A stretch of 64,000 nucleotides of DNA. It comes from Leisingera thetidis (lineage in GTDB: Bacteria; Pseudomonadota; Alphaproteobacteria; Rhodobacterales; Rhodobacteraceae). Shown piece after piece: positions 1-64,000 of this stretch (positions are counted from its first letter, which is position 1; every line of letters starts with the position of its first letter). The notes under the pieces were generated by a model. The model was not told the origin of the DNA. It searched no databases and saw only the letters and a program-made list of their open reading frames with translations. The translations under genes were made by a program, and so were the position numbers. The stretch is from positions 809,501 through 873,500 of the forward strand of contig NZ_CP109787.1 of NCBI RefSeq assembly GCF_025857195.1, written 5' to 3'.

Positions 1-248
1 CGCCCTTCGTGCAGCTTGCAGGACCGTCGGGGGCGGTCTGGGAGTGGAATGCGCCTCAGGCCGGCAATTTCGTTAAGGGCACAGCAGCAGAGTTCGCGCA
101 AGTGGTCACGCAGACCCGCAATTTTGCCGATACCGGCCTGCAGGCTGCAGGAACCGCCGCGCAGGACTGGATGCGCATCGCCCAGTGCTTTGCCGGTCCG
201 CCGGAGACGCCGCCAGTGAAGGGAAGCCGTTTCACGGCGAAAGCCTGA
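1..248 (+). CDS. TIGR03084-family metal-binding protein, C-terminal fragment
   Basis: Only the last 82 residues or so are inside the window; the reading frame is open from the left edge, so the true start lies upstream. The tail carries the pattern I associate with the end of the TIGR03084 family (DinB/mycothiol-isomerase-like metal-binding fold): a sugar-like Trp patch (VWEWN), then VVTQTRN, DTGLQ and the closing DWMRIAQCFAGPP. The role of this family is not established, so no reaction is assigned. It converges on the dgoK-like gene, with a hairpin repeat between the two 3' ends. The family call comes from remembered consensus, not a search. Confidence 0.6.
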   Translation, partial: PFVQLAGPSGAVWEWNAPQAGNFVKGTAAEFAQVVTQTRNFADTGLQAAGTAAQDWMRIAQCFAGPPETPPVKGSRFTAKA

Positions 249-261
249 CCCGCCGGACACC

Positions 262-415
262 GGAGCAGGTGCTCCCGCCCGGCTTCGGCCTTCCTGGCGG
301 AAGGCCTGTGCCCGTTGGGCGTTGCGCCGCGCCTTGCGCGGCGCGACGCCCAAGGCTGCCAAGGGGGGCCGGCTACGCCGGGGCACCTGCAGGCGCGGGA
401 GTGCTCCGGGTTCTG
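262..415. repeat. Intergenic hairpin repeat, copy 1
   Basis: Copy 1 of a dispersed element. It opens with GTGCTCCCGCCCGGC and closes with GCGCGGGAGTGCTCC, which form inverted ends. The core is a long near-perfect hairpin at 315-353: TTGGGCGT and GCGCCGCGC on the left pair with GCGCGGCGC and ACGCCCAA on the right. It lies between two convergent genes, so a bidirectional terminator or mRNA 3'-end role is possible. There is no T-run after the stem. Other copies are at 9239-9380, 63542-63655 and, in part, 50461-50552. Confidence 0.7.
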
Positions 416-494
416 AATACGCTGCGGCCGACCAGGGGTGAAGAGCGGCCGCCTGGCCGGGCGGTCCGGCTTGACGGGCCGTTTTGCCGGGTCA

Positions 495-1328
495 CTAGCC
501 GGCCCAGGCGCGGGTCAGGCCTTCCAGCGTCATGCGGGTCGGGTCGGCCAGGGTGACCGGCAGCGCCTGCGCGTCCAAGGCTGCTGCGTACAGCGCCTGC
601 AGCGGTGCATCCGCAATCAAGGCCAGATTCTGACCCAGCCAATAGGGCCGGGCCGCGGCCAGCTCCGCGCCGAGCAGCAGGCCCCAGAGCCGCGCGCGCG
701 CCGCGTCCGCGGGCATATGCCCCAAAGCCGCCGCCGCCTGGACCGAGGCCAGCCGCGCCGCTGTCTGCTCCGGCCTGGAAATTCCGTCCGCCACCGCCTC
801 TGCCTGCGCGGTCCTGTCCCAATCGCCCACTGCCTCCAGCCCCATGGCCTGCGCCGCAGCCCGGGCCAGCTGCGCTGTCAGCGTGCTTTGAAAGCTGACG
901 GCTTCCCGCGCGCTTACCTGCACCCAGTGGGTCACCGCGCCGGGCAGGCAGACCACCCCGTCCCAATCCGGATTCAGCCGCAGGAAACCGCCAAGCCGGG
1001 CCACTGCGCCTTGCATGACCCCGCAGGGCGCCGCCTGGCAGAGGCCGGGCAGGGCGCAAACTTTCAGGCCTTCCAGCAGGGTCTCGCTGAGCGGCAATTC
1101 CGCCGGCAGCACCGGCACCGGATGCGGCGCCGCCAGAGCGCTGCCGCCCAGCACCACCGGGCCTGCCCGGCCGCCCAGCAGCTGCCGCAGCCCCGCGGCC
1201 AGCGCGGCCGGGCTGCTGTCGGGCAGCAGCAGCTTCCGGGCCGGGCCGCCGGTCATCTCCCAGGCCGTCAGTGCCGTTCCGTCCAGATTGGCGGCCAGCC
1301 AGCCGGCGCCGCTGCGGGGAGGGCGCAT
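495..1328 (-). CDS. dgoK: 2-dehydro-3-deoxygalactonokinase family protein (DgoK-like)
   Basis: 277 aa; DgoK enzymes phosphorylate 2-keto-3-deoxy-galactonate in the De Ley-Doudoroff route of galactose/galactonate breakdown in the cytoplasm. Family hallmarks are clear in the middle and C-terminal half: PGLCQ, NPDWDGVVCLPGAVTHWV (residues about 135-155), the SRPEQTAARL segment and GAELAAARPYWLGQ near 230. I chose the ATG at 1328 because it is followed at once by the conserved N-terminal strand; earlier codons in frame look non-coding. The N-terminus is odd: where the family normally has a D-W-G-T phosphate-binding loop, this protein reads AANLDGTALTAWEM, so ATP binding may be weakened. It faces an AraC-type regulator across a 378-base gap, a common arrangement for sugar catabolism. 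Confidence 0.8.
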   Translation of the reverse strand: MRPPRSGAGWLAANLDGTALTAWEMTGGPARKLLLPDSSPAALAAGLRQLLGGRAGPVVLGGSALAAPHPVPVLPAELPLSETLLEGLKVCALPGLCQAAPCGVMQGAVARLGGFLRLNPDWDGVVCLPGAVTHWVQVSAREAVSFQSTLTAQLARAAAQAMGLEAVGDWDRTAQAEAVADGISRPEQTAARLASVQAAAALGHMPADAARARLWGLLLGAELAAARPYWLGQNLALIADAPLQALYAAALDAQALPVTLADPTRMTLEGLTRAWAG

Positions 1329-1706
1329 GATGTCCTCACTTCCTCTGCCAATGCTTCGCAACAGCTTATGGCGGTGATTCCCGGCGGCGGCAAGAGAGCC
1401 GGCCGCGTGCTGGCATAGGCGCCTATACCCGTTAGGGGAGGGGCCTGTCCGCACGTATGCGCGTCATAGGCTAAAGCGCCCGGGATTTGTGCGAAAGACA
1501 GCCCGGACGGCCCTGCGCCCGGGATGCAATTTCCACTACTGTAAAGCTGCGGACGGTCCCGCCCGGCGCCAGCGCCAGGCCCGGCAGCCGCGCAGAACAC
1601 CAGCTGCCAGACGCAGCAATCCGCATTCCGGGCGGCAAGTCCCAGGCTGGACCCTGGCGCCGGACGCCCGCACCGCGACTGATGCACGACAGGAGACACT
1701 GCAGAC
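1329..1706. other. Intergenic region between divergent dgoK and araC-type genes
   Basis: This 378-base gap must hold the promoters of both flanking genes. I see no convincing sigma-70 pair, no long inverted repeat and no tRNA. The only clear signal is a ribosome binding site (CAGGAGA, about 1689-1695) ahead of the AraC-type start at 1707. Confidence 0.5.
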
Positions 1707-2723
1707 ATGCCCCGCACTCCGGCCCCGCAAAATGCGATCTTTGCCCAGCTGGCGGCACGCCATCTGCTGGCGCAGGGCTGCACGCCGGCCGCGGTGTTCG
1801 CCGGAACCGGGCTTGGCCGGGGTCTGCTGAACCAGGAGGAACCCACCGCACCATTTGCCGCAATCTCCGGCGTCTTCGGGCGCGCTGCGGAATTGACCGG
1901 CGATCCCCTGTTCGGCTTCCATCTCGGCTGTGGCACTGACCTGCGCTCGGCCGGGCTGCTCGGGTATATTGCCTGCAGCTCCCCGACCGCGGGCTGCTTC
2001 CTGCGCAATACAGCCCGCTATGCCGGCGTGATGAGCGACGCCTGGGATCTGGGAACCTCCCGGCTTGCGTCCCACGGGGAAATTTCCTGGGCGTGCAAGA
2101 CTGTTTCCGGTCAGCAGGCGCATCAGTATACGGAATTTCTGGCGGCGGTGTTCTTTACCGCCCTGCGCAAGGCAACTGAAACAGGAATCGAGCCTCAGGA
2201 AGCCGGGTTCACCCATCTGCGCAGCAGCGGAGCCGATGAAATGGCTGCCTACTTCGGCTGCCCGGTGACGTTTGGTGCGCCTGCCGGCTGTTTTGTTTTC
2301 AAACCGGAGGACCTGGAACTGCCTCTGGCCAGTGCCGACCGCATCCTGCTGCGGCTGCTGCGTGCCTATGGCGACCAGTTGCTGCAGGGACAAGGGCAGC
2401 GGCGCGGCAGCTCCGGACTGGCAGCCCAGGTCGAGGATGCGGTTTCCGCCCGGTTGTCCAGCGGCTCGGCCACGCTCGGAAATGTGGCGGCCGACCTGGG
2501 TATGAGCCCGCGCACCCTGTCGCGCAAGCTGGCGCAGGCGGGCACCAGCTACTTCACCATTCTTGAGGAGTTGCGCAAAGCCCTGGCAGTCCGCTATTTG
2601 CGGGAGAGCGGGTTGGCCCTGGCCGAAATCGCTTTTCTGCTGGGGTATTCCGGGCTGAGCAGCTTCAGCGAAGCCTTCCGGCGCTGGACGGGGCAAAGCC
2701 CGGGGCACTTCCGGTCACGCTAA
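1707..2723 (+). CDS. AraC-family transcriptional regulator with arabinose-binding-type sensor domain
   Basis: 338 aa cytoplasmic DNA-binding regulator. Residues about 20-205 resemble the PF12625-type N-terminal domain of GbdR/OruR/ArgR-like AraC proteins; residues about 240-335 form the two-helix-turn-helix AraC domain, seen as LGNVAADLGMSPRTLSRKL and the second motif beginning LAEIAFLLGYS and ending FRRWTGQSP. The start is set by ATG at 1707 with CAGGAGA about 11 bases upstream. It is transcribed away from the dgoK-like gene and ends about 400 bases before the EPS genes, so it may control either side; neighbouring position is the only support. The inducer cannot be read from sequence. Confidence 0.88.
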   Translation: MPRTPAPQNAIFAQLAARHLLAQGCTPAAVFAGTGLGRGLLNQEEPTAPFAAISGVFGRAAELTGDPLFGFHLGCGTDLRSAGLLGYIACSSPTAGCFLRNTARYAGVMSDAWDLGTSRLASHGEISWACKTVSGQQAHQYTEFLAAVFFTALRKATETGIEPQEAGFTHLRSSGADEMAAYFGCPVTFGAPAGCFVFKPEDLELPLASADRILLRLLRAYGDQLLQGQGQRRGSSGLAAQVEDAVSARLSSGSATLGNVAADLGMSPRTLSRKLAQAGTSYFTILEELRKALAVRYLRESGLALAEIAFLLGYSGLSSFSEAFRRWTGQSPGHFRSR

Positions 2724-3121
2724 CCGCAAGGCTGCTTGCAAGAGCGCTGCAATTCTCCTGATTCCAAGGCGCGTTTGCCCCGGACTCGAAACAATTTCCG
2801 CGCATTCCCGGAATTGTTTCCGCCCGCAGCCTGCCAATTGCGCGGTTTTGGGCATGTGCCAGAATTTTTCCATTATTTGCGCGCATTTTCCTAAATTTGT
2901 CTTAATTAGGGCAGGGTGCAGCAATGCACTGCTGCCAGGGGATAAGGCGGCCATTGAAATTGGCGCGGGCGCGTGGGGGCGCGCCCCGTTTTGAAACTGA
3001 AAATCAGGTGTGGCGAATCGCGGCCCAAGGCTGGCGGCGCGCCAGTAATAAGTGTGAACAGCCAGCTCCGGGGGGGCGGCTGTCCAGCCAATTCTGCGGC
3101 TGGATGAACGGGGGTATTGAA
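2724..3121 (+). other. AT-richer leader region upstream of the EPS genes
   Basis: A 398-base non-coding stretch between the AraC-type gene and the sugar transferase. It is visibly poorer in GC than its surroundings, especially 2860-2910 (runs of T and A). It holds the inverted repeat at 2788-2820. The first in-frame start (2924) would add 66 residues of poor, Cys/Arg-rich sequence to the sugar transferase and is not believed. I infer that the EPS promoter lies here but cannot name its -35/-10 boxes. Confidence 0.45.
2788..2820. promoter_or_regulatory. Inverted repeat, possible operator of the EPS operon
   Basis: GAAACAATTTCC (2788-2799) and GGAATTGTTTC (2810-2820) are inverted copies with a single one-base bulge, separated by 10 bases. 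It lies about 300 bases before the sugar transferase start in AT-rich DNA. Spacing and arm length suit a dimeric regulator; no regulator is identified. It could also be a weak terminator for the AraC-type gene, though no T-run follows directly. Confidence 0.35.
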
Positions 3122-3925
3122 ATGAAAGACATGGTTCCCGGTGGGGCGGGGCTGTCTTTTGTGCAGGGTGAACTGCAGGGAGGGCTGTCTGCGGAGGCCG
3201 TTCAAACCGTGCAGCCGTTGCGCATGCAGCCGGCCAACATGAATGCGGCTCTGAATGGGATCGTGCACGCCGGTCTGGCCCGGCGGGACAGCCGGGCGAA
3301 GCGGGGCGCAGGCGGCGGCACTTATGCCGCGGCGGGCAAGCGGTGGCTGGACCTGCTGCTGGTGCTCCTGAGCCTGCCGCTGACGCTGCCGCTGACGGCA
3401 CTGTGCGCCGCGGCGCTCTGGCTGGAGGGCGGGCGGCCCTTTTACACCCAGGCGCGGCTGGGCCGCGGCGGCCAGGTGTTCCGCATTCTCAAGCTGCGGA
3501 CCATGGTGCGTGATGCCGATGCTTTGCTGCAGCACTATCTGGACACGGATCCAGCCTTGCGCCGTGAGTGGGATGACACCCAGAAGCTCAAGAACGATCC
3601 GCGCGTCACCCGGGTCGGCCGCCTGCTGCGCATGGCCTCGCTGGACGAGCTGCCGCAGCTGTGGAATGTCCTCAATGGCGATATGAGTCTGGTCGGCCCG
3701 CGCCCGATGATGCCGGAACAGCTGCCGCTGTACGGCGATGCGGGCGCCTATTTCGCGCTGCGCCCGGGGATCACCGGCGTCTGGCAGGTCTCTGTCCGCA
3801 ACGAGGGCAGCTTTGCCAGCCGCGTGCAGGCTGATTCCGACTACCGGCTCGGGCTGTCGCTGGGCCGGGATCTGCAGCTGATCTGGCGGACGGTCGGTGT
3901 GGTGCTGAAAGGGACGGGATATTAA
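3122..3925 (+). CDS. Initiating sugar-phosphate transferase (polyprenyl-phosphate glycosylphosphotransferase, ExoY/WcaJ type)
   Basis: 267 aa. This family moves a hexose-1-phosphate from a nucleotide sugar to undecaprenyl phosphate in the inner membrane, the first step of EPS repeat-unit assembly. One hydrophobic segment at about 76-100 follows a basic stretch (AGKRWLDLLLVLLSLPL); the bacterial sugar transferase domain follows with KLRTMVRDAD, the S-x-DELPQLWNVLNGDMS block and LVGPRPMMP, ending in RPGITGVWQV. It lacks the large N-terminal multi-pass region, so it is the short ExoY form. I chose ATG 3122 because GGGGGT sits 6-8 bases upstream and family similarity begins well after it. It heads a run of three co-directional EPS genes. 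Confidence 0.9.
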   Translation: MKDMVPGGAGLSFVQGELQGGLSAEAVQTVQPLRMQPANMNAALNGIVHAGLARRDSRAKRGAGGGTYAAAGKRWLDLLLVLLSLPLTLPLTALCAAALWLEGGRPFYTQARLGRGGQVFRILKLRTMVRDADALLQHYLDTDPALRREWDDTQKLKNDPRVTRVGRLLRMASLDELPQLWNVLNGDMSLVGPRPMMPEQLPLYGDAGAYFALRPGITGVWQVSVRNEGSFASRVQADSDYRLGLSLGRDLQLIWRTVGVVLKGTGY

Positions 3926-4075
3926 TCTCTGTCTGATCCGCTGCGGGCCCGTCATCCGGTGCCGGCGGCAGGTCAGCCAGCCATTGCAGGGAGCGTGGTT
4001 GTGAAGCATTTTGCGGTATCAGGGGCATTTGCCGCCAGCCCGGCGCAAAGCCCGCAGGAGGAAAAAGAGGACGGC

Positions 4076-4918
4076 ATGACCGAGCAAGGCTTCAAGCGGT
4101 TCCGCCGCCGCCGGGCACCGGCGGCTGCCATGCCTTCTGCGGTTGGCGCCGCGGAGGTGCCGCAGCTGGCCGGGCCGGCGGCGGGCACGGCCGCGCAGCT
4201 GCCCGCACCCCTGCCGGAGCCCTGGGACCGGATCCGCCAGCTTCCTTTCGATGCCGCCGCACAGGCAAAGGCGCGCCTGCCGCTGGTCAGCCGTTTCCGC
4301 ACCGCGCCTGCGGCCAAGTCCTTTGACCTCTTGCGCACCCGGCTTTTGCACACCCTGAAGGCCCGCGGCTGGAAACGGGTTGCGGTGACCGCCCCGGCGG
4401 CGGGCTGCGGAACCACCTTTACGGCGGTGAACCTTGCGTTGAGCCTGGCCCGGGTTCCGGGCAGCCGCACCATCCTGATGGACATGAACTTCCGCCGCCC
4501 CGGCGTGGCACAGGCGCTGGGGATGCAGGCGCCCTGGGATCTGGCGGATTTCCTGTCCGGGACCGTGCGGATGGAGGACCGGCTGCTGCGTCCGCTGCCC
4601 GCGCTGGCGGTCGGCCTCAACGGGACCGTGGATCAGGACGCGGCGGAGCTGCTGCATGGCTGCAGCTGCGCTGAGGCACTGGACGGCATGATGCTGCGTT
4701 CGGGGGCCGATACTGCTCTGTTCGACCTGCCGCCGGTGCTGGAGCATGACGACACCGCCGCCTTCCTGCCGCAGGTGGACGCGGTGCTGCTGATCTCGGA
4801 CGGCACCAGCACCACCGCCGCGCAGCTGGCTGCCTGCGAGAAGATGCTGGCGGGCCAGACCCAATTGCTGGGGGTGGTGCTGAACCGGGCGGGCAGAACG
4901 GACCACCCGCTGAACTAG
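4076..4918 (+). CDS. CpsD/CapB-like tyrosine-kinase-family P-loop protein, Walker A lysine absent
   Basis: 280 aa. BY-kinases are cytoplasmic partners of Wzz-type proteins and set EPS chain length through autophosphorylation. Residues about 80-270 show the fold: RFRTAPAAKSFDLLRTRL, a P-loop region VTAPAAGCGTTFTAVNLA, a Walker A' strand TILMDMNFRRPG and a Walker B strand ALFDLPPVL. The P-loop reads G-C-G-T-T where G-x-G-K-T/S is normal, so the catalytic lysine is missing. There is also no Tyr-rich tail; the protein ends HPLN. I infer a non-catalytic or altered partner of the Wzz-like protein that follows. The start at 4076 has a strong GCAGGAGG site upstream; the longer form from 3959 would read through that site. 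Confidence 0.8.
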   Translation: MTEQGFKRFRRRRAPAAAMPSAVGAAEVPQLAGPAAGTAAQLPAPLPEPWDRIRQLPFDAAAQAKARLPLVSRFRTAPAAKSFDLLRTRLLHTLKARGWKRVAVTAPAAGCGTTFTAVNLALSLARVPGSRTILMDMNFRRPGVAQALGMQAPWDLADFLSGTVRMEDRLLRPLPALAVGLNGTVDQDAAELLHGCSCAEALDGMMLRSGADTALFDLPPVLEHDDTAAFLPQVDAVLLISDGTSTTAAQLAACEKMLAGQTQLLGVVLNRAGRTDHPLN

Positions 4919-5040
4919 GCGTTGACGCCTTAGTTTTGCCCGGTTGCTGTGGTCAGTGGGACCGGGCAGTGACGGCCCGCGTGCGACCGCAATGCAGGAC
5001 ACAGGACACCGGCAACAGGCCGGAACAAGAGAACAGACAG

Positions 5041-6282
5041 ATGGGGCCGATTTACTCGCTTGGCGATTTCCTGGACATGGTGCGGCGCAGGCTGTTCACC
5101 ATTTCCGGCGTGTTTGTCCTTGGCTGCCTCGTTTCACTTTGGTTCGCCGCCAGCCAGCAGCATGAATACGAAACCGCCGAGGTGTTGCAGATCACCCAGC
5201 CGCAGATCGCCGGGGAGCTGGCAAAATCCACCGTCGAAGGCTCCTCTGCCCGGCGCATGCAGCTGATTGAACAGCGTCTGATGGCGCGCGGCACGGTTCT
5301 GGAGATTATTGAAAAGTTCGGTTTTTATGCGGATATGGGGGCGCTGACCCAACTGCAGAAAGTGGCGCTGCTGCGCGAGTCGGTGCGCATCACCGGTGTT
5401 GCAGCCGCCCGCGAAGGCTTTGCTGATGACGGCACCATCTCGGTGCTGACCATCACCGCCCGCATGCCCACCGCCGAACAGGCACAGCAGGCGGCCAGCG
5501 AATTCGGCCGCCGCACGATCGAGCTCAGCGTTGCCACCCGGATCGACCAGGCCCGCGAAACCCTCAGCTTCTTCGCCGAAAAGGAAGCCGCTCTGGCGGA
5601 TCAGGTCAGCGCGCTGGAAGATGAAATCGCGGCCTACCGCAATGCCAATGACGTGACCCTGCCCGGTACCATCGAATTCCGCCGTGCCGAGATTGCGGCG
5701 ATGAACGAGGGGCTTCTGGAGATCGCCCGTGAACGGATCGAAATCCGCCGTGCCGCCGATCAGGCGCAGGCCAGCGAACGTCCCGCAACCGCCCGCCGCA
5801 TGCTGGCGGAGGCGGAGCAGAAGCTGGCAACGCTGGACGCGCAGGAAGCACTGCTGAGCGAACGCAAGGCCGGGCTTGAGGCCTCCTTGCAGACCACACC
5901 GGAGGTAGAGCGCCGGCTGGGCGCCTATGACCGCCGCATGGAGCAAGTGCAAGGCGAGCTGGCCCTGATGACAGCCCGCCGCAATGAGGCCGAGGTCGGC
6001 TTCCGGCTGGAAACCGGCCGCCAGTCCGAGCGGCTGATGGTGATCGAACCCGCGCCCCTGCCGGACTACCCGGTGACCGGCGCCCGCAAAACCAAGGCGC
6101 TGATGGGGGCGGCTGCCAGTCTGATTGCGGCGCTGCTGGCCGCCTTCCTGCAGGAACTGCGCCGCCCGGTGCTGCGCACCGCTGCGCAGATGGAGCGGGA
6201 GACCGGCCTGGTGCCGGTGGTTTCGATCCCGGTGATGGACACCCGCCCGCCGCGCCGCGGGCTGTTCAGGCGAAAGACGTAG
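5041..6282 (+). CDS. Wzz/GumC-type polysaccharide chain-length (co-polymerase) protein
   Basis: 413 aa inner-membrane protein with a cytoplasmic N-terminus, a first membrane span at about 20-38 (RLFTISGVFVLGCLVSLWF), a long periplasmic helical domain and a second span at about 352-372 (TKALMGAAASLIAALLAAF) before a basic tail. The central 150-330 region is rich in heptad-like Glu/Arg/Ala stretches, as in the coiled-coil arm of this family; a Pro-rich motif (PAPLPDYPV) precedes the second span as usual. ATG 5041 is chosen because the membrane span follows at the correct distance; the longer ORF adds 35 residues of Cys/Arg-rich sequence. It should pair with the CpsD-like protein just upstream (122-base gap) to regulate polymer length. 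Confidence 0.87.
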   Translation: MGPIYSLGDFLDMVRRRLFTISGVFVLGCLVSLWFAASQQHEYETAEVLQITQPQIAGELAKSTVEGSSARRMQLIEQRLMARGTVLEIIEKFGFYADMGALTQLQKVALLRESVRITGVAAAREGFADDGTISVLTITARMPTAEQAQQAASEFGRRTIELSVATRIDQARETLSFFAEKEAALADQVSALEDEIAAYRNANDVTLPGTIEFRRAEIAAMNEGLLEIARERIEIRRAADQAQASERPATARRMLAEAEQKLATLDAQEALLSERKAGLEASLQTTPEVERRLGAYDRRMEQVQGELALMTARRNEAEVGFRLETGRQSERLMVIEPAPLPDYPVTGARKTKALMGAAASLIAALLAAFLQELRRPVLRTAAQMERETGLVPVVSIPVMDTRPPRRGLFRRKT

Positions 6283-6297
6283 GAACCAGACGTCTTC

Positions 6298-6345
6298 GCC
6301 CGGCCGATAGGCCGGGCAGCGCCCGACCCTCCCCGCGGGAGGGCG
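6298..6345. terminator. Tandem GC-rich hairpins between convergent genes
   Basis: GCCCGGCC-GATA-GGCCGGGC (6298-6317) is a perfect 8-base stem. It is followed directly by a second stem, CCCTCCC-CGC-GGGAGGG, flanked by AGCG/CGCT. Both lie between the end of the Wzz-like gene (+) and the end of the flippase (-). There is no T-run, so a classic intrinsic terminator is not proven; an mRNA 3'-protection role is equally possible. Confidence 0.45.
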
Positions 6346-6416
6346 CTGTCCCACCCGCCCAGGGCCGGGCGTTGCCCTCACCGGTTTTTTCGAAGATTGC
6401 GGATGCTGGCTCTTGG

Positions 6417-7787
6417 TCAGGGTGCACTCAACGCCGCCGCCATTGCCGTGATCCCGTCCCAGTGCCAGTTCAGCGCCGCGCCGCCTGCCGCAACGGCCAG
6501 CAGCGCAAAACCCGCATCGTGCAGCGGATCCCAGACATGATGCCGGCGCGCCAGCCGCACCAGCACCGGGTAGGCGGCCAGCATCGCCAGCCCCAGTGCC
6601 GCAATGCCGCCCGCCAGCCCGAACCACACCACGCCGCCCAGGAACAGCGCCGTCTGCAGGCAGGCCCGTGCCGCCGAGAAGACAAAAAAGCCGCGGCTGT
6701 CGCCCGCCGCCAATGCCGCCTGGTCATAGGTCATGGTGATCACCGCCGGCGCCAGAGCCAGCGCAATCAGCACGATCATCGGCCCGGCCTGCACATAGCG
6801 CTCATCGTACAGCAGTTGCACCAGCCAAGGACCGGCCCAGGCCATCGCCAGCAGCATTCCCAGGATCGCCGCCGTCAGACCGCCGCGCAGCTGCCGCTGC
6901 CGCCGCAGGTTTTCCGGCGCTTCCCGCGCGGGCTTGTCCCGGTAGACCGGGATCATCAGCCGCTGGTTCACCGCATGGCCCAGCAGCATCGGAAAGCTCG
7001 CCAGGAAATAGCCGATATTGTAGATGCCCAGCACTTCAAGGGAGACGAATTTCCCCAGGATCGCCCGGTCCCCTTGCGAGGTCAGGAACCAGAAGGCGGT
7101 CGACAGGAAAATCCACTTGCCGAAATGAATGAGCTCGCTGGCGGCGGCTTTCTCCCAGCGGAACCGGTTGGCCGCGCCCGGCAGCCCGCAGTGGCAGAGC
7201 AGCAGCTTGGCCGCTGCCTGGATCACCCCGCCCAGAACCAGCGCAATCACCGATTGCGTCGCCAGCGCCAGCGTGATCATCGCCGCCAGCCCGATAACCT
7301 GCCCCCCCAGATCCAGCACCGTGACCCGGCCCGCCAGCAGGTGCCGGTGCGCGGTCTCGATCCGTGTCGGGTTGAAGCCGGCAATCGCCAGCCCGGCGCC
7401 GGCAACAGGCAGGTAGACCAGCAGCTCCGGCGCGCCATAAAACCGCGCCGCAGGCCAGGCCAGCAGCGCCGTCATGCCCCACAGGCCAAAGCCGCGGATC
7501 ACCTGGATGGTCCAGGCGGTGTTGAGGAACTCCGGATCGTCCCCCCGCCTGTTCTGGGCAATCGACGGCCCGATGCCCACATCCGAGAACAGCGACAGCC
7601 CCACCGTCACCACGGTAACCAGCGCCATCAGGCCAAAGGCTTCGGGAAACAGGATGCGGGTCAGGATCAGGTTGGAAGCCAGCCGCAGGGCCTGGCTGCC
7701 GCCATAGCCGATCATCAGCCAGGAGGCCGAACGCAGCACCCGCGCCATCATCCCCTGGCCGGCAAATAATGAGGCAACCCGCTGCAT
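6417..7787 (-). CDS. Wzx-type oligosaccharide flippase (MATE/MOP superfamily)
   Basis: 456 aa multi-pass inner-membrane protein that should flip lipid-linked repeat units to the periplasm. The N-terminus has the family pattern SASWLMIGYGGSQALRLASN, then LTRILFPEAFGLMALVTVV, and later the FRIET/LTSQGDRAILGKF-type segment near 245-260 that aligns with PST flippases. I count about 12-14 hydrophobic segments. ATG 7787 is chosen; a TTG at 7805 would add six residues and cannot be excluded. It is oriented against the three EPS genes before it and divergent from the GT4 gene after it, so its promoter lies in 7788-8009. Confidence 0.88.
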   Translation of the reverse strand: MQRVASLFAGQGMMARVLRSASWLMIGYGGSQALRLASNLILTRILFPEAFGLMALVTVVTVGLSLFSDVGIGPSIAQNRRGDDPEFLNTAWTIQVIRGFGLWGMTALLAWPAARFYGAPELLVYLPVAGAGLAIAGFNPTRIETAHRHLLAGRVTVLDLGGQVIGLAAMITLALATQSVIALVLGGVIQAAAKLLLCHCGLPGAANRFRWEKAAASELIHFGKWIFLSTAFWFLTSQGDRAILGKFVSLEVLGIYNIGYFLASFPMLLGHAVNQRLMIPVYRDKPAREAPENLRRQRQLRGGLTAAILGMLLAMAWAGPWLVQLLYDERYVQAGPMIVLIALALAPAVITMTYDQAALAAGDSRGFFVFSAARACLQTALFLGGVVWFGLAGGIAALGLAMLAAYPVLVRLARRHHVWDPLHDAGFALLAVAAGGAALNWHWDGITAMAAALSAP

Positions 7788-8009
7788 GTCCTTGCTGGTC
7801 TCCAATCGTCCGGTACCGCAGGCTAGGGAGGCGGGGAAGGGGCGTCAATCATGCGGCTGCCTGCGGCGCGGACTGTGCCTCGGCGGCCTGGATTTCCTGC
7901 ACAATCATGGCGCCTGTGCTGCATTCCCCACGTTTGCGCAACAAGCGGCAGGGGGTGCTGGGCAAGCCGTCAAACCGCCGCTAACCTGCCGCGGACACTT
8001 GTCTTTTGC

Positions 8010-9230
8010 ATGGAATGCTCAGCGTTGAAGATCGCCTATGTCCTGAACACCTATCCGCAGCCCTCGCACAGCTTCATCCGCCGCGAGCTGCAGGCGCTGG
8101 AGCGCCAGGGCGTGGAGATCACCCGCCTGGCGATGCGCCGGTCCGGGGCGGTCCTGACGGATCCGGGCGACCAGGCCGAGGCGGCCCGCACGGAATATGT
8201 GCTGCAGGCCGGGGCCGGGCGGCTGCTGGCGGCGCTGATGCGGGAAGCGGTGGCGCCGGTCCGCTTCGGGCGGGCGCTGAAGCTGGCGCTGAAACTGGCG
8301 CGGGCCTCGGACAAGGGTATCTTGCGGCACCTGGTCTATCTGGCCGAGGCCGCCCATGTGAAACAGCGCTGCGCGGCAGAAGGGGTGCAGCACATGCACG
8401 CGCATTTCGGCACCAACTCCGCCGCGGTGGCAATGCTGGCGCATGTTCTGGGGGCCCCGGGCTACAGTTTCACCGTGCACGGGCCGGAGGAATTCGACGC
8501 ACCGCATGCCTTGTCGCTGGGGGAGAAGATCAACCGGGCCAGGTTTGCGGTGGCGGTCAGCAGCTTCGGCAGAAGCCAGCTCAGCCGCTGGGCCGCGTTT
8601 GGCAAGTGGGACAGCCTGAAAGTGGTGCATTGCGGCATCGAGCCAGACCGCTTTGCCAATCCCGCGCCGCTGCCGGAAGGGCCTTTGCGGCTGGCGGCGA
8701 TCGGGCGCTTTGTCGAGCAGAAGGGCCAGATGGTTCTGGTGCGCGCCATGACGCGGCTGGTGCAGGAGATGCCGGATCTGCATCTGGCCTTGATCGGCGA
8801 CGGGGAGATGCGTGCTGATCTGGAGGCGGAGATTGCCAGGCGCGGGCTGCAGAAGCATATCACATTGACCGGCTGGCTGCCGGAAGACGGCGTGCGGGCG
8901 GAACTGGCCCGCTCTCATGCGCTGGTGATGCCCTCCTTCGCCGAAGGCCTGCCGATGGTGGTGATGGAGGCAATGGCCGCCGCGCGTCCGGTGATTGCGA
9001 CCTTTGTTGCGGGCACACCGGAACTAGTGATGCCGGGACGGACCGGATGGCTGGTGCCTGCCGGGGATGAAACGGCACTGGCAGAGGCGGTGGCGGCGCT
9101 TGCGCAAACACCGCCGGATGCTGTCGGGACCATGGGCCGGACCGGCCGCGCCCGGGTTCTGCAGCGGCACGGCAGTGACGTTGAAGCGGCCAAGCTTGCA
9201 CAGCATTTCCGCCAGGCCATCGACCAATAG
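8010..9230 (+). CDS. GT4-family glycosyltransferase (GT-B fold)
   Basis: 406 aa cytoplasmic glycosyltransferase, probably adding a sugar to the lipid-linked EPS repeat. The N-terminal domain opens KIAYVLNTYPQPSHSFIRRE, a pattern typical of EPS/colanic-type GT4 enzymes, and has HMHAHFGTNSAAVAM and FTVHGPEEF. The C-terminal donor domain has AIGRFVEQKGQ, the LIGDGEM turn, and the E-x7-E motif region PSFAEGLPMVVMEAMA with GRTGWLV near 350. The start at ATG 8010 is chosen because the first beta strand follows within 8 residues; upstream in-frame sequence is Cys/Arg-rich and unlike the family. It ends against the GT2 at 9396 with hairpin repeat copy 2 between them. Confidence 0.9.
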   Translation: MECSALKIAYVLNTYPQPSHSFIRRELQALERQGVEITRLAMRRSGAVLTDPGDQAEAARTEYVLQAGAGRLLAALMREAVAPVRFGRALKLALKLARASDKGILRHLVYLAEAAHVKQRCAAEGVQHMHAHFGTNSAAVAMLAHVLGAPGYSFTVHGPEEFDAPHALSLGEKINRARFAVAVSSFGRSQLSRWAAFGKWDSLKVVHCGIEPDRFANPAPLPEGPLRLAAIGRFVEQKGQMVLVRAMTRLVQEMPDLHLALIGDGEMRADLEAEIARRGLQKHITLTGWLPEDGVRAELARSHALVMPSFAEGLPMVVMEAMAAARPVIATFVAGTPELVMPGRTGWLVPAGDETALAEAVAALAQTPPDAVGTMGRTGRARVLQRHGSDVEAAKLAQHFRQAIDQ

Positions 9231-9238
9231 CAACCGGC

Positions 9239-9380
9239 GTACTCCCGCCCGTCACCGGCGCATCTGCAGATGCTCCGCTCCCGTTGGGCGTGGCCCGGCG
9301 CCTTTGCGCCGGGCCACGCCCAAGGCCGCCAAGGGTGGGCTGGCGCAGCCAGGGCATCCTGCGGGCGCGGGAGCGCCACG
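9239..9380. repeat. Intergenic hairpin repeat, copy 2
   Basis: Begins ACTCCCGCCCGTCACCGG and ends GCGCGGGAGCGCC. Its core is a perfect 18-base stem with a CTTT loop: TTGGGCGTGGCCCGGCGC (9284-9301) pairs with 9306-9323. The flank CCCAAGGCCGCCAAGGG is shared with copy 1 (CCCAAGGCTGCCAAGGG). It fills most of the gap between two convergent glycosyltransferase genes. Confidence 0.75.
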
Positions 9381-9395
9381 TTTTGCGGGAAGCTG

Positions 9396-10232
9396 TCAGC
9401 GGCCGCGGGTCCAGCGGGACCGGGAGGCAAAGAGCGGGGATTTGACCGCCAGGGCAACCAGGGCATAGGCAAGAAACCCGGCTGGATCCGCCAGCAGCAG
9501 GCTCAGAACCGTCCGTTTGGCCGGCGGCAGCTTGTCGTCATTTCTCAGCAGCTGAGGGAACTTGGCGGCGACTTCCGCCACCCCGGCATTCTGCCGCCGC
9601 CGCACCCGCACCAGGTTGCGGGCTCCTTCCACCATCGGCCAGCTGTATTCCGCTGCCACTTGCACCCGCTCCTCCGGAGTGAAATTCAGCCGGGCAAAGG
9701 TGTCATCAGCGATAATATCCGGCCAGCTTCCCCAGCGCTGCCGCCCGGCGCGGTTCATGGCGAAGACGCCGAACCCGGGCACGCCGCGGGTGAAGAACGG
9801 CAGCCGCATCCAGAGCCTGGCATAGGCGCGGGTCACCGCGCTGCGGGCGGGCGCCACCTGCGGGCGGCCGCTGGCATAGCGCGGCGCCTTCCCCGCCAGG
9901 GCCTCGGCCAGCTGCGGGATCAGCGCGGGCGAGACCCGCACATCGGCGTCCAGATAGATCAGGATCTCTCCCCGGGCGGCGGCATCGCCTGCAGTCAGCG
10001 CCCGCAGTTTGCCGCCCTCCGGTTGCTCCAGCACCCGCAGCGGCCAGCCGGGCGGCGGCTCGGATGCCCGGGCCAGCGAAGCTGTCCCGTCCGAACAGCC
10101 GTTGGCCAGCACCAGAACCTCAGCAGTCACGCCTGCGGGCAGCGGCGCCGACGCGAAGACCGCCCGGAGACACTCCGCAATGTACCTGGCCTCGTTGTGG
10201 GCCGGGATCAGTACCGAGACGCGCGGGGTCAT
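9396..10232 (-). CDS. GT2-family glycosyltransferase
   Basis: 278 aa, GT-A fold. It starts with the strand RVSVLIPAHNEARYIAECL, then LVLANGCSDGTA, and carries the metal-binding ILIYLDADVRVSP (DxD-type) at about 95 and an acceptor-side region with ADDTFARLNF near 195. The last 60 residues include a hydrophobic stretch (TVLSLLLADPAGFLAYALVALAV), suggesting membrane association. ATG 10232 overlaps the stop of the preceding gene by 4 bases (ATGA), implying translational coupling; this makes it the last gene of the long minus-strand operon. Donor and acceptor are unknown. Confidence 0.88.
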   Translation of the reverse strand: MTPRVSVLIPAHNEARYIAECLRAVFASAPLPAGVTAEVLVLANGCSDGTASLARASEPPPGWPLRVLEQPEGGKLRALTAGDAAARGEILIYLDADVRVSPALIPQLAEALAGKAPRYASGRPQVAPARSAVTRAYARLWMRLPFFTRGVPGFGVFAMNRAGRQRWGSWPDIIADDTFARLNFTPEERVQVAAEYSWPMVEGARNLVRVRRRQNAGVAEVAAKFPQLLRNDDKLPPAKRTVLSLLLADPAGFLAYALVALAVKSPLFASRSRWTRGR

Positions 10233-12733
10233 TTCACCGCCTCCAGCGCGTCCCAGCGCGGGTTGCCGTCGCTTAAGGTCCGCAGGGCGCCCCAGCTGCC
10301 CCATTTCCCGGGCACGCCAACATCCGCATAAGCCGTGAACAGAGACCCGCCCAGGGCGGCCCAGCCCGCCAGCAGCTCGCGGTAGAGCGCGCCCATCTCG
10401 GGCGTATAGTTGAAATGGGTGAAGAAGCCGGTGAGCGCGCCGTCCTCCACCATCGGCCCGATCCCGACCACATGGCTGCCGCCCTCATACATGATCAGTT
10501 CCAGCCCGTGCTGTCGCGCGACGCTTGCATGATAGGGCAGCACCCGGCCCAGCAGATCCGCCAGCGTGTCGGCGCTGTCGCCCGAAATCAGCCCGTCGCG
10601 CAGCTCGGCGCCTGCCTGGGCGCTTGCGGCATCATACTGGTGCCTTTCGAGGAATTCCGCCGCCGCGGCGCCGCTCAGCCCGCGTTCGGCTGCAACTGCC
10701 CGGGCCTGATCCCGGCTGTCGGCAATCCAGGAACGGACCTGTCCGGTGCGGTCCTTCAGCCCCAGAATGCCGCCGAAGTAACCCGTTACCGCATAAGCGT
10801 CGAAATAGGCCGCGGGCACCTGGCGGTCCGGCTGCTCCGCCTTCCACAGCGGCGCCGCCAGCACCTGCTCCTCCAGCCCCAGCCAGCCGGTCTGCGAGGA
10901 GACCACCCGCACCAGCCGTCCGCTGTCCTCGCCAAAGACACCGGTCCAGATCTGCGCGATCTCCGCGGCGCGGCCGCCGTAGAACTGCATCCACAGGCCC
11001 TCGCCGCCCCAGTGCGCCTGCGCCTGGGCGTCGGCCCAGGCAGCCTGCTGGAACTGCCAGTTCCAGACCTCGTTGGAATATTCCACATAGGCGCGCAGAT
11101 CCTCGTCCAGTCCGCGCTCCGCCAGCCGGGCGAACTGGCGGACAAAGCTGTCATCCGCCATATGCGGCATGCTGAACCAGGGATCGGCGCCCAGCGTGTT
11201 GGCCAGTGCCAGCATCACTTCGGCCGGCACGCCCTTCAGCGCCCAGGTGTAGTCCTGGGGCAGGGGGCGGTCCTCCCACCCGGTTTGGGTTGAGTCATTG
11301 GTGGCCATCCAGTCCATGAACCGCAGCGCGGCAAACCCGTCCAGCCGCTGCAGCCACAGCGGGTTGAACAGGGCGCCGTTTTCAAACGCCGCCAGATGCT
11401 CTTCCTTCACCACGGTGATGTTGCGGACGTAGTTTCCATCCCGGCCCATGCGCTGGATGCGGATCTCCACCGGACCGGGGCCGGGAGTGTAATCAAACCG
11501 CACCTCGCCCTTGCCATAGCGGACGTTGCTGGCGCGGCCCGAGACTTCGACAATGCCCTGGCCCTCAAACCGCAGCACATAGCGGCCGCTGAGGGAAACA
11601 GCCTCCTCCGGCAGGTCGGTCAGGATCACCGTGCCGATCGAGCCCAGCTCCGGCGGGATTGCGGTGGGCCAGCCGTCCGGGTCCAGATAGCCCGCCGCCA
11701 GCAGATCGCCATGATCCGCGCCGCCCCAGCGTTTGGGAAGGTGGCCGATCCAGGGCCGCGCGGATTTGAAATGGTCGAGGAACGGCGCCTGGCTGCTCCA
11801 ATCCGCAATAGCCGCCAGATTGATGGCAATGGGCTGGCGGGCGGGTTTCTCCGCCGGAACCGGCGGGTCATCCAGCAACGCGGCGTTGAGCACGGGCAAG
11901 GCCGGTTCCTGCGGCAGTGCCGCCGGGTCCTCCGGCAGCGCCGCCGAGCGCACGGCGGAACCCTGTGCCGCCGCCCAGGCGATGTCCTGCAGCCGCGCGG
12001 CCAGTTCGGGCGAAGGCGCGGGATAGGGCGAGCCCCAGCGGCCGCTCAGCCGGTGCGGCAGACCCGCAGGGTCCTCCCCGGTCAGCACCGCATATTGCAG
12101 CAGCGCCAGAAAGTAGAAGCCGGTGGCGTTGGGGTGAATGTCGTCGGCAAACACATCGGCGATACTGCCAAGGCCCGGCATCGTGCCTGCCTGGATCGCA
12201 TCGTCCAGCCGTGCCATCGCCTGGCCGGCGGGCAGCAGTTTCACGGTGCCGCCGGTTGCGGCATTGACCGCCTCCACCACCGCCTGCCAGCGCGGCAGAT
12301 CCTGCTCCAGCCGCTGCCGCCAGGGCACATCCGCGCCGTCGTCAAAGGGCACTGCGGCGCCGGTGCCGCTGTTCAGGCTGTGCCAGGTTTCCTGCAGGTA
12401 GAAGTCCACATCCGGGTTTGCCGCCCGGGCCAGCTCATAAAACCGGGTGACGGCGTCTTCGGTGCCGCTCCATTTCAGGTGGTTGGCCAGCGGAATGGCC
12501 TCGGTCACGATCACCGCATCGGCCGGGCGGCGAAGCCTTTCACGTGAATCGGCACCCTCGGCGGTGCTGCTGTGCTGCCAGTTGTAGCTGAGCGGCGCGC
12601 CATTGATGATCTGCGCTTCGACGGTGGCTTCTGCGCGGGTATCCAGCAACTGCTCCAGCATCTGCGGATTGTCCGGCCCGAACAGCGAATGGCCGATCAT
12701 CACAACCGAGGTGATCAGCGTCTCCAAATTCAT
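10229..12733 (-). CDS. SGNH-hydrolase domain fused to a clan GH-A-like glycosidase domain
   Basis: 834 aa two-part protein. Residues 1-235 look like an SGNH/GDSL hydrolase: MIGHSLFGPDNPQML supplies a G-x-S-L nucleophile block and ADDIHPNATGF a D-x-x-H pair. Residues about 300-834 form a large domain with an EYSNEVWNW motif near 545 and LIMYEGGSH near 755. In clan GH-A glycosidases an N-E pair at strand 4 is the acid/base and a Glu at strand 7 the nucleophile; these two sites fit that layout, but the assignment is inference. Databases often call this domain a cellulose-binding protein. I see no signal peptide. ATGA overlaps join it to genes on both sides. The N-terminal part is a paralogue of the next gene's product. 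Confidence 0.72.
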   Translation of the reverse strand: MNLETLITSVVMIGHSLFGPDNPQMLEQLLDTRAEATVEAQIINGAPLSYNWQHSSTAEGADSRERLRRPADAVIVTEAIPLANHLKWSGTEDAVTRFYELARAANPDVDFYLQETWHSLNSGTGAAVPFDDGADVPWRQRLEQDLPRWQAVVEAVNAATGGTVKLLPAGQAMARLDDAIQAGTMPGLGSIADVFADDIHPNATGFYFLALLQYAVLTGEDPAGLPHRLSGRWGSPYPAPSPELAARLQDIAWAAAQGSAVRSAALPEDPAALPQEPALPVLNAALLDDPPVPAEKPARQPIAINLAAIADWSSQAPFLDHFKSARPWIGHLPKRWGGADHGDLLAAGYLDPDGWPTAIPPELGSIGTVILTDLPEEAVSLSGRYVLRFEGQGIVEVSGRASNVRYGKGEVRFDYTPGPGPVEIRIQRMGRDGNYVRNITVVKEEHLAAFENGALFNPLWLQRLDGFAALRFMDWMATNDSTQTGWEDRPLPQDYTWALKGVPAEVMLALANTLGADPWFSMPHMADDSFVRQFARLAERGLDEDLRAYVEYSNEVWNWQFQQAAWADAQAQAHWGGEGLWMQFYGGRAAEIAQIWTGVFGEDSGRLVRVVSSQTGWLGLEEQVLAAPLWKAEQPDRQVPAAYFDAYAVTGYFGGILGLKDRTGQVRSWIADSRDQARAVAAERGLSGAAAAEFLERHQYDAASAQAGAELRDGLISGDSADTLADLLGRVLPYHASVARQHGLELIMYEGGSHVVGIGPMVEDGALTGFFTHFNYTPEMGALYRELLAGWAALGGSLFTAYADVGVPGKWGSWGALRTLSDGNPRWDALEAVK

Positions 12734-13668
12734 CCCGTTTCTCCAGCCGCAGGCAATCCGGTGCGGGGCAGGGCGCGCACCACGTGCCAGACGATCCGCT
12801 GCACCGCGGCTGCGGCTTCGGCGCTGAACGCCTCTGCCGGGCTGCCATCGGTGCGGGTCAGTTGGTGCGGCAAGCCCAGAGGCGGGCGCTGGTAGAGCAC
12901 CGCGTAATGGGTCAGCGCCACCACATATGCCCCCAGATCGTTGAAATGGATCGGATCCTGACTGCCGTCCGGCGCCCGCCCGAACAGATGCGCGGGCTTG
13001 GTGACGCCTTCGATTTCACCGCGCGCTCCCGCCCGCGCCACCGCCGCCATCGCCTGGCCGCCGGGAATCAGATAGACCGGGCTGTCCGGGTCACGGCGGC
13101 TGTGCGGCGCCAGCACCTTGCCCACCCAGAGATCCTCCAGGTCCGCGTCGACCCGGTTCAGCCAGCCATCCGGGTCATCGATCCAATGCCAGGTTTCGTA
13201 GAGATAGATCCGTGCCGCCGTGGAGGCCGAACGGGCCAGGCCTGCCCATTTCCCAAGGTATTCAGCCGAGCCGAAATAGCGGACGGCGTCGCGCAGTTCG
13301 ACCATTTCCGTCAGCACCACGGCATCATACTCGCCGGAGCCGACGGCTTCTTTCGCATCGCGGAAGGCGGGCGGCTGGTTGGCAATGCCGAAGTCGAGGA
13401 TCTCTTCCTCCGGCTCCCAGTGCGCCCGCAATGGCGTGCCCGAGCCAAGCTGGCTGTTGTAGCCGTGCCCTGCCGGCGCCAGCTGCGCCAGCATATGCGG
13501 CATGTCCGGGCCGACCAGCGAATGGCCGAGATGAAACACTTTCAGCGGGCCTTCGGGCCGGGTCAGGGGAGGCGGCACCGGCACAGAACGGCCGCGGGTT
13601 GCAAACACCATCAGCCCCAGCGTTGCGGCTGCCGCGCCCAGGGCCAGAAACCCGCGGCGCCCCATCAT
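12730..13668 (-). CDS. SGNH/GDSL-type hydrolase with Tat-like signal
   Basis: 312 aa. The N-terminus MMGRRGFLALGAAAATLG has a twin arginine and a hydrophobic stretch, resembling a Tat signal or signal anchor, so the enzyme probably acts outside the cytoplasm. FHLGHSLVGPDMPHML gives the nucleophile Ser block and QDPIHFNDLGAY the Asp/His pair. An IPGGQAMAAVARAG segment matches LPAGQAMARLDDAI in the downstream fusion protein, showing that the two are paralogues. Such hydrolases often remove or move acyl groups on carbohydrates; the substrate here is unknown. It overlaps the phosphopantetheinyl transferase upstream and the fusion gene downstream by 4 bases each. Confidence 0.72.
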   Translation of the reverse strand: MMGRRGFLALGAAAATLGLMVFATRGRSVPVPPPLTRPEGPLKVFHLGHSLVGPDMPHMLAQLAPAGHGYNSQLGSGTPLRAHWEPEEEILDFGIANQPPAFRDAKEAVGSGEYDAVVLTEMVELRDAVRYFGSAEYLGKWAGLARSASTAARIYLYETWHWIDDPDGWLNRVDADLEDLWVGKVLAPHSRRDPDSPVYLIPGGQAMAAVARAGARGEIEGVTKPAHLFGRAPDGSQDPIHFNDLGAYVVALTHYAVLYQRPPLGLPHQLTRTDGSPAEAFSAEAAAAVQRIVWHVVRALPRTGLPAAGETG

Positions 13669-14354
13669 CCGCGCCCCCGGATTTCCGCCGTGGTGATGAT
13701 CAGCCCGGCGCCAACCGCAAACCGCCCGCCAACCGCCTCGCCGCGCGCAAACGGCGGCCGGTCGGCAGTGAAAAAGGCCTGGTAGGCGCCTGCCGCCAGG
13801 TCGAATTCCAGCTCCATCCCGTCGAAGCCGTAAAACGCCCGGCTCAGCGTGTACTGGGCTTTGTAGGCGGCTTCCTTGGCGGAAAAGACCACTTTGGCCA
13901 TCTGCCCGGGATTGTCCTGCCGCCGCAGCCAGGCCTGTTCGCGCTCCGAACAGATCGCGGGCAGCAGCTCGTCCTTCAGGGGCGTGTCTTCCTCCAGGTC
14001 GATCCCCAGGCCCTGCACCTCGCCAGCCCGGGCCAGCACCGCCATGGCGCAGCTTTTGGTGTGGGTGATGGAGCCGACCAGCCCCTCCGGCCAGACCGGT
14101 GCGCGGTCGCTGCCGACCTGCACCGGGGCAGGGGGCAGCCCCAGCTGCCGCATTGCCTGATGCACCGCGGCCCTGCCTGCGGCAAATTCGTTGCGCCGCT
14201 TCTCAACCGCATTGGGCGACAACCCTGCGGCCTCGGCCGCCAAGGGGGCCGGCGGGCTGCCCAGCGGGTCCGCCCCGGCCAAGGCCGCATCGGCGGCAAA
14301 AAGCGGCCGGACCAGGGCCAGCCGCTCGGCAAGTTTGCTGTTATCTTCGGTCAT
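13665..14354 (-). CDS. 4'-phosphopantetheinyl transferase (Sfp/EntD type)
   Basis: 229 aa. It should transfer phosphopantetheine from CoA to the Ser of the carrier domains in the NRPS and PKS of the same operon. Motifs: GSITHTKSCAMA (P2-type) at about 95, GIDLEEDTPL (metal-binding Asp/Glu) at about 117 and FSAKEAAYKAQY (W/F-x-x-K-E-A) at about 160, all in the right order and spacing. Start ATG 14354 overlaps the NRPS stop by 4 bases and its own stop overlaps the SGNH gene, so it is translated with them. The presence of a dedicated activating enzyme strongly supports a working assembly line. Confidence 0.92.
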   Translation of the reverse strand: MTEDNSKLAERLALVRPLFAADAALAGADPLGSPPAPLAAEAAGLSPNAVEKRRNEFAAGRAAVHQAMRQLGLPPAPVQVGSDRAPVWPEGLVGSITHTKSCAMAVLARAGEVQGLGIDLEEDTPLKDELLPAICSEREQAWLRRQDNPGQMAKVVFSAKEAAYKAQYTLSRAFYGFDGMELEFDLAAGAYQAFFTADRPPFARGEAVGGRFAVGAGLIITTAEIRGRG

Positions 14355-17300
14355 CCGGCCTTTGCCCTGCGGTTTGCCCGCATGGCCCGGCGCTTCGACA
14401 TGGTGTCGGCGCGGTCCGGCCCTGCGGTGTCCTGAGGCTGTTGTTCCGCATTTGCCGGGGTGCCTGCAAGCCCCTCGATATGCGCCGCCAGCCCGGCCAG
14501 CGTCGGGAAGCGGAAGATATCGGTGATCGACAGCTTCGCGGTGTTCAGTTCCTGCCGCAGCTCCCGGTGCGCCTGCACCGCCAGCAGCGAATGGCCGCCA
14601 AGGGCAAAGAAGTTGTCCTGCGCCCCGATGCCGCTGACGCCCAGGATGCGGCTCCAGACCGTGGCGATCCGCGCCTGCGCGCCGTCCGCAAGCGGGGCAG
14701 CCGAGGCAGCCTCGGTGCGGGCGGGCTGCGGATCAGGCAGCGCCTTGCGGTCGATTTTCTTGTTCGGCGTCAGCGGGAAAGCCTCCAGCGTGACGATGTG
14801 GGCGGGCACCATCACTTCCGCCAGTTTGCCGGCCAGCGCCTGTTTCAGCGCGTCTTCGGACACCGGCGCGGAGGCGGTGATATAGCCGGCCAGCTGTTCC
14901 GCCCCGCTGTCGCCGCGCGGCACCGCCACTGCGCCGGTCACACCGGGGTAGGCGGCCATGGCGGCTTCGATCTCCCCCAGCTCGATCCGCTGGCCGCGGA
15001 TCTTCACCTGGTGGTCGGTGCGGCCCAGGAAGGCAAGCGTGCCTGCCGCTGTCCAGCGCACCAGATCGCCGGTGCGGTAAAGGCGGCCCTCAGCGAACGG
15101 TGCGTTTACAAACCGTTCAGAAGTCAGCTCTTCCCGCTGCCAATACCCTGTCGTGACGCCCGCTCCGCCGATGTGCAACTCGCCGGGAGTCCCCGCGGGG
15201 ACAGGCGCTTGTTTTTCGTCCAGCACGTAAACTTGCGTGTTGGCAACCGGCGAGCCGATCCCGGCTGTCCCCGCGGGGACAGAGGTGATTTTCTCCACCG
15301 TTGACCAGATCGTGGTCTCGGTCGGACCGTACATGTTGTGCAGCTCCGCCCCTGTCGCGCCCTGCAAGGCCTGCACCAGATCCCCGGGCAGTGCCTCGCC
15401 CCCCACCAGCAGATGCTGCAGCCGGCCCAGACAGGCGCTGGCGTTTTCATCGGCCGCAATCATCCGCGCCATCGATGGCGTGCATTGCATGTGGGTCACC
15501 CCATGCCGCACGATCTGCGCCGCCAGCGAGAAGTCATCCGCCGCCAGCTCCTGCGGCGCGTTCGACAGGCGCAGCACTTCGGCCAGCGGCTTCAGCCCTT
15601 CAAGCACCACGTCAGGCGCGATGCCATAGTCGATCAGACAGGCAATCTCATCCACCCCGATGCGCTTCAGCTGCTCCACCCGCTGGCAGGCGTCCGGAAT
15701 GGTGCCGAACAGGCCGGACTCCTCGAAATAGCGTTCAAAGGCGAAGTCGAGGATCGCTTCCAGCTCTTCCTCCGACAACATCCCGAGGTCCATCTCAAAC
15801 GGGTTTTTGACACCTTCGGGTTTCTTGAAGGCGGGGAAGGCCCAGGCGTATTGCTTGATCAGCCCGGCGGCGGAGCGCAGGTAGTCCTTCATCGGCTCGC
15901 GCGCGACCTTGCGGGCCTCCTCGCGGGTCTTTGCCAGATAGCTGTGCAGCATCAGGGTGACCTTGAACGCCGCCGGGTCATGGCCCGCTGCGCGCAGGGC
16001 ATCATGGTAGATGCGGATCTTGCCCGCCACCTCGTCAATGCTCTGGCCCAGAAGATGGGTCAGCACGTTTGCCCCAATCGCCCCGGCCTCGCGCCAGGTT
16101 TCCGGGTTGCCCGCCGTGGTGACCCAGACCGGCAGCTCCTTGGAGACCGGGCGGGGCTGCGTAAGAACACTATGCTCGCCGCCATCCTTGCGCGGGAAGG
16201 CGACTGCCTCGCCGCGCCAGAGCTTGCGCACGGTTTCGATGGTTTCGAACAGCGCGGGTTTGTTGGCGGGCGGGGTGTTTTCAGGCCGCAGGATGAAATC
16301 GTCCGGCTGCCAGCCGGAGGCAAAACCGATGCCTGCGCGCCCGGCGGTCAGGTTGTCGATCACCGCCCATTCCTCGGCAATCCGCGCCGGGTGGTGCAAG
16401 GGCGCCACGCAGGACCCCGAGCGCACCCCGATATTCTGCGTCACCGCCGCCACTGCGGCCCCGGTCACCGACGGGTTCGGATAGGGGCCGCCGAACGCGT
16501 GGAAGTGCCGTTCCGGCGTCCAGACCGCATTGAAGCCGTGGCTGTCGGCAAACTTGGCGCCCTCCAGCAGCAGATGGTATTTCTGCGGCCCCGGTCCGTC
16601 GTCATTGCCCCAGTAGAACAGGTTGAAGTCCATCTTGCGGCCGCTGAGCGCCACCGGTCCCTTGGACAGTTCCAGCCGGCTTTCGTCGCTCGACAAGACC
16701 AGCTTGAAACCGCGCGTGAGCGTCCAGAACAGCTCCAGCACCGAGATGTCAAAGCTGAGGCTGGTGACTGCCAGCCAGGCATCGCCGGGCTGATGCGGGA
16801 TGCGCTGGTCCATGCCGGTGAAGAAGTTCGACACATTGGCATGGGTGACCATCACCCCCTTGGGCAGGCCGGTGGAGCCGGAGGTGTAGATCAGATAGGC
16901 CAGGTCCCGGCCTGTGGCTCCGCCGTCGATGGCGTCTGTGTCTGCGGCGGAAACACTCTCAATCTCAAGCACTTGCGCATCCGATGCCGGCAGGCTGCCG
17001 GCCAGCGCGCCTTGCGTCACGATCACCTGCGCCTGGCTGTCGCGAATGTAATGCGCGATCCGGTCCGCCGGATAGGCGGGGTCCAGCGGCACATAGGCGC
17101 CGCCGGCCTTCATCACCGCCAGGGCAGCAAAGACCAGCTCCGGCGCGCGGCGGATATGGATGCCCGCATGCACGCCCGGTTTCACGCCCATTTCACGCAG
17201 GCGCCTGGCAACCGCATTGGCGCGGGCGTTGACCTCGGCGTAGGTAAAGCTCTGGTTCTCGAACACCAGTGCCGTGGCGTCCGGGGTCCTGGCGGCCTGC

Positions 17301-18913
17301 GCCTCAAAGGCGGCGTGGATGGTCAGGTCCGCGGGGAAGTCCGCGGCGGTCTGGTTCCAATCCTCCAGCAGCATCCTGCGTTCCGCTTCGGGCAGGATCG
17401 GCAGGGCAGAGACCGGCAGACTGCCGTCACCGTCAATGGCGCCCAGCACCTGCTCCAGCCGCGCGGCGAGCAGCCCTGCGGCCCTGGCATCCAACCGGGC
17501 ATTGTCCGTGTGCAGCGCCATTGTGCCGGCGGTGAAGGTGACGGTGGCGGCGCAGCCTGCCACCGGCGCATCCTTGCCGAGTGCAAGGCCCACTGCGGGC
17601 TGGGGCTGCGCGGAAATCTCCGGCGCCCGGGCCGTCAGATCCTCGGCAAACCCGCCGTATCTGCGTGCATTTTCAATGCCCTGGGCGGTGCGCGCCAGGA
17701 GGTCTTCCGCAGTCTCCTGGCGCCGGGCCTGGAGCGGCACCCAAGGGGAGACAAACCCTGGCAGCGCGTTCATGCCGCCAGCGGAGAGCGCCACATCGGC
17801 AGCGTCCTGGCCGCTGCCGAGCAGCGCCCAGGCCAGCACCCCGGCAGCGGCCTGTGCCTCGCCAAGACCCTCCGGCAGGGTAATTTCCCGGCGGGCGGAC
17901 CCGGTGCCGCCCGTGTCAGCGGCCAGCGGCAGCTGCACCGGCTGCATCGCGGCCAGCGCCTTGCGCCAATGGCTCTCGCCGCCTTGGGTGGCAGCCATCC
18001 GCGCAGTGAGCGTCCGGGCGTCCTCGGCAGGCAGCACAGGCAGCATGTCCCCGGCTTTGAACAGGGCCGCGGCGTCCAGCTGTTTTCCGGCAGGCGTGGT
18101 CAGCCGCGCAAGCGTCAGCGCACCGTCCGCGGCGGCAATTGTCACGCTGTCTTTGCGGACGCCAAGCACCGTTCCAGGGGCGCCGGAGCCTTCGGCCAAG
18201 CCGGCGGCGCCGGTCAGAACCACGCGCTCTCCAATCCGCAGTTTGGCAGCGCACATCGGGTTCCAGTACCCACCGGTATCCAAGGCGCGGACCAGACGGG
18301 CCAGCTCGGCGGCAGGGCGGGAGAAATCCAGCACTCCGCCAGCGGCGGGGCGGTCGGATTTGGCAAACACGCGGCGCTGGCTCAGGTCCTGCGGCAGGCG
18401 GTTCAGGGTGCCGGTTTCCAGCTGCGCCATCACCTCGCCAAAGCTGTCCATCGCCGCGGCGTAGCATTTGGAATTGAGGCTGAAGGCGGTCTCATCCCCT
18501 GCCACATCGAACATCCGCTGGGCCAGGATATCGCCCTCGTCAACGCCGCCTTCGATCAGGTGCCAGGTGATGCCGTGCTGCGCCTCGCCGTGGATCAGCG
18601 CCCAGTTCGGTGTGTTGAGGCCCGCATAGGCGGGCAGCGGGCCGTCGTGGAAGTTCACCGCGCCCTTGGCGGCGCGCGCCAGCACCTGATCCGGGATCAC
18701 CGTCAGGTTGGCGATGGACAGAAGCCAGTCGAACCCGTCCGGCAGATCGCGCTGGTGGTCCAGCAGAAGCAGGCCCTTGTCCGCGGCCCAGGTGCGGATA
18801 TCGGTGTCTTGCGAGACCACCGCCCGGATCTGGTGGCCGCGTGCCAGCAAAGCCTCGGCGCAGCCGATCAGGAGGGATTCACTGCCAATCAGGGCACAGG
18901 AAAAAGGGATCAT
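14351..18913 (-). CDS. NRPS: formyltransferase - condensation remnant - adenylation split by luciferase-like monooxygenase - carrier
   Basis: 1520 aa. Residues 1-290 are a formyl-tetrahydrofolate-dependent transferase: NFHDGPLPAYAG and VDEGDIL keep the Asn-His-Asp catalytic set. About 300-525 resembles the end of a condensation domain (LLEDWNQTAADFP), but I find no HHxxxDG motif. Adenylation spans about 530-1410: core A3 YTSGSTGLPKG near 676, A4 LSFDISVLELF, A5 MYGPTETTIW near 1196, A7 YRTGDLVRW, A10 NKKIDRKALP. Between A4 and A5, residues about 761-1116 are an inserted FMN-dependent luciferase-like monooxygenase of the MupA/Atu3671 type (FYWGNDDG, VWTPERHFHAF, GFASGWQPDDF). A carrier domain with LGGHSLLAV (phosphopantetheine Ser) lies near 1441. 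No thioesterase. I infer that an amino acid is loaded, oxidised and N-formylated. Confidence 0.92.
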   Translation of the reverse strand: MIPFSCALIGSESLLIGCAEALLARGHQIRAVVSQDTDIRTWAADKGLLLLDHQRDLPDGFDWLLSIANLTVIPDQVLARAAKGAVNFHDGPLPAYAGLNTPNWALIHGEAQHGITWHLIEGGVDEGDILAQRMFDVAGDETAFSLNSKCYAAAMDSFGEVMAQLETGTLNRLPQDLSQRRVFAKSDRPAAGGVLDFSRPAAELARLVRALDTGGYWNPMCAAKLRIGERVVLTGAAGLAEGSGAPGTVLGVRKDSVTIAAADGALTLARLTTPAGKQLDAAALFKAGDMLPVLPAEDARTLTARMAATQGGESHWRKALAAMQPVQLPLAADTGGTGSARREITLPEGLGEAQAAAGVLAWALLGSGQDAADVALSAGGMNALPGFVSPWVPLQARRQETAEDLLARTAQGIENARRYGGFAEDLTARAPEISAQPQPAVGLALGKDAPVAGCAATVTFTAGTMALHTDNARLDARAAGLLAARLEQVLGAIDGDGSLPVSALPILPEAERRMLLEDWNQTAADFPADLTIHAAFEAQAARTPDATALVFENQSFTYAEVNARANAVARRLREMGVKPGVHAGIHIRRAPELVFAALAVMKAGGAYVPLDPAYPADRIAHYIRDSQAQVIVTQGALAGSLPASDAQVLEIESVSAADTDAIDGGATGRDLAYLIYTSGSTGLPKGVMVTHANVSNFFTGMDQRIPHQPGDAWLAVTSLSFDISVLELFWTLTRGFKLVLSSDESRLELSKGPVALSGRKMDFNLFYWGNDDGPGPQKYHLLLEGAKFADSHGFNAVWTPERHFHAFGGPYPNPSVTGAAVAAVTQNIGVRSGSCVAPLHHPARIAEEWAVIDNLTAGRAGIGFASGWQPDDFILRPENTPPANKPALFETIETVRKLWRGEAVAFPRKDGGEHSVLTQPRPVSKELPVWVTTAGNPETWREAGAIGANVLTHLLGQSIDEVAGKIRIYHDALRAAGHDPAAFKVTLMLHSYLAKTREEARKVAREPMKDYLRSAAGLIKQYAWAFPAFKKPEGVKNPFEMDLGMLSEEELEAILDFAFERYFEESGLFGTIPDACQRVEQLKRIGVDEIACLIDYGIAPDVVLEGLKPLAEVLRLSNAPQELAADDFSLAAQIVRHGVTHMQCTPSMARMIAADENASACLGRLQHLLVGGEALPGDLVQALQGATGAELHNMYGPTETTIWSTVEKITSVPAGTAGIGSPVANTQVYVLDEKQAPVPAGTPGELHIGGAGVTTGYWQREELTSERFVNAPFAEGRLYRTGDLVRWTAAGTLAFLGRTDHQVKIRGQRIELGEIEAAMAAYPGVTGAVAVPRGDSGAEQLAGYITASAPVSEDALKQALAGKLAEVMVPAHIVTLEAFPLTPNKKIDRKALPDPQPARTEAASAAPLADGAQARIATVWSRILGVSGIGAQDNFFALGGHSLLAVQAHRELRQELNTAKLSITDIFRFPTLAGLAAHIEGLAGTPANAEQQPQDTAGPDRADTMSKRRAMRANRRAKAG

Positions 18914-19926
18914 TTCTGCTCCTTCGCTTGCGGAGAGAGGGGGCGCGTTTCCAGGGACGGTTTGCGGCGGGGCGCGGCTGCGGCGCGCAGGCCGTGCAGG
19001 ATCAGGTCGCGCAGAAAATGCGGCGGATCAGCCTGCGGCTTGTCAGAAATCAGGCGGCGCAGCCCGTAGATCAGGCTGCCTGCGATGCGCGCCAGCGTGG
19101 CGGCCGCGGCATAGGCGCGGCCGTGGTGTTTCACGAAGTAATGCAGCCGCGAGTCGAACCAGTACCGGGGCGTGCGGTCCCAGGTCTTCATGCCGGTCGA
19201 AGCGGACCCCACATGCGCCACCTCGCTGGACGGCACGTAATGGGTGCGCCAGCCGGCGCGGGCAGCGCGGCGGCAGAGGTCGGTTTCCTCGAAGTAGAGA
19301 AAGAAGGACTCGTCAAAGCCGCCCACCGCTTCGATCACCTCGCGGCGGATCATCAGGCTGGCACCGGCAGTCCAGTCGACCTGCTGCTCGTTCTGCGGCA
19401 TGTCCATGGCGACCACCCAGTGCTTCAGCAGCCGGGTGAAGATGCCGGTGCGCACGCTGGCCTCGAACTCCGCCGCGATGGAGGGGAAGCGGAAGGCGGT
19501 GCGGTGCGGCTCCCCGTCCATTCCACGCACGTAGGAACCGGCCAGGCCGGCGCCGGGGCGTTCCTGCAGAAAATCGCGCAAGGAGCGGATGGTCCTGCCC
19601 TGCACAAAGGCGTCGGAGTTCAGGAGATAGTAGAAATCCGGCGCGCTGCCGTCCGGCAGCCCGGCCTTGATGCCGATGTTCATGCCGGCACCAAAGCCGC
19701 CGTTGACAGGGGAGGCCAGCAGCTGCAGCCGGCCGCTGTCCAGCCAGCCGCGGGCTTCCGCTTGTGCGCGGATGCGGTCAAAGGAGCCGTCGCCCGATCC
19801 GTTGTCGATGATCAGCAGCCCGCCCGGCAGCTCCTCCATTTCGCGCAGGGCCGCCTCGGCGGTCTGCAGAGTCATCTCCGGCGTGCGGAAGTTGAGAAGG
19901 ATGGCGAGGATGCGCTGGTCTTTCAT
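18910..19926 (-). CDS. GT2-family glycosyltransferase (rhamnosyltransferase-like)
   Basis: 338 aa, GT-A fold. It opens RILAILLNFRTPEMTLQTAE with LIIDNGSGDGS, then NGGFGAGMNIGI, the YYLLNSDAFVQ metal site near 108, and GASLMIRREVIEAVGGFDESFFLYFEETD near 210 (split here across the conserved ED block), the pattern of WbbL-type rhamnosyl or related transferases. It lies between the PKS (4-base gap) and the NRPS (ATGA overlap), so it is made with them. That position suggests sugar transfer to the PKS/NRPS product or its glycan carrier, rather than a plain backbone step; this is inference. Confidence 0.88.
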   Translation of the reverse strand: MKDQRILAILLNFRTPEMTLQTAEAALREMEELPGGLLIIDNGSGDGSFDRIRAQAEARGWLDSGRLQLLASPVNGGFGAGMNIGIKAGLPDGSAPDFYYLLNSDAFVQGRTIRSLRDFLQERPGAGLAGSYVRGMDGEPHRTAFRFPSIAAEFEASVRTGIFTRLLKHWVVAMDMPQNEQQVDWTAGASLMIRREVIEAVGGFDESFFLYFEETDLCRRAARAGWRTHYVPSSEVAHVGSASTGMKTWDRTPRYWFDSRLHYFVKHHGRAYAAAATLARIAGSLIYGLRRLISDKPQADPPHFLRDLILHGLRAAAAPRRKPSLETRPLSPQAKEQK

Positions 19927-19930
19927 GGGG

Positions 19931-22900
19931 TCACTCTGCGGCTTCGGCGTAGCGGTGCGGTGCGGCAGTGGCGTCGGCGGCGTCGAGAACCGATTTCAGC
20001 TGCTGGGCCAGCACCGCCACATTGGGCACCAGCACCATGCTGTTGTGATCGCCCGGCACCTCTAACACGCGTGTGTCAGGCGCCCATTTGCACCAGTCGT
20101 TGTCGGCATGGACATACTCCCGGGCGGTGCTGACCCACTGCCCGCCCGAGACCCGCCAGCGCTGGTCGAGCGGCGGCCGGAACAGTACAACGGAACCGTC
20201 CCAGGGCCGGATTTCATAGGCACCGATCGCTGTGCGGAAAGCGGCCTCCATCTTCATATTGTCAAATTCGGCCTTGCCCGGTGCGGGTGGCGGTGCCTTG
20301 CGCCGCGCGACCTCCCAGGCGATGCGGGTTCTGGCCCATTCCCCCAGGAAGGCGGGACCGCGTTCCTGGAACTGGCGCATCTTGATCAGCGCCTTGTCTT
20401 TCCGGCTTAGCTCCGGGCGCAGGGGCAGCGGCGTGTCGAGCATGGCGACCACCGCGGTGTCCGCGCCGGTGTCTTTCAGTTGCTGCGCCATCTCATAGGC
20501 GGTGATGCCGCCGCCGGAATAGCCGCCCAGCAAGTAGGGGCCCTGTGGCTGCACCTGGCGCACCTCCCGGAGGTAGTCACGCGCAGCGTCCACCAGCGAA
20601 ATGTGCGGGGCTTCGCCGCCGACCAGCCCCTTGGCCTGCAGGCCGAAAACCGGGCGGTCCTCGCCAAGGAGCAGCGCCAGGTGGCGCAGGTTCAGCACAT
20701 TCCCGAACATGCCGGCGACCAGGAAGAACGGCCGCCGCCCGGTGCCGTCGCCCGGATGCAGCTGCACCAGGTGGCGGTAGTGCGGTGTCTCCTGCAGCGC
20801 TGCGGGCGCGCCGCCCGGCTCCGCGGCGGTCCCGCCGCCGGTGCGCTCGATGATCCGCTCCGCCAGTGCCGCGACGCTGGGTGCCTCGAACAGCACCGAC
20901 ATCGGGAATTCCACTCCAAAGCTGCGTTTCACCTGGGCAAACAGCCGTACGGCAATCAGCGAGTGGCCGCCAAGGTCAAAGAAACTGTCCTCGATGCCCA
21001 CCTGTGACACCCCCAGGAGGGAGGCAAAAAGCTGGGCCAGATCCTCTTCCACCGGGTTGCGGGGGGCGATGTAATCGGTGTCAAGCTGCGGGCGCTCAAA
21101 GGTCTGGACCTCACCCGCGGCGGGGGCGGCGGATTGCGCGGCCTGGGCAATCAGCGCAGGAAGGTCGAGCGAGGAGACCACCACCTGCGGCAAGCCGGCG
21201 GCCAGCGCCCGGGCCAAGGCCTCGCCGCCTTCACTGGCCCTGATGCCATTGGAGATGTTCAGCTGCAGGCGGCGTTCCTCGGGCGACAAGGGCTGTGCAG
21301 CGCGGGCGGGCTGCAATCCCGGCTGCGCGGCGCTGGCGCCGGGCTCTGCGGCACGGGCAGAGACGTCAAAGCCGGCGGCCAGGCGCTGCATCCTGAAGCC
21401 TTCGATTTCGGCCAGCACGGTGCCTTCGTGATCAGTCAGGGTCACGTCGAAGGCTGCGGATCTGCCGTCCGGCGTCCCGGCCAGCCGCACGTGGCTGCAG
21501 ATCTTCGGGGGCAGCGGCGCAAATACCAGGATGGAGCTGTAGGACACCGGCACCCAGAGGGCATCCGCCTGATACCCGGGGATCAGGTTCACCGCCCAGC
21601 CGGTGGCCAGGTCCATCAGTCCGGGATGCAGCAGGGTGCCGTCCCGCGCCGCAGCGCCGGGCAGCGAAAGACAAGCCAGCCCTTCGCCATCCCCCAGTGC
21701 CGCGCGCTCCAGCACATGCCAGCGCGGGCCGAAGCGCAGGTGCGCCTCCTGCGGGGATCGCAGGCGCCCGCCGATTGGCGCCTGCTCCTCCGGGCATCGG
21801 GTGAAAATCTTCTGGAGGTTGAGTGCGGCGGGGCGTTCTGCCGCCGCCGCTGAGGCCAGCATTGCCTGACAATTCAGAGAGTAACCATTTGTACACGCCG
21901 CGTAAACAAACAGTTCATAACCATTTTCGTTAGCTTCTAGATTAACCTGAACGGTCTTGGGGCTGCCCTCTTGCACAATCATAGGGCGCAAAAAATAAAG
22001 GTCGCGGATTTCGAACGGCGCGTCAATGCCGGCCGCGGCCAATGCTTCGGCGGCCATTTCTATGTAGCCTGTGCCGGGCACCAGGGCCGTGCCGTCTGCA
22101 GTGCGGTGCTCGTCCAGCAGCCAATCGGCGGTGCTGAAGCGGGGGGTGAAGACGGGGTTGCCGCCGGCGTCAAAGGCGCGTTGCTGCAGCAGCGGCTGCG
22201 GGCAGGGCTCCGGCGCGCTGGCGTCCGCGGCGCTGGTGCGGGCGCTCATGGCGTCGGCGGCCATCCCGGTGTCCGCCCAGACGCCCCAGTCCACTGAGAT
22301 GACGCGGGTCTGCCCGCCTGCACGGTGCCTGGCCCAGGCGTTGAGGTATTCATTGGCGGCAATGTAATCCACCTGGCCTGCGGGCCGGGCCGCCGTGGAG
22401 GAGGAGGAAAACAGCACCATCAGTTCCAGGCTGCCGTCCGGGAACACCGCGTCGAGCGCCCGTAGCCCGCTGACCTTGGGGGCCAGGACCCGGGCGATCT
22501 GGGCCTCGTCCTTGGCCAGCAGCGGGCCATCGCTGATGACGCCTGCACCGTGCAGGACGCCGGTGAGCGGGCCGTTTTGCGTCTCGGCCTGTTCCCTGGC
22601 GCTGCGCAGTTCGCCGGCGTGGCAGACATCGGCGGCCAGCGGCAGCACGGCACCGCTGCCGGCTTCCTCCAAAGCCATTACCGCGCGGATGCGCCGGGCG
22701 GTCCGGCTGGCCGGGCTTTGGCTGCGCAGGCAACGCGCCCAGTCGGTGCGCGGCGGCAGCCCTTCGCGCGAGATCAGCGAGATCTTGGCGCCGTATTCGC
22801 GCATCAGGTAACCCGCGATGGTCAGGCCGATGCCGCCGTATCCGCCGGTGATCAGGTAGTGGCCGCCCTGCTTGAACACCGGCGTTTCCGGCGCGGGCAG

Positions 22901-25900
22901 GGGCTGCGGGCGCCAGCCGAGCTCAAAGCGTTTTTCCCCGCGCCAGGCGGCAGTGGCATTGGCCGGTTCCGCCATGAGTTCTTCCAGCAGGCGGGGGGTG
23001 ATGTCTGTTTGCGCCGGTTTTCGCCGGGCAAACAGGCCCTGCGGCTGTTGCGGCAGTTCGATGTCCACGGTGGCGCAGCTGAGGCCGGGCAGCTCCCGCG
23101 GGATCACCCCGGCGGGGCCTGCGATCATCGCCTTTTCCGGGTAGGGCAGCGCTTCGTCCCGCACCTGCGCGGCACCGGTGGTGAAGACAGTAATGTGCAC
23201 CGGGCCGGGCAGACCGGCATTGCCCAGCTCCTGCGCCAAGGCAGTCAGGGAGTGAAAGCCCGTCTCCAGATTGCGGTCGAAGAAGGAGGAACCGGGGCGG
23301 AAGCTCTCGCCCTCTGTCACCAGCCAGAAATGGGCGATCCGGTCCGGCAGCAGCCCAGCCGCCGCCAGATCCGCCAGCAGCGCGCCATAGGCGGCGCGGC
23401 CCTGCTCCGGCGGCAGCATGTAGGAGCCTGGCGCCAGCTGCGCATAGGTGTCGCCTGCCCGCACCCGGGCAACGGTATGGCCTGCGGCCTCCAGCCGGTC
23501 TGCCGCGCGGGCGGCGTGGCCGGTCTCGTCCTCGAAGATCAGCCAGTTATGGAGTTCCTGGTCCAGATCCTGTTCCACGTCGAGGCTGCAATCGGCCAGC
23601 CGCGGGCGCCAGGCGGGGCGGTAGCCCCAGTCCGTCAGGTCTTCGTGCCGGGCCGGGGCGTCAGCCTCTTCCCGGACCGCGGGCTGGCCCGGTTCGATGA
23701 AATAGCGGCTGCGCTGGAAGGCGTAGCCGGGCAGCGGCAGCCGGTTGCGGCGCGCCCCGCCCCAGATCTGCGGCCAGTCGGCCTCGACCCCGCAGGCCCA
23801 GAGCCGGCCGATGACGCCGAAGAAATAGCTGTCGTCCATCACCTGCTGGTCCGGATGGCGCAGGGAGCTGAGCACCTGGCCCGGCTGCACGGCAGGCGAC
23901 ATCTGCGCCAGCGCGCTCAATGCCTTGCCGGGACCCACCTCCAGGAACACGCGGTTCGGAGTCCTGGCGAGCGTTTCGATGCAATCGGCGTAGCGCACGG
24001 TGTTGCGCAGCTGTTCCACCCAGTAGTCGGCGCTGGCGGCCTGATCGGCGGTCAGCGGCGCGCCGGTGCGGTTGGAGATCACCGGCAGGGTCGGCGCCGA
24101 CAGGGGCAGCGAGCGGATGAAATCGCCATAGTCCTGCAGGATGCCGTCCAGCATCCGGGAGTGGGCGGCAATGTCGATCGGGATGCGCTGGTGTTCCACC
24201 TCGCGGGCGGTCAGCTGCTCTGACAGACGGTCCAGCGCCTCCTGCGGGCCGGACACCGCGGTGAGCGCAGGCGCATTGACGCTGGCAATGTCGAGTTCAT
24301 CGCCGATGAGAGCTTCCACCTCCGCCAGGGGCAGGGCGATGGACAGCATGCCGCCTGCGGGCACTGTGTCAAACAGCCGTCCGCGCAGCAGCACCAGGTC
24401 GATGCAGTCCTCAAAGGACATCACTCCGGCTAGGCAGGCGGCGGTATTTTCGCCCATGGAATGGCCGACCAGCGCGGCGGGCCTCACCCCCCAGCTGATC
24501 CACAGCTGCGCCAGCGCGTATTCCACGATCATGATCAGCGGCAGCTGCACCGAGGGCTGCTGCAGCTTGGCATTGGCCGCCTCTTCTTGGCCGTCTTCCG
24601 GCAGCCAGACCGCGCGGATGTTGTAATCCAGGCTCTTTTGCAGATGCTGCAGCCCGCGGTCCATCCAGTCGGCAAAGACCGGCTCGGTCTCATAAAGGTC
24701 GCGCGCCATGCCAGCATATTGCGCACCGCCGCCGGGGAACATGAACACCACCTTCGGCGCATCGCCCAGGCGGTCGTGGGTAAAGACCCTGCGCGGATCG
24801 TTTTCCTCAATCAGCGCAATGGCTTCGTCAGCGGTTTCCGCCACCAGAACCCGCCGTTTGGCAAAGCCGCGGCGGCCTTCTTTCAGCGTATAGGCAACGT
24901 CAGCCAGATCAGCCCCGGGGTTGGCGCGCAGATAGTCCGCCAGCGCCTGGGTGTTGGCGTCCAGCGCGGCCTTGCCATGGCCGGAGACGCAGAGGACCTG
25001 GAACGGGAAATCGCTTTCTTCGGAGGCTGCACGTTCCGGCGCTTCCTCCAGGATCACATGGGCATTTGTGCCGCCGACGCCCAATGAGTTGACGCCCGCC
25101 CGCCGCGGTCCCTTGGGCGGTGTCCAGGGTGTCAGCTCCGCATTCACGCGGAACGGCGACGTTTCGAAATCAATAGCCGGGTTCGGCGCCTCAAATCCCA
25201 GCGAGGGCGGGATTTCCTTGTGGTGCAGCGCCAGTGCTGTCTTGGTCAGGCTGGCGACGCCCGCCGCCGTGTCCAGATGGCCGATGTTGGTCTTGACCGA
25301 ACCGATGCGGCAATAGCCGCTGTCCTGCGTGCTGGCACGGTAGGCGTCGGTCAGCGCCGAGACCTCAATCGGGTCGCCCAGATAGGTGCCGGTGCCGTGG
25401 CATTCGACGTAGCCGATGGTCTCCGCCGGGGTGCCTGCGGCCTGCAGCGCGGCTTGCACCGCCGCCGACTGGCCGCCGACCGACGGCGCCAGATAGCCCG
25501 CCTTGTCCGCGCCGTCGTTGTTGATCGCCGAGCCCTTGATCACTGCCCAGATGTGGTCGCCATCAGCCACCGCATCCTCCAGCCGCCGCAGCGCCACCGC
25601 GCCGGCGCCGGAGCCGAAGACCGTGCCTTGCGCCCGGTGGTCGAAGGCGTGGCAATGGCCGTCCGGGCTGAGGATCTCGTTTTCCTTGTAGAGGTAGCCG
25701 CGGCCCTGCGGCAGTTCGATGGTGACACCGCCCGCCAGCGCCATTTCGCATTCGCCCTCACGCAAGGCCTTGCAGGCGTAGTGCACCGCCACCAGCGAGG
25801 TGGAGCAGGCGGTCTGCACATTGACCGATGGTCCCTTCAGGTCGAACACATGGCTGACGCGGGTCGACAGGAAGTCCTTGTCGTTGCCGGTGTGGCGCAG

Positions 25901-26377
25901 CAGGAACATGCCGACGTCATCGACCAGGGCGGGGTTCGAGCAGATGTTGAAATAGAAATAGCTGCCCATGCCGCAGCCGGCATAGACGCCAATGGGGCCG
26001 CTGATGCTCTCGGGCGGGCGGCCCGCGTTTTCCATCGCCCCCCAGGCGACCTCCAGGAACTTGCGGTGCTGCGGGTCGAGAATGGCGGCTTCCTTGGGGC
26101 TGAAGCCAAAGAACTCGGCATCGAATTCGTCAAACCCCTGCAGCCGGGCGGCTGCAGGCACATAGTTCGGATCGGCGAGGACAGATGCCCGCTCGCCACC
26201 CGCCAGCAGGGTTTCCCGGTCCAGCACTTCAATCGATTCAATGCCCGCGCGCAGGTTCTGCCAGAACGCCTCGGCCGAGCCCGCGCCCGGCACCGTCACC
26301 GACAGCCCGACAATGGCAATATCTGCGGCCGCAGTCTTTTCTGCAGCGCCCCCCGCTGCGGGTTTCCCATCCTGCAT
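19931..26377 (-). CDS. Modular type I polyketide synthase KS-AT-KR-DH-ACP-TE
   Basis: 2148 aa. Domain order with approximate residues: ketosynthase 15-440 (TACSTSL, ECHGTGTYLGDP, KTNIGHLDTAAG); acyltransferase 545-830 (FMFPGGGAQYAGMA, GHSMGEN, IAAHSRMLD); a linker with no clear motif 900-1170; ketoreductase 1175-1370 (LITGGYGGIGL, then Y-x-x-x-N in GQVDYIAANEYL); dehydratase 1400-1680 (DEHRTADGTALVPG, LHPGLMDLATGW); acyl carrier near 1800 (LGGHSLIAV); thioesterase 1880-2130 (GYSGGG, AMLDTPLP, PGDHNSM). The ketoreductase comes before the dehydratase, the reverse of the usual order. ATG 26377 is chosen because the KS begins about 15 residues later; earlier in-frame sequence is Arg/Gln-rich filler. 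The terminal thioesterase should release or transfer the product. The IAAHS motif does not settle the extender unit. Confidence 0.93.
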   Translation of the reverse strand: MQDGKPAAGGAAEKTAAADIAIVGLSVTVPGAGSAEAFWQNLRAGIESIEVLDRETLLAGGERASVLADPNYVPAAARLQGFDEFDAEFFGFSPKEAAILDPQHRKFLEVAWGAMENAGRPPESISGPIGVYAGCGMGSYFYFNICSNPALVDDVGMFLLRHTGNDKDFLSTRVSHVFDLKGPSVNVQTACSTSLVAVHYACKALREGECEMALAGGVTIELPQGRGYLYKENEILSPDGHCHAFDHRAQGTVFGSGAGAVALRRLEDAVADGDHIWAVIKGSAINNDGADKAGYLAPSVGGQSAAVQAALQAAGTPAETIGYVECHGTGTYLGDPIEVSALTDAYRASTQDSGYCRIGSVKTNIGHLDTAAGVASLTKTALALHHKEIPPSLGFEAPNPAIDFETSPFRVNAELTPWTPPKGPRRAGVNSLGVGGTNAHVILEEAPERAASEESDFPFQVLCVSGHGKAALDANTQALADYLRANPGADLADVAYTLKEGRRGFAKRRVLVAETADEAIALIEENDPRRVFTHDRLGDAPKVVFMFPGGGAQYAGMARDLYETEPVFADWMDRGLQHLQKSLDYNIRAVWLPEDGQEEAANAKLQQPSVQLPLIMIVEYALAQLWISWGVRPAALVGHSMGENTAACLAGVMSFEDCIDLVLLRGRLFDTVPAGGMLSIALPLAEVEALIGDELDIASVNAPALTAVSGPQEALDRLSEQLTAREVEHQRIPIDIAAHSRMLDGILQDYGDFIRSLPLSAPTLPVISNRTGAPLTADQAASADYWVEQLRNTVRYADCIETLARTPNRVFLEVGPGKALSALAQMSPAVQPGQVLSSLRHPDQQVMDDSYFFGVIGRLWACGVEADWPQIWGGARRNRLPLPGYAFQRSRYFIEPGQPAVREEADAPARHEDLTDWGYRPAWRPRLADCSLDVEQDLDQELHNWLIFEDETGHAARAADRLEAAGHTVARVRAGDTYAQLAPGSYMLPPEQGRAAYGALLADLAAAGLLPDRIAHFWLVTEGESFRPGSSFFDRNLETGFHSLTALAQELGNAGLPGPVHITVFTTGAAQVRDEALPYPEKAMIAGPAGVIPRELPGLSCATVDIELPQQPQGLFARRKPAQTDITPRLLEELMAEPANATAAWRGEKRFELGWRPQPLPAPETPVFKQGGHYLITGGYGGIGLTIAGYLMREYGAKISLISREGLPPRTDWARCLRSQSPASRTARRIRAVMALEEAGSGAVLPLAADVCHAGELRSAREQAETQNGPLTGVLHGAGVISDGPLLAKDEAQIARVLAPKVSGLRALDAVFPDGSLELMVLFSSSSTAARPAGQVDYIAANEYLNAWARHRAGGQTRVISVDWGVWADTGMAADAMSARTSAADASAPEPCPQPLLQQRAFDAGGNPVFTPRFSTADWLLDEHRTADGTALVPGTGYIEMAAEALAAAGIDAPFEIRDLYFLRPMIVQEGSPKTVQVNLEANENGYELFVYAACTNGYSLNCQAMLASAAAAERPAALNLQKIFTRCPEEQAPIGGRLRSPQEAHLRFGPRWHVLERAALGDGEGLACLSLPGAAARDGTLLHPGLMDLATGWAVNLIPGYQADALWVPVSYSSILVFAPLPPKICSHVRLAGTPDGRSAAFDVTLTDHEGTVLAEIEGFRMQRLAAGFDVSARAAEPGASAAQPGLQPARAAQPLSPEERRLQLNISNGIRASEGGEALARALAAGLPQVVVSSLDLPALIAQAAQSAAPAAGEVQTFERPQLDTDYIAPRNPVEEDLAQLFASLLGVSQVGIEDSFFDLGGHSLIAVRLFAQVKRSFGVEFPMSVLFEAPSVAALAERIIERTGGGTAAEPGGAPAALQETPHYRHLVQLHPGDGTGRRPFFLVAGMFGNVLNLRHLALLLGEDRPVFGLQAKGLVGGEAPHISLVDAARDYLREVRQVQPQGPYLLGGYSGGGITAYEMAQQLKDTGADTAVVAMLDTPLPLRPELSRKDKALIKMRQFQERGPAFLGEWARTRIAWEVARRKAPPPAPGKAEFDNMKMEAAFRTAIGAYEIRPWDGSVVLFRPPLDQRWRVSGGQWVSTAREYVHADNDWCKWAPDTRVLEVPGDHNSMVLVPNVAVLAQQLKSVLDAADATAAPHRYAEAAE

Positions 26378-26623
26378 CGTCAATACCTGACCCACTGGCC
26401 CTTCAAGAACAGCCCGGCGCCTGCTTTGCAGAACTGGCATAAGCCCGCCGGACCGGTTGATTTGAGATGCCGGGGTTCTCCCCGGCTGTTGTTCCGTTCC
26501 GCGGCGCCAGATCCCCATCTGCGCCGCGGGCCGGTGTCATCCTGTTTACAGTCGTCAATCCATAGGGCCAGCCTGTGGACGCATTGTGTCAAATTGAGCC
26601 GGAAAAGCGGAAAGATTGCGGCA
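26378..26623 (-). other. Gap upstream of the PKS gene
   Basis: 246 non-coding bases between the end of the Wzy-like gene and the PKS start, by far the largest gap in the minus-strand run. It is AT-richer at 26540-26620 and contains TTGACA on the minus strand (26592-26587), with TATGGA 22 bases further on, a spacing too long for a standard promoter. I think an internal promoter for the PKS-to-GT2 genes is likely here, but I cannot define it. Confidence 0.35.
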
Positions 26624-28087
26624 TCACAGGATGCTGCGCCGCTCTGGCCCGGCGGTATCAGGCAGCATCGCCTGCGCACCGCCAAATAATGCGGGTTTGG
26701 CGCGGAACAAGTCCGGGTAGAGCAATCGCTCGGCATAGCCCAGCACCGACCCGGCGCACATCCAGGTAATCGGGATCAGCGTTGCGTTCAGCAGCATGTC
26801 GACCATGGTGGCGGCCAGAATCAGCGCAATCGGCGCGGCATAAGGCGGGACGCTGCCCTTCGGCGCCCGGCGCGCCGCGCGGGCCAGCAGCACCAGCGGT
26901 GCCGCCAGCAGCCCCATCTCGGCGATGTAGCCCAGCCAGCCGAAAGTGCCGAACACAATGATCCAGCGGCCGTCCGGGATCGACAGGATCCGGCCGGTTT
27001 CCTCATGGCGCACCAGGTTGCGGCCCCAGCCGCCCCAGCCGAACCAGGGCTTCTCAGCAGCGCGTGCCAGCAGCTGCGCCTCATTTTCAAACCGGTAATT
27101 CAGCGACTGCGCCCGCTCGGTGCTGATCATCTCGGCCTGGGCCACCAGTGCATCGGTCGGCACCAGGCCGGTGTTGCGCAGCATCGGGTAGACCACCGCG
27201 ATCACCGCCAGCAGCAGCGCCGCCCGCAGCTGCCAGCGCAGGGGCGCCAGCGCCACCACCGGCGTAAAGGCCAGCGCATAAGCCAGCGAGGCCAGGCTCT
27301 TGCACAGCACGAGCACCGCAAACAGATAACCCGCCGCCAGTGCCAGGCGGACCCGGTGCCCGCGGGACGACGCACGGGCCAGGGCGGTGGCGGCCAGCAG
27401 TGCCGAAAGCATGAAAAACGCCAGCCACAGCGCATGCGGCAGAAACACGATGGGGCGGAAGCCGCCCTGGCGCATCATCTGGCTGAAGTCATGCTGGAAG
27501 AAGCCATAGACCCAGATGTTGATCTGCGGGCTGAGCCGGATTTCGATCAGCGACGGGATGGAATAGGCCAGCCCGCCGATCATCAGCGCCAGCAGCAGTT
27601 CGCGCTGGGCTTCCGGAGTGGACAGGTAGCGGCGCGCCAGCAGAAAGGGCATCAGCACGATCACCTGATTGATCACAACCGAGCCGAGATCCCGCCAGCG
27701 CAAGCCGGGCAGCTGATCGGTGAGAAAGATGATCGGATCTGAATTGGCGATCTTTCGGAACAGGACCGGCTCGCCATTGGTCAGCACGGTAGGGATGACC
27801 CCGAACACGAACAGCAGCGTCAGCAGCCGCACCGCCGGATGCCGCGGCAGCAGCGGCACCGGCTTGCGCAGCAGAAACAGGCACAGCAGGAAGGCCATCA
27901 CCGAAGGGATGGCGAACTTGTCCATGTCGGGCACAAGCGGCAGGTCGAATTCGGCCAGCGGCGGCAGCAGCAGATAGCCTGCGATGATGCACCACAGGAT
28001 CGCCCGTTCCAGCGGCAGGCGCCGGAACAGGATCAGGCTGGCCAGCGGCCAGGCCAGCAGCATCAGATAGGCCAAAGCATTGGGCAA
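26624..28087 (-). CDS. O-antigen polymerase/ligase-like (Wzy/WaaL) membrane protein
   Basis: 487 aa, about 11-12 hydrophobic segments. Wzy-type proteins join repeat units in the periplasm; WaaL-type proteins transfer the chain to an acceptor. The large periplasmic loop has the pattern AEKPWFGWGGWGRN at about 345-360, like the G-W-G block of Wzy_C-type proteins, followed by FGTFGWLGYIAEMGLL. It precedes the PKS on the same strand. Family members are too divergent to tell polymerase from ligase by eye. The start at 28087 gives MPNALAYLMLLAWPL, a membrane segment straight away. Confidence 0.8.
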   Translation of the reverse strand: MPNALAYLMLLAWPLASLILFRRLPLERAILWCIIAGYLLLPPLAEFDLPLVPDMDKFAIPSVMAFLLCLFLLRKPVPLLPRHPAVRLLTLLFVFGVIPTVLTNGEPVLFRKIANSDPIIFLTDQLPGLRWRDLGSVVINQVIVLMPFLLARRYLSTPEAQRELLLALMIGGLAYSIPSLIEIRLSPQINIWVYGFFQHDFSQMMRQGGFRPIVFLPHALWLAFFMLSALLAATALARASSRGHRVRLALAAGYLFAVLVLCKSLASLAYALAFTPVVALAPLRWQLRAALLLAVIAVVYPMLRNTGLVPTDALVAQAEMISTERAQSLNYRFENEAQLLARAAEKPWFGWGGWGRNLVRHEETGRILSIPDGRWIIVFGTFGWLGYIAEMGLLAAPLVLLARAARRAPKGSVPPYAAPIALILAATMVDMLLNATLIPITWMCAGSVLGYAERLLYPDLFRAKPALFGGAQAMLPDTAGPERRSIL

Positions 28088-28280
28088 AGCCCTGGTGTCC
28101 CTTCACTTCCCCGGTATTTATGTCAAAGTTTACCCGCTGCGCACGAGGCTGTCCCGCAGAATTGCAAGAAGAGGTAAACGGCGTGCAGCGAAGCCACGGT
28201 GGTGAGGGGGCGTGCTTGCTGGCGCTGGCCTGCAGCGGCGGGTGGCGGTATCAGGGGACAGGGCAGCGCCGGAGGGGGCC

Positions 28281-29033
28281 ATGTATTTTGAATTCCACGG
28301 CCGCCGGGTCGCAGTGAATATTCCCAGGCGTGATCTGCTGGACGCCGAAATCCGCGCGCGGTTCAAAGCCCGCCAAGGATTTGCGCTGGCCACGGTCAAC
28401 TTGGATCATTTGGTCAAGCTGGCGGAATCGCCCGCCTTTCTGGCCACATACCAGGCCCAGGACCTGGTGGTCGCGGACGGGCGCCCGATTGTCTGGCTCT
28501 CCCGCATTGCCCGTCGCCCGGTGGAGCTGGTGCCGGGGTCCGACATGGTGCTGCCGCTGTGCCGTCTGGCGGCCGAGGCCGGGGTGCCGGTGGCGTTGGC
28601 GGGCAGCACGGAAGAAGCGCTGCTGGATGCCGAGGCGGCACTGACGGCAGAAGTGCCGGGACTGGAGATCGCCTGGTGCCACGCCCCCTCGGGCCGGTTC
28701 GATCCGGAAGGGGAGGAAGCGGACCGGATCCTGCACCGGCTGGAGGAGACCGGCATCGCCTTGTGTCTCCTGGCGCTCGGTGCGCCCAAGCAGGAGCGGC
28801 TGGCGCAGCGCGGCCGCCGTCTGGCGCCGCGCACCGGGTTTGCCTCGATCGGGGCGGGGCTCGATTTCCTCGGCGGGCACCAGAAGCGGGCACCTGCCTG
28901 GGTGCGGGCAACGGCGATGGAATGGCTGTGGCGGGCGCTGTCCAACCCCGCCCGGCTGCTGCCGCGCTATGCCAAGTGCCTGATGATCCTGCCCGGGCAG
29001 ATGGCCAGAGCCTGGCGCATCCGGATGCGTTGA
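28281..29033 (+). CDS. WecG/TagA/CpsF-family glycosyltransferase
   Basis: 250 aa, GT26 family. These enzymes add a sugar (N-acetylmannosamine or a uronic acid in studied members) to a lipid-linked precursor at the membrane face. Motifs: ATVNLDHLVKLAESP, VVADGRPIVW, GSDMVLPLC near 90 and LLALGAPKQERLAQ near 160, then a basic C-terminus ending RIRMR. ATG 28281 has GGAGGGGG directly upstream (28271-28278). It is divergent from the Wzy-like gene and convergent with the GT2 at 29133. Confidence 0.9.
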   Translation: MYFEFHGRRVAVNIPRRDLLDAEIRARFKARQGFALATVNLDHLVKLAESPAFLATYQAQDLVVADGRPIVWLSRIARRPVELVPGSDMVLPLCRLAAEAGVPVALAGSTEEALLDAEAALTAEVPGLEIAWCHAPSGRFDPEGEEADRILHRLEETGIALCLLALGAPKQERLAQRGRRLAPRTGFASIGAGLDFLGGHQKRAPAWVRATAMEWLWRALSNPARLLPRYAKCLMILPGQMARAWRIRMR

Positions 29034-29132
29034 GTCCCAGGACCGCTCTGCCTGGTGCTGTTATCGCAGGTTCCCCGCCTTGCACTCCGGACCAGGAGGG
29101 GCGGGCCAGGAGGGCCGAAGCCCCTCGAGGCT

Positions 29133-30083
29133 CTACTTGTACTCGAGGATGCCGCGCGCCTTGCCGCGCCAGCGGCGCCAGTAAAATTCCAGTGCTCCGG
29201 AGGCTTCGGGAAATTTCCCCAGCACTGAAAACAGCGCCTGCTCATTTCCCATGCGGCGCGACAGGCGCAGAACCTGTGCCGGATAGATGCATGCCGCCAG
29301 AAGCAGCAACGGATGCACCAGCGAGGCCAGAACGATGGCCGCCGGCAGCGCCGCGCCCCAAAGCAATGCGCGGCGGGTCTCGGCCACCCAGTGGCGCTCT
29401 GGCCCGGCCCCGTGCAGCGCGGCGCCTTCTGCAAAGGCATGGCCCGCGCGGCGGCTGCGTTGCCACCATTGGCCGAAACGCAGCATCTGTGCATCGTGCA
29501 GGGTCATCTCGGCCTCCAGCCGCCAGATCTGCCAGCCGGCCCGCCGCAGCCGCAGGCAAAGTTCGGGCTCCTCGCCGGCGATCAGGGTTTCGCGGTAGCC
29601 GCCCGCGGTATAGATGGCGGCGACCCGCATCAGCGCATCGCCGCCGCAGGCCCTGGCCTCGCCTGCAGGCGTGTCCCATTCGGCATCGCACAGCCGGTTG
29701 TAGACCGAAGCGTCCGGAAACCGCTCCCGGCGCCTTCCGCTGGCCACGGCCGCCTGGGGATGGCTCTGCAGAAAAGCAGCCGCTGCGGCGATCCAGCCAG
29801 GGTCCACTTCGCAATCGCCATCCGCGAACTGCACGAACTCGATGCCTTTCCGCAGCGCCGCCAGCCCGGCATTGCGCGCCCGGGCCGCGGTGAAGGGGAG
29901 CGCCAGGTCCAATTCGACCACTTCGGCCCCCAAAGCACGGGCCGCCTCGGGCGACCCATCACCCGACCCGCTGTCCACATAGACCAGCTGCTGCACCTGC
30001 CCCTGCAGCGAGCGCAGGCAGCGGAGCAGCCGTTCGCCCTCGTTGCGGCCGATCACCACTGCGGCGATGGACCGGGTGGTCAT
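29133..30083 (-). CDS. GT2-family glycosyltransferase with C-terminal membrane segment
   Basis: 316 aa, GT-A fold. It opens SIAAVVIGRNEGERLLRCL, then VYVDSGSGDGSPE, with the metal site FVQFADGDCEVDP at about 90 and GEEPELCLRLRRAGW near 185 (the E-D/E-L block). Residues about 240-275 are hydrophobic (LLWGAALPAAIVLASLV and LLLLAACIY), suggesting anchoring to the membrane. Start ATG 30083 overlaps the stop of the next-upstream gene by 4 bases. Role in the EPS or the decorated glycan is inferred from location only. Confidence 0.88.
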   Translation of the reverse strand: MTTRSIAAVVIGRNEGERLLRCLRSLQGQVQQLVYVDSGSGDGSPEAARALGAEVVELDLALPFTAARARNAGLAALRKGIEFVQFADGDCEVDPGWIAAAAAFLQSHPQAAVASGRRRERFPDASVYNRLCDAEWDTPAGEARACGGDALMRVAAIYTAGGYRETLIAGEEPELCLRLRRAGWQIWRLEAEMTLHDAQMLRFGQWWQRSRRAGHAFAEGAALHGAGPERHWVAETRRALLWGAALPAAIVLASLVHPLLLLAACIYPAQVLRLSRRMGNEQALFSVLGKFPEASGALEFYWRRWRGKARGILEYK

Positions 30084-31129
30084 GTGCCCGCACCAGACAG
30101 GAAAGCGCTGTAGCCGGGGGAGCGGCGCAGAAATCCCTGCTGCTGAAGGCCGGCAATGCTGATGTCTCTCACGGCATCTTCGGACCACAGGCTCAGCCCC
30201 GGCTGCGCGGTCAGAGCAGCGGTGCGCAGCCTGTCCTCGCCATGCTCGGAAACCGCCTCTGCCTGGGTCTGCATGTCGCGCGCCAGACTGTCGCCGGCAA
30301 ATTTGTAATGGCGGATCAGGCCTTCGGTGTCCGCCACCCGCACGCCTGCGGACACATGCGGATGCACCGCCGCCTGCACGCCCGGTCCATTGAACACCAG
30401 CGGGTGCTTGCTGAGGCAGCAGCGCTCGCCGAAGACCTTGCCGCGCACACCGCCGTACAGCATCCGGGCGCCGCCGGGCGGCAGGCTGTTCCGGCGCAGG
30501 TAATAGGAGAGGCCGGTTTCCGGCGACCTGTAGTCCACCGCCCGCACGGCGCTGATGTCCGCGTAGCGGAAGCCGGTCACCGCCTCGGCGTAGGACAGCC
30601 CCCGGGCTGCGGAAAGGGGGCCTTTGGAAAACATCTCCAGCATCTGCGCCTGCAACGCGGTATAGCCCTGCAGCGACAGATAACGGGTCAGCCCGGCCAG
30701 CCCGGCCGTTTTGCTGCCCTCGAAATCAAACAGCTCGTCCATGTCGGCAAACAGGCACCAGCGGTCCTGGCCATAGCGGCTGGCGGCATAGGCGCGGAAG
30801 GTGTTCTCGAACGCCAGCCAGGGCAGGGTCGAGCGCAGCACCGCCGTGCCCGGCTGCTGCCGGATCCGGTCAACCGTGCCGTCGGCGGAGCCATTGTCGA
30901 AGAACACGAAAGCAGAGACACCCTGGCGGCGGTAATGCTCGAAAAACACGTCGAGGTAATACTCGCCGTCGCGCACCAGTGCGATCAGCACCACCTCTTC
31001 CGGGGCGGCAAAGCGGTGCGCGGGCCCGTGCAGATGGCGCAGCGACGCGCGGAACCTGGCGCTGTGCAAGGTGTCTTGCACCATGCGTCCGGCGCGGGCG
31101 GCCAGCCTCTGGGCGAAAGGTTTCTGCAC
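30080..31129 (-). CDS. GT2-like glycosyltransferase (Glyco_tranf_2_4 type)
   Basis: 349 aa from the chosen start. After a basic N-terminal stretch comes EEVVLIALVRDGEYYLDVFF and FVFFDNGSADGTVDRI, then WCLFADMDELFDFEG, the D-M-D-E metal/active-site pattern typical of PF13704 proteins. The start is uncertain: GTG 31129 has GGAG six bases away, while TTG 31222 and ATG 31084 are also in frame without a good binding site. It is coupled to the GT2 after it by ATGA, and its upstream region is shared with divergent glk. Confidence 0.78.
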   Translation of the reverse strand: MQKPFAQRLAARAGRMVQDTLHSARFRASLRHLHGPAHRFAAPEEVVLIALVRDGEYYLDVFFEHYRRQGVSAFVFFDNGSADGTVDRIRQQPGTAVLRSTLPWLAFENTFRAYAASRYGQDRWCLFADMDELFDFEGSKTAGLAGLTRYLSLQGYTALQAQMLEMFSKGPLSAARGLSYAEAVTGFRYADISAVRAVDYRSPETGLSYYLRRNSLPPGGARMLYGGVRGKVFGERCCLSKHPLVFNGPGVQAAVHPHVSAGVRVADTEGLIRHYKFAGDSLARDMQTQAEAVSEHGEDRLRTAALTAQPGLSLWSEDAVRDISIAGLQQQGFLRRSPGYSAFLSGAGT

Positions 31130-31281
31130 GCGGGGCTCCGTCTTGCGCCTGCCTGGCAATTCCTTTCCAAGTTGCAGGCTTCTGCCGGCGTCCGCAAGCG
31201 CTGCAGGTGTGCTCAATTGCAAATGCGGCGGGAATGCTGCAGTCTCGAGGCTGGGGAAATGATCAGAAGGAACCGCGGCAC

Positions 31282-32232
31282 ATGGCGGCTGAACTGACTG
31301 TTCTGGCTGGAGATGTTGGCGCCAGCCGGACCCGCCTGGCGCTCGCCGCGCCCGGCATTGGGGTCACCGCGCTGCAGAGTTTCTCCAATGACAGCTTCGC
31401 CAGCCTGCAGGATGTGCTGCACGCCTATTGCGCGCAGCCGGGCCTGCCGCCGCTGCAGGGCGCCTGCCTGGCGGTGGCAGGTCCGGTCCGGGGCGGTGCC
31501 TTCCAGCTCAGCAACCGCAATTGGCACGGCGATGCCGGCGCTGTTGCTGCGGCATTGGGCCTCTCTGGCGGTGGCAGGGTGGAAATTGTCAATGACCTGG
31601 CTGCACTGGGCCATGCGCTGCCGGTGCTGATCCCCGGACAGCTCTCCAGCCTGCGGCCCGGCCGCCAGAACGGCACCCAGGCGCTGGTGGCGGGCATTGG
31701 AACGGGGTTCAACGTCTCGGCTTCGCTGAATGGCGCGGCACTGGAGGCCGAGATGGGCCATGCCGGGCTGCCGCAGCTTCTGTGCCGCCGCCTGCAAGTG
31801 GTTCTGGACGGCGCGCCGGATGAGTTCGCCTGCATCGAAGCGCTGTTCTCCGGCCCCGGGCTGGTACGCTTTCACCAGCTGCTGACCGGGACCGCGGCCG
31901 GCAGTGCCGAAGGGATCGAGGCGGCCTATCTGGCGGATCCCGCCGCGCCCGAGGCGCGGACAGTCTGTGAGTGGGCGCATCTCCTGGGGCTGCTGGCACG
32001 GGAGCTGACGGCGGCTTACCTGCCAGGGCAGGGGCTCTTCTTTGCCGGCAGCGTGGCACGCGGCATTCTCAGCACGCCGGCGCGGGAGAACTTTCTGGCC
32101 AGTTACACGGCCCCCGGCGGACGGCTGGGAGAAACCTGTGCCGAGGTGCCGCTGTGGCTGATCACAGATGACGCCGCCGGGGTCAGCGGCGCTGCCCGGG
32201 TGGCGCTGGCAGCAGCCGAGGAGCAGGGGTGA
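31282..32232 (+). CDS. glk: Glucokinase
   Basis: 316 aa; phosphorylates glucose to glucose-6-phosphate with ATP in the cytoplasm, feeding the Entner-Doudoroff and nucleotide-sugar routes. Motifs of the Glk (PF02685) family: LAGDVGASRTRLALA (phosphate-1 loop), LAVAGPV, the catalytic Asp in EIVNDLAALGHAL near 105, GIGTGFNVS near 140 and EMGHAG. It is not ROK-like, as the zinc Cys cluster is absent. ATG 31282 has AGAAGGAA upstream. It is divergent from the GT2-like gene, so sugar-phosphate supply for the EPS is a possible link. Confidence 0.9.
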   Translation: MAAELTVLAGDVGASRTRLALAAPGIGVTALQSFSNDSFASLQDVLHAYCAQPGLPPLQGACLAVAGPVRGGAFQLSNRNWHGDAGAVAAALGLSGGGRVEIVNDLAALGHALPVLIPGQLSSLRPGRQNGTQALVAGIGTGFNVSASLNGAALEAEMGHAGLPQLLCRRLQVVLDGAPDEFACIEALFSGPGLVRFHQLLTGTAAGSAEGIEAAYLADPAAPEARTVCEWAHLLGLLARELTAAYLPGQGLFFAGSVARGILSTPARENFLASYTAPGGRLGETCAEVPLWLITDDAAGVSGAARVALAAAEEQG

Positions 32233-32262
32233 ATTTCCCCGTCTGCCTGCTGGCTGCCGCTG

Positions 32263-35200
32263 TCAGTAGTCCCGTTTGAAGAACAGGCCAAAGCCGGTTT
32301 CGCCCTCGCTGTCGACGGTGCCCTGCACTGTCAGGCTGCCGGTCACATCCAGATTGATGCTCAGCTCGCTGTCGCCGCGGGTGTTGACGTTGAAGTCGGT
32401 ATAGACGTTCTCGGCCACATAGCCGCCCAGTCCCAGCTGCCCGGCGCCCAGGTTGTCGGCCCCGATATCGGCATCATCGGCACCGGTGGCCTGGCGCAGC
32501 TTGCTCTGCGCCAGGCCGCCGCGCCCGCTGAGCGTCAGCGCCGATCCCGCCAGCCGCGCCAGCGCCAGCGGCGAGATATCCTGGATATTGTCACCGAACA
32601 GCAGCAGCGCCAGCGCCTCTTCAGAGGGCCGCGGCGGGTCCGACGTCACCTTGATTTCCGGTGCATCGACACGGCCCGAGATTTCCAGCGTTGCCGTGCC
32701 CTCGCCGGTGGCGGCGGTGGATTTGAACTCCAGATAGGGTTTCAGGTCGCCCAGCAGGGTAATGCGGCCCTCATCCAGCTCCAGCCGGCGGCCGAGGATG
32801 TCAAAGGTGCCGCGGATCAGGCTGATCTGGCCCGATGGCGACAGCCGCGCGGTGGTGCCGCGCAGGCGGATCCCGCCGCCCAGCTCCGCGCGCAGGCCGC
32901 GGCCGCGGGCAAAGATCCGCGAGGGCGCGCTGATCAGGATATCCAGTTCGGTCCGGGCCGAGCCGCCGCCGCCGCCGCCGCTGCCGGTCAGCCCGGCGCG
33001 GGCCAGGGTCTGCCGCACGTCGCGCGGCGCGCCGACATGCCGGACCGGCGGGATCGGCGCCGCCGAGACCGAACCGCCGGCAGTGTTGAGGTTGATATTG
33101 GTCTCGCCCACATCAATCCGCCCCTCGATCCGGTTGTTGCCCGCCATCGCCCCGGACATCGCCAGGCTGCCGTTCAGAAGGGTTTCATACGACAGGTGAT
33201 CGGTGACCACGACATCGCCGATGGCGATCTGCAGGTTGCCGTTGAAGGGCGGCAGCAGCCCGACCGGGCCGCTGATCCGCACCGTGCCGCCGTCGCGCGG
33301 GCGGGCCGAGACCTGCACCTGCGCGCTGGAGCGGGCAAAAGAGACCGTGGCATTGATATCGTCGACCCGCTGCGCCGCGGCAGGGATGGCAAGCGAGGCG
33401 CCGGGGGCCGTGACGGTGCCGCTCAGGGCCTCGAGAGCCGGCGCGCCCCGCAAAGCCAGGTTGAAGTTTGCAGGACCCTGCAACAGGTTGGGCGAGATGA
33501 ACGGGTTCAACCCTTCCAGCCGCAAAGTCCCTTTGGCGGTCACATCAGCGGTGCCCTCGGCCTCGTTCCAGCTGCCCGCGATCCGGCTGTCAATGCCCGC
33601 GGGGCCGCTGGCGGTGCTGTCCACTGTCCAGGTGCCATCGCGGCGGGCGGCGGTGCCCTTGGCGGCCAGACGCCCGGGCAGGTCGGGCACCAGCTGCTGC
33701 AGCCGGCCGATGACGGCATCAAACCGCAGGTCGGTGTCGCCATTGGTTTCGGCAAAGCGGCCCTCGGCCTCCAGGGCAAGGTCCGCCGGACCGCCGGCCT
33801 GGGCGGCCACCTGCCATTCGCCGTTGCGGCGCTCCGCCGTGCCTTCGGCCGTCAGCCGGCCCGCCAGCTGCGGTACGAACCGCTCCAGCTCGTTGAAGGC
33901 GGCGGCAAAGGTGAAATCGGCATCGCCCTCCAGCGTGACCGACCCGTCCAGCCTGGCGCTGGAGGAATGCGGGCCGGTCAGTTCGGCCACCCCGTCCAGC
34001 CGCTGTCCGGTCCGGGTGAGACTGGTGGTCAGCTCCAGCGTGCCGGGGGCCTGCGGCAGCAGCACCTCCAGCCGGGTCAGCCGGGCCGAGATCTCCATCT
34101 GCCCGGCATCATTGTTGAGCGTGCCTGCGGCAGAAGCCTCCAGCGCGCTGCCGGCCAGCGCGAACCGGTCAATGGCGATGCCGGCCTCGTCCCGCGACGC
34201 CTTGAGCGCCAGCGTGGTGGTGCCTGCCAGCAGCTCATCCGCCTTGGCGATCCCGGCTGAAAGGTCCTCGGCGATCAGCTCCAGCTCGGTGTCGAAGGCG
34301 CCGGACAGCGGGGTGAACGACCCTTGGATGTCCGCCCGCACCGCGCCGCCCAGGGGACGTCCGGCCAGCTCCGAGAACCGCGCCAGTTCCGACGCCTCTG
34401 CGGTCAGGTCCGCGGTGATCTTCAGCCCCTCTTCCAGCCCGTCAAAGGCGGCATCGCCCGCGGCCTGGTAATCACTGCCGCGCAATTCCATGCCGGTGAT
34501 CCGCAGCGCGCCGGGGCCTTCGGTGCTGAGGGTGCCGTCAAAGCGGATGTCGCTGCCGGTGGCCTTGGCCAGCGCCGGGTCGCGCGGCTGAAACCCGCTG
34601 AGCGCGGCCGACAGCCGGCCCTCCAGCGCAAAGCCGCTGCCTTGGTCCAGGGTGCCGCGGCCGGTGACCTCCGCCTGATCCACCAGCGCACCCGGGTGGC
34701 TCAGCTGGTTCAGGACCCCGTCCAGGGTCCAATTGCCGTCCGACGTTTTTCTAAGCTGCAGATCCGCCGCCGCCAGCGTGGTCTGGCCGCCGCCCACCGG
34801 CAGGGTCACCGCGGCCTGGCCCGGGGGCGGGGTGATCGCGGCCTTCAGATTGGCAGTGTCCAGCCTGCCGCCCGCCGCCAGCGCCGCAGCGCCGCTTACC
34901 TGCAGCGCCCGCGTGCGCAAAGCCAGCATGTCCAGCGTCATTGCGCCGCTGCCCGCGCGTGTGCCTTTGACGCTGAGCCGCAGCCCGGGGCCAAAGAAGG
35001 GCCGGTGCACCAGCGGCAGCAGCACGTCGATATTGCCGCCCAGGTCGGCGGAGAAGCGGATGTCGCGCGGCGTTTCCGGCGCCGCCTCCGCCGGCAGGGG
35101 CTGCGCCGCCAGCACCACCTTGCCCGCCAGCCGTTCGGTCCCGTTGGAGCTGAAGCCGATATCGGCGGTGAAATCCGTCACCGGCCCGCTGCCCTTGGCG

Positions 35201-35889
35201 GTGAGCTGCAGATCGGGATTGCCAGGCAAGTCCAGGCTGCGCGAGATCAGCCCGCCGGGGGCTTCCTCCAGCGCCAGGTCCAGGGTGATCTGCTGGGTCT
35301 CGTTCGCATAAGCCGCCTCCAGCCGCAAATGGTCGCCGGGCCTGTCCAGCCGCACCGCCTCCAGCTTGGTGTCCAAAGCGCCGTCCGCCAGCTGCAGCGA
35401 GCCCTCTACCGACAGGCTGGCAGCGGTTCCGGCCAGCGCCTCGCCCAGCTCGATCCGTTCCGCCTTGACCACGCCCAGCTCTATCGCCACCGGCAGTTCC
35501 GGCAGGGTAAAGGGCGTGGCCTCCGCCTCCGGCAGCTCCGGGTCCGGCGGCAGCGGCTTGGGCGCGCGCTCCACCGCGATACGCTTGGCCGACAGCTCAT
35601 TGACCGAGAACCGGCCGCGCAGCAGCTCCAGCCGGTTCCAGTCCAGCTCCGCGTCCTCGATGGTCAGCCAGATGCCGTCTTCGTCGGCCACTGTGATCTT
35701 GCTGATCCTGGCTACCGAGGAAAACGCCCCCTCCAGCCCGCTGACGCTGATATAGCGGCTGTCGCCCGACAGCGTGTCCTCCAGGAAATCGACCAGCAGC
35801 CCGCCGGCATCCTCTTTGGCGGTGTCCTGCGCGGCAACCGGCGCCACGCTGAGGCCCAGGGCCAGGCTATAGGCAAGTAGCTGTCTCAA
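32263..35889 (-). CDS. tamB: Translocation and assembly module subunit TamB
   Basis: 1208 aa inner-membrane-anchored periplasmic protein that with TamA helps lipid transport and insertion of some outer-membrane proteins. A short hydrophobic signal/anchor (LLAYSLALGLSVAPVAA) leads; the body is a long run of beta-rich repeats (AsmA/DUF490 style), and the C-terminal TamB domain (FDILGRRLELDEGRI, EIKVTSDPPRPSEEALALLLFG) ends with GFGLFFKRDY, the standard TamB terminus. The start codon appears to be TTG at 35889, because the next in-frame ATG would remove the signal; it overlaps the tamA stop (TTGA), coupling the two genes. Confidence 0.93.
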   Translation of the reverse strand: MRQLLAYSLALGLSVAPVAAQDTAKEDAGGLLVDFLEDTLSGDSRYISVSGLEGAFSSVARISKITVADEDGIWLTIEDAELDWNRLELLRGRFSVNELSAKRIAVERAPKPLPPDPELPEAEATPFTLPELPVAIELGVVKAERIELGEALAGTAASLSVEGSLQLADGALDTKLEAVRLDRPGDHLRLEAAYANETQQITLDLALEEAPGGLISRSLDLPGNPDLQLTAKGSGPVTDFTADIGFSSNGTERLAGKVVLAAQPLPAEAAPETPRDIRFSADLGGNIDVLLPLVHRPFFGPGLRLSVKGTRAGSGAMTLDMLALRTRALQVSGAAALAAGGRLDTANLKAAITPPPGQAAVTLPVGGGQTTLAAADLQLRKTSDGNWTLDGVLNQLSHPGALVDQAEVTGRGTLDQGSGFALEGRLSAALSGFQPRDPALAKATGSDIRFDGTLSTEGPGALRITGMELRGSDYQAAGDAAFDGLEEGLKITADLTAEASELARFSELAGRPLGGAVRADIQGSFTPLSGAFDTELELIAEDLSAGIAKADELLAGTTTLALKASRDEAGIAIDRFALAGSALEASAAGTLNNDAGQMEISARLTRLEVLLPQAPGTLELTTSLTRTGQRLDGVAELTGPHSSSARLDGSVTLEGDADFTFAAAFNELERFVPQLAGRLTAEGTAERRNGEWQVAAQAGGPADLALEAEGRFAETNGDTDLRFDAVIGRLQQLVPDLPGRLAAKGTAARRDGTWTVDSTASGPAGIDSRIAGSWNEAEGTADVTAKGTLRLEGLNPFISPNLLQGPANFNLALRGAPALEALSGTVTAPGASLAIPAAAQRVDDINATVSFARSSAQVQVSARPRDGGTVRISGPVGLLPPFNGNLQIAIGDVVVTDHLSYETLLNGSLAMSGAMAGNNRIEGRIDVGETNINLNTAGGSVSAAPIPPVRHVGAPRDVRQTLARAGLTGSGGGGGGSARTELDILISAPSRIFARGRGLRAELGGGIRLRGTTARLSPSGQISLIRGTFDILGRRLELDEGRITLLGDLKPYLEFKSTAATGEGTATLEISGRVDAPEIKVTSDPPRPSEEALALLLFGDNIQDISPLALARLAGSALTLSGRGGLAQSKLRQATGADDADIGADNLGAGQLGLGGYVAENVYTDFNVNTRGDSELSINLDVTGSLTVQGTVDSEGETGFGLFFKRDY

Positions 35890-37688
35890 AACGCCTGTCC
35901 TATCCCGATATAGAATTGCAGCCCGTCCTCGGACCCGCCGTCCACCGGATAGGCGAGGTCGAGCCGGATCGGGCCGATCCCCGCCACGTCATAGCGCAGG
36001 CCGAAGCCGGCGCCGGCATGGCGCGCCGAGGAGCCGGAGACGAAACTGTCCGCATCGACAAAGCCGATGTCATAGAACCCGACCAAGGAGATCTTGCCGG
36101 TGATCTTGCCCCGCACTTCGCCGGACAGCGCCAGAAACCCGCGGCCGCCGGCAGTGCCGCCGTTTGCGGGCACACCCAGCGACTGGAACTCATGCCCGCG
36201 CACCGTTCCCGCACCGCCGGAGAAGAACAGCAGGGTGGGGGAGATGCCGCTGAGCGACGGCCCGATCACCGAGCCCATCTGCAGCCGCCCGGCCAGCACG
36301 ATCCGGTCGTCTGCGCCCAGCCCGTAATAGGCGCGCCCGTCTGCCTTCATCTGCAGCCCGGATTTGCTGCCGCCGATACCGATAAAGGGCGTGGCCCCGC
36401 CCTGCAGGTAGTAGCCGCTGGCCGGGTTCACCCGGCTGTCGCGCTTGTCGTATTCGGCCCGGAGGCGGCCCGCAACATACTTGAACCGGCGCTTGCCGAA
36501 CACGTCCTCGGCCAGGATCGAGGACACCCCCAGCGCCGCCTCGGCAAAGAAATCGTCGGAAAACGTCCGCCGCACACCTGCGGCGCCAAAGACGCGGGTG
36601 GCCTTGTAGTGCTCCTCGTCCAGCTGTTCGGCCTCGGCCAGGTAGAAGATCAGGTCATCCGGCCCCAGCGCCGCGGGCCGGTCCAGCCGTACTGCGATGC
36701 GGCCGTCAATGTCATTGCTGCTGCCGATGCCGCTGAGCCGTGCCTCGATGCGCAGCTTCTCCGCGGCGCCGAACAGGTTGCGGTGCATCCAGCTGCCCGA
36801 CAGCTCCAGCCCGTCGGTGGAGCTGATCTCGGCCCCGAAGGTCAGGCGGCGCGGCGGCAGGTCCTCGACCACTGCGGTATAGTCCAGGGTGCCGTCCGGG
36901 TTCGGCTGCTCGGCCTCGCGCAGCACCACGCTGGAAAACGAGCCGGTGCGGCGCAGCCGGGTGGCGGATTTGGCAAGCAGATCGGGGTGGAACCGATCCC
37001 CCGCCGGGAAACCCGCGATCCGGCGGATGGCCTCCTCGCGCACGTTTGTGTCGCCGGTCACGCGCATCCGGCCAAAGCGCAGGCGCGGCCCCGGGGCCAG
37101 CCGCAGCTGGGCATCCAGGCGGGCTTGCAGGTGATTGGCGGTGATGGTCTGGTCTGACACCGTGGCCTTGGCATGGCCGCTGCGCCGCCAGGCCCGGACG
37201 CCGGCAGCCGCCGCATCCCGGATCGCACCGGTGCTGGCAGGCTGTCCGGAAGCGTATTCTTCGGGAAACTTCACGTCGCTCTGCCGGGGCAGCGGTGCCA
37301 TCTCCGCCTTGCCAAAGGCAAACCGCGGGCCGGGCTGGACGGTGATTTCCACCTTGCTGACGGTCCGCGGCGGGTTCAGCGGCTGGATCCCGGCCGCCTC
37401 GCGCCCGTCCAGACGGATGTTCACCACCGGCGAAAAATGCCCGCCATCATAGAGCACCTGCACCAGTGTCCGATAATCCGACAGGGCCGCGGCCAGCAGT
37501 TCCTGCACATTGGTCTCGCCGCTGGCGGCAACTGACGCCGAGGCGCCTCGCAGCCGCTCTGCCAATGCTGCGTCCGCGCCGGGGGCCTCAAGCGTGGTCT
37601 CGGCGCCAAAGGCGGCAGGCGGCAGCAAGGCCAGGAGACTGAAGGCAATGACGCACGCCAAAGGGCGCGGGCGGAAGGGAAAATTCAT
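35886..37688 (-). CDS. tamA: Outer-membrane assembly factor TamA (Omp85 family)
   Basis: 600 aa. Signal peptide about 1-28 (ACVIAFSLLALLPPAAFGA). POTRA-type repeats run to about 280 (VQVLYDGGHFSPVVNIRLDG; RFGRMRVTGDTNVREEAIR). The beta-barrel follows, with FFSGGAGTVRGHEFQSLG as the lid-lock V/I-R-G-x motif near 500, and the protein ends IGIGQAF with a terminal Phe as expected for barrel insertion. ATG 37688 is chosen since it opens a proper signal peptide; 112 residues of low-quality in-frame sequence upstream are rejected. Paired with tamB downstream. Confidence 0.93.
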   Translation of the reverse strand: MNFPFRPRPLACVIAFSLLALLPPAAFGAETTLEAPGADAALAERLRGASASVAASGETNVQELLAAALSDYRTLVQVLYDGGHFSPVVNIRLDGREAAGIQPLNPPRTVSKVEITVQPGPRFAFGKAEMAPLPRQSDVKFPEEYASGQPASTGAIRDAAAAGVRAWRRSGHAKATVSDQTITANHLQARLDAQLRLAPGPRLRFGRMRVTGDTNVREEAIRRIAGFPAGDRFHPDLLAKSATRLRRTGSFSSVVLREAEQPNPDGTLDYTAVVEDLPPRRLTFGAEISSTDGLELSGSWMHRNLFGAAEKLRIEARLSGIGSSNDIDGRIAVRLDRPAALGPDDLIFYLAEAEQLDEEHYKATRVFGAAGVRRTFSDDFFAEAALGVSSILAEDVFGKRRFKYVAGRLRAEYDKRDSRVNPASGYYLQGGATPFIGIGGSKSGLQMKADGRAYYGLGADDRIVLAGRLQMGSVIGPSLSGISPTLLFFSGGAGTVRGHEFQSLGVPANGGTAGGRGFLALSGEVRGKITGKISLVGFYDIGFVDADSFVSGSSARHAGAGFGLRYDVAGIGPIRLDLAYPVDGGSEDGLQFYIGIGQAF

Positions 37689-37964
37689 GTCTGCTCCGGC
37701 AGCGGGCGTAAAATTCCATCTGGAACTCCGCAGGGCTCCAAACGCTTGCGGCCAGCCTAGCACGGGGAAATTGCGGGATGGAACCGGCAAAGCAGCAGGA
37801 TTCCGCCCGCTTGCGGCAGCGGCGGATTGCTGCGCATGGGGCAGAGGGCCCGCCCGGGCGGGCCGGCGGGGGCTGCCGGCATTTTTCCGCCGGTTTGGCG
37901 GGGGGCGCCGGAAAATGGCGGCAAAGATGATTGGAAAGTGGCAGGGAGGCTGTAGTGTCCGCAT

Positions 37965-37994
37965 CAGCTCCGGCAGGCAAACCTGCCGGAGCTG
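37965..37994. repeat. Perfect 13-base inverted repeat
   Basis: CAGCTCCGGCAGG (37965-37977), loop CAAA, then CCTGCCGGAGCTG (37982-37994). No T-run follows on either strand, so an intrinsic terminator is unlikely. It sits between two divergent genes, where no terminator is needed. It may be an operator, a small-RNA element or a mobile-repeat remnant. Confidence 0.6.
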
Positions 37995-38129
37995 GCACTG
38001 ATTAACAAAGCTACATAGAGTCAACGTCAGGCGCAGCCACCACTCACAAAGCAGCCAAACCTGGCAAGAATGATACCACTCGGAAGGTTACTGTCCAGAT
38101 AATTGTCGGATTGATAATTTCCCCGTGGT

Positions 38130-38142
38130 GACATTAAATGTC
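38130..38142. promoter_or_regulatory. Palindrome upstream of the winged-helix gene, possible auto-operator
   Basis: GACATT-A-AATGTC is an exact dyad centred about 60 bases before the regulator start, a typical place for a dimeric winged-helix protein to bind. No independent copies were noticed in the window. Confidence 0.4.
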
Positions 38143-38197
38143 TGCAGGGTAAGAAATGGTGCCAGGGCATAGGTATTAGGTAACCAGGGATTTGGTT

Positions 38198-38500
38198 GTG
38201 GATCGGTTAAGGTCAATTTTCGAACTTAGGGATATGCTCCACCAGATGGAGCGCGATATCGGCCTTGACCGTCTCAGCCGGGTTGAGCGGGATGTTCTTC
38301 TCGCCGCCCACGCGGTGACCGCCGCCCCGGGGGCGCCGGTGCAGTCCGAGCAGATCCGCAGCCACCGCCTGGTTCAGGGCATTGCCCAGGCCACCTTTCA
38401 CCGCACGCTGAAATCGCTGCTGGATCTGGGGCTGCTCGAACGGGCGGGCGGCAGCAAGGCCAAGCACTACGTGGTCCGCTTTGAAGCGGCGGCAAAGTAG
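38198..38500 (+). CDS. Small winged-helix (MarR-like) transcriptional regulator
   Basis: 100 aa. The sequence reads as one winged helix: an N-terminal helix (LRSIFELRDMLHQMERDIG), LSRVERDVLLAAHAV, a recognition-helix-like segment QGIAQATFHRTLKSLLDLG and a wing (LLERAGGSKAKHYVV). It lacks the extra dimerisation helices of full MarR proteins. GTG 38198 is preferred over TTG 38192 because AGGGA sits about 9 bases before it. A 13-base palindrome lies just upstream. The membrane-protein gene after it is co-directional with a 60-base gap, but its target is unknown. Confidence 0.68.
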   Translation: MDRLRSIFELRDMLHQMERDIGLDRLSRVERDVLLAAHAVTAAPGAPVQSEQIRSHRLVQGIAQATFHRTLKSLLDLGLLERAGGSKAKHYVVRFEAAAK

Positions 38501-38560
38501 CACACCGGGCAAGGGCATCATCGGATTGCAGCTGCCGCCGCCGCTGTCTAAAGGGGCGGC

Positions 38561-39169
38561 ATGTCAGTAGCAGCCAAGTTCATTTCCCGATTTCAGGGTT
38601 TCGCGGTGATCATCGCCGTCTATGTCATCTGCCACGGTCTGACCGCCTGGGCGGTCACCCCGGTGCAGAACCTGTTCCTGCCGGACATCACCGTCTTTGC
38701 CAGCCTGGCCTACCTGCCGCATGGGGTGCGGGTGCTGAGCGTCTGGCTGTTCGGCTGGAAAGCCATCCTGCCCCTCGCTGCGGGCGCGCTTCTGTCGGAG
38801 GCGCTGTTCACTGCGGCCAATGTGCGGCAGCTGATGGAGCCGGTGCTGCTGGAGTCGGTCGCGGTGGGCGCCGTCTCCGCCTTTGCGGCTTTCGAGATCG
38901 CCTGGCTTTTCGGCTGGAACCTCTATTCCGGCCAGTCGCGCCGGATTGCCTGGACCGGGCTGCTGGCCATCGGTGCGCTGGCGTCGGTCATCAATTCCAT
39001 GGGGCAGTCGGTGGTGTTTTCCGGCCTGATCTTCCCCGGCGACCAGCTGCCGGTGATGGCGGTTTACGCGGCGGGGGATCTGATCGGCCTTGCGGTCTGC
39101 ATGGTTGCGCTGATGCTGATCTTCCGCGCGCTCCGGCTGGCGGGAAAGTCCCGCAAGCCGCAGGAATAG
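38561..39169 (+). CDS. Multi-pass membrane protein of unknown function
   Basis: 202 aa with about five or six hydrophobic segments (for example FAVIIAVYVICHGLTAWAV, ILPLAAGALLSEALF, AVGAVSAFAAFEIAWLFGW, IGLAVCMVALMLIFRAL). The central LPHGVRVLSVWLFGWKAIL block faintly recalls MASE1-like sensor membrane domains, but no output domain is attached. I do not recognise the family. It follows the winged-helix gene and converges on gap. Confidence 0.72.
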   Translation: MSVAAKFISRFQGFAVIIAVYVICHGLTAWAVTPVQNLFLPDITVFASLAYLPHGVRVLSVWLFGWKAILPLAAGALLSEALFTAANVRQLMEPVLLESVAVGAVSAFAAFEIAWLFGWNLYSGQSRRIAWTGLLAIGALASVINSMGQSVVFSGLIFPGDQLPVMAVYAAGDLIGLAVCMVALMLIFRALRLAGKSRKPQE

Positions 39170-39221
39170 CCAAGCCCGCCAACGGCTGGCCCGCGGCAAA
39201 CGCAACCGGCTGAGGCGGGAC

Positions 39222-40205
39222 TCAGCCCGCCATCAGCCGCGCCACATCCAGCATCCGGGCGGAAAAGCCCCATTCATTGTCGTACCAGCCGAACACCCGC
39301 ACCTGCCTGTCTCCGGCCATGCGGGTCTCCGGCCCGGCAATCACCAGCGACTCGGGCCGCGCCCTGAGGTCGGAGGACACCAGCGGCATATCGGTCCAGC
39401 CCAGCACCTTTGAGGCCGCCACGCCTTCGCGCAGCGCAGCAAGGAACTCTGCCTCGCTCATCGGCGTCTTCAGCTGCGCCACCAGATCCACCGCCGAGAC
39501 GCTGGCGGTCGGCACCCGCACTGCAGCACCGCTGATCCGGCCTTTCAGGTGCGGCAGCACCTCGTCGATCAGATGCGTCGCCGAGGTGGTGGTCGGCACC
39601 ATCGATTGGGCGCCGCCGCGGGAGCGCGCGAAATCGCCGCGCGGCGCATCCACCATCGGCTGCGAGTTGGTATAGCAGTGGATCGTCGTCATATGCGCGG
39701 TGTCAATGCCGGCGATGCCGTCCAGCAGCTTGACCAGCGGCGTCAGCGCATTGGTGGTGCAGGAGGCGTTGGAGACGATCCTTGTCTCCCCCAAAGCGTC
39801 CTCGTTGGCGCCCAGCACCATGGTCAGCTCGGCGGCGGGGGAGGGGCCGGAAATCAGCACCTTGGCCGCACCCGCCTTGATGCCGCGCTCCGCCACATCC
39901 GAGGTGCGGGCGATGCCGGTGCATTCCAGCACCAGATCGACGCCGGACAGATCCACCCGTGTCAGGTCGGGCTCATGGCTCACCGGAATGGACCGGCCCA
40001 GCACCTGCAGCGCGTCGCCGCCATGCTCTACTGGATGGGCAAAGGGGCCGAATGTGCTGTCGTACTGGAACAGATAGGCGCACATGTCCAAAGGCGCGAT
40101 ATCGTTGATCCGCACCACTTCGATGCCGTCTCCGCGCGATGTGGTCAGAATCTGGCGCAGGATGGCGCGGCCGATACGGCCGAATCCGTTGATAGCAAGT
40201 TTCAT
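39222..40205 (-). CDS. gap: Glyceraldehyde-3-phosphate dehydrogenase family enzyme
   Basis: 327 aa. GAPDH oxidises glyceraldehyde-3-phosphate with NAD(P)+ and phosphate. The Rossmann start KLAINGFGRIGRAILRQ, the catalytic Cys in SNASCTTNALTP (about 147), the phosphate-site region RGGAQSMVPTTTSA and the terminal FGWYDNEWGFSARM are all present. ATG 40205 starts the Rossmann strand directly; 20 earlier codons are rejected. It stands alone, without pgk or tkt, so a second-copy (GapB) or erythrose-4-phosphate dehydrogenase role cannot be excluded. Confidence 0.9.
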   Translation of the reverse strand: MKLAINGFGRIGRAILRQILTTSRGDGIEVVRINDIAPLDMCAYLFQYDSTFGPFAHPVEHGGDALQVLGRSIPVSHEPDLTRVDLSGVDLVLECTGIARTSDVAERGIKAGAAKVLISGPSPAAELTMVLGANEDALGETRIVSNASCTTNALTPLVKLLDGIAGIDTAHMTTIHCYTNSQPMVDAPRGDFARSRGGAQSMVPTTTSATHLIDEVLPHLKGRISGAAVRVPTASVSAVDLVAQLKTPMSEAEFLAALREGVAASKVLGWTDMPLVSSDLRARPESLVIAGPETRMAGDRQVRVFGWYDNEWGFSARMLDVARLMAG

Positions 40206-40325
40206 GCGCAATCTATGGCAGGCGGGCCGGGACGGCTCAATCCATGCACCCCGGAAAATGATCACATTTCACCGGGAGGATGTTTCAGAAAAAACCGTAA
40301 AACCGCGCAACCGCCAGAGGCGCCG

Positions 40326-40640
40326 CTATTTGCGGCAGATCACCTGGGCATAATAAGTGCCGGTGATATTGCGCACCATCGTGTCCAGATTGACGCTGCA
40401 GCCGGTGGCCGCCCGCATTGCCCGCACCGCCTGACGGGCGGTCAGGACCGCGGGCGGGCGGAAGGCCAGATGCTCCAGGTTCATCCGCGTGGCGCTGTAG
40501 CGCTGCGGCGTGCCCTCGACAGGCGCCACCAGCCAGTCGCGGCCCAGCACGGTGACCCTGGTGCCTTCCACGTCCTTGGCCGTTACGGGCGGGGCAAGCG
40601 CGGCGCACAGGGCCGCCGCCAGTGCAGTCTGTCTCATCAT
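40326..40640 (-). CDS. Small exported protein of unknown function
   Basis: 104 aa with a signal peptide (MMRQTALAAALCAALAPPVTA). The mature part has two Cys residues (ATGCSVN and the terminal VICRK) that could form a disulphide, and a conserved-looking RQAVRAMRAATGC segment. I do not recognise it. Starts at 40640 or 40637 are both possible. It lies between gap and the IclR-type gene on the same strand. Confidence 0.62.
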   Translation of the reverse strand: MMRQTALAAALCAALAPPVTAKDVEGTRVTVLGRDWLVAPVEGTPQRYSATRMNLEHLAFRPPAVLTARQAVRAMRAATGCSVNLDTMVRNITGTYYAQVICRK

Positions 40641-40708
40641 CGAAATGCTCCTGCGGGAAATACCTGCGTTCAGCCTAACGCAGCACCGGCACAAAGCAAG
40701 ATGCGCCT

Positions 40709-41485
40709 TCAGAGATGATCCACCGCCTCCGCCTGGCGCAGCTCGGCGGCGCACAGCTGCAGGCCGCGCAGCAGCCGTTCTCCATCGGCGTCCGGATTCA
40801 ACCCGCGCGGGGCCGAGCAGCCTGCGACAATCGGCGTCTGTCCGGGGCGCGACACTGGCACCGCATAGCCGGTGATCCCGGCCTCGAACTCGCTGTCGGT
40901 CAGGCAATAGCCCTGGTCACGCGCCTGCGTGACGCGCTCCAGAATGGCGCCGGGGTCGGTCAGCGACTGGCCGGTGTGGCGCGGGATACTGGTTTTTGCC
41001 AGCACCGCCGCGGCGTCTTCTGGCGGCAGCCCGGCCAGCAGCATCCGCCCCAGGCTGGTATGGGCCAGCGGAATATGCGAGCCGGCCGTGAAGCCATAGG
41101 TGATATGGCCATGATCGACGGTGGACTGCGCCAGCAGCAGCACCCGGCCCTGGTCCAGCATCGCCAGCGTCACCTCGATCTCCATCTGCCGGGCGTGGCG
41201 GTTCAGCACCGGCTGCACCCGGCGGCCGAACTGATTGGCCTGCAAAAAACCGCCCGCCAGCGCCAGCACCCGCGGGGTCAGCGACAGCATCCGCCCGTCC
41301 TGTCGCAGATACCCCGCCTGCACCAGCGTCAGCGCGCCCCTGCGGGCGGTGGCACGGTCCTGGCCGGTGCGCCGCGCAATCTCTGCCAGGGTCAGGCTGG
41401 GAGTGGCCGCATCAAACACCGCCAGAACCGCCAGCCCCTTGGCAAAGCTCGACGAAATATTCCTGTCCTGTTCCACCGATGTCAT
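40709..41485 (-). CDS. IclR-family transcriptional regulator
   Basis: 258 aa. The N-terminal winged helix is seen in FAKGLAVLAVFDAATPSLTL with EIARRTGQDRATARRGALTL; the C-terminal GAF-like effector domain has HIPLAHTSLGRMLLAG and GYCLTDSEFEAGITGYAVPV. This resembles the PcaR/PobR branch, whose effectors are aromatic acids, but the ligand is unknown. ATG 41485 matches usual family length; GTG 41551 would add 22 residues. It is divergent from the glutamine-synthetase-like gene and very likely controls it through the dyad at 41581-41623. Confidence 0.9.
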   Translation of the reverse strand: MTSVEQDRNISSSFAKGLAVLAVFDAATPSLTLAEIARRTGQDRATARRGALTLVQAGYLRQDGRMLSLTPRVLALAGGFLQANQFGRRVQPVLNRHARQMEIEVTLAMLDQGRVLLLAQSTVDHGHITYGFTAGSHIPLAHTSLGRMLLAGLPPEDAAAVLAKTSIPRHTGQSLTDPGAILERVTQARDQGYCLTDSEFEAGITGYAVPVSRPGQTPIVAGCSAPRGLNPDADGERLLRGLQLCAAELRQAEAVDHL

Positions 41486-41580
41486 TTGCGCCGCCTGTGC
41501 TGATCCAGAAAAACTGCCGCCGGTCGCGGCGGGTTTGTGCGAATGCTGCACACCATGTTCGCTTTGCGCACGCTGTCAAG

Positions 41581-41623
41581 CCGCAAAACCTCCGCAATAT
41601 CCGCATTGCGCAGGCGTTTGCGG
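41581..41623. promoter_or_regulatory. Nested dyad between iclR-type and glutamine-synthetase-like genes
   Basis: Outer arms CCGCAAA (41581-41587) and TTTGCGG (41617-41623) and inner arms CGCAAT (41593-41598) and ATTGCG (41605-41610) are perfect inverted pairs sharing nearly the same centre (about 41602). The position, roughly 100 bases from each start codon, is what an autoregulating IclR protein would use. Binding is inferred. Confidence 0.55.
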
Positions 41624-41700
41624 GAATTCTTTGCCTCAGGCTGGACGCAAGGGCCATTTCCGGTGCAATTTCAATCAGCTCGCTAGCCAGGAGGCCGCCC

Positions 41701-43149
41701 ATGGCACAAGATTTCACATCCGGCAAACTGGCCCGCCTGGGGCTGCTGACGCCCGAGGACTGCCGCAAGGCGGCAGAGATCACCTCCCGCGCGCAGTTCG
41801 ACGGGATCGAGACGGTGCGGGTGCTGTTCCCCGACCAGCACGGGCTCTTGCGCGGCAAGACGGTGATGGCCGATGCTTTTGCCAGCGTCTTTGACCGCGG
41901 CCTCAACGTGCCCGCGACTTTGCTGCTCAAGGACACATCGCACCGCAACGCCTTTCCGGTCTGGGAGGGTGGCACCGGCCTGGCGGGGCCGATGCAGGGC
42001 GCGGGCGACGTGCTGCTGGTGCCGCGCCCCGAGACCTTCCGGGCGCTGCCCTGGTCGGGCCATTCCGCCTGGATCTTCTGCACGCCTGTCTGCCCGGACG
42101 GCCGCGCCATCCCCTTTGCCTCCTGCAATGTGCTGCAGCGCCAGGTGGACCAGCTGGAAGCGCAGGGCATGGCCGCAACCTTCGGGCTGGAGGTGGAATT
42201 CCACATCTTCGAGCTGGCGGACAAATCCGCCGCCCACGATCAGGCCGGCCGCCCCGGTGCGCCGGTGCAGACCCGCAACCTGACACAAGGGTACCAGTAT
42301 CTGACCGAAACCCGCTATGGCGAGGCGGAGGGGGTGCTGGACCTGCTGCGCCGCAACGCCCAGAAGCTTGGCCTGCCGGTGCGCTCCGTGGAAATTGAAA
42401 TGGGCCCCAGCCAGGTAGAATTCACCTTTGCCCCCGACGGCGCCATGGCCCAGGCCGACGCGATGGTGATGTTCCGCACCATGGTCAAGGAAGTCTGCAC
42501 CAGAAGCGGCCTGCATGCCAGCTTCATGGCCAAGCCGCGGCTGGACCACGTGATGGCCAACGGCTGGCATGTGCATCAGTCGCTGCTGGATCTGGCCACG
42601 GGACGCAACCTGTTCGTGCCGGAAACCGCCGGGATGCTGTCCCCGCCCGCCAGCGCCTGGATGGCGGGGCTGCTGAAATACGCGTCCGAGACCTCGCTGC
42701 TGATCGCCCCCACGGTGAACAGCTACAAGCGCTATCTGCCCTACCAGCTGGCCCCCAGCCGGATCGGCTGGGGCGAGGACAACCGCGGCGCCATGCTGCG
42801 CGCGCTGATGCATCCCCAAGACCCTGCCAGCCGGATCGAGAACCGCGCCCCCGACAGTTCCGCCAACCCCTATTACGCGCTGGCCGCCCAGATCATCGCA
42901 GGCGCCGCCGGGATCAGGGAAGGGCTGGAGGCCCCGAAACCCACCCTGTCGCCCTACAGCGAAGAGGCTGAGCGCCTGCCGCGCTCGCTGGGCCAGGCGC
43001 TGGAGGGGTTCGCAGGCTCGGCCCTGTGCCGCGCTGCGCTGGGGGAGGACACCGTGGATTACCTCCTGCAACTCAAGCAATTCGAATGGGAGCGCTACCT
43101 CGACACCGTCAGCGAATGGGAGCAGGCGGAGTATTTCAACCTGTTCTGA
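41701..43149 (+). CDS. Glutamine-synthetase-family ligase (GlnA-like, possibly gamma-glutamyl-amine synthetase)
   Basis: 482 aa. The family makes an amide from glutamate and ammonia or an amine using ATP. Active-site blocks: FGLEVEFHIFE, EIEMGPSQVEF (metal Glu residues), NGWHVHQSLLD, TVNSYKRYLPYQLAPSR and RIENRAPDSSANPYYALA. The subunit is about the length of GlnA, yet sequence style is nearer to PuuA/GlnT-like paralogues that work on amines. The usual adenylylation Tyr site near the C-terminus is not evident. ATG 41701 has CCAGGAGG upstream. It is likely regulated by the divergent IclR protein. Confidence 0.85.
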   Translation: MAQDFTSGKLARLGLLTPEDCRKAAEITSRAQFDGIETVRVLFPDQHGLLRGKTVMADAFASVFDRGLNVPATLLLKDTSHRNAFPVWEGGTGLAGPMQGAGDVLLVPRPETFRALPWSGHSAWIFCTPVCPDGRAIPFASCNVLQRQVDQLEAQGMAATFGLEVEFHIFELADKSAAHDQAGRPGAPVQTRNLTQGYQYLTETRYGEAEGVLDLLRRNAQKLGLPVRSVEIEMGPSQVEFTFAPDGAMAQADAMVMFRTMVKEVCTRSGLHASFMAKPRLDHVMANGWHVHQSLLDLATGRNLFVPETAGMLSPPASAWMAGLLKYASETSLLIAPTVNSYKRYLPYQLAPSRIGWGEDNRGAMLRALMHPQDPASRIENRAPDSSANPYYALAAQIIAGAAGIREGLEAPKPTLSPYSEEAERLPRSLGQALEGFAGSALCRAALGEDTVDYLLQLKQFEWERYLDTVSEWEQAEYFNLF

Positions 43150-43351
43150 GCCCCCGGCGGGGCAGGTCCGGACCGGGTGAAAAACTCATCCTCCGGGGGA
43201 TTTGCCGTCTTGATCGCCGGCCCCGCCCATTGATAGCGTATACCCGCGCATGCAGGGGCCGGCACCGCCGGTTCCCGCCCGCTACCGGCACCAATTGCGG
43301 CGGCCAAACCCACATGCAAATTCCAAGCCTCTTCTAAGGAAAACCAAACCC

Positions 43352-43711
43352 ATGAAATATACCGAGGAACACGAGTGGCTGCTGCCCGAGGACGACCTGA
43401 TCACCGTCGGCATCACCGCCCACGCCGCCGAGCAGCTGGGCGAGGTGGTCTATGTCGAGCTGCCGGAGCCGGGCACCGAAGTCTCCAAGGACGACGAGAT
43501 CGTGGTGATTGAATCGGTCAAGGCGGCCTCCGACATCCTGGCCCCGCTCGACGGCGAGATCGTCGAGGTGAACGAGGCGCTGGCCGATGACCCTGGCAAG
43601 GTGAACGACGACCCCGAAGGCGGCGCCTGGTTCTTCAAGATCAAGCCCTCCGACCTGTCGCCGATGGACGATTACATGGATGAAGCGGGCTACAAGGACT
43701 TCATCAGCTGA
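43352..43711 (+). CDS. gcvH: Glycine cleavage system H protein
   Basis: 119 aa lipoyl carrier that shuttles the aminomethyl arm between the P, T and L proteins. Starts KYTEEHEWL, has GITAHAAEQLGEVVYVELP, and the lipoyl Lys in VVIESVKAASDI (residue about 58), ending MDEAGYKDFIS. ATG 43352 has CTAAGGA upstream. gcvT and gcvP are not next to it; genes on either side are unrelated, so this is a lone gcvH, which may also serve lipoate relay. I looked for a glycine riboswitch in the 202-base leader and did not find one. Confidence 0.93.
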   Translation: MKYTEEHEWLLPEDDLITVGITAHAAEQLGEVVYVELPEPGTEVSKDDEIVVIESVKAASDILAPLDGEIVEVNEALADDPGKVNDDPEGGAWFFKIKPSDLSPMDDYMDEAGYKDFIS

Positions 43712-43837
43712 GTTTTCCGGTCCGCCGCGGCGGCGGCGGGCCTTGCGCCCTGGCGATCACGATCCCGCCAGCGCCCTATGCACCCGCCGGTTGCGGGCTA
43801 CCATCCGGTCATCGCCGCAATACCCGGGAGGTGCGCC

Positions 43838-44554
43838 ATGACCGGATTTTCCGGCCTCAAGGCCTTGTTCATCAATACATCGCTGAAAAAGGACGGCAGC
43901 AAAAGCCACACCCGCCTGCTGATGGAGGCGTCCTCCGCCATCATGTCAAAGAACGGCGTTTCGGTGGAGCATCTGCACATGCTCGACCACCAGGTGCCGC
44001 CCGGCGTCTACCCGGACATGACCGAACAGGGCTGGGACCGCGACGACTGGCCCAGGATCTGGGAGAAGGTGAAGGCGGCACAGATCCTGGTGATCGGCAC
44101 CCCGATCTGGCTGGGCGAGGAAAGCTCGGTCTGCCGCATCCTCATCGAGCGGCTATATGGCATGAGCGGCGGGCTGAACGACAAGGGGCAGTCGATTTTT
44201 TATGGCAAGGCAGGCGGCACGGTCATCACCGGCAACGAGGACGGCATCAAGCACACTGCGATGACGATCTGCTACGCGCTCAGCCATCTGGGCTTCACCA
44301 TCCCGCCGCAGGCCGATTGCGGCTGGATCGGCGAGGCCGGACCGGGGCCGTCCTACGGCGACGAGGTGGACGGCAAGCCGGCCGGTTTTGAGAACGAATT
44401 CACCCAGCGCAACACCACCATCATGACCTGGAACCTGATGCACCTGGCCGCCATTCTGCGCGATGCGGGCGGCTACCCGAACGAGGGCAACGACCGCAAC
44501 GCCTGGTCCGCGGGCTGCCGGTTCGACTACGAAAATCCCGATTACCGCTCATAG
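43838..44554 (+). CDS. Flavodoxin-fold NAD(P)H-dependent oxidoreductase
   Basis: 238 aa. The N-terminus KALFINTSLKKDG and SKSHTRLLM give the FMN phosphate loop, VIGTPIWLGEESSVCRILIERLY the second FMN region (split at W-L-G), and AGGTVITGNEDGIKHTAM the third. This is the NADPH-dependent FMN reductase/flavodoxin superfamily; electron donor and substrate are not readable. ATG 43838 has GGGAGGT upstream. It stands alone between gcvH and a convergent dehydrogenase gene. Confidence 0.83.
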   Translation: MTGFSGLKALFINTSLKKDGSKSHTRLLMEASSAIMSKNGVSVEHLHMLDHQVPPGVYPDMTEQGWDRDDWPRIWEKVKAAQILVIGTPIWLGEESSVCRILIERLYGMSGGLNDKGQSIFYGKAGGTVITGNEDGIKHTAMTICYALSHLGFTIPPQADCGWIGEAGPGPSYGDEVDGKPAGFENEFTQRNTTIMTWNLMHLAAILRDAGGYPNEGNDRNAWSAGCRFDYENPDYRS

Positions 44555-44588
44555 CCGCAAGGGGGCGTCCGAGGCTGGCGCAGATATC

Positions 44589-44616
44589 CGTCCTGTTTCC
44601 TGCCGGAAACAAGACG
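44589..44616. terminator. Hairpin between convergent genes
   Basis: CGTCCTGTTTCC (44589-44600) and GGAAACAAGACG (44605-44616) pair with one G-T mismatch around a TGCC loop. It lies between the oxidoreductase (+) and the D-2-hydroxyacid dehydrogenase (-), where it could end transcripts from both sides. No T-run is present. Confidence 0.4.
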
Positions 44617-44742
44617 GTGCCTCCGGCGGGGCGTGATGCGCGTCCAGGAAACCGCCCGGGGGACGGTTTCAGCGCAGACCGGGCGACGCCCCGGGCCAGA
44701 TCAGGCCGGATGAAGCAAGCCGGGTGTTTTACGGACGTCTGC

Positions 44743-45678
44743 TCAGTACCCGCGTTCACGGTCCACTTCGTGCAACAGGTTTTCCCCAGCCTCCAGCCGG
44801 CGGTAATTCTCCGCCACGTCCCGTAACGCATCGCCCAGGTGCCAGCCCGACACATGCGGGGTGATGGTGACTTGCGGGTGCGCCCACAAGGGGCTGTCCG
44901 CGGGCAGCGGCTCCTGATTGACCACATCCAGAACCGCGTGGCCGGGCGTGCCCGTGTCCAGCGCTTCCAGCAGCGCAGTTTCGTCCACCAGATCGCCGCG
45001 GCCCGCATTGATCAGCACAGCACCGGGCTTCATCGCCGCCAGCATCTCCGCATCCATCAGCCCGTGGGTGGCGGGGGTGGAGGGCAGGATCGAACAGACA
45101 TAATCGCACTCCGCCAGCATCTGCGGCAGCGCCGCCCCGCCGTGGCGGCAATCGACGCCCTCGATCTCCTTGGGCGAACGGCTCCAGCCCAGCACCCGGA
45201 ACCGCATGTCCCGCATCAGCCGCGCCGTCATGCCGCCGATATGGCCCAGGCCCAGCACGCCCACGGTGGTTTCCGCCGGACGCCGCGGCGCCAGCGGCTC
45301 CCAGGCGCTGCGGGCCTGCGCGGCCGCATGCGCCGCCATGTTGCGCTGGCCGCGCAGCACATAAGCCAGGCAGTATTCGGCAATCTCATGCGCGGGCTCC
45401 TGCGGCTTCAGCCGGGCGACCCGCACATGCGGCGCCAGGCTGGGATGCGCCACGATGGTATCCACCCCGGCGCCCAGCTTCTGCACCAGCTGCAGGTTCG
45501 GCAGCCGTGCCGCCAGGTCGCCCGTCAGCGCCGAGGCCGCCAGCACCGTGATCTCTGCCAGATTGCCGGGGGCCGAAATCGGGCGGATGTCGGTGCCGGG
45601 CGCAATCGCCCGCAGCTCTTCCGCCAGCTGTTCCTCCGTGTACCAGCCGTCGTGGCCGATGCTGATCAGAACTGCCAT
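44743..45678 (-). CDS. D-2-hydroxyacid dehydrogenase (glyoxylate/hydroxypyruvate reductase A type)
   Basis: 311 aa. NAD(P)-binding motif VGVLGLGHIGGMTARLM at about 140, catalytic Arg in LINAGRGDLVDE (about 230), Glu in VVNQEPLPADSPLW, and the catalytic His in ITPHVSGWH near 280. It should reduce a 2-keto acid such as glyoxylate or hydroxypyruvate in the cytoplasm. ATG 45678 follows the usual N-terminal strand AVLISIG. The TPHVSG triplet fits GhrA-like enzymes. Confidence 0.9.
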   Translation of the reverse strand: MAVLISIGHDGWYTEEQLAEELRAIAPGTDIRPISAPGNLAEITVLAASALTGDLAARLPNLQLVQKLGAGVDTIVAHPSLAPHVRVARLKPQEPAHEIAEYCLAYVLRGQRNMAAHAAAQARSAWEPLAPRRPAETTVGVLGLGHIGGMTARLMRDMRFRVLGWSRSPKEIEGVDCRHGGAALPQMLAECDYVCSILPSTPATHGLMDAEMLAAMKPGAVLINAGRGDLVDETALLEALDTGTPGHAVLDVVNQEPLPADSPLWAHPQVTITPHVSGWHLGDALRDVAENYRRLEAGENLLHEVDRERGY

Positions 45679-45782
45679 GGGTGCCCTCCTCCTTGCCGCA
45701 TCTGTCCTTGGTGGCGGACTAAGCCACGGTTCGGCGCAAAGCGAAAGCCGTTTTTCATGCGGCGCTGCGGGCCTCTGGCGCG

Positions 45783-46517
45783 TCAGTCCAGCCGCCGCAC
45801 CAGGATCTGGTTGCCCTCGCCGCGCTTGGTCTCGAACAGCCGCAGCGAGGCGATCAGATCGCTCAGCTTGCGCTTGCCATAGCTGCGGGTGTCGAAATCC
45901 GGCGCCGCCGCGGTGATGTACTGGCCGATCTGGCCCAGCGTGAACCACTCGTCGTCCTGGTCGATCGCATCCATCGCGCGCACCACCAGCTTGGTCGGAT
46001 CCGCCAGCTCCGCCGGCGCATTGCCGTTGCCGTCTTCCTTCTTGGGCTTCGGCTTGGGTTTGCCCGGCTCCTCCAGCAGGTTCTCGACATAGATGAACCG
46101 CTTGCAGGCCTGCACGAAAGCCGCCGGCGTCTTGCGCATGCCCATGCCGAACACATCCACCCCCTGTTCGCGGATGCGGCTGGCCAAACGGGTGAAATCA
46201 CTGTCCGAGGAGATCAGCACAAAGCCGTCGAACCGGCCCGAATGCAGGATGTCCATCGCATCGATCACCAGCGCGATGTCCGATGCGTTCTTGCCGGTGG
46301 TATTGGCAAACTGCTGGTGCGGCACAATCGCCAGCGCCGCCAGTTTTTCCTTGTTCCAGCCCTGGGGGCTGCCGCCGGCGAAATCGCCATAGATGCGGCG
46401 GATGCTGGCCTCGCCGAAGGAGGCGATCTCCTCGAACATCGCCTCCGCATATTTGGCCGAAATATTGTCGGCGTCGATCAGGACGGCCAGAAGCGGCGGT
46501 TTTGTGGTGTTTGCCAT
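45783..46517 (-). CDS. NYN-domain (LabA/PIN-like) protein with C-terminal OST-HTH/LOTUS-like domain
   Basis: 244 aa. The NYN fold is clear: LAVLIDADNIS (metal Asp), GKNASDIALVIDAMDIL and DGFVLISSDSDFTRLA, the Asp cluster of PIN-like RNases. A charged linker (PKPKPKKEDGNGN) leads to a C-terminal 70 residues (WFTLGQIGQYITAAAPDF, SYGKRKLSDLIASL) that match the OST-HTH/LOTUS shape. It probably binds and may cut RNA. ATG 46517 begins the metal-binding strand at the right distance. Confidence 0.86.
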   Translation of the reverse strand: MANTTKPPLLAVLIDADNISAKYAEAMFEEIASFGEASIRRIYGDFAGGSPQGWNKEKLAALAIVPHQQFANTTGKNASDIALVIDAMDILHSGRFDGFVLISSDSDFTRLASRIREQGVDVFGMGMRKTPAAFVQACKRFIYVENLLEEPGKPKPKPKKEDGNGNAPAELADPTKLVVRAMDAIDQDDEWFTLGQIGQYITAAAPDFDTRSYGKRKLSDLIASLRLFETKRGEGNQILVRRLD

Positions 46518-46723
46518 TGCGGAGTCGTGCCTCTTTTGAGTGTGCCCGGAGGGGACGGCAGCGCGCTGCCTGCCATCGGACCCTGCGGGTGTGGTTGGGG
46601 TGAGTATGTGCAGCGCCCGCCAAGATGCAAGGGCGGCCTGCTGCACCGGAACCCGGCAGCGGCTGCCAGCCGGTGCTCGGGGGGGTGTACGGGAGGGCGC
46701 CGGTTTCCTGTCCCGGCAGCATC

Positions 46724-47491
46724 TCAGGCGAAAGGGTCTTCCGGATATCCAACCCGCGCCAGATAGAGCCCGTGGCCGGGGCACACCGGCCCGCAGGCGG
46801 CACGGTTGCGGGCCTCCAGCGCGGCCTTCACATCGGCGGGCTCCCAGGCCCCGGCACCAACCCGCTCCAGCGTGCCGACAAAGCTCCTGACCTGATTGTG
46901 CAGAAAGCTGCGGGCGCGGACATGAAAGTGGATTTCCGGCCCGGAAAAGCCCTGCACCCGCTCCACCGTCAGCGCGTCCAGCGTCTTGACCGGGCTGGCC
47001 GCCTGGCAGATCGAGGAGCGGAAGGTGGTGAAATCATGGTTCCCGATCAAATAGCTGGCGGCGTCCTGCATGGCATCGGCGTCCAGATCATGGCTCAGCT
47101 GCCAGACCTGGCCCGCGTCATGGGTGGCCGGTGCGCGGCGGATCAGGATGCGGAACAGATACTGCCGCTCAACGGCCGAGAACCGGGCGTGCCAGTCATC
47201 CTCGACCCGCGCACAGCCGACAATCGCCACCGGATCGGGTTTCAGGTGGTAATTCAACGCCTCCGACAGGCGGAACGGATCCCACGCCTTGGCCAGATCG
47301 CAATGCGCCACCTGTCCCAGCGCATGCACCCCGGTATCGGTCCGCCCGGCGGCGGCGATGGTGTGCTCCCCGGGTTCCAGCCGCGCCAGCGCAGCCTCGA
47401 CCGCCCCCTGGACCGAGGGCAGGTCCTTCTGCCTCTGCCAGCCGGCAAAAGGCTTCCCGTGGTATTCGACTTTCAAAGCAAAACGCGGCAT
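46724..47491 (-). CDS. truA: tRNA pseudouridine(38-40) synthase
   Basis: 255 aa; converts U38-U40 of many tRNA anticodon arms to pseudouridine. The start [17 protein letters not shown], the catalytic Asp in [15 protein letters not shown] (about 51), [13 protein letters not shown] and [15 protein letters not shown] are standard. ATG 47491 is in the normal place. It is divergent from the ycjX-type gene over 115 bases. Confidence 0.95.
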
Positions 47492-47606
47492 GAGCGGGCA
47501 AGTAGCAATGCAACAGGGCCGGGGCAAGTCCCCTGTGCACTCTGGTAAGCCGCAGGCGGGCTGCCTATCTTTGTGCGGGCAAGAACAGAGCAGGATCAGG
47601 GCCTTG

Positions 47607-49019
47607 GTGATAACCTCCCTTGCAGACGGGGTGATGAGCGGAGTGGAGAGTGCCGCCAGCGGCCTCTCCTCGGCGCTGTTCGGCCGGCCCTTGCGGCTGG
47701 GCGTCACCGGACTGGCGCGCTCCGGCAAGACGGTGTTCATCACCGCGCTGGTGGCGAACCTGATGGACCGGGGCCGGATGCTGCAGCTGACCGCTGCGCG
47801 CGAGGGGCGGATCGAGGCCGCCTTCCTGCAGCCCCAGCCCGACGACACCGTGCCGCGGTTCGATTATGAAACCCACCTCGCGGCCCTGACCGGGCCGTCA
47901 CCCCATTGGCCGGACAGCACCCGCGCGGTCTCCGAGCTGCGTCTCAGCCTGAAGGTGCGGCCCGCCGGCCTTCTGTCCGGGCTGCAGGGCCTGCGCACGC
48001 TGCATCTCGATATCGTCGACTATCCGGGCGAGTGGCTCTTGGACCTGGCGCTCATGGACAAAAGCTATGCCGAATGGTCCGGGGACGTGCTCGCCCGTCT
48101 TGCATCCCGCCCGCAAGCGCAGCAGTTTCTGGCAGAGAAATCCAAGGCTGTCCCCGCGGGGGCACATGACGAGCCGCAGGCGCAGGGGCTTGCCGCCGCC
48201 TTCACGGAGTACCTGCGCGCCGCCCGCGCCGCCGGCTTTTACGATTGCACCCCGGGCCGCTTCCTGCTGCCCGGCGACCTAGAGGGCTCGCCGGTGCTGA
48301 CCTTCGCACCGCTGCCGTCTGAGGCCAGCCCGCCGCGCGGCAGCCTCTGGCGCGAGATGGAGCGCCGCTACGAGGCCTATAAGTCCAAGGTGGTGAAACC
48401 TTTCTTCCGCGACCACTTCGCCCGCATCGACCGCCAGGTGGTGCTGGTGGATGCGCTGTCGGCGATCCACTCCGGCCCGCAGGCGGTGGAGGATCTGCGC
48501 CATGCGATGGCCGACATCCTCAGTGCCTTCAAGCCGGGCCGCAACCATTTCCTGACCCGGCTCTTGGGCGGCAAGCGGGTGGAGAAGATCCTGTTCGCGG
48601 CCACCAAGGCCGACCATCTGCACCACGCCCAGCACGGCCGGATGACCGCCATCATCGAGGCGCTGACCCGCGAGGCGCAGGACCGCGCCCGCTTTGCCGG
48701 CGCTGAAACCGCGGCGCTGGCGATGGCCTCCCTGCGCACCACCACCGAGGAAATGCGCGCCCATGACGGCGGCGAACTCCCCTGCGTGCGCGGCACCCTG
48801 CTGGAGAGCGGCAAGCAGGCGGCTTTCTATCCCGGCGCGCTGCCCGAAGACCCTGCGCAGCTGCTTGCCCCGGCCCGCCAGGGGGCTGAGCGCTGGCTCG
48901 AGGGCGACTATCAGGCGATGGCTTTTGCCCCGGCGCCGCTCACTCTGAAACATGACAGCGGCCCGCCGCACATCCGCCTCGACCGGGCCGCCGAATTCCT
49001 GATCGGAGACGCCTTGTGA
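47607..49019 (+). CDS. ycjX: YcjX-family P-loop NTPase
   Basis: 470 aa from GTG 47607. Walker A is [14 protein letters not shown] near 37; [14 protein letters not shown] is the Walker B-type strand, and [14 protein letters not shown] gives an N/T-K-x-D-type specificity motif. Members are stress-linked GTPase/ATPases encoded beside YcjF. The start is unsettled between GTG 47607 and ATG 47634; the longer form keeps a helix usual in the family. It overlaps the GNAT gene by 4 bases (GTGA). It contains one copy of the CTGTCCCCGCGGGG-type palindrome near 48148. Confidence 0.9.
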
Positions 49020-49471
49020 TCCTCTCCCTGCGCCCCGCTGCCCCCCTCGATGCCGGTGCCGCGGGGGACATCCTCTACCGGTTCCAGCAGGACACCAAAT
49101 GGATGCCCAAGCTCTACACCTCGGCTGAGGCGATCTCATTCTGCGGCATGATGATCGATCGCGGCTGGGTCACCGTGGCGGTGCGGGATGGCCGTGTGCA
49201 GGGGTTCCTGGCCCGCGACGGCGCGGAGGTCTGTTCGCTCTACCTCGCCCCCGGCGCCTGCGGGCAGGGGGCGGGCAAGGCGCTGCTGGATGCAGCCAAA
49301 TCGGCCTCGCCGCGGCTGACCTTGCGCACCTTTTCCGCCAACATCCGCGCCCAGAAGTTCTACCGGCGCGAAGGCTTTGCCGAGACCGGGCGCGGCGATG
49401 GCGCGGACAACGAGGAGGGGCTGCCCGACATCGCCTATGAATGGCGCGCGGCCCGGGAGGCGGCGGCATGA
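49016..49471 (+). CDS. GNAT-family N-acetyltransferase
   Basis: 151 aa. The acetyl-CoA loop is in YLAPGACGQGAGKALLDAA; N-terminal SLRPAAPLDAGAAGDIL and C-terminal KFYRREGFAETGRG complete the fold. Substrate unknown. It starts with GTG overlapping the ycjX stop and ends overlapping the ycjF start by ATGA, so it is wedged inside that operon. Confidence 0.88.
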   Translation: MILSLRPAAPLDAGAAGDILYRFQQDTKWMPKLYTSAEAISFCGMMIDRGWVTVAVRDGRVQGFLARDGAEVCSLYLAPGACGQGAGKALLDAAKSASPRLTLRTFSANIRAQKFYRREGFAETGRGDGADNEEGLPDIAYEWRAAREAAA

Positions 49472-50457
49472 GCAAGAAACCGGTGCTGTTCGATCTGGAG
49501 GATGAAGCAAAGGCTCCGCCAGTGGCAGAGGCGCCGCCGGTGCCGGATCCGGCACCGCTGGCGGCGCAGCCCGCGGCGATGGAGCAGGCGGCCCGGATCG
49601 CCGCCCGCAGGCCGTCGCGGCTGGCCCGCTGGTTCTGGGCGCTGCTGGTTGCGGTGGTCGGCGCCATGGCCTCGGTGGCGGCCTGGGACTTTGCCACCGG
49701 GCTGATTGACCGGGTGCCGGTGCTGGGCTGGGCGGTCAGCGTTGGGCTGGCGCTTCTGCTGCTGCTTGCGCTGGCGATGGCGCTGCGGGAACTGGCGGCG
49801 CTGTCGCGGCTGCGGCGGGTGGATGCCCTGCGCCATCAGGCGGCTGAGGCCGCAGACCTGGCCGCAGCCCGCGCCTTCACCGACCGGCTGGAGGCGTTCT
49901 ACAAGGGGCGCGACGAACTCGCCTGGCACCAGGCCCGGCTGGCGGAGCGCCGGGCAGAGGTCCTGGATGCTGATACGCTGCTGCTGCTGGCGGAGGCGGA
50001 GCTGCTGGTGCCGCTGGATGCGCTGGCGCTGCGGGAGGTCGAAGCCGCGGCCAGGCAAGTCGCTGCTGTGACGGCGCTGGTGCCGATGGCGCTGGCGGAT
50101 GTGCTGACGGCGCTGGTCTCCTCGCTGCGGATGATCCGCCGGGTGGCGGGGGTCTATGGCGGGCGGCCCGGGCTCTTCAGTTCCTGGCGGCTGACCCGCG
50201 CGGTGCTGGCGCATCTGGCCGCCACGGGCGCGGTGGCGGCCGGCGATGACCTGCTGGAGCCGGTGCTGGGCGGCTCAGTGCTGTCGAAACTGTCCCGCCG
50301 CTTCGGCGAGGGGCTGGTCAACGGCGCGCTGTCCGCCCGTGTCGGGATTGCGGCAATGGAGGTCTGTCGCCCGATGCCGTTCTCCCCGCAGCACAAGCCC
50401 AGCACCCGCAAAGTGGTGCAGCGGGCGCTGACCGGCCTGTTCTCCAAGACGAAGTAG
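49468..50457 (+). CDS. ycjF: YcjF/TIGR01620-family inner-membrane protein
   Basis: 329 aa. A Pro/Ala-rich cytoplasmic head is followed by two membrane spans at about 63-80 (WFWALLVAVVGAMASVAAW) and 90-112 (VSVGLALLLLLALAMAL), then the DUF697-like C-terminal domain with RRFGEGLVNGALSARVGIAAME and RPMPF. It is encoded with YcjX in many proteobacteria. ATG 49468 overlaps the GNAT stop. Confidence 0.88.
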   Translation: MSKKPVLFDLEDEAKAPPVAEAPPVPDPAPLAAQPAAMEQAARIAARRPSRLARWFWALLVAVVGAMASVAAWDFATGLIDRVPVLGWAVSVGLALLLLLALAMALRELAALSRLRRVDALRHQAAEAADLAAARAFTDRLEAFYKGRDELAWHQARLAERRAEVLDADTLLLLAEAELLVPLDALALREVEAAARQVAAVTALVPMALADVLTALVSSLRMIRRVAGVYGGRPGLFSSWRLTRAVLAHLAATGAVAAGDDLLEPVLGGSVLSKLSRRFGEGLVNGALSARVGIAAMEVCRPMPFSPQHKPSTRKVVQRALTGLFSKTK

Positions 50458-50460
50458 GCG

Positions 50461-50552
50461 GCGTGCTCAGGCTCATGCGCAGCATGAGCCATGCCCAAGC
50501 CTGCCGGTGCTGTGGCAGGGCCAGAACACCGGCAGGCGCGGGAGTGCTGCCC
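50461..50552. repeat. Intergenic hairpin repeat, partial copy
   Basis: Two stems fill the gap between convergent genes: GCTCATGC-GCA-GCATGAGC (50471-50489) and a perfect 11-base stem GCCTGCCGGTG (50499-50509) with CACCGGCAGGC (50527-50537). The tail GGCGCGGGAGTGCTGCC matches the right end of repeat copy 1. The left half differs, so this is a related or composite element rather than a full copy. Confidence 0.55.
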
Positions 50553-50560
50553 TTGCCGGG

Positions 50561-50986
50561 TCAGAACAACTTCGGCGGCTGGTCCTTGGGCTGGCGCATC
50601 GCCACGACGCCGGTGCGGAAGCCCTCGCCGATCCGGTCGGCCAGCGCCCCCCATTGCAGCGCGGTGCGCTCCGGCAGCTCGGCGCGCAGCACCTCGTGGA
50701 ACAGGCCCAGCCACAGCGGGAAATGCTCTGCCTTCACATCCGGCCGCGACACATGCTCCCGCATCGGATTGCCGCTGTAGCTTTTCTCCCGCAGAATCGC
50801 ATTGCGCCAGAAGCCGGCAATTTTCTCCTCATGCTCCGGCCAGTCCTCCACATGGGCGGCAAACACCGGCCCCAGCACCGCATGCGCGCGCACGCGGGCA
50901 TAGAAGACGCTGACCACGCGGGCGATCTCCGCTGCGGAGATTTCGAACCGCGCCAGCGGGTTTTGCGTTTCGGTCTGGGTCATCAT
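50561..50986 (-). CDS. Group III-like truncated haemoglobin
   Basis: 141 aa haem protein. Helix patterns: IARVVSVFYARVRAHAVLGPVF, then HEEKIAGFWRNAILREKSYSG, and VKAEHFPLWLGLFHEVL with the probable proximal His (AEHF). Such proteins bind O2 or NO and may detoxify or sense NO. Two in-frame ATGs (50986 and 50983) are equal choices. It converges on ycjF and is divergent from the SDR gene. Confidence 0.88.
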   Translation of the reverse strand: MMTQTETQNPLARFEISAAEIARVVSVFYARVRAHAVLGPVFAAHVEDWPEHEEKIAGFWRNAILREKSYSGNPMREHVSRPDVKAEHFPLWLGLFHEVLRAELPERTALQWGALADRIGEGFRTGVVAMRQPKDQPPKLF

Positions 50987-51139
50987 CTGCTCCGGTCTGC
51001 CTGCGCCCGCTAGATAGGGCGAAGGCGGTGCCAGCGGAAGGGGGCAGGCGCATCTGCCGCAGCGCGGCTGTGCGGCACCGCTGGCGCCCGGCGTCCCTGC
51101 CGCTATGGTGGGTGGAGAATTTGCCAAAGGTATTGATTT

Positions 51140-52447
51140 ATGGCGGTGAACACCAAGCGGATTCTGGTTCTGGGTGCCTATGGTTTTATCGGCGCTGAGG
51201 TTGTCCGTGCACTGCAGGCCGCGGGGTTTGCCGTGGCGGGCCTTGGCCGCTGTGCTGAGCAGGCCGCGCGGGTTCTTCCGGGCGTGCCGTTTGCCAGGGG
51301 GGACCTTCGTCATCTGCTGCAGCCCGAAGACTGGATGCCGCTGCTGCAGGGCGTGGATGCGGTCGTGAACTGCGCCGGCGTGCTGCAGGACATGACGCCG
51401 GGAGAGCTGGAGGCCGTGCATCACACCGCCGTCACCGCGCTTGCGGTTGCCTGTGCGGATCGCGGCATCAAGGTGGTTCAGGTTTCGGCTGCCGGCGCGG
51501 CGCCGCACGCCGCGACAGAGTTCATGCGCAGCAAGGCGCGCGGCGACGCGGCCCTGCGGGCCTCCGGTGCCGCGGCTTGGATCCTGAAGCCCGGGCTGGT
51601 GATCGGGCAGGGGGCCTTTGGCGGCACTCGGTTGCTGCGGATGCTGGCGGCAGTGCCGCTGGTGCAGCCCGTGGCGCTGGCAAAGGCGCCGGTGCAGTGC
51701 ATCGGGATGGCGGATCTGGCGGCTGCTGTGGCTGCCGCGCTGAATGGGGTGCTGCCGCCCGGCACCTATGATCTTGTGGAGGACCAGCCGCACAGTTTGG
51801 AGGAGGTGCTGGCAGAGACCCGGTCCTGGCTGGGGTTTACATCTGCCCGGATGGTGTTGCGGCTGCCGGGCTGGCTGCTGTGGCCGGTGGCGGCGGGTGC
51901 GGATGCATTGGGCCGCCTTGGCTGGCGTTCGCCTTTGCGCAGTACGGCGATTGCCGAAATCCAGAGCGGCGTGCGCGGCGATCCGGAACCCTGCCGCGCG
52001 GTTACGGGGCGGGGGATGGCGACTTTGCCATCCATTTACCGATCACTGCCCGCGGGCCGTGAACAGCGGCTGGATGCGCGGATGGCGCTGGTGATGCCCT
52101 TTGCCGTTGCGGTGCTCAGCCTGTTCTGGCTTGCCTCCGGTCTGATCGGCCTGTGGCAGCTGGAGGCCGCCGCCAATGTGCTGATGGCCGAAGGCTGGAG
52201 CATCTTTCCGGCCAAGACCAGTGTGGTGTTCTGGGCGTTTGCCGACATTGCCCTGGGGCTTGCGGTCCTGTGGCGGCCCTGGGCGGCGCGGGCCTGCCTG
52301 GGGATGGCGGCGGTTTCGCTGGTCTATCTGATGTCGGCCAGTGTGGCCGCGCCGCAGTTGTGGGCGGATCCGCTGGGACCGCTTGTGAAGGTGCTGCCGG
52401 GGATCCTGCTTGCACTGATGACCCATCAGTTGCTGGAGGAGCGCTGA
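51140..52447 (+). CDS. SDR-type NAD(P)-binding protein fused to a DoxX-like membrane domain
   Basis: 435 aa. Residues about 6-280 are an NmrA/atypical SDR: RILVLGAYGFIGAEVVRAL with G-x-x-G-x-x-G, and VVNCAGVLQDM. Residues about 310-430 form a membrane part (LVMPFAVAVLSLFWLASGLIGL, VVFWAFADIALGLAVLW) of the DoxX-like type. The fused form occurs in some proteobacteria; the reaction is unknown. ATG 51140 has AAAGG upstream. The DUF2269 gene follows after one base. Confidence 0.85.
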   Translation: MAVNTKRILVLGAYGFIGAEVVRALQAAGFAVAGLGRCAEQAARVLPGVPFARGDLRHLLQPEDWMPLLQGVDAVVNCAGVLQDMTPGELEAVHHTAVTALAVACADRGIKVVQVSAAGAAPHAATEFMRSKARGDAALRASGAAAWILKPGLVIGQGAFGGTRLLRMLAAVPLVQPVALAKAPVQCIGMADLAAAVAAALNGVLPPGTYDLVEDQPHSLEEVLAETRSWLGFTSARMVLRLPGWLLWPVAAGADALGRLGWRSPLRSTAIAEIQSGVRGDPEPCRAVTGRGMATLPSIYRSLPAGREQRLDARMALVMPFAVAVLSLFWLASGLIGLWQLEAAANVLMAEGWSIFPAKTSVVFWAFADIALGLAVLWRPWAARACLGMAAVSLVYLMSASVAAPQLWADPLGPLVKVLPGILLALMTHQLLEER

Positions 52448-52448
52448 G

Positions 52449-52937
52449 ATGGATCCGGACCTGATCCTGCGCTGGCTGCATGTGGTTGGCGCTTGCGTGC
52501 TGCTTGGAACCGGGGCCGGCATTGCCTTCTTCATGCTGATGGCGCATCGCACCCGCGATCCGAATCTGATCGCCCATACCGCAGGCGTGGTGGTGCTGGG
52601 AGATCTGTTGTTCACCACGGCGGCAGTGATCGTGCAGCCCGTCACCGGCGGTGTGCTGGCCTGGCGGCTGGGCTGGCCGCTGAGCGAGGGCTGGCTGTCG
52701 CTGTCGCTGCTGCTATATGTGCTGACCGGTGCCTTCTGGCTGCCGGTGGTCTGGATCCAGCTGCGGCTGCGTGATCTGGCCCGGGCGGCAGCGGAGGCCG
52801 GCAAGGCGCTGCCTGAACGCTATCACCGGCTGTTCGCCATCTGGTTTGCCTGCGGCATTCCCGCTTTTGCGGCGGTGCTGGCGATAGTCTGGCTGATGCT
52901 GGCGCGGCCGGATCTCGGGGTGTGGCTGGTGCGGTAA
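52449..52937 (+). CDS. DUF2269-family membrane protein
   Basis: 162 aa, four likely membrane segments (LHVVGACVLLGTGAGIAFFML; VVVLGDLLFTTAAVIV; LSLSLLLYVLTGAFWLPVVW; GIPAFAAVLAIVWLML). Family function is unknown. It follows the SDR-DoxX gene by one base, so the two are translated together and probably form a membrane complex. Confidence 0.85.
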   Translation: MDPDLILRWLHVVGACVLLGTGAGIAFFMLMAHRTRDPNLIAHTAGVVVLGDLLFTTAAVIVQPVTGGVLAWRLGWPLSEGWLSLSLLLYVLTGAFWLPVVWIQLRLRDLARAAAEAGKALPERYHRLFAIWFACGIPAFAAVLAIVWLMLARPDLGVWLVR

Positions 52938-52987
52938 TGAATTCACCATCGCCCGGCACCGCCGCCGGGCTGCGGCGCATCTGCCGC

Positions 52988-53016
52988 TTTACCCTTTTGC
53001 GGGACCATCCTATAAG
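52988..53016 (+). promoter_or_regulatory. Candidate sigma-70 promoter for ileS
   Basis: TTTACC (52988-52993), a 17-base spacer, and TATAAG (53011-53016), about 150 bases ahead of the ileS start. The -35 matches 4 of 6 consensus bases and the -10 matches 5 of 6. The leader between it and ileS shows no T-box features. Confidence 0.45.
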
Positions 53017-53164
53017 GCCTCTCATGTCCCTATACGCGGCCATCATTATTCGAATTATGTCCCCGGCGCTCTGAACACGTGAGCCGCCGGGCAAAGGCGC
53101 TTGAGCCATCGCGCCGAACCGAATATCCCAATTCCCGACCTTGATCATCCAAAGGACGCCCCCG

Positions 53165-56100
53165 ATGTGCGCCGACACGCCCCAGACGCCTGATTACAAA
53201 GACACCCTCAACCTGCCGAAAACCGATTTCCCGATGCGCGCAGGCCTGCCCAAGCGCGAGCCCGGCTGGCTGGAGCGCTGGGCGCAGATCGGCGTCTACG
53301 GAAAACTGCGCGACAAGGCCGCCGCGGCCAAGGGCACCGGCGCGGAGCGCAAGCCCTTCACCCTGCATGACGGCCCGCCCTACGCCAACGGCCACCTGCA
53401 CATCGGCCATGCGCTGAACAAGACCATCAAGGACATGATCGTGCGCTCGCACCAGATGATGGGTTTTGATGCGCGCTATGTGCCGGGCTGGGACTGCCAC
53501 GGCCTGCCGATCGAGTGGAAGATCGAGGAGCAGTACCGCAAGAAGGGCAAGAACAAGGACGCGGTGCCGGTGGTCGAATTCCGCCAGGAATGCCGCGCCT
53601 TTGCGGATGAATGGGTGGGCATCCAGCGCGAGGAATTCAAGCGCATCGGCATCACCGGCAACTGGGATGATCCGTATCTTACCATGAACTACCACGCCGA
53701 AGCGGTGATCGCGGATGAGTTCATGAAGTTCCTGATGAACGGCACGCTGTACCAGGGCTCCAAGCCCGTGATGTGGTCGCCGGTCGAAAAGACCGCGCTG
53801 GCCGAGGCCGAGGTCGAATACCACGACAAGGAAAGCTTCACCATCTGGGTGAAGTTCAAGGTGGCCGAGGCGGGCGGCTTTGTGGCCGCCGACGGCGAGG
53901 ATGCCGATTTTGCCGGCGCGGACTCTGCGCTGGTGGCGCAGGATCTGGAAGGCGCCCATGTGGTGATCTGGACCACCACCCCCTGGACCATCCCGTCGAA
54001 CAAGGCGGTGGTCTACGGCGCCGAGATTGCCTATGGCCTTTATGAGGTGACCGGCACGCCCGAGGAATGCTGGGCCAGCACCGGCGACCGCTTCCTGCTG
54101 GCCGACAACCTGGCCGCGGATGTGTTCAAGCGCGCCCGTCTCGGCGGGGATCAGTACAAGCGTCTGCGCGGAGTTTCGGCTGACGAGCTGTCCAGCCTGT
54201 CGCTGAAGCACCCCCTCGCAGGCGCCGACGGCTCGAACGGAGAATGGGACGCAATCCGCGACTTCCGCGCAGCCCCCTTCGTGACCGACACCGAGGGCAC
54301 CGGCTTTGTCCACTGCGCGCCCAGCCACGGGATGGAGGAATTCGAGCTCTACCGTGATCTGGGCATGCTGGAGCAGGTCATCACCTACAACGTGATGGAC
54401 GACGGCTCCTTCCGCGCCGATCTGCCGTTCTTCGGAGGCAAGTACATCCTGAACCGCAAGGGCGGCGAGGGCGATGCCAACAAGGCGGTGATCGACAAGC
54501 TGGTGGAGATGGGCGGACTGCTGGCGCGCGGCAAGATCAAGCACAGCTACCCGCATTCCTGGCGCTCCAAGGCGCCGATCATCTACCGCAACACGCCGCA
54601 GTGGTTTGCGAGCGTTGACCGCAAGATCGACGACGGCATGGGCGGAATGGGCGATACCATCCGCACCCGCGCGCTGCGCTCGATCGACGAGCTGGTGAAA
54701 TGGTGGCCCCGGACCGGGCGCAACCGGCTGCATTCGATGATCGAAAGCCGCCCCGACTGGGTGCTGAGCCGCCAGCGGGCCTGGGGTGTGCCGCTGACCT
54801 GCTTCACCAGGAAGGGCGCCCTGCCGACCGATGCGGACTTCCTGTTGCGCAACGAAGAGGTCAACAAACGCATCGTCGCGGAATTCGACCAGCATGGCGC
54901 CGACGTCTGGTATCAGGACGGCTTCAAGGCCAAGGTGCTGGATGGCATCGCCGATGCAGACGCCTATGACCAGGTGTTCGACGTGCTGGACGTGTGGTTT
55001 GATTCAGGTTCGACCCATGCCTTCGTGCTGCGCGACCGCGAGGACGGCACCGCAGACGGCATCGCCGACGTCTACATGGAAGGCACCGACCAGCACCGCG
55101 GCTGGTTCCACTCCTCGCTCTTGCAGGCCTGCGGCACCAAGGGCCGCGCGCCCTACCGCAACGTGGTGACACACGGCTTCACGCTGGACGAAAAGGGCAT
55201 GAAGATGTCCAAGTCGCTGGGCAACACCATCGTTCCGGAAGAGGTCATCAAACAGTACGGCGCCGATATCCTGCGCCTGTGGGTGGCGCAGACCGATTAC
55301 ACCGCCGACCAGCGGATCGGGCCGGAGATCCTGAAAGGCACCGCCGACAGCTACCGCCGCCTGCGCAACACCATGCGCTTCCTGCTGGGGTCGCTGAGCG
55401 ACTTCAAAGAGGACCAGCGCGTCGCGCCGGCGGATATGCCCGAGCTGGAGCAGTGGGTGCTGCACCGGCTGGCCGAGCTCGACCACAAGGTGCGCAGCGG
55501 CTATCAGACCTTTGATTTCCAGGGCGTGTTCTCGGCGGTGTTCAACTTTGCCACCGTGGACCTGTCGGCCTTCTACTTCGACATCCGCAAGGACGCGCTC
55601 TACTGCGATGGCGACACCCTGAACGCCCGCGCCGCGCGCACGGTGCTGGACATTCTGTTCCACCGCCTGACCACCTGGCTGGCGCCGATCCTGGTCTTCA
55701 CCATGGAGGAGGTCTGGCTGGAGAAATACCCGGGCGCGGGCAGCTCGGTGCATCTGCAGGACATTCCCGAAACCCCCGCCGACTGGCTGAACGAGCCGCT
55801 GGCGGCCAAATGGGCCAAGATCCGGCAGGCCCGCCGGGTGGTGACCGCCGCATTGGAGGTGCAGCGCACCGACAAGGTGATCGGTGCCTCGCTGGAGGCG
55901 GCGCCGGTGGTGCATGTGCGCGACGTGGAAGCGCTGGCGGCGCTGAAATCGGTGAACTTCGCCGATATCTGCATCACCTCTGACATTGCGCTGACCAATG
56001 ATCCCGCCCCGTCGGAAGCTTTCCGGATGCCGGAAGTGGAGGGTGTGTCGGTGGTGTTCGAGAAGGCCGACGGCGGCAAGTGCCAGCGCTGCTGGAAGAT

Positions 56101-56167
56101 CCTGCCGGATGTCGGCAGCCACAACCATGAGGGTCTTTGCGGCCGCTGCGACAGCGCTCTGGCTTAG
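53165..56167 (+). CDS. ileS: Isoleucyl-tRNA synthetase
   Basis: 1000 aa; charges tRNA-Ile with isoleucine and edits valine. The HIGH motif is in NGHLHIGHALNK (about 75), the editing domain spans roughly 190-430 (WTTTPWTIPSNKAVVYG), KMSKS is in KGMKMSKSLGNT (about 680), and the C-terminal zinc site has KCQRCWK and GLCGRCDSA. This is the bacterial-type enzyme. ATG 53165 precedes the usual DYKDTLNLPKT start; eight earlier codons are rejected. A strong terminator follows. Confidence 0.98.
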   Translation: MCADTPQTPDYKDTLNLPKTDFPMRAGLPKREPGWLERWAQIGVYGKLRDKAAAAKGTGAERKPFTLHDGPPYANGHLHIGHALNKTIKDMIVRSHQMMGFDARYVPGWDCHGLPIEWKIEEQYRKKGKNKDAVPVVEFRQECRAFADEWVGIQREEFKRIGITGNWDDPYLTMNYHAEAVIADEFMKFLMNGTLYQGSKPVMWSPVEKTALAEAEVEYHDKESFTIWVKFKVAEAGGFVAADGEDADFAGADSALVAQDLEGAHVVIWTTTPWTIPSNKAVVYGAEIAYGLYEVTGTPEECWASTGDRFLLADNLAADVFKRARLGGDQYKRLRGVSADELSSLSLKHPLAGADGSNGEWDAIRDFRAAPFVTDTEGTGFVHCAPSHGMEEFELYRDLGMLEQVITYNVMDDGSFRADLPFFGGKYILNRKGGEGDANKAVIDKLVEMGGLLARGKIKHSYPHSWRSKAPIIYRNTPQWFASVDRKIDDGMGGMGDTIRTRALRSIDELVKWWPRTGRNRLHSMIESRPDWVLSRQRAWGVPLTCFTRKGALPTDADFLLRNEEVNKRIVAEFDQHGADVWYQDGFKAKVLDGIADADAYDQVFDVLDVWFDSGSTHAFVLRDREDGTADGIADVYMEGTDQHRGWFHSSLLQACGTKGRAPYRNVVTHGFTLDEKGMKMSKSLGNTIVPEEVIKQYGADILRLWVAQTDYTADQRIGPEILKGTADSYRRLRNTMRFLLGSLSDFKEDQRVAPADMPELEQWVLHRLAELDHKVRSGYQTFDFQGVFSAVFNFATVDLSAFYFDIRKDALYCDGDTLNARAARTVLDILFHRLTTWLAPILVFTMEEVWLEKYPGAGSSVHLQDIPETPADWLNEPLAAKWAKIRQARRVVTAALEVQRTDKVIGASLEAAPVVHVRDVEALAALKSVNFADICITSDIALTNDPAPSEAFRMPEVEGVSVVFEKADGGKCQRCWKILPDVGSHNHEGLCGRCDSALA

Positions 56168-56193
56168 CCTGAACTGCATCTTAGAATTGTACG

Positions 56194-56229
56194 CAACGCC
56201 CGGCTTAATTGCCGGGCGTTGTCTATTTT
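56194..56229 (+). terminator. Intrinsic terminator of ileS
   Basis: CAACGCCCGGC (56194-56204), loop TTAATT, GCCGGGCGTTG (56211-56221), then TCTATTTTT. A perfect 11-base stem with a T-rich tail, 27 bases after the ileS stop. Confidence 0.9.
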
Positions 56230-56303
56230 TGATATTGTTACGGTGTTTCCGGCGTTTTCCGCGCTGCGCCCTTGTGTATGGGAAATTTGGATTCCTCTAG
56301 ATG

Positions 56304-56332
56304 TTGACCGGTTTTCCACAATTGGTTAAGAA
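56304..56332 (+). promoter_or_regulatory. Candidate promoter for the LysM/substrate-binding gene set
   Basis: TTGACC (56304-56309), 17-base spacer and TAAGAA (56327-56332) in AT-rich DNA after the ileS terminator, about 70 bases before the start at 56402. The -35 is good, the -10 is weak. Confidence 0.35.
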
Positions 56333-56401
56333 TTCGTTAATTCCATGTAGATTTTAGCCGTGATATTCAAAATATGGCATGGGGCAGGGGGACATTATCC
56401 A

Positions 56402-57145
56402 ATGCTGAAGCTGAAAGCGGGCGCGCAACCGGCAGACGAGCCGGGCAAGCCGCGCGGTGCGTCTGTCCGGATTGAAGGTGTGTCGGCGCCGAAGAACATG
56501 AAAATCGGGCTGGTGGCCAGCGGCGGGCCAGCGAAGGCAAAGCCCTCGGTTGGCGGACCTGCACCCGGGGCCAAGCCGCTGCAGGCTGCGAAACCCGCTG
56601 CCGTGGCGCCAGAGGCGGCCCCGGAGCCGCAGCGATTTGCGCCGATGCCGGCCGAGGCTGGATCGGCTCTGCCGAAGCTGGGCCTTGCCGCTGCCGGGCT
56701 GGCGGTGGCCGCGGCGATGCTGCTCTACTTTCAATTCGGCGGCGCAGCGCCGGCAGAAGACACGCCGGTTGCGGCGCTGCAGGCGGACCATGGCGCGGAC
56801 GCGGTTCCGGCAGGTGCAGCCGCCGCAGCAGGGCTGGAAACAACCGAAGCCAGCGGCGAAGACGCCCTGGTGGCCCGTATCACCGAAGGCACGCTGGCGG
56901 CACTGCGCAGCAAGCAGACGCAGCCCGCAGCAGCCGTACAGGCCGCGCCCGCTGCACCAGGCGAAGGCCCGGCGCTGTACAAGATGGTCCTGACCGCTGC
57001 GGCGCAGGGCCAGTCGGAGGCCTATATCGACCAGCTGGTGAACGGCGCCTACGAGCGGCAGGAGATTTCTGTTCCGGCCAGCCTGATCGGTGCTGACGGG
57101 CGGGTCGATACCGCCACCTTGATGGCGCTGTTCGTCGGCAACTGA
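56402..57145 (+). CDS. Single-pass membrane protein of unknown function
   Basis: 247 aa. Residues 1-90 are a disordered, Pro/Ala/Lys-rich head; 91-112 form one membrane span (LGLAAAGLAVAAAMLLYF); the rest is periplasmic, with another Ala-rich linker and a folded end (YKMVLTAAAQGQSEAYIDQL, ASLIGADGRVDTATLMALF). No known family recognised. ATG 56402 is chosen; the 14 earlier codons have no ribosome site. It precedes two LysM proteins on the same strand and may anchor or position them. Confidence 0.72.
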   Translation: MLKLKAGAQPADEPGKPRGASVRIEGVSAPKNMKIGLVASGGPAKAKPSVGGPAPGAKPLQAAKPAAVAPEAAPEPQRFAPMPAEAGSALPKLGLAAAGLAVAAAMLLYFQFGGAAPAEDTPVAALQADHGADAVPAGAAAAAGLETTEASGEDALVARITEGTLAALRSKQTQPAAAVQAAPAAPGEGPALYKMVLTAAAQGQSEAYIDQLVNGAYERQEISVPASLIGADGRVDTATLMALFVGN

Positions 57146-57291
57146 GCAGCCAGAACTGCGGCGGTGCCGGAATGGCGCTGCCTTTCGGGCAGCAGCTCTG
57201 CCCCGCGCAACCTTGCCAATAGAAAATCAGAACAACAGGCGCCGCACGCTCTTTTTGCGGATCAGGCGCTGCATATTTCCGGGGGGGAACC

Positions 57292-58371
57292 ATGAAAACC
57301 ATATTTGCTGCCGCTGCCATCGGGCTGTCCGGCCTTTTTGCTGCGTCTGCCGCTGCCGACACCTGCGGCGGTGTCTACACGGTGCAGCCTGGTGACAGCC
57401 TGTCGGTGATTGCTGACAAGATGTATAAGGATGCGGGCAAATGGAGCGCCATCCACAACCGCAATATCGACCAGATCGGCCCCAAGCCGGGTGCCATCCG
57501 GGCCGGCATGAAACTGTCGCTGGCCTGCCTCGAGGGGCTGCCGCTGGGCCTGCCGGGCGGCAAGGCGGTCACTGCAGCCGCCCCAGCTGCGGCAGTGCCG
57601 GTCAAGGTGGCACCCGGCAACGCCGCGGTGCGCAGCAGGATCAACCTGCTGACCGGAGACGATTACGCGCCCTTCACCTCCAAGGCTGCGCACAACGGCG
57701 GCTTGATCACCGACGTGGTGAATGCGGCCATGACCAGGGCGGCGCCGTCCGAAGGCTATGCCATTCACTGGGTGAACGACTGGTCCTCGCATTTCGACCC
57801 GCTCCTGTCCAATGCGCTGCTGGACCTGGGTTTCCCCTGGTACAAACCGGACTGCGCGACAATGCCGGACAGCGACCGTTGCCAGAACTTCCACTTCTCC
57901 GAGCCGATGTTCGAAACCCTGATGCTGCTTTTTGCGGATAAGGACCGGCCTTTCGCCTTCGAGAGCGACAGCGACATCGAGGGCAAGACCCTGTGCCGCC
58001 CCGCCGGCTACCTGACCTTCGACCTGGACGAGCGCGGCCGCCGCTGGATCGCCGGCAAGAAGATCACTCTGAAGCAGCCGCACAAGGTCAAGGATTGTTT
58101 CGATATGGTCGCCGCGGGCGAGGCCGATGCGGTTGCCATCAACGAATTCACCGGCCGCAGCGTGATGAAGGAACACGGCATCACGGACCAGTTCACCGTG
58201 CTGCCGCAGCCCCTGTCGGTGCTGGGCATCCATGTGGTGGTCCACAAAACCCACCCGCGCGCGGAGGAAATGCTGGCAATGATCAACAAGGGGCTGCGCA
58301 ATATCCAGCAGGACGGCAGCTACCAGACCATTGTCGAAGACCACATGGCCCGGATCTGGGCCGGGTTCTGA
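57292..58371 (+). CDS. Periplasmic LysM plus family-3 solute-binding-like protein (copy 1)
   Basis: 359 aa. Signal peptide 1-22. A LysM module at about 26-75 (YTVQPGDSLSVIADKMY) should bind peptidoglycan; residues about 115-359 resemble an extracellular solute-binding protein family 3 domain (LLTGDDYAPFTSK, VNDWSSHFDPLL, DLGFPWYKPDC, EGKTLCRPAGY). No ABC permease or ATPase is nearby, so transport is doubtful; a sensory or wall-related role is possible. It is paralogous to the next gene, 14 bases downstream. Confidence 0.8.
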   Translation: MKTIFAAAAIGLSGLFAASAAADTCGGVYTVQPGDSLSVIADKMYKDAGKWSAIHNRNIDQIGPKPGAIRAGMKLSLACLEGLPLGLPGGKAVTAAAPAAAVPVKVAPGNAAVRSRINLLTGDDYAPFTSKAAHNGGLITDVVNAAMTRAAPSEGYAIHWVNDWSSHFDPLLSNALLDLGFPWYKPDCATMPDSDRCQNFHFSEPMFETLMLLFADKDRPFAFESDSDIEGKTLCRPAGYLTFDLDERGRRWIAGKKITLKQPHKVKDCFDMVAAGEADAVAINEFTGRSVMKEHGITDQFTVLPQPLSVLGIHVVVHKTHPRAEEMLAMINKGLRNIQQDGSYQTIVEDHMARIWAGF

Positions 58372-58385
58372 GGGAGGATGCCTGC

Positions 58386-59408
58386 ATGAAACGGTTCTTC
58401 TCCCGCCTGCTGCAGCTTGCCGCCCTGTTCGCGGTGGCGCCGGCTGCGGCCTGGGCGATCTGCGATGTCGAATATGCGGCGCAGCCGGGGGACACGCTGT
58501 TCTCCATTGCGGAAACCCACTACGGCGACCGCAACCGCTGGACCATGGTCTATTACCGCAACCAGAAACTGCTGGCGGGCGCCACCGTGCTGCCGGGCCG
58601 CAAGCTGTTCATCCCCTGCATCACCGGCGCCACCGCGCCGGATGCAACGCCGCTGCGCCAGGACAAGGCAGAGCTGACGCTGCTGACCGGCAGCGGCTAT
58701 GCGCCCTTCACCGACCGAAGCCTGCCGGGGCAGGGCATGGTGACAGAGCTGATCAACGCGGCGCTGGAACTGGCACCGGCACCGGTCAGCTATTCGGTCA
58801 GCTGGGAGGATGACTGGTCCAAGCACCTGTTCCCGATGCTGGACAAGAAGGAATTCGACATGGGCTTCCCCTGGCTGAAGCCCGACTGCACGGCGGATCC
58901 GGACAATGAGCGCTGCGCCAATTTTCACTTCTCCGATCCGGTCATGACCCTGCCGGTGATGCTGTTCGTGCGGGCAGGCAGCGGTTTCGAGTACAAAGGG
59001 GACGCCGACGTCGAGGGCAAGACCCTGTGCCGCCCGGCCGGTTACTTCACCCATGATCTGGACCGCAGCGGGCGGCGCTGGCTGGACAGCGGCAAGATCA
59101 CCCTGGTGCAGCCCGCAACCCCGGCGGATTGTTTCCGCATGGTGGCAGAGGGGCAGGTGGATGCGGCGGCGGTGAACCTGTTCCTGGGGGCCAATACCAT
59201 CGTCCTGGAAAACCTGCGCGACACCGTTGTGCCGTTGGAGAAACCGCTGTCGGAGGAAGGCCTGCATGTGGTGATTTCCAAGCGCCACTGGCGCGGCACC
59301 ACGCATCTCTACCGGATCAACGCAGGCCTGCAGAAGCTGCGCGAAAGCGGCCGGTTCGAAGAGATCATGTCGCGCCATCTGGAGCTGTTCTGGGCCCAGC
59401 TGCAGTAA
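58386..59408 (+). CDS. Periplasmic LysM plus family-3 solute-binding-like protein (copy 2)
   Basis: 340 aa with the same layout as its upstream paralogue: signal 1-24, LysM at about 27-75 (EYAAQPGDTLFSIAETHYG), and a solute-binding-like domain (LLTGSGYAPFTD, SWEDDWSKHLFPML, DMGFPWLKPDC, EGKTLCRPAGY). Identity between the two looks moderate, so the duplication is not recent. Key block lengths match, so both are probably functional. The start at ATG 58386 follows the previous stop by 14 bases. Confidence 0.8.
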   Translation: MKRFFSRLLQLAALFAVAPAAAWAICDVEYAAQPGDTLFSIAETHYGDRNRWTMVYYRNQKLLAGATVLPGRKLFIPCITGATAPDATPLRQDKAELTLLTGSGYAPFTDRSLPGQGMVTELINAALELAPAPVSYSVSWEDDWSKHLFPMLDKKEFDMGFPWLKPDCTADPDNERCANFHFSDPVMTLPVMLFVRAGSGFEYKGDADVEGKTLCRPAGYFTHDLDRSGRRWLDSGKITLVQPATPADCFRMVAEGQVDAAAVNLFLGANTIVLENLRDTVVPLEKPLSEEGLHVVISKRHWRGTTHLYRINAGLQKLRESGRFEEIMSRHLELFWAQLQ

Positions 59409-59429
59409 CGCCTTCGCTGCCCGGCTGGA

Positions 59430-59813
59430 TCAGAACGCCTTGCGGGCCGCCAGATAGCCGGCCTCGGCGGCCAGTGCGCTGGCAGTCTTGGGGCCTGCCT
59501 GGCAGCCGTTTGCAAGGTCCAGGTAGTAGGCGGCCAGGCCGGCGCCGGTCATCTGCTTCAGGCTCAGCGCTTCGGCCCGGGCTGCGGCGCGGGCCGGACC
59601 GGCATGCTGGGGGGACAGGGCCTGCGGGCGTTCGCCGCTCAGCGCCTGTTCGCGCGCCACGTTCCGGGCCAGGCCACGGGAAGTGCCCTCAGTCAGAGGG
59701 GCATCAACCGGCTGGCCGCCTGCTTCCGCGATTGCAGGCTGCTTCTGATAAGCAGCCTGCATCTGCTTCATGCTGTTGTACAGGCTGGCGGTGCTGGAGA
59801 CTGCGGAAAGCAT
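59430..59813 (-). CDS. Small protein of unknown function
   Basis: 127 aa, rich in Ala, Gln and Arg, no signal peptide or membrane span. The N-terminus (MLSAVSSTASLYNSMKQMQAAY) is helical and resembles small secreted or flagellar-type heads only in composition. It converges on the second LysM gene. A TATAAT box on the minus strand (59856-59851) lies about 40 bases before the start with a poor -35. Confidence 0.6.
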   Translation of the reverse strand: MLSAVSSTASLYNSMKQMQAAYQKQPAIAEAGGQPVDAPLTEGTSRGLARNVAREQALSGERPQALSPQHAGPARAAARAEALSLKQMTGAGLAAYYLDLANGCQAGPKTASALAAEAGYLAARKAF

Positions 59814-59850
59814 TTCGATTACCCTTCGTTTCGATCTTGAAACTCACTTT

Positions 59851-59879
59851 ATTATAATTTTACGTAACATGGCGGGGAA
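59851..59879 (-). promoter_or_regulatory. Candidate promoter of the small protein gene
   Basis: Minus-strand TATAAT at 59856-59851, spacer 17, TTCCCC at 59879-59874, in a short AT-rich island (59845-59865). The -10 is perfect; the -35 matches only three positions. Confidence 0.35.
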
Positions 59880-60003
59880 TTCCCGGGGCTGGTTAACAAA
59901 GTGTTAACGGCGGGTGTATGGGGCGGAGCTTGGCCGGTTGCGGTCTTGCCGTTCGCGCCAATCAGGCAGATGCTGCCGCGGCAGGCCGACTCAGGGAGGA
60001 TTC

Positions 60004-60456
60004 ATGATTTCAGCCAGCCTGGAAACGCCGGTCGGACCGCTGAGCGTGGTTGAGCGCGACGGTGCCATTGTGCGGCTGGCCTGGACGGCAGAGGCCTCCG
60101 GGCAATCGGCGCTGCTGACCCGGGCGCTGGACCAGCTTCGGGCCTATTTTGCCGGTGAGCTGACGGCGTTCGACCTGCCGCTGCAGGTGGAGGGCTCGGA
60201 TTTTCAGCGGGCGGTCTGCGCGGCCATGCTGGCGATCCCCTTTGGTGAAACCCGCACCTATGGCGAAATTGCCAGCAGCCTGGATGCCGCGCCGCAGCCG
60301 GTGGGCAATGCCTGCGGCGGCAATCCGATTCCGGTGCTCATCCCCTGCCACCGGGTGCTGGGCGCCTCCGGCCTTGGCGGCTTTTCCGGTGCCGGCGGTG
60401 TGGAGACCAAGGTGGCGCTGCTGAAACATGAAGGCGCTGCCAGCCTCCTGATTTGA
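60004..60456 (+). CDS. ogt: Methylated-DNA-[protein]-cysteine S-methyltransferase
   Basis: 150 aa; takes O6-methyl groups from guanine onto its own Cys in a one-time repair reaction. FGETRTYGEIA (about 80), GGNPIPVLIPCHRVLGASG with the active Cys in I-P-C-H-R, and GGVETKVALLKHEG are present. ATG 60004 has CAGGGAGGA upstream. Short Ogt form without an AdaA domain. Confidence 0.95.
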   Translation: MISASLETPVGPLSVVERDGAIVRLAWTAEASGQSALLTRALDQLRAYFAGELTAFDLPLQVEGSDFQRAVCAAMLAIPFGETRTYGEIASSLDAAPQPVGNACGGNPIPVLIPCHRVLGASGLGGFSGAGGVETKVALLKHEGAASLLI

Positions 60457-60568
60457 CCGGCCCGGCTCTCAAGCCCCGGGTGCGCGCTTCTTTCTGGCTG
60501 GAAAATACTCCGGGGTGAATGCGCGCCGCGAGGGGCGCAGAGGGGCAGCGCCCCTGCCGCCGGGCGGC

Positions 60569-61279
60569 TCACACCGCAGAGGACTTGCGCTGCCGTTCCG
60601 GCACGATCTGCTGGGCAATGCCGACAAACAGCAGATAGACCGAGGTCGCCACCAGCCCCCAATGCGCCCAGCTGGCGGGGTGGAAATCAACCCAGGCGGC
60701 CCAGCCGGCAAAGAAGGTCCAGGCCAGCGCCACCGGCAGCGAGACCTTGCGCCAGCGTTCCGTGCGCACCGGATGGATGAATTTCAGCGGCAGGAACATG
60801 GCAATGGACAGGAGCGTCACCAGCACCAGGCTGGTCCAATGGCTGGGTTCCAGCGCAAAGATCACCAGCACCAGCATGTTCCAGCAGCCGGGGAAGCCGG
60901 AAAAGGAATTGTCCTTGGTCTTCATCCTGGTGTCGGCAAAATACATCGCGCTGCCGAAGGTGATCACGATGATCGCAAACCAGCCGGTCCAGCCCGCCAT
61001 CAGCCCCGATTGGAACAGGGCAAAGGCCGGGATGAAGACATAGGTGAGATAGTCGATGATCAGGTCGAGCAGCACCCCGTCAAATTCCGGAGAATAGCGT
61101 TTGACGTGGTAATGCCGGGCCAGCGGGCCGTCGATGCCGTCAACGGCAAAGGCCACCACCAGCCAGACGAACATCAGGCTCCATTTGCCTTCGGTGGCGG
61201 CCAGCATCGCCAGCATGGCAAACACGGCACCGGTTGCAGTCAGCAGGTGAACGGTCAATGCGCGGATCTGAGGTGTCAT
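60569..61279 (-). CDS. pcs: Phosphatidylcholine synthase
   Basis: 236 aa integral membrane enzyme condensing CDP-diacylglycerol with choline, typical of alphaproteobacteria. The CDP-alcohol motif is split as DGIDGPLARHY and FDGVLLDLIID, with the D-G-x2-D-G-x2-A-R and later Asp pair. About eight membrane segments. ATG 61279 fits known length. It converges on ogt; the 112-base gap contains GGGGCAGCGCCCC. Confidence 0.93.
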   Translation of the reverse strand: MTPQIRALTVHLLTATGAVFAMLAMLAATEGKWSLMFVWLVVAFAVDGIDGPLARHYHVKRYSPEFDGVLLDLIIDYLTYVFIPAFALFQSGLMAGWTGWFAIIVITFGSAMYFADTRMKTKDNSFSGFPGCWNMLVLVIFALEPSHWTSLVLVTLLSIAMFLPLKFIHPVRTERWRKVSLPVALAWTFFAGWAAWVDFHPASWAHWGLVATSVYLLFVGIAQQIVPERQRKSSAV

Positions 61280-61318
61280 CCGTCCCTGATGGCAATTTTG
61301 CCCCGTGGCCGCAAGCGC

Positions 61319-61531
61319 TCAATGCAGCTTTGAGCGGAAATCCGTATCTGCCGCAAACTGGATGCGGGCCATGCGGCGGCCATGGCGAGCGGGGTCGGTA
61401 ATACCGGGAGAGGAAAATGGCGGCTGGGCTGGCAGCTTGCCCACCGTCTCTCCCGGAAGGCCGCCAGGCGGCGGGGCAGGGGCGGCAGGCGCGCCGTCGG
61501 CGGACAAGGCAGCAAAACCAGGTGCAGTCAT
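61319..61531 (-). CDS. Possible small Ala/Pro-rich ORF
   Basis: 70 aa; ATG 61531 has AGAAGGGA seven bases upstream, which is a good site, and pcs begins 39 bases after its stop. The peptide is low in complexity (Pro/Ala/Gly at 15-40) with no known domain. It may be a real leader gene or just a chance ORF; the ribosome site is the only positive sign. Confidence 0.3.
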   Translation of the reverse strand: MTAPGFAALSADGAPAAPAPPPGGLPGETVGKLPAQPPFSSPGITDPARHGRRMARIQFAADTDFRSKLH

Positions 61532-61577
61532 GGCAGAATCCCTTCTGGATCATTTGCCCCATCAAGCCTGTGCTGCC

Positions 61578-61790
61578 TTAACAGAGGCTTTCCGCAAGCT
61601 GCCGGATTGCCTTGCATTTTAATGAAACCGGAGGGAAACCGGTCAGCCGCGGCAGCTGCCGCCGGCCTGCACCGGCGGGGCAGGGCGCAATGCCACGGGA
61701 GCAGAAGGCGCGGCAGCCGCCGGGTTTCGGCCGCAGCAGCGCGTGGCAGCCCGGGCAGTCAAAGAACCGCTGGCAGGCGTCCGGCGGCAT
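61578..61790 (-). pseudogene. GDCCVxFC-family small protein, apparently frameshifted and diverged
   Basis: The 70-codon frame begins 17 bases after the xerC stop. Residues 5-38 (ACQRFFDCPGCHALLRPKP, then GGCRAFCS) match a small Cys-rich protein I know as ending GDCCVFCSYGSVPCPPIQ. Here the signature is worn: GGCRAFCSRG in place of GDCCVFCSYG, each change being A-to-G or T-to-C in the coding strand. After APCP the family ending is lost, but one base fewer in the CCC run gives CPPVQAGGSCRG and a stop. I read this as a frameshifted relic; a sequencing error cannot be excluded. Confidence 0.5.
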
Positions 61791-61807
61791 CTCTTCCGCC
61801 GCTCATG

Positions 61808-62728
61808 TCACGCCTTCGGGTGGGCGCGCATGTAGACCTCCATCAGGTGCGTCGTGTCCACCGCGGTATAGGCCTGGGTGGTCGACAGCGAGGCATGCCC
61901 CAGCAGCTCCTGGATGGCGCGCAGATCGCCGCCGGCCTCCAGCAGATGGGTGGCAAAACTGTGCCGCAGCGCATGCGGGGTTGCGGTTGCGGGCAGCCCC
62001 AGCTGGGCCCGGGTCCGGGCCATCACGCCCTGGATCTGGCGCGGATTGAGCGCGCCGCCGCGCACCCCGCGGAACAGCGGCGCGTCCGCCTCCTGCGGAT
62101 GCGGGCACAGCTCAAGATAGCGCGCCACCGCATCGCGGGCGGCTGGCAGCACCGGCACCACCCGCTCTTTCCGGCCCTTGCCCAGGATGCGCAGCACCGC
62201 AGGCAGCGGCGCGTCGCGGCCCTTGAGGCCGAGCGCCTCGGAAATCCTGAGGCCGCAGCCGTACAGCAGCGTCACCACCGCCGCATCGCGCGCCGCCACC
62301 CAGGTGGTCTGCGATTGCAGCTCCACCGTTTCCAGCACCGCCCTGGCGGCCTCCGGCGCCAGCGGGCGCGGCAGCTTCTTCTGGAACTTGGGCGAGCGCG
62401 CCAGCAGCACCGCGGCCGGCTCGAACCCCTCGCGCCCGGCCAGCCATCGGTAGAAATTCTTGACCGCCGACAGCTTGCGCGCCAGCGACCGGGCGCCGGT
62501 GCCGGAGTTGCGCTCGGAAGCCATCCAGGCGCGCATGTCGGCGGTGGTGATCCGCGCCAGCGCGCCCAGCCCCTGCGGGCCGCCGGCATGGGCGGTCATG
62601 AAGGCGAGGAAGGCGGTGACATCGCCGCGGTAGGCGGCGAGGGTATTGGCAGAGGCCTCCTCCAGCCCGGCCAGCCGCTGCAGCCACAGCTGCAGGGCGT
62701 CGCGGCAGGCCGGGGAGATCATGGTCAT
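61808..62728 (-). CDS. xerC: Tyrosine recombinase XerC
   Basis: 306 aa. With XerD it resolves chromosome dimers at dif. The SAM-like N-domain is followed by the catalytic domain with Arg in GCGLRISEALGL, Lys in LGKGRKERVVP, H-x-x-R in PHALRHSFATH, His in ELLGHASLSTTQ and Tyr in AYTAVD. ATG 62728 overlaps the DUF484 stop by 4 bases. The DUF484-xerC pair is common in this group, supporting the xerC rather than the xerD call. Confidence 0.92.
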   Translation of the reverse strand: MTMISPACRDALQLWLQRLAGLEEASANTLAAYRGDVTAFLAFMTAHAGGPQGLGALARITTADMRAWMASERNSGTGARSLARKLSAVKNFYRWLAGREGFEPAAVLLARSPKFQKKLPRPLAPEAARAVLETVELQSQTTWVAARDAAVVTLLYGCGLRISEALGLKGRDAPLPAVLRILGKGRKERVVPVLPAARDAVARYLELCPHPQEADAPLFRGVRGGALNPRQIQGVMARTRAQLGLPATATPHALRHSFATHLLEAGGDLRAIQELLGHASLSTTQAYTAVDTTHLMEVYMRAHPKA

Positions 62729-63432
62729 GACAGCCAGCAGCGCATCGCCCGCTCGAACACGCCGCCGAAGAAGGTCAGGAGATCGGTGCCCTGCATCGGC
62801 GAGAACTGGTGCGGGTCTTCCGAACCCATCACCAGCATGCCGGGCAGGCGCCCGTCGCCGAGGTCCAGCATCAGGCAGGCTTCCGAGCGGATCCACTCCG
62901 CCTTGGGGCCGTAGATCCGCGGGCTGCCGGCCTGGGTCTGGCGCAGGGTCACCTTCCGCAGGCTGCCGGGCTGCCCGGCATAGTTTTCGGTGAAGCCGGG
63001 ACCGGCCAGTTTCAGGGAGCCGGATTTGCGCTCCACCTCGGCGCCGCCGGGCTGGGCGGTTTCCAGAACCAGTGCCAGGGCGTGGACGCGCAGGATCTCC
63101 GGCAGGTCCTGTTCCAGGCACGCGAGAAAGGCGGCAAAGTCCCGCGGCTCCAGCAGCCGCAGCACGGCACGGTGGATCAGGTTGGTGCCGGCCAGATTGT
63201 CATAGGCCGCGGCAATGACCGAGCGGTGGGTATCCTCCAGCCGGTCGAGCCGGGCCGCCATCCGCTCCATCGCGATGCCGCGCAGATCAACGACATTGGA
63301 GCCCATCGCCCGCTCATTGGCGGCGACAAGCGCGTTCATCAGGTGCTGGTCCTCCAGCACGGCGTCGGGTTTGGCGAGGATCGCCTCGCGCAATTGGTCT
63401 TCCAGGCTGATTGAATTGCTTGAACTGCTCAT
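62725..63432 (-). CDS. DUF484-family protein
   Basis: 235 aa, GAF-like C-terminal half. Its N-terminal helix (SLEDQLREAILAKPDAVLED) and DLRGIAMERMAARLDRLEDTHR are standard. Function unknown; consistently placed before xerC. ATG 63432 is chosen because upstream in-frame codons are low complexity. Confidence 0.9.
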   Translation of the reverse strand: MSSSSNSISLEDQLREAILAKPDAVLEDQHLMNALVAANERAMGSNVVDLRGIAMERMAARLDRLEDTHRSVIAAAYDNLAGTNLIHRAVLRLLEPRDFAAFLACLEQDLPEILRVHALALVLETAQPGGAEVERKSGSLKLAGPGFTENYAGQPGSLRKVTLRQTQAGSPRIYGPKAEWIRSEACLMLDLGDGRLPGMLVMGSEDPHQFSPMQGTDLLTFFGGVFERAMRCWLS

Positions 63433-63541
63433 GCGTGAACTCTTGCGGCTCCGGACCTCTGGCGGGTTTGGACCTGTGTATAACACGGGATGCAGGCAAT
63501 GCTGCGGAAAAATGCAGCTGTGGCGGAAATTGCTGCGGCGG

Positions 63542-63655
63542 GGGCTCCCGCCCGTCGCCGGTGCATTGGCATGCCCCGCTCCCGTTGGGCCGGGCGCCGG
63601 GCAAATGCCCGGCGCTGCGCCGCAATCCGGGGAGCACGGAGGCGCGGGAAGGCAC
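63542..63655. repeat. Intergenic hairpin repeat, copy 3
   Basis: Opens GGGCTCCCGCCCGTCGCCGG and closes GGCGCGGGAAGGCACTGCC. The core stem is GCGCCGGGCA (63594-63603) and TGCCCGGCGC (63606-63615). The CTCCCGTTGGGC flank is shared with copy 2. Unlike the others it lies between two same-strand genes. Confidence 0.65.
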
Positions 63656-63684
63656 TGCCTTCCGGACAACGGCTCCGCAAGGAA

Positions 63685-63712
63685 AAAGGCGCCCCGGAAG
63701 CGGAGCGCCTTT
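63685..63712 (-). terminator. Intrinsic terminator of fsa
   Basis: On the minus strand AAAGGCGC, 12-base loop, GCGCCTTT followed by TT. It begins 25 bases after the fsa stop and ends in a five-T run. Confidence 0.8.
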
Positions 63713-63737
63713 CAACAGCTCTGATCTGCTTGCCGGA

Positions 63738-64000
63738 TCAGAGGATCTTGATCTCGGCCGCCTTGATGTCGGCAAGAAAGGCGTCCAGGCCCTTGTCGGT
63801 CAGCGGGTGGTTCACCATCGCCTTGATCACGGCGGGCGGCGCGGTGATCACATCGGCGCCGATGCGGGCCGAGTCCAGCACGTGGTTCACCGAGCGGATC
63901 GAGGCCGCCAGGATCTGGGTCTCAAAGCCATAGTTGTCATAGATGGTGCGGATGTCCTCGATCAGCTCCATGCCGTCGAGGTTGATGTCATCCAGACGGC
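63738..64000 (-). CDS. fsa: Transaldolase-like fructose-6-phosphate aldolase (C-terminal part)
   Basis: About 87 residues are visible; the gene runs off the right edge, so the start is outside the window. It carries [40 protein letters not shown] and the end [15 protein letters not shown], the standard C-terminus of TalC/Fsa small transaldolases. The catalytic Lys lies upstream, out of view, so activity cannot be judged. Confidence 0.88.

Follow-up and report, generated by a model that had tools for sequence, protein, structure and literature searches.

The polyketide synthase (PKS) and the nonribosomal peptide synthetase (NRPS) encoded in an operon of Leisingera thetidis are, with a probability of roughly 0.6, an assembly line dedicated to one Wzx/Wzy-type exopolysaccharide (EPS), for which they would make a short, N-formylglycine-derived acyl group that decorates the repeat unit or forms part of it. 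The gene order, the domains and their catalytic residues are conserved among relatives, and the operon is strongly tied to EPS genes and to its own Wzy-like protein. Since the cluster stays with EPS genes in nearly all sampled relatives, its product is probably a chemical group for the polymer and not a free compound. A function in EPS modification is most likely, with the product and its attachment predicted from the encoded domains. The stretch of DNA that was analysed, here called the window, comprises 64,000 nucleotides (RefSeq assembly GCF_025857195.1, contig NZ_CP109787.1, positions 809,501 to 873,500), and all coordinates below refer to it.

An operon between exopolysaccharide genes

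The annotated genes of the operon and of its surroundings are the following.

2924..3925, +, initiating sugar (hexose-1-phosphate) transferase (Pfam Bac_transf, 186 bits, cut-off 27)
3959..4918, +, tyrosine autokinase-like EPS protein (TIGR03018, E 5.5e-21, below cut-off)
4936..6282, +, Wzz-like chain length determinant (TIGR03007, E 6e-20, below cut-off)
6417..7805, -, Wzx flippase (Pfam Polysacc_synt_3, 146 bits, cut-off 23)
7851..9230, +, GT4, EpsE-like EPS glycosyltransferase (Pfam; NCBIfam EPS_EpsE, 239 bits, below the cut-off of 400)
9396..10304, -, GT2b, family 2 glycosyltransferase (Pfam; likely start 10232, judged by an ATGA overlap)
10229..12733, -, SGNH-GH, SGNH domain fused to a clan-A-like glycosidase domain (predicted structure and Foldseek)
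12730..13668, -, SGNH1, SGNH-type protein with a twin-arginine-like N-terminus by eye (residue alignment; no Pfam match)
13665..14354, -, 4'-phosphopantetheinyl transferase, PPTase (Pfam 4PPT_N and ACPS)
14351..18913, -, NRPS starter module: formyltransferase, remnant C region, A domain with embedded monooxygenase, PCP; without TE
15575..16627, -, within the NRPS, MupA/Atu3671-type FMN luciferase-like monooxygenase (LLM), residues 763-1113, between A4 and A5 (TIGR04020)
18038..18913, -, within the NRPS, formyltransferase domain, residues 1-292, triad N87 H89 D125
18910..19926, -, GT2a, family 2 glycosyltransferase between PKS and NRPS (Pfam)
19931..26518, -, type I PKS with one module, KS-AT-(KR prefix)-KR-DH-ACP-TE (Pfam and NCBIfam domains)
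26624..28087, -, Wzy-like polymerase / O-antigen ligase family membrane protein, TTG start (Pfam Wzy_C, E 9e-4, below cut-off)
28212..29033, +, WecG/TagA/CpsF family glycosyltransferase (Pfam, 149 bits)
29133..30188, -, GT2c glycosyltransferase (Pfam)
30080..31222, -, GT2d glycosyltransferase (Pfam Glyco_tranf_2_4)

The operon runs on the minus strand from 28087 to 9396 in the order Wzy, PKS, GT2a, NRPS, PPTase, SGNH1, SGNH-GH, GT2b. The original prediction, made from the letters of the window alone, had coordinates, strand and gene order right, and its PKS, its PPTase and both of its GT2 proteins are borne out by Pfam. The gene that it called an NRPS is one, of a more specific kind than described, namely a formyltransferase, an A domain split by a MupA/Atu3671-type monooxygenase, and a PCP. 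Neither of the two proteins named as SGNH proteins has a Pfam match, while the predicted structure of the larger one does resemble SGNH-type proteins and, weakly, glycosidases. Six ATGA junctions had been counted; such overlaps are present at GT2a-NRPS, NRPS-PPTase, PPTase-SGNH1 and SGNH1-SGNH-GH, and a fifth, SGNH-GH-GT2b, exists if GT2b starts at 10232 instead of 10304. PKS and GT2a are separated by a gap of 4 bases. The gap between Wzy and PKS is 105 bases with the longest PKS ORF and 246 bases if the PKS starts at Met48 (26377), which orthologs suggest to be the more likely start.

That EPS genes flank the operon on both sides was confirmed by Pfam and NCBIfam matches left and right: sugar transferase, tyrosine kinase-like protein, Wzz-like protein, Wzx and GT4 lie on one side, WecG/TagA and two GT2 proteins on the other. 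The WecG at 28212..29033 is the sole match of its family in the L. thetidis genome. With regard to the hallmarks of a Wzx/Wzy-dependent EPS locus, the initiating hexose-1-phosphate transferase and the Wzx flippase are present. The polymerase had been predicted as Wzy-like, and its Wzy_C score of 19.5 bits falls under the cut-off of 31.7; the protein is hydrophobic by eye and has a match in 55 of 80 related loci. Wzx is the sole exporter-like protein among those annotated between 1707 and 31980. A Poly_export (Wza-type, OPX) gene was not found in the window; four are present elsewhere in the genome, the nearest about 35 kb before the window. A plus-strand ORF at 6372-7769 is the antisense of Wzx, and matches to it were left out as evidence.

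Conservation of the operon and its tie to exopolysaccharide genes

A formyltransferase alignment scan of GTDB contigs confirmed at least 574 stretches, the best 80 of which were kept as a locus set with a match threshold of E <=1e-6. Among these best 80 of at least 574 loci, NRPS and GT2a are found in all 80, PKS in 76, PPTase in 74, GT2b in 66, Wzy in 55 and WecG in 49; when a match over at least half the protein is demanded, GT2b is found in 63, SGNH-GH in 49 and WecG in 46. In the four loci without PKS the contig ends at most 2.7 kb upstream of the NRPS. The arrangement of the operon is real and not due to chance, given that GT2a and NRPS occur together in 80/80 loci and PKS in 76/80. The SGNH genes were considered as part of this core and rejected, SGNH1 having a match in 51 and SGNH-GH in 52 of the 80 loci, with some of the SGNH-GH matches being no more than short cross-matches. 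The 4-base overlap of an NTG start with a TGA stop recurs at GT2a-NRPS in 58/80 related loci, at NRPS-PPTase in 49/74, at SGNH1-SGNH-GH in 44/50, at SGNH-GH-GT2b in 42/46, at PKS-GT2a in 36/79 and at PPTase-SGNH1 in 16/51; for Wzy-PKS it was seen in 0/55.

In an even sample of 149 Rhodobacterales genomes, L. thetidis included, the NRPS was detected at E <=1e-200 in 64, with one match each, and a full-length PKS in the same 64. PKS matches of any length occur in 71/149 genomes; the seven genomes with only partial matches (41-45%) and second partial matches in two carriers were left out of the PKS counts. PKS and NRPS lie on one contig and strand in 63/64 carriers, separated by 948-1951 bases with a median of 1053, the size of GT2a. 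Across 82 loci, the pairwise distances of the two proteins show a correlation of 0.95, which fits genes that move as a unit. Across 337 Alphaproteobacteria the NRPS (E <=1e-280) was found in six genomes, five of them Rhodobacteraceae including L. thetidis. A protein search with NRPS residues 1-530 gave 1050 relatives at E <=1e-20 among 7997 scored candidates, and Phaeobacter inhibens and Ruegeria pomeroyi are among the matches listed (120 of the 1050).

The flanks of the PKS-NRPS pair were then compared with a panel of seven EPS families (sugar transferase, tyrosine kinase, Wzz, OPX, Wzx, WecG and Wzy) in 30 of the 63 paired genomes, taken in even steps, with 15 kb on each side and two flanks shortened by contig ends. 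At least two of the seven families were found in 30/30 carrier flanks and at least three in 28/30, in a test that favours relatives of this locus since the panel contains the window's own EPS proteins. Control stretches contained any EPS family in 0/40 cases; these were 40 spaced 15-kb stretches at fixed spacings from only six genomes of the same order. OPX (Wza-type) gave no match in any of the 30 carrier flanks. The original prediction had named conserved synteny with EPS genes across Rhodobacterales as its own check, and this holds strongly (30/30 flanks against 0/40 controls).

Furthermore, Wzy was found in 64/64 carriers as compared to 21/85 non-carriers and WecG in 61/64 as compared to 13/85, counts that are uncorrected for shared ancestry, which the Fisher tests of co-occurrence applied to them likewise ignore. 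All 43 Wzy matches above 390 bits fall in carriers. Wzy lies within 25 kb of the pair in 54/63 genomes; of the other nine, four have it 44-311 kb away and five on another contig. WecG lies within 40 kb of the pair in 57/60. WecG was also considered as proof of a holdfast pathway, which was rejected, as some WecG-family gene occurs in 99/149 genomes and a second class of 460-525-residue frames exists. A 30-kb stretch of pPGA1_262 holds no annotated WecG and one sugar transferase, which may or may not be PGA1_262p00380, the P. inhibens gene tested in PMC11340318.

A further panel comprised ten plasmid records out of the 17 that match at least 80% of the NRPS at a single place. In 8/10 of these loci a minimum of one core EPS family lies near the PKS-NRPS pair, panel proteins from the same locus not being counted; these eight take in Rhizobiales (Aminobacter, Shinella, Rhizobium), Paracoccus and Deinococcus. 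At the sensitivity used, no EPS marker was detected near the pair in the remaining two, from Aliiroseovarius and Methylobacterium; the Aliiroseovarius surroundings hold nos genes, xrtD and a larger NRPS/PKS. An assembly line without detected EPS neighbours, a situation that the original prediction had held to speak against itself, is thus seen in these two plasmid loci and not in the other eight. Records from Bradyrhizobium (37% identity, one long NRPS among transposases), Planktothrix (PKS 33%, no EPS genes annotated) and Tateyamaria (PKS at the record end beside xrtD) were left out of the panel. On plasmid pTB2 of Roseobacter denitrificans there are a WecG 51% identical, a glycosidase domain 37% identical and acyltransferase genes, and no PKS or NRPS match was found in the pTB2 stretch examined; an EPS pathway of related type can thus do without the assembly line.

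These distributions bear on whether the assembly line instead makes a diffusible small molecule such as a signal, siderophore or antibiotic, the EPS neighbourhood being incidental and perhaps due to co-regulation in biofilms. The cluster is placed among secondary metabolite clusters in the available text of PMC5014874, no EPS genes were detected around the copies in Aliiroseovarius and Methylobacterium, and the TE domain of the PKS could free a product. The flank test and the co-occurrence with Wzy, which extends even to the 9/63 genomes lacking a Wzy within 25 kb on the same contig, lower this reading, and a glycosyltransferase sits inside the operon in 80/80 of the best loci. Neither a TonB receptor nor a drug-type exporter was found among the annotated genes of the locus. 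We therefore consider a diffusible product unlikely.

Domains of the assembly line and a proposed pathway

The NRPS begins with a formyltransferase carrying an Asn-His-Asp triad, followed by A and PCP domains, as in LgrA. The catalytic residues of the formyltransferase and the PCP are kept in 87-88 of 89 aligned sequences, the triad in 87/89. A full condensation domain at residues 291-530 was considered and rejected, as a motif search for HHxxxD(G) found none in the window's NRPS. The embedded monooxygenase matches TIGR04020 with 471 bits (cut-off 244) and lies between motifs A4 (at 720) and A5 (at 1193) of the A domain. The specificity code of that domain (DILQ, variable 299, G, M or L, I or V, W, K) was read in the 89 aligned NRPS sequences as Gly-type, by comparison with what we take to be the Gly reference code. 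A monooxygenase between A4 and A5 of a Gly-type domain is also the mark of MtaG and MelG, the terminal modules for myxothiazol and melithiazol. The NRPS of the window is not classed with these terminal modules, which have an upstream chain, a following TE and amide release, because it has neither a condensation motif nor a TE. The conserved basic C-terminal tail of the NRPS could be a docking element for chain transfer from PCP to KS.

Of 84 aligned PKS sequences, 81-84 keep the catalytic residues of KS, AT, KR, DH, ACP and TE; the residue alignments leave out five PKS loci and two NRPS loci that were too short. A, PCP, KS, AT and ACP are thus all present with intact catalytic residues, as in a hybrid NRPS-PKS. 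No enoyl reductase domain was found in the PKS by domain annotation. A PADLOC search with NRPS and GT2a gave no result.

Formylation of an EPS amino sugar by the formyltransferase domain, with another role for the rest of the assembly line, was weighed as well. The structure comparison, which covered residues 1-311, matched methionyl-tRNA formyltransferases within about 1 Z unit of ArnA, the domain is fused to the NRPS in 87/89 aligned sequences, and its position before the other domains matches the domain order in the initiating module of LgrA. All three points argue against this idea, which appears scarcely credible. Deinococcus encodes the formyltransferase in a gene of its own, immediately upstream of that for A(LLM)-PCP, so there the function is kept though the fusion is not.

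Another role for the assembly line would be the synthesis of a lipid or glycolipid that serves as an anchor or cap, either for building the polysaccharide or for retaining it. The PKS-like RkpA is thought to have such an anchor role for the rhizobial K-antigen. The PKS could act iteratively, the locus is part of a polymer-export system, and a capsule-type locus of Deinococcus carries a related pair. Against this stand the glycine-loading, formylating starter, which would leave a polar group at the chain end, the single PKS module without a detected enoyl reductase domain, and the presence of a standard initiating sugar transferase. An anchor thus seems to us distinctly doubtful.

For the preferred acyl group, the following pathway is proposed from the domains, with the steps, the chain length, the attachment site and the trimming all inferred from sequence. 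The NRPS would act as the starter, on which glycine is loaded and formylated on the carrier to give N-formylglycyl-S-PCP, and the embedded flavin monooxygenase would oxidise the alpha-carbon of the glycine. The chain would be handed to the single-module PKS, which may add at least one malonate-type unit, reduce and dehydrate it; a single extension would yield a C4 unsaturated acid carrying a nitrogen or an aldehyde carbon. The PKS thioesterase would then release the short unsaturated N-formylglycine-derived acyl group. This would be joined to a sugar, with GT2a either using the modified sugar or adding a sugar to the product, and the decorated repeat unit would be flipped by Wzx and polymerised by the accompanying Wzy. 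SGNH1 and SGNH-GH, where present, may later trim acyl groups or the chain.

Both SGNH proteins carry conserved residues. In SGNH1, which is probably periplasmic, G48-H49-S50 are found in 54/54 aligned sequences and D238 and H241 in 53/54. In SGNH-GH, residues S16, D197, H200, E555 and E750 are invariant in 27 aligned sequences. A Foldseek search with its predicted structure matched the N-terminal part to SGNH-type proteins (best the DUF4886 protein 4i8i, E 1.2e-7) and the remainder, weakly, to clan-A-type glycosidases (best an arabinofuranosidase, E 5.4e-4), while a PDB sequence search with the protein found nothing. No obvious signal peptide was seen by eye; relatives of the glycosidase domain sit in proteins annotated as calcium-binding, which makes type I export of SGNH-GH possible.

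A more speculative extension, to which we give little credence, is that the polymer is a holdfast-like polar adhesin of roseobacters. The monooxygenase would give an alpha-hydroxyglycine or glyoxylyl starter, and the PKS would put a reactive C4 unit of the 4-oxo- or 4-hydroxy-4-formamido-crotonate type on a sugar; this electrophile would cross-link the adhesin or bond it to surfaces, a covalent glue chemistry produced by a PKS-NRPS.

If the proposal of an EPS acyl group is true, there is an EPS repeat unit that needs a thiotemplate assembly line, and the Wzy and the glycosyltransferase likely to recognise the modified sugar are now named. An orphan PKS/NRPS cluster listed under roseobacter secondary metabolism would thereby move into the chemistry of surface polysaccharides, where its role can be tested, in a large bacterial group that colonises surfaces.

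Comparison with known systems

The best solved relative of the NRPS by sequence is LgrA of linear gramicidin synthetase (F-A-PCP), with which it shares the order of formyltransferase, adenylation and carrier domains without a condensation domain; the window's A domain differs by the embedded monooxygenase and the Gly-type code, and its module by the PKS partner. MtaG and MelG cleave glycine for amide release with a TE domain next, whereas the module of the window is a starter that carries a formyltransferase and itself lacks a TE. Common to both is the position of a monooxygenase predicted to act on glycine, the available part of PMC10204066 describing glycine hydroxylases (flavin monooxygenases) of myxothiazol and melithiazol inserted between a4 and a5 of the A domain.

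The EPS genes resemble the promonan locus of Sphingomonas, as far as presented in the accessible text of PMC11340318: both have a sugar transferase, WecG, Wzx and GT2 proteins, and the Wzz, tyrosine kinase, Wzy, glycoside hydrolases and acyl step of promonan have candidate counterparts in the window. Promonan synthesis uses an OafA-type acyltransferase gene, whereas the window has the PKS-NRPS pair, and no Wza-type gene was found in it. The same text reports that wecG of P. inhibens can stand in for hfsJ when Caulobacter makes its holdfast, and it argues that EPS assembly can need acylation of lipid-linked intermediates; both points fit the assignment of the assembly line to EPS acylation and are no proof of it.

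The original prediction knew of no described system with this layout. A PKS-glycosyltransferase-NRPS-PPTase core, however, had already been named in PMC5014874, where, in the part available to us, it is described as conserved amongst roseobacters with an unidentified product, citing Martens et al. 2007. The strain of that paper, Leisingera sp. JC1, belongs to our locus set and carries this NRPS, GT2a, the end of the PKS and the PPTase; the locus of the window and the Martens 2007 orphan cluster are almost certainly the same system. A group bound to a polymer would not appear as a free metabolite, which could help to explain why the product was still elusive in that work. In P. inhibens, PMC4062626 mentions in its accessible part the PKS Inhi_1972 and the NRPS Inhi_1974, two tags apart, among others, and gives both the PKS and the NRPS genes for the laboratory strain DSM 17395. 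The part of PMC5014874 at hand treats the cluster as secondary metabolism and mentions neither an EPS tie nor domain chemistry, and no earlier report tying the core to EPS was found in the open-licence literature, which omits most subscription journals. Overall, the observation behind the original prediction is essentially right and more general than the letters alone could tell. The core itself was already known; what this analysis adds is the link between that core and an EPS of the Wzx/Wzy type, together with a predicted chemistry primed by N-formylglycine.

The basic C-terminal tail of the NRPS

The NRPS and its orthologs end in a basic tail like TMSKRRAMRANRR (14354-14416 in the window), which is conserved across the 15 sequences listed. 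This tail is possibly a docking or membrane element.

Plasmid-borne relatives of the assembly line

On an Aliiroseovarius plasmid (stretch L013, 15989-29728), a formyltransferase-A(LLM)-PCP gene adjoins a 9.2-kb NRPS/PKS; the neighbours of this pair are nos and xrtD genes, and it lies outside any EPS locus. A split version was found on a Deinococcus actinosclerus plasmid (L014, 16001-27986), where a separate formyltransferase gene is followed by A(LLM)-PCP and then by the PKS, the whole set being located within a capsule-type locus.

Other genes in the window

The following features were also observed, the last of which has no relation to the PKS-NRPS/EPS finding:
32263-38024, TamB and an Omp85 (TamA-like) gene directly adjoining the EPS locus
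43250-44554, NADPH-dependent FMN reductase adjoining the glycine cleavage H protein
45783-46784, OST-HTH/LOTUS domain on a NYN nuclease

WecG genes and EPS loci for comparison

A second class of WecG-family proteins, with frames of 460-525 residues, is present in many Rhodobacterales (G073:C152, G035:C33 and others) and differs from the WecG of the window's EPS locus. In the corresponding EPS locus of Paracoccus marcusii, a second NRPS gene (L012, 1-1301) lies directly against WecG. The Roseobacter denitrificans pTB2 stretch (L210) gave no PKS-NRPS match; WecG, the glycosidase domain, XrtD and acyltransferases are all present there, and this locus is a natural comparator.
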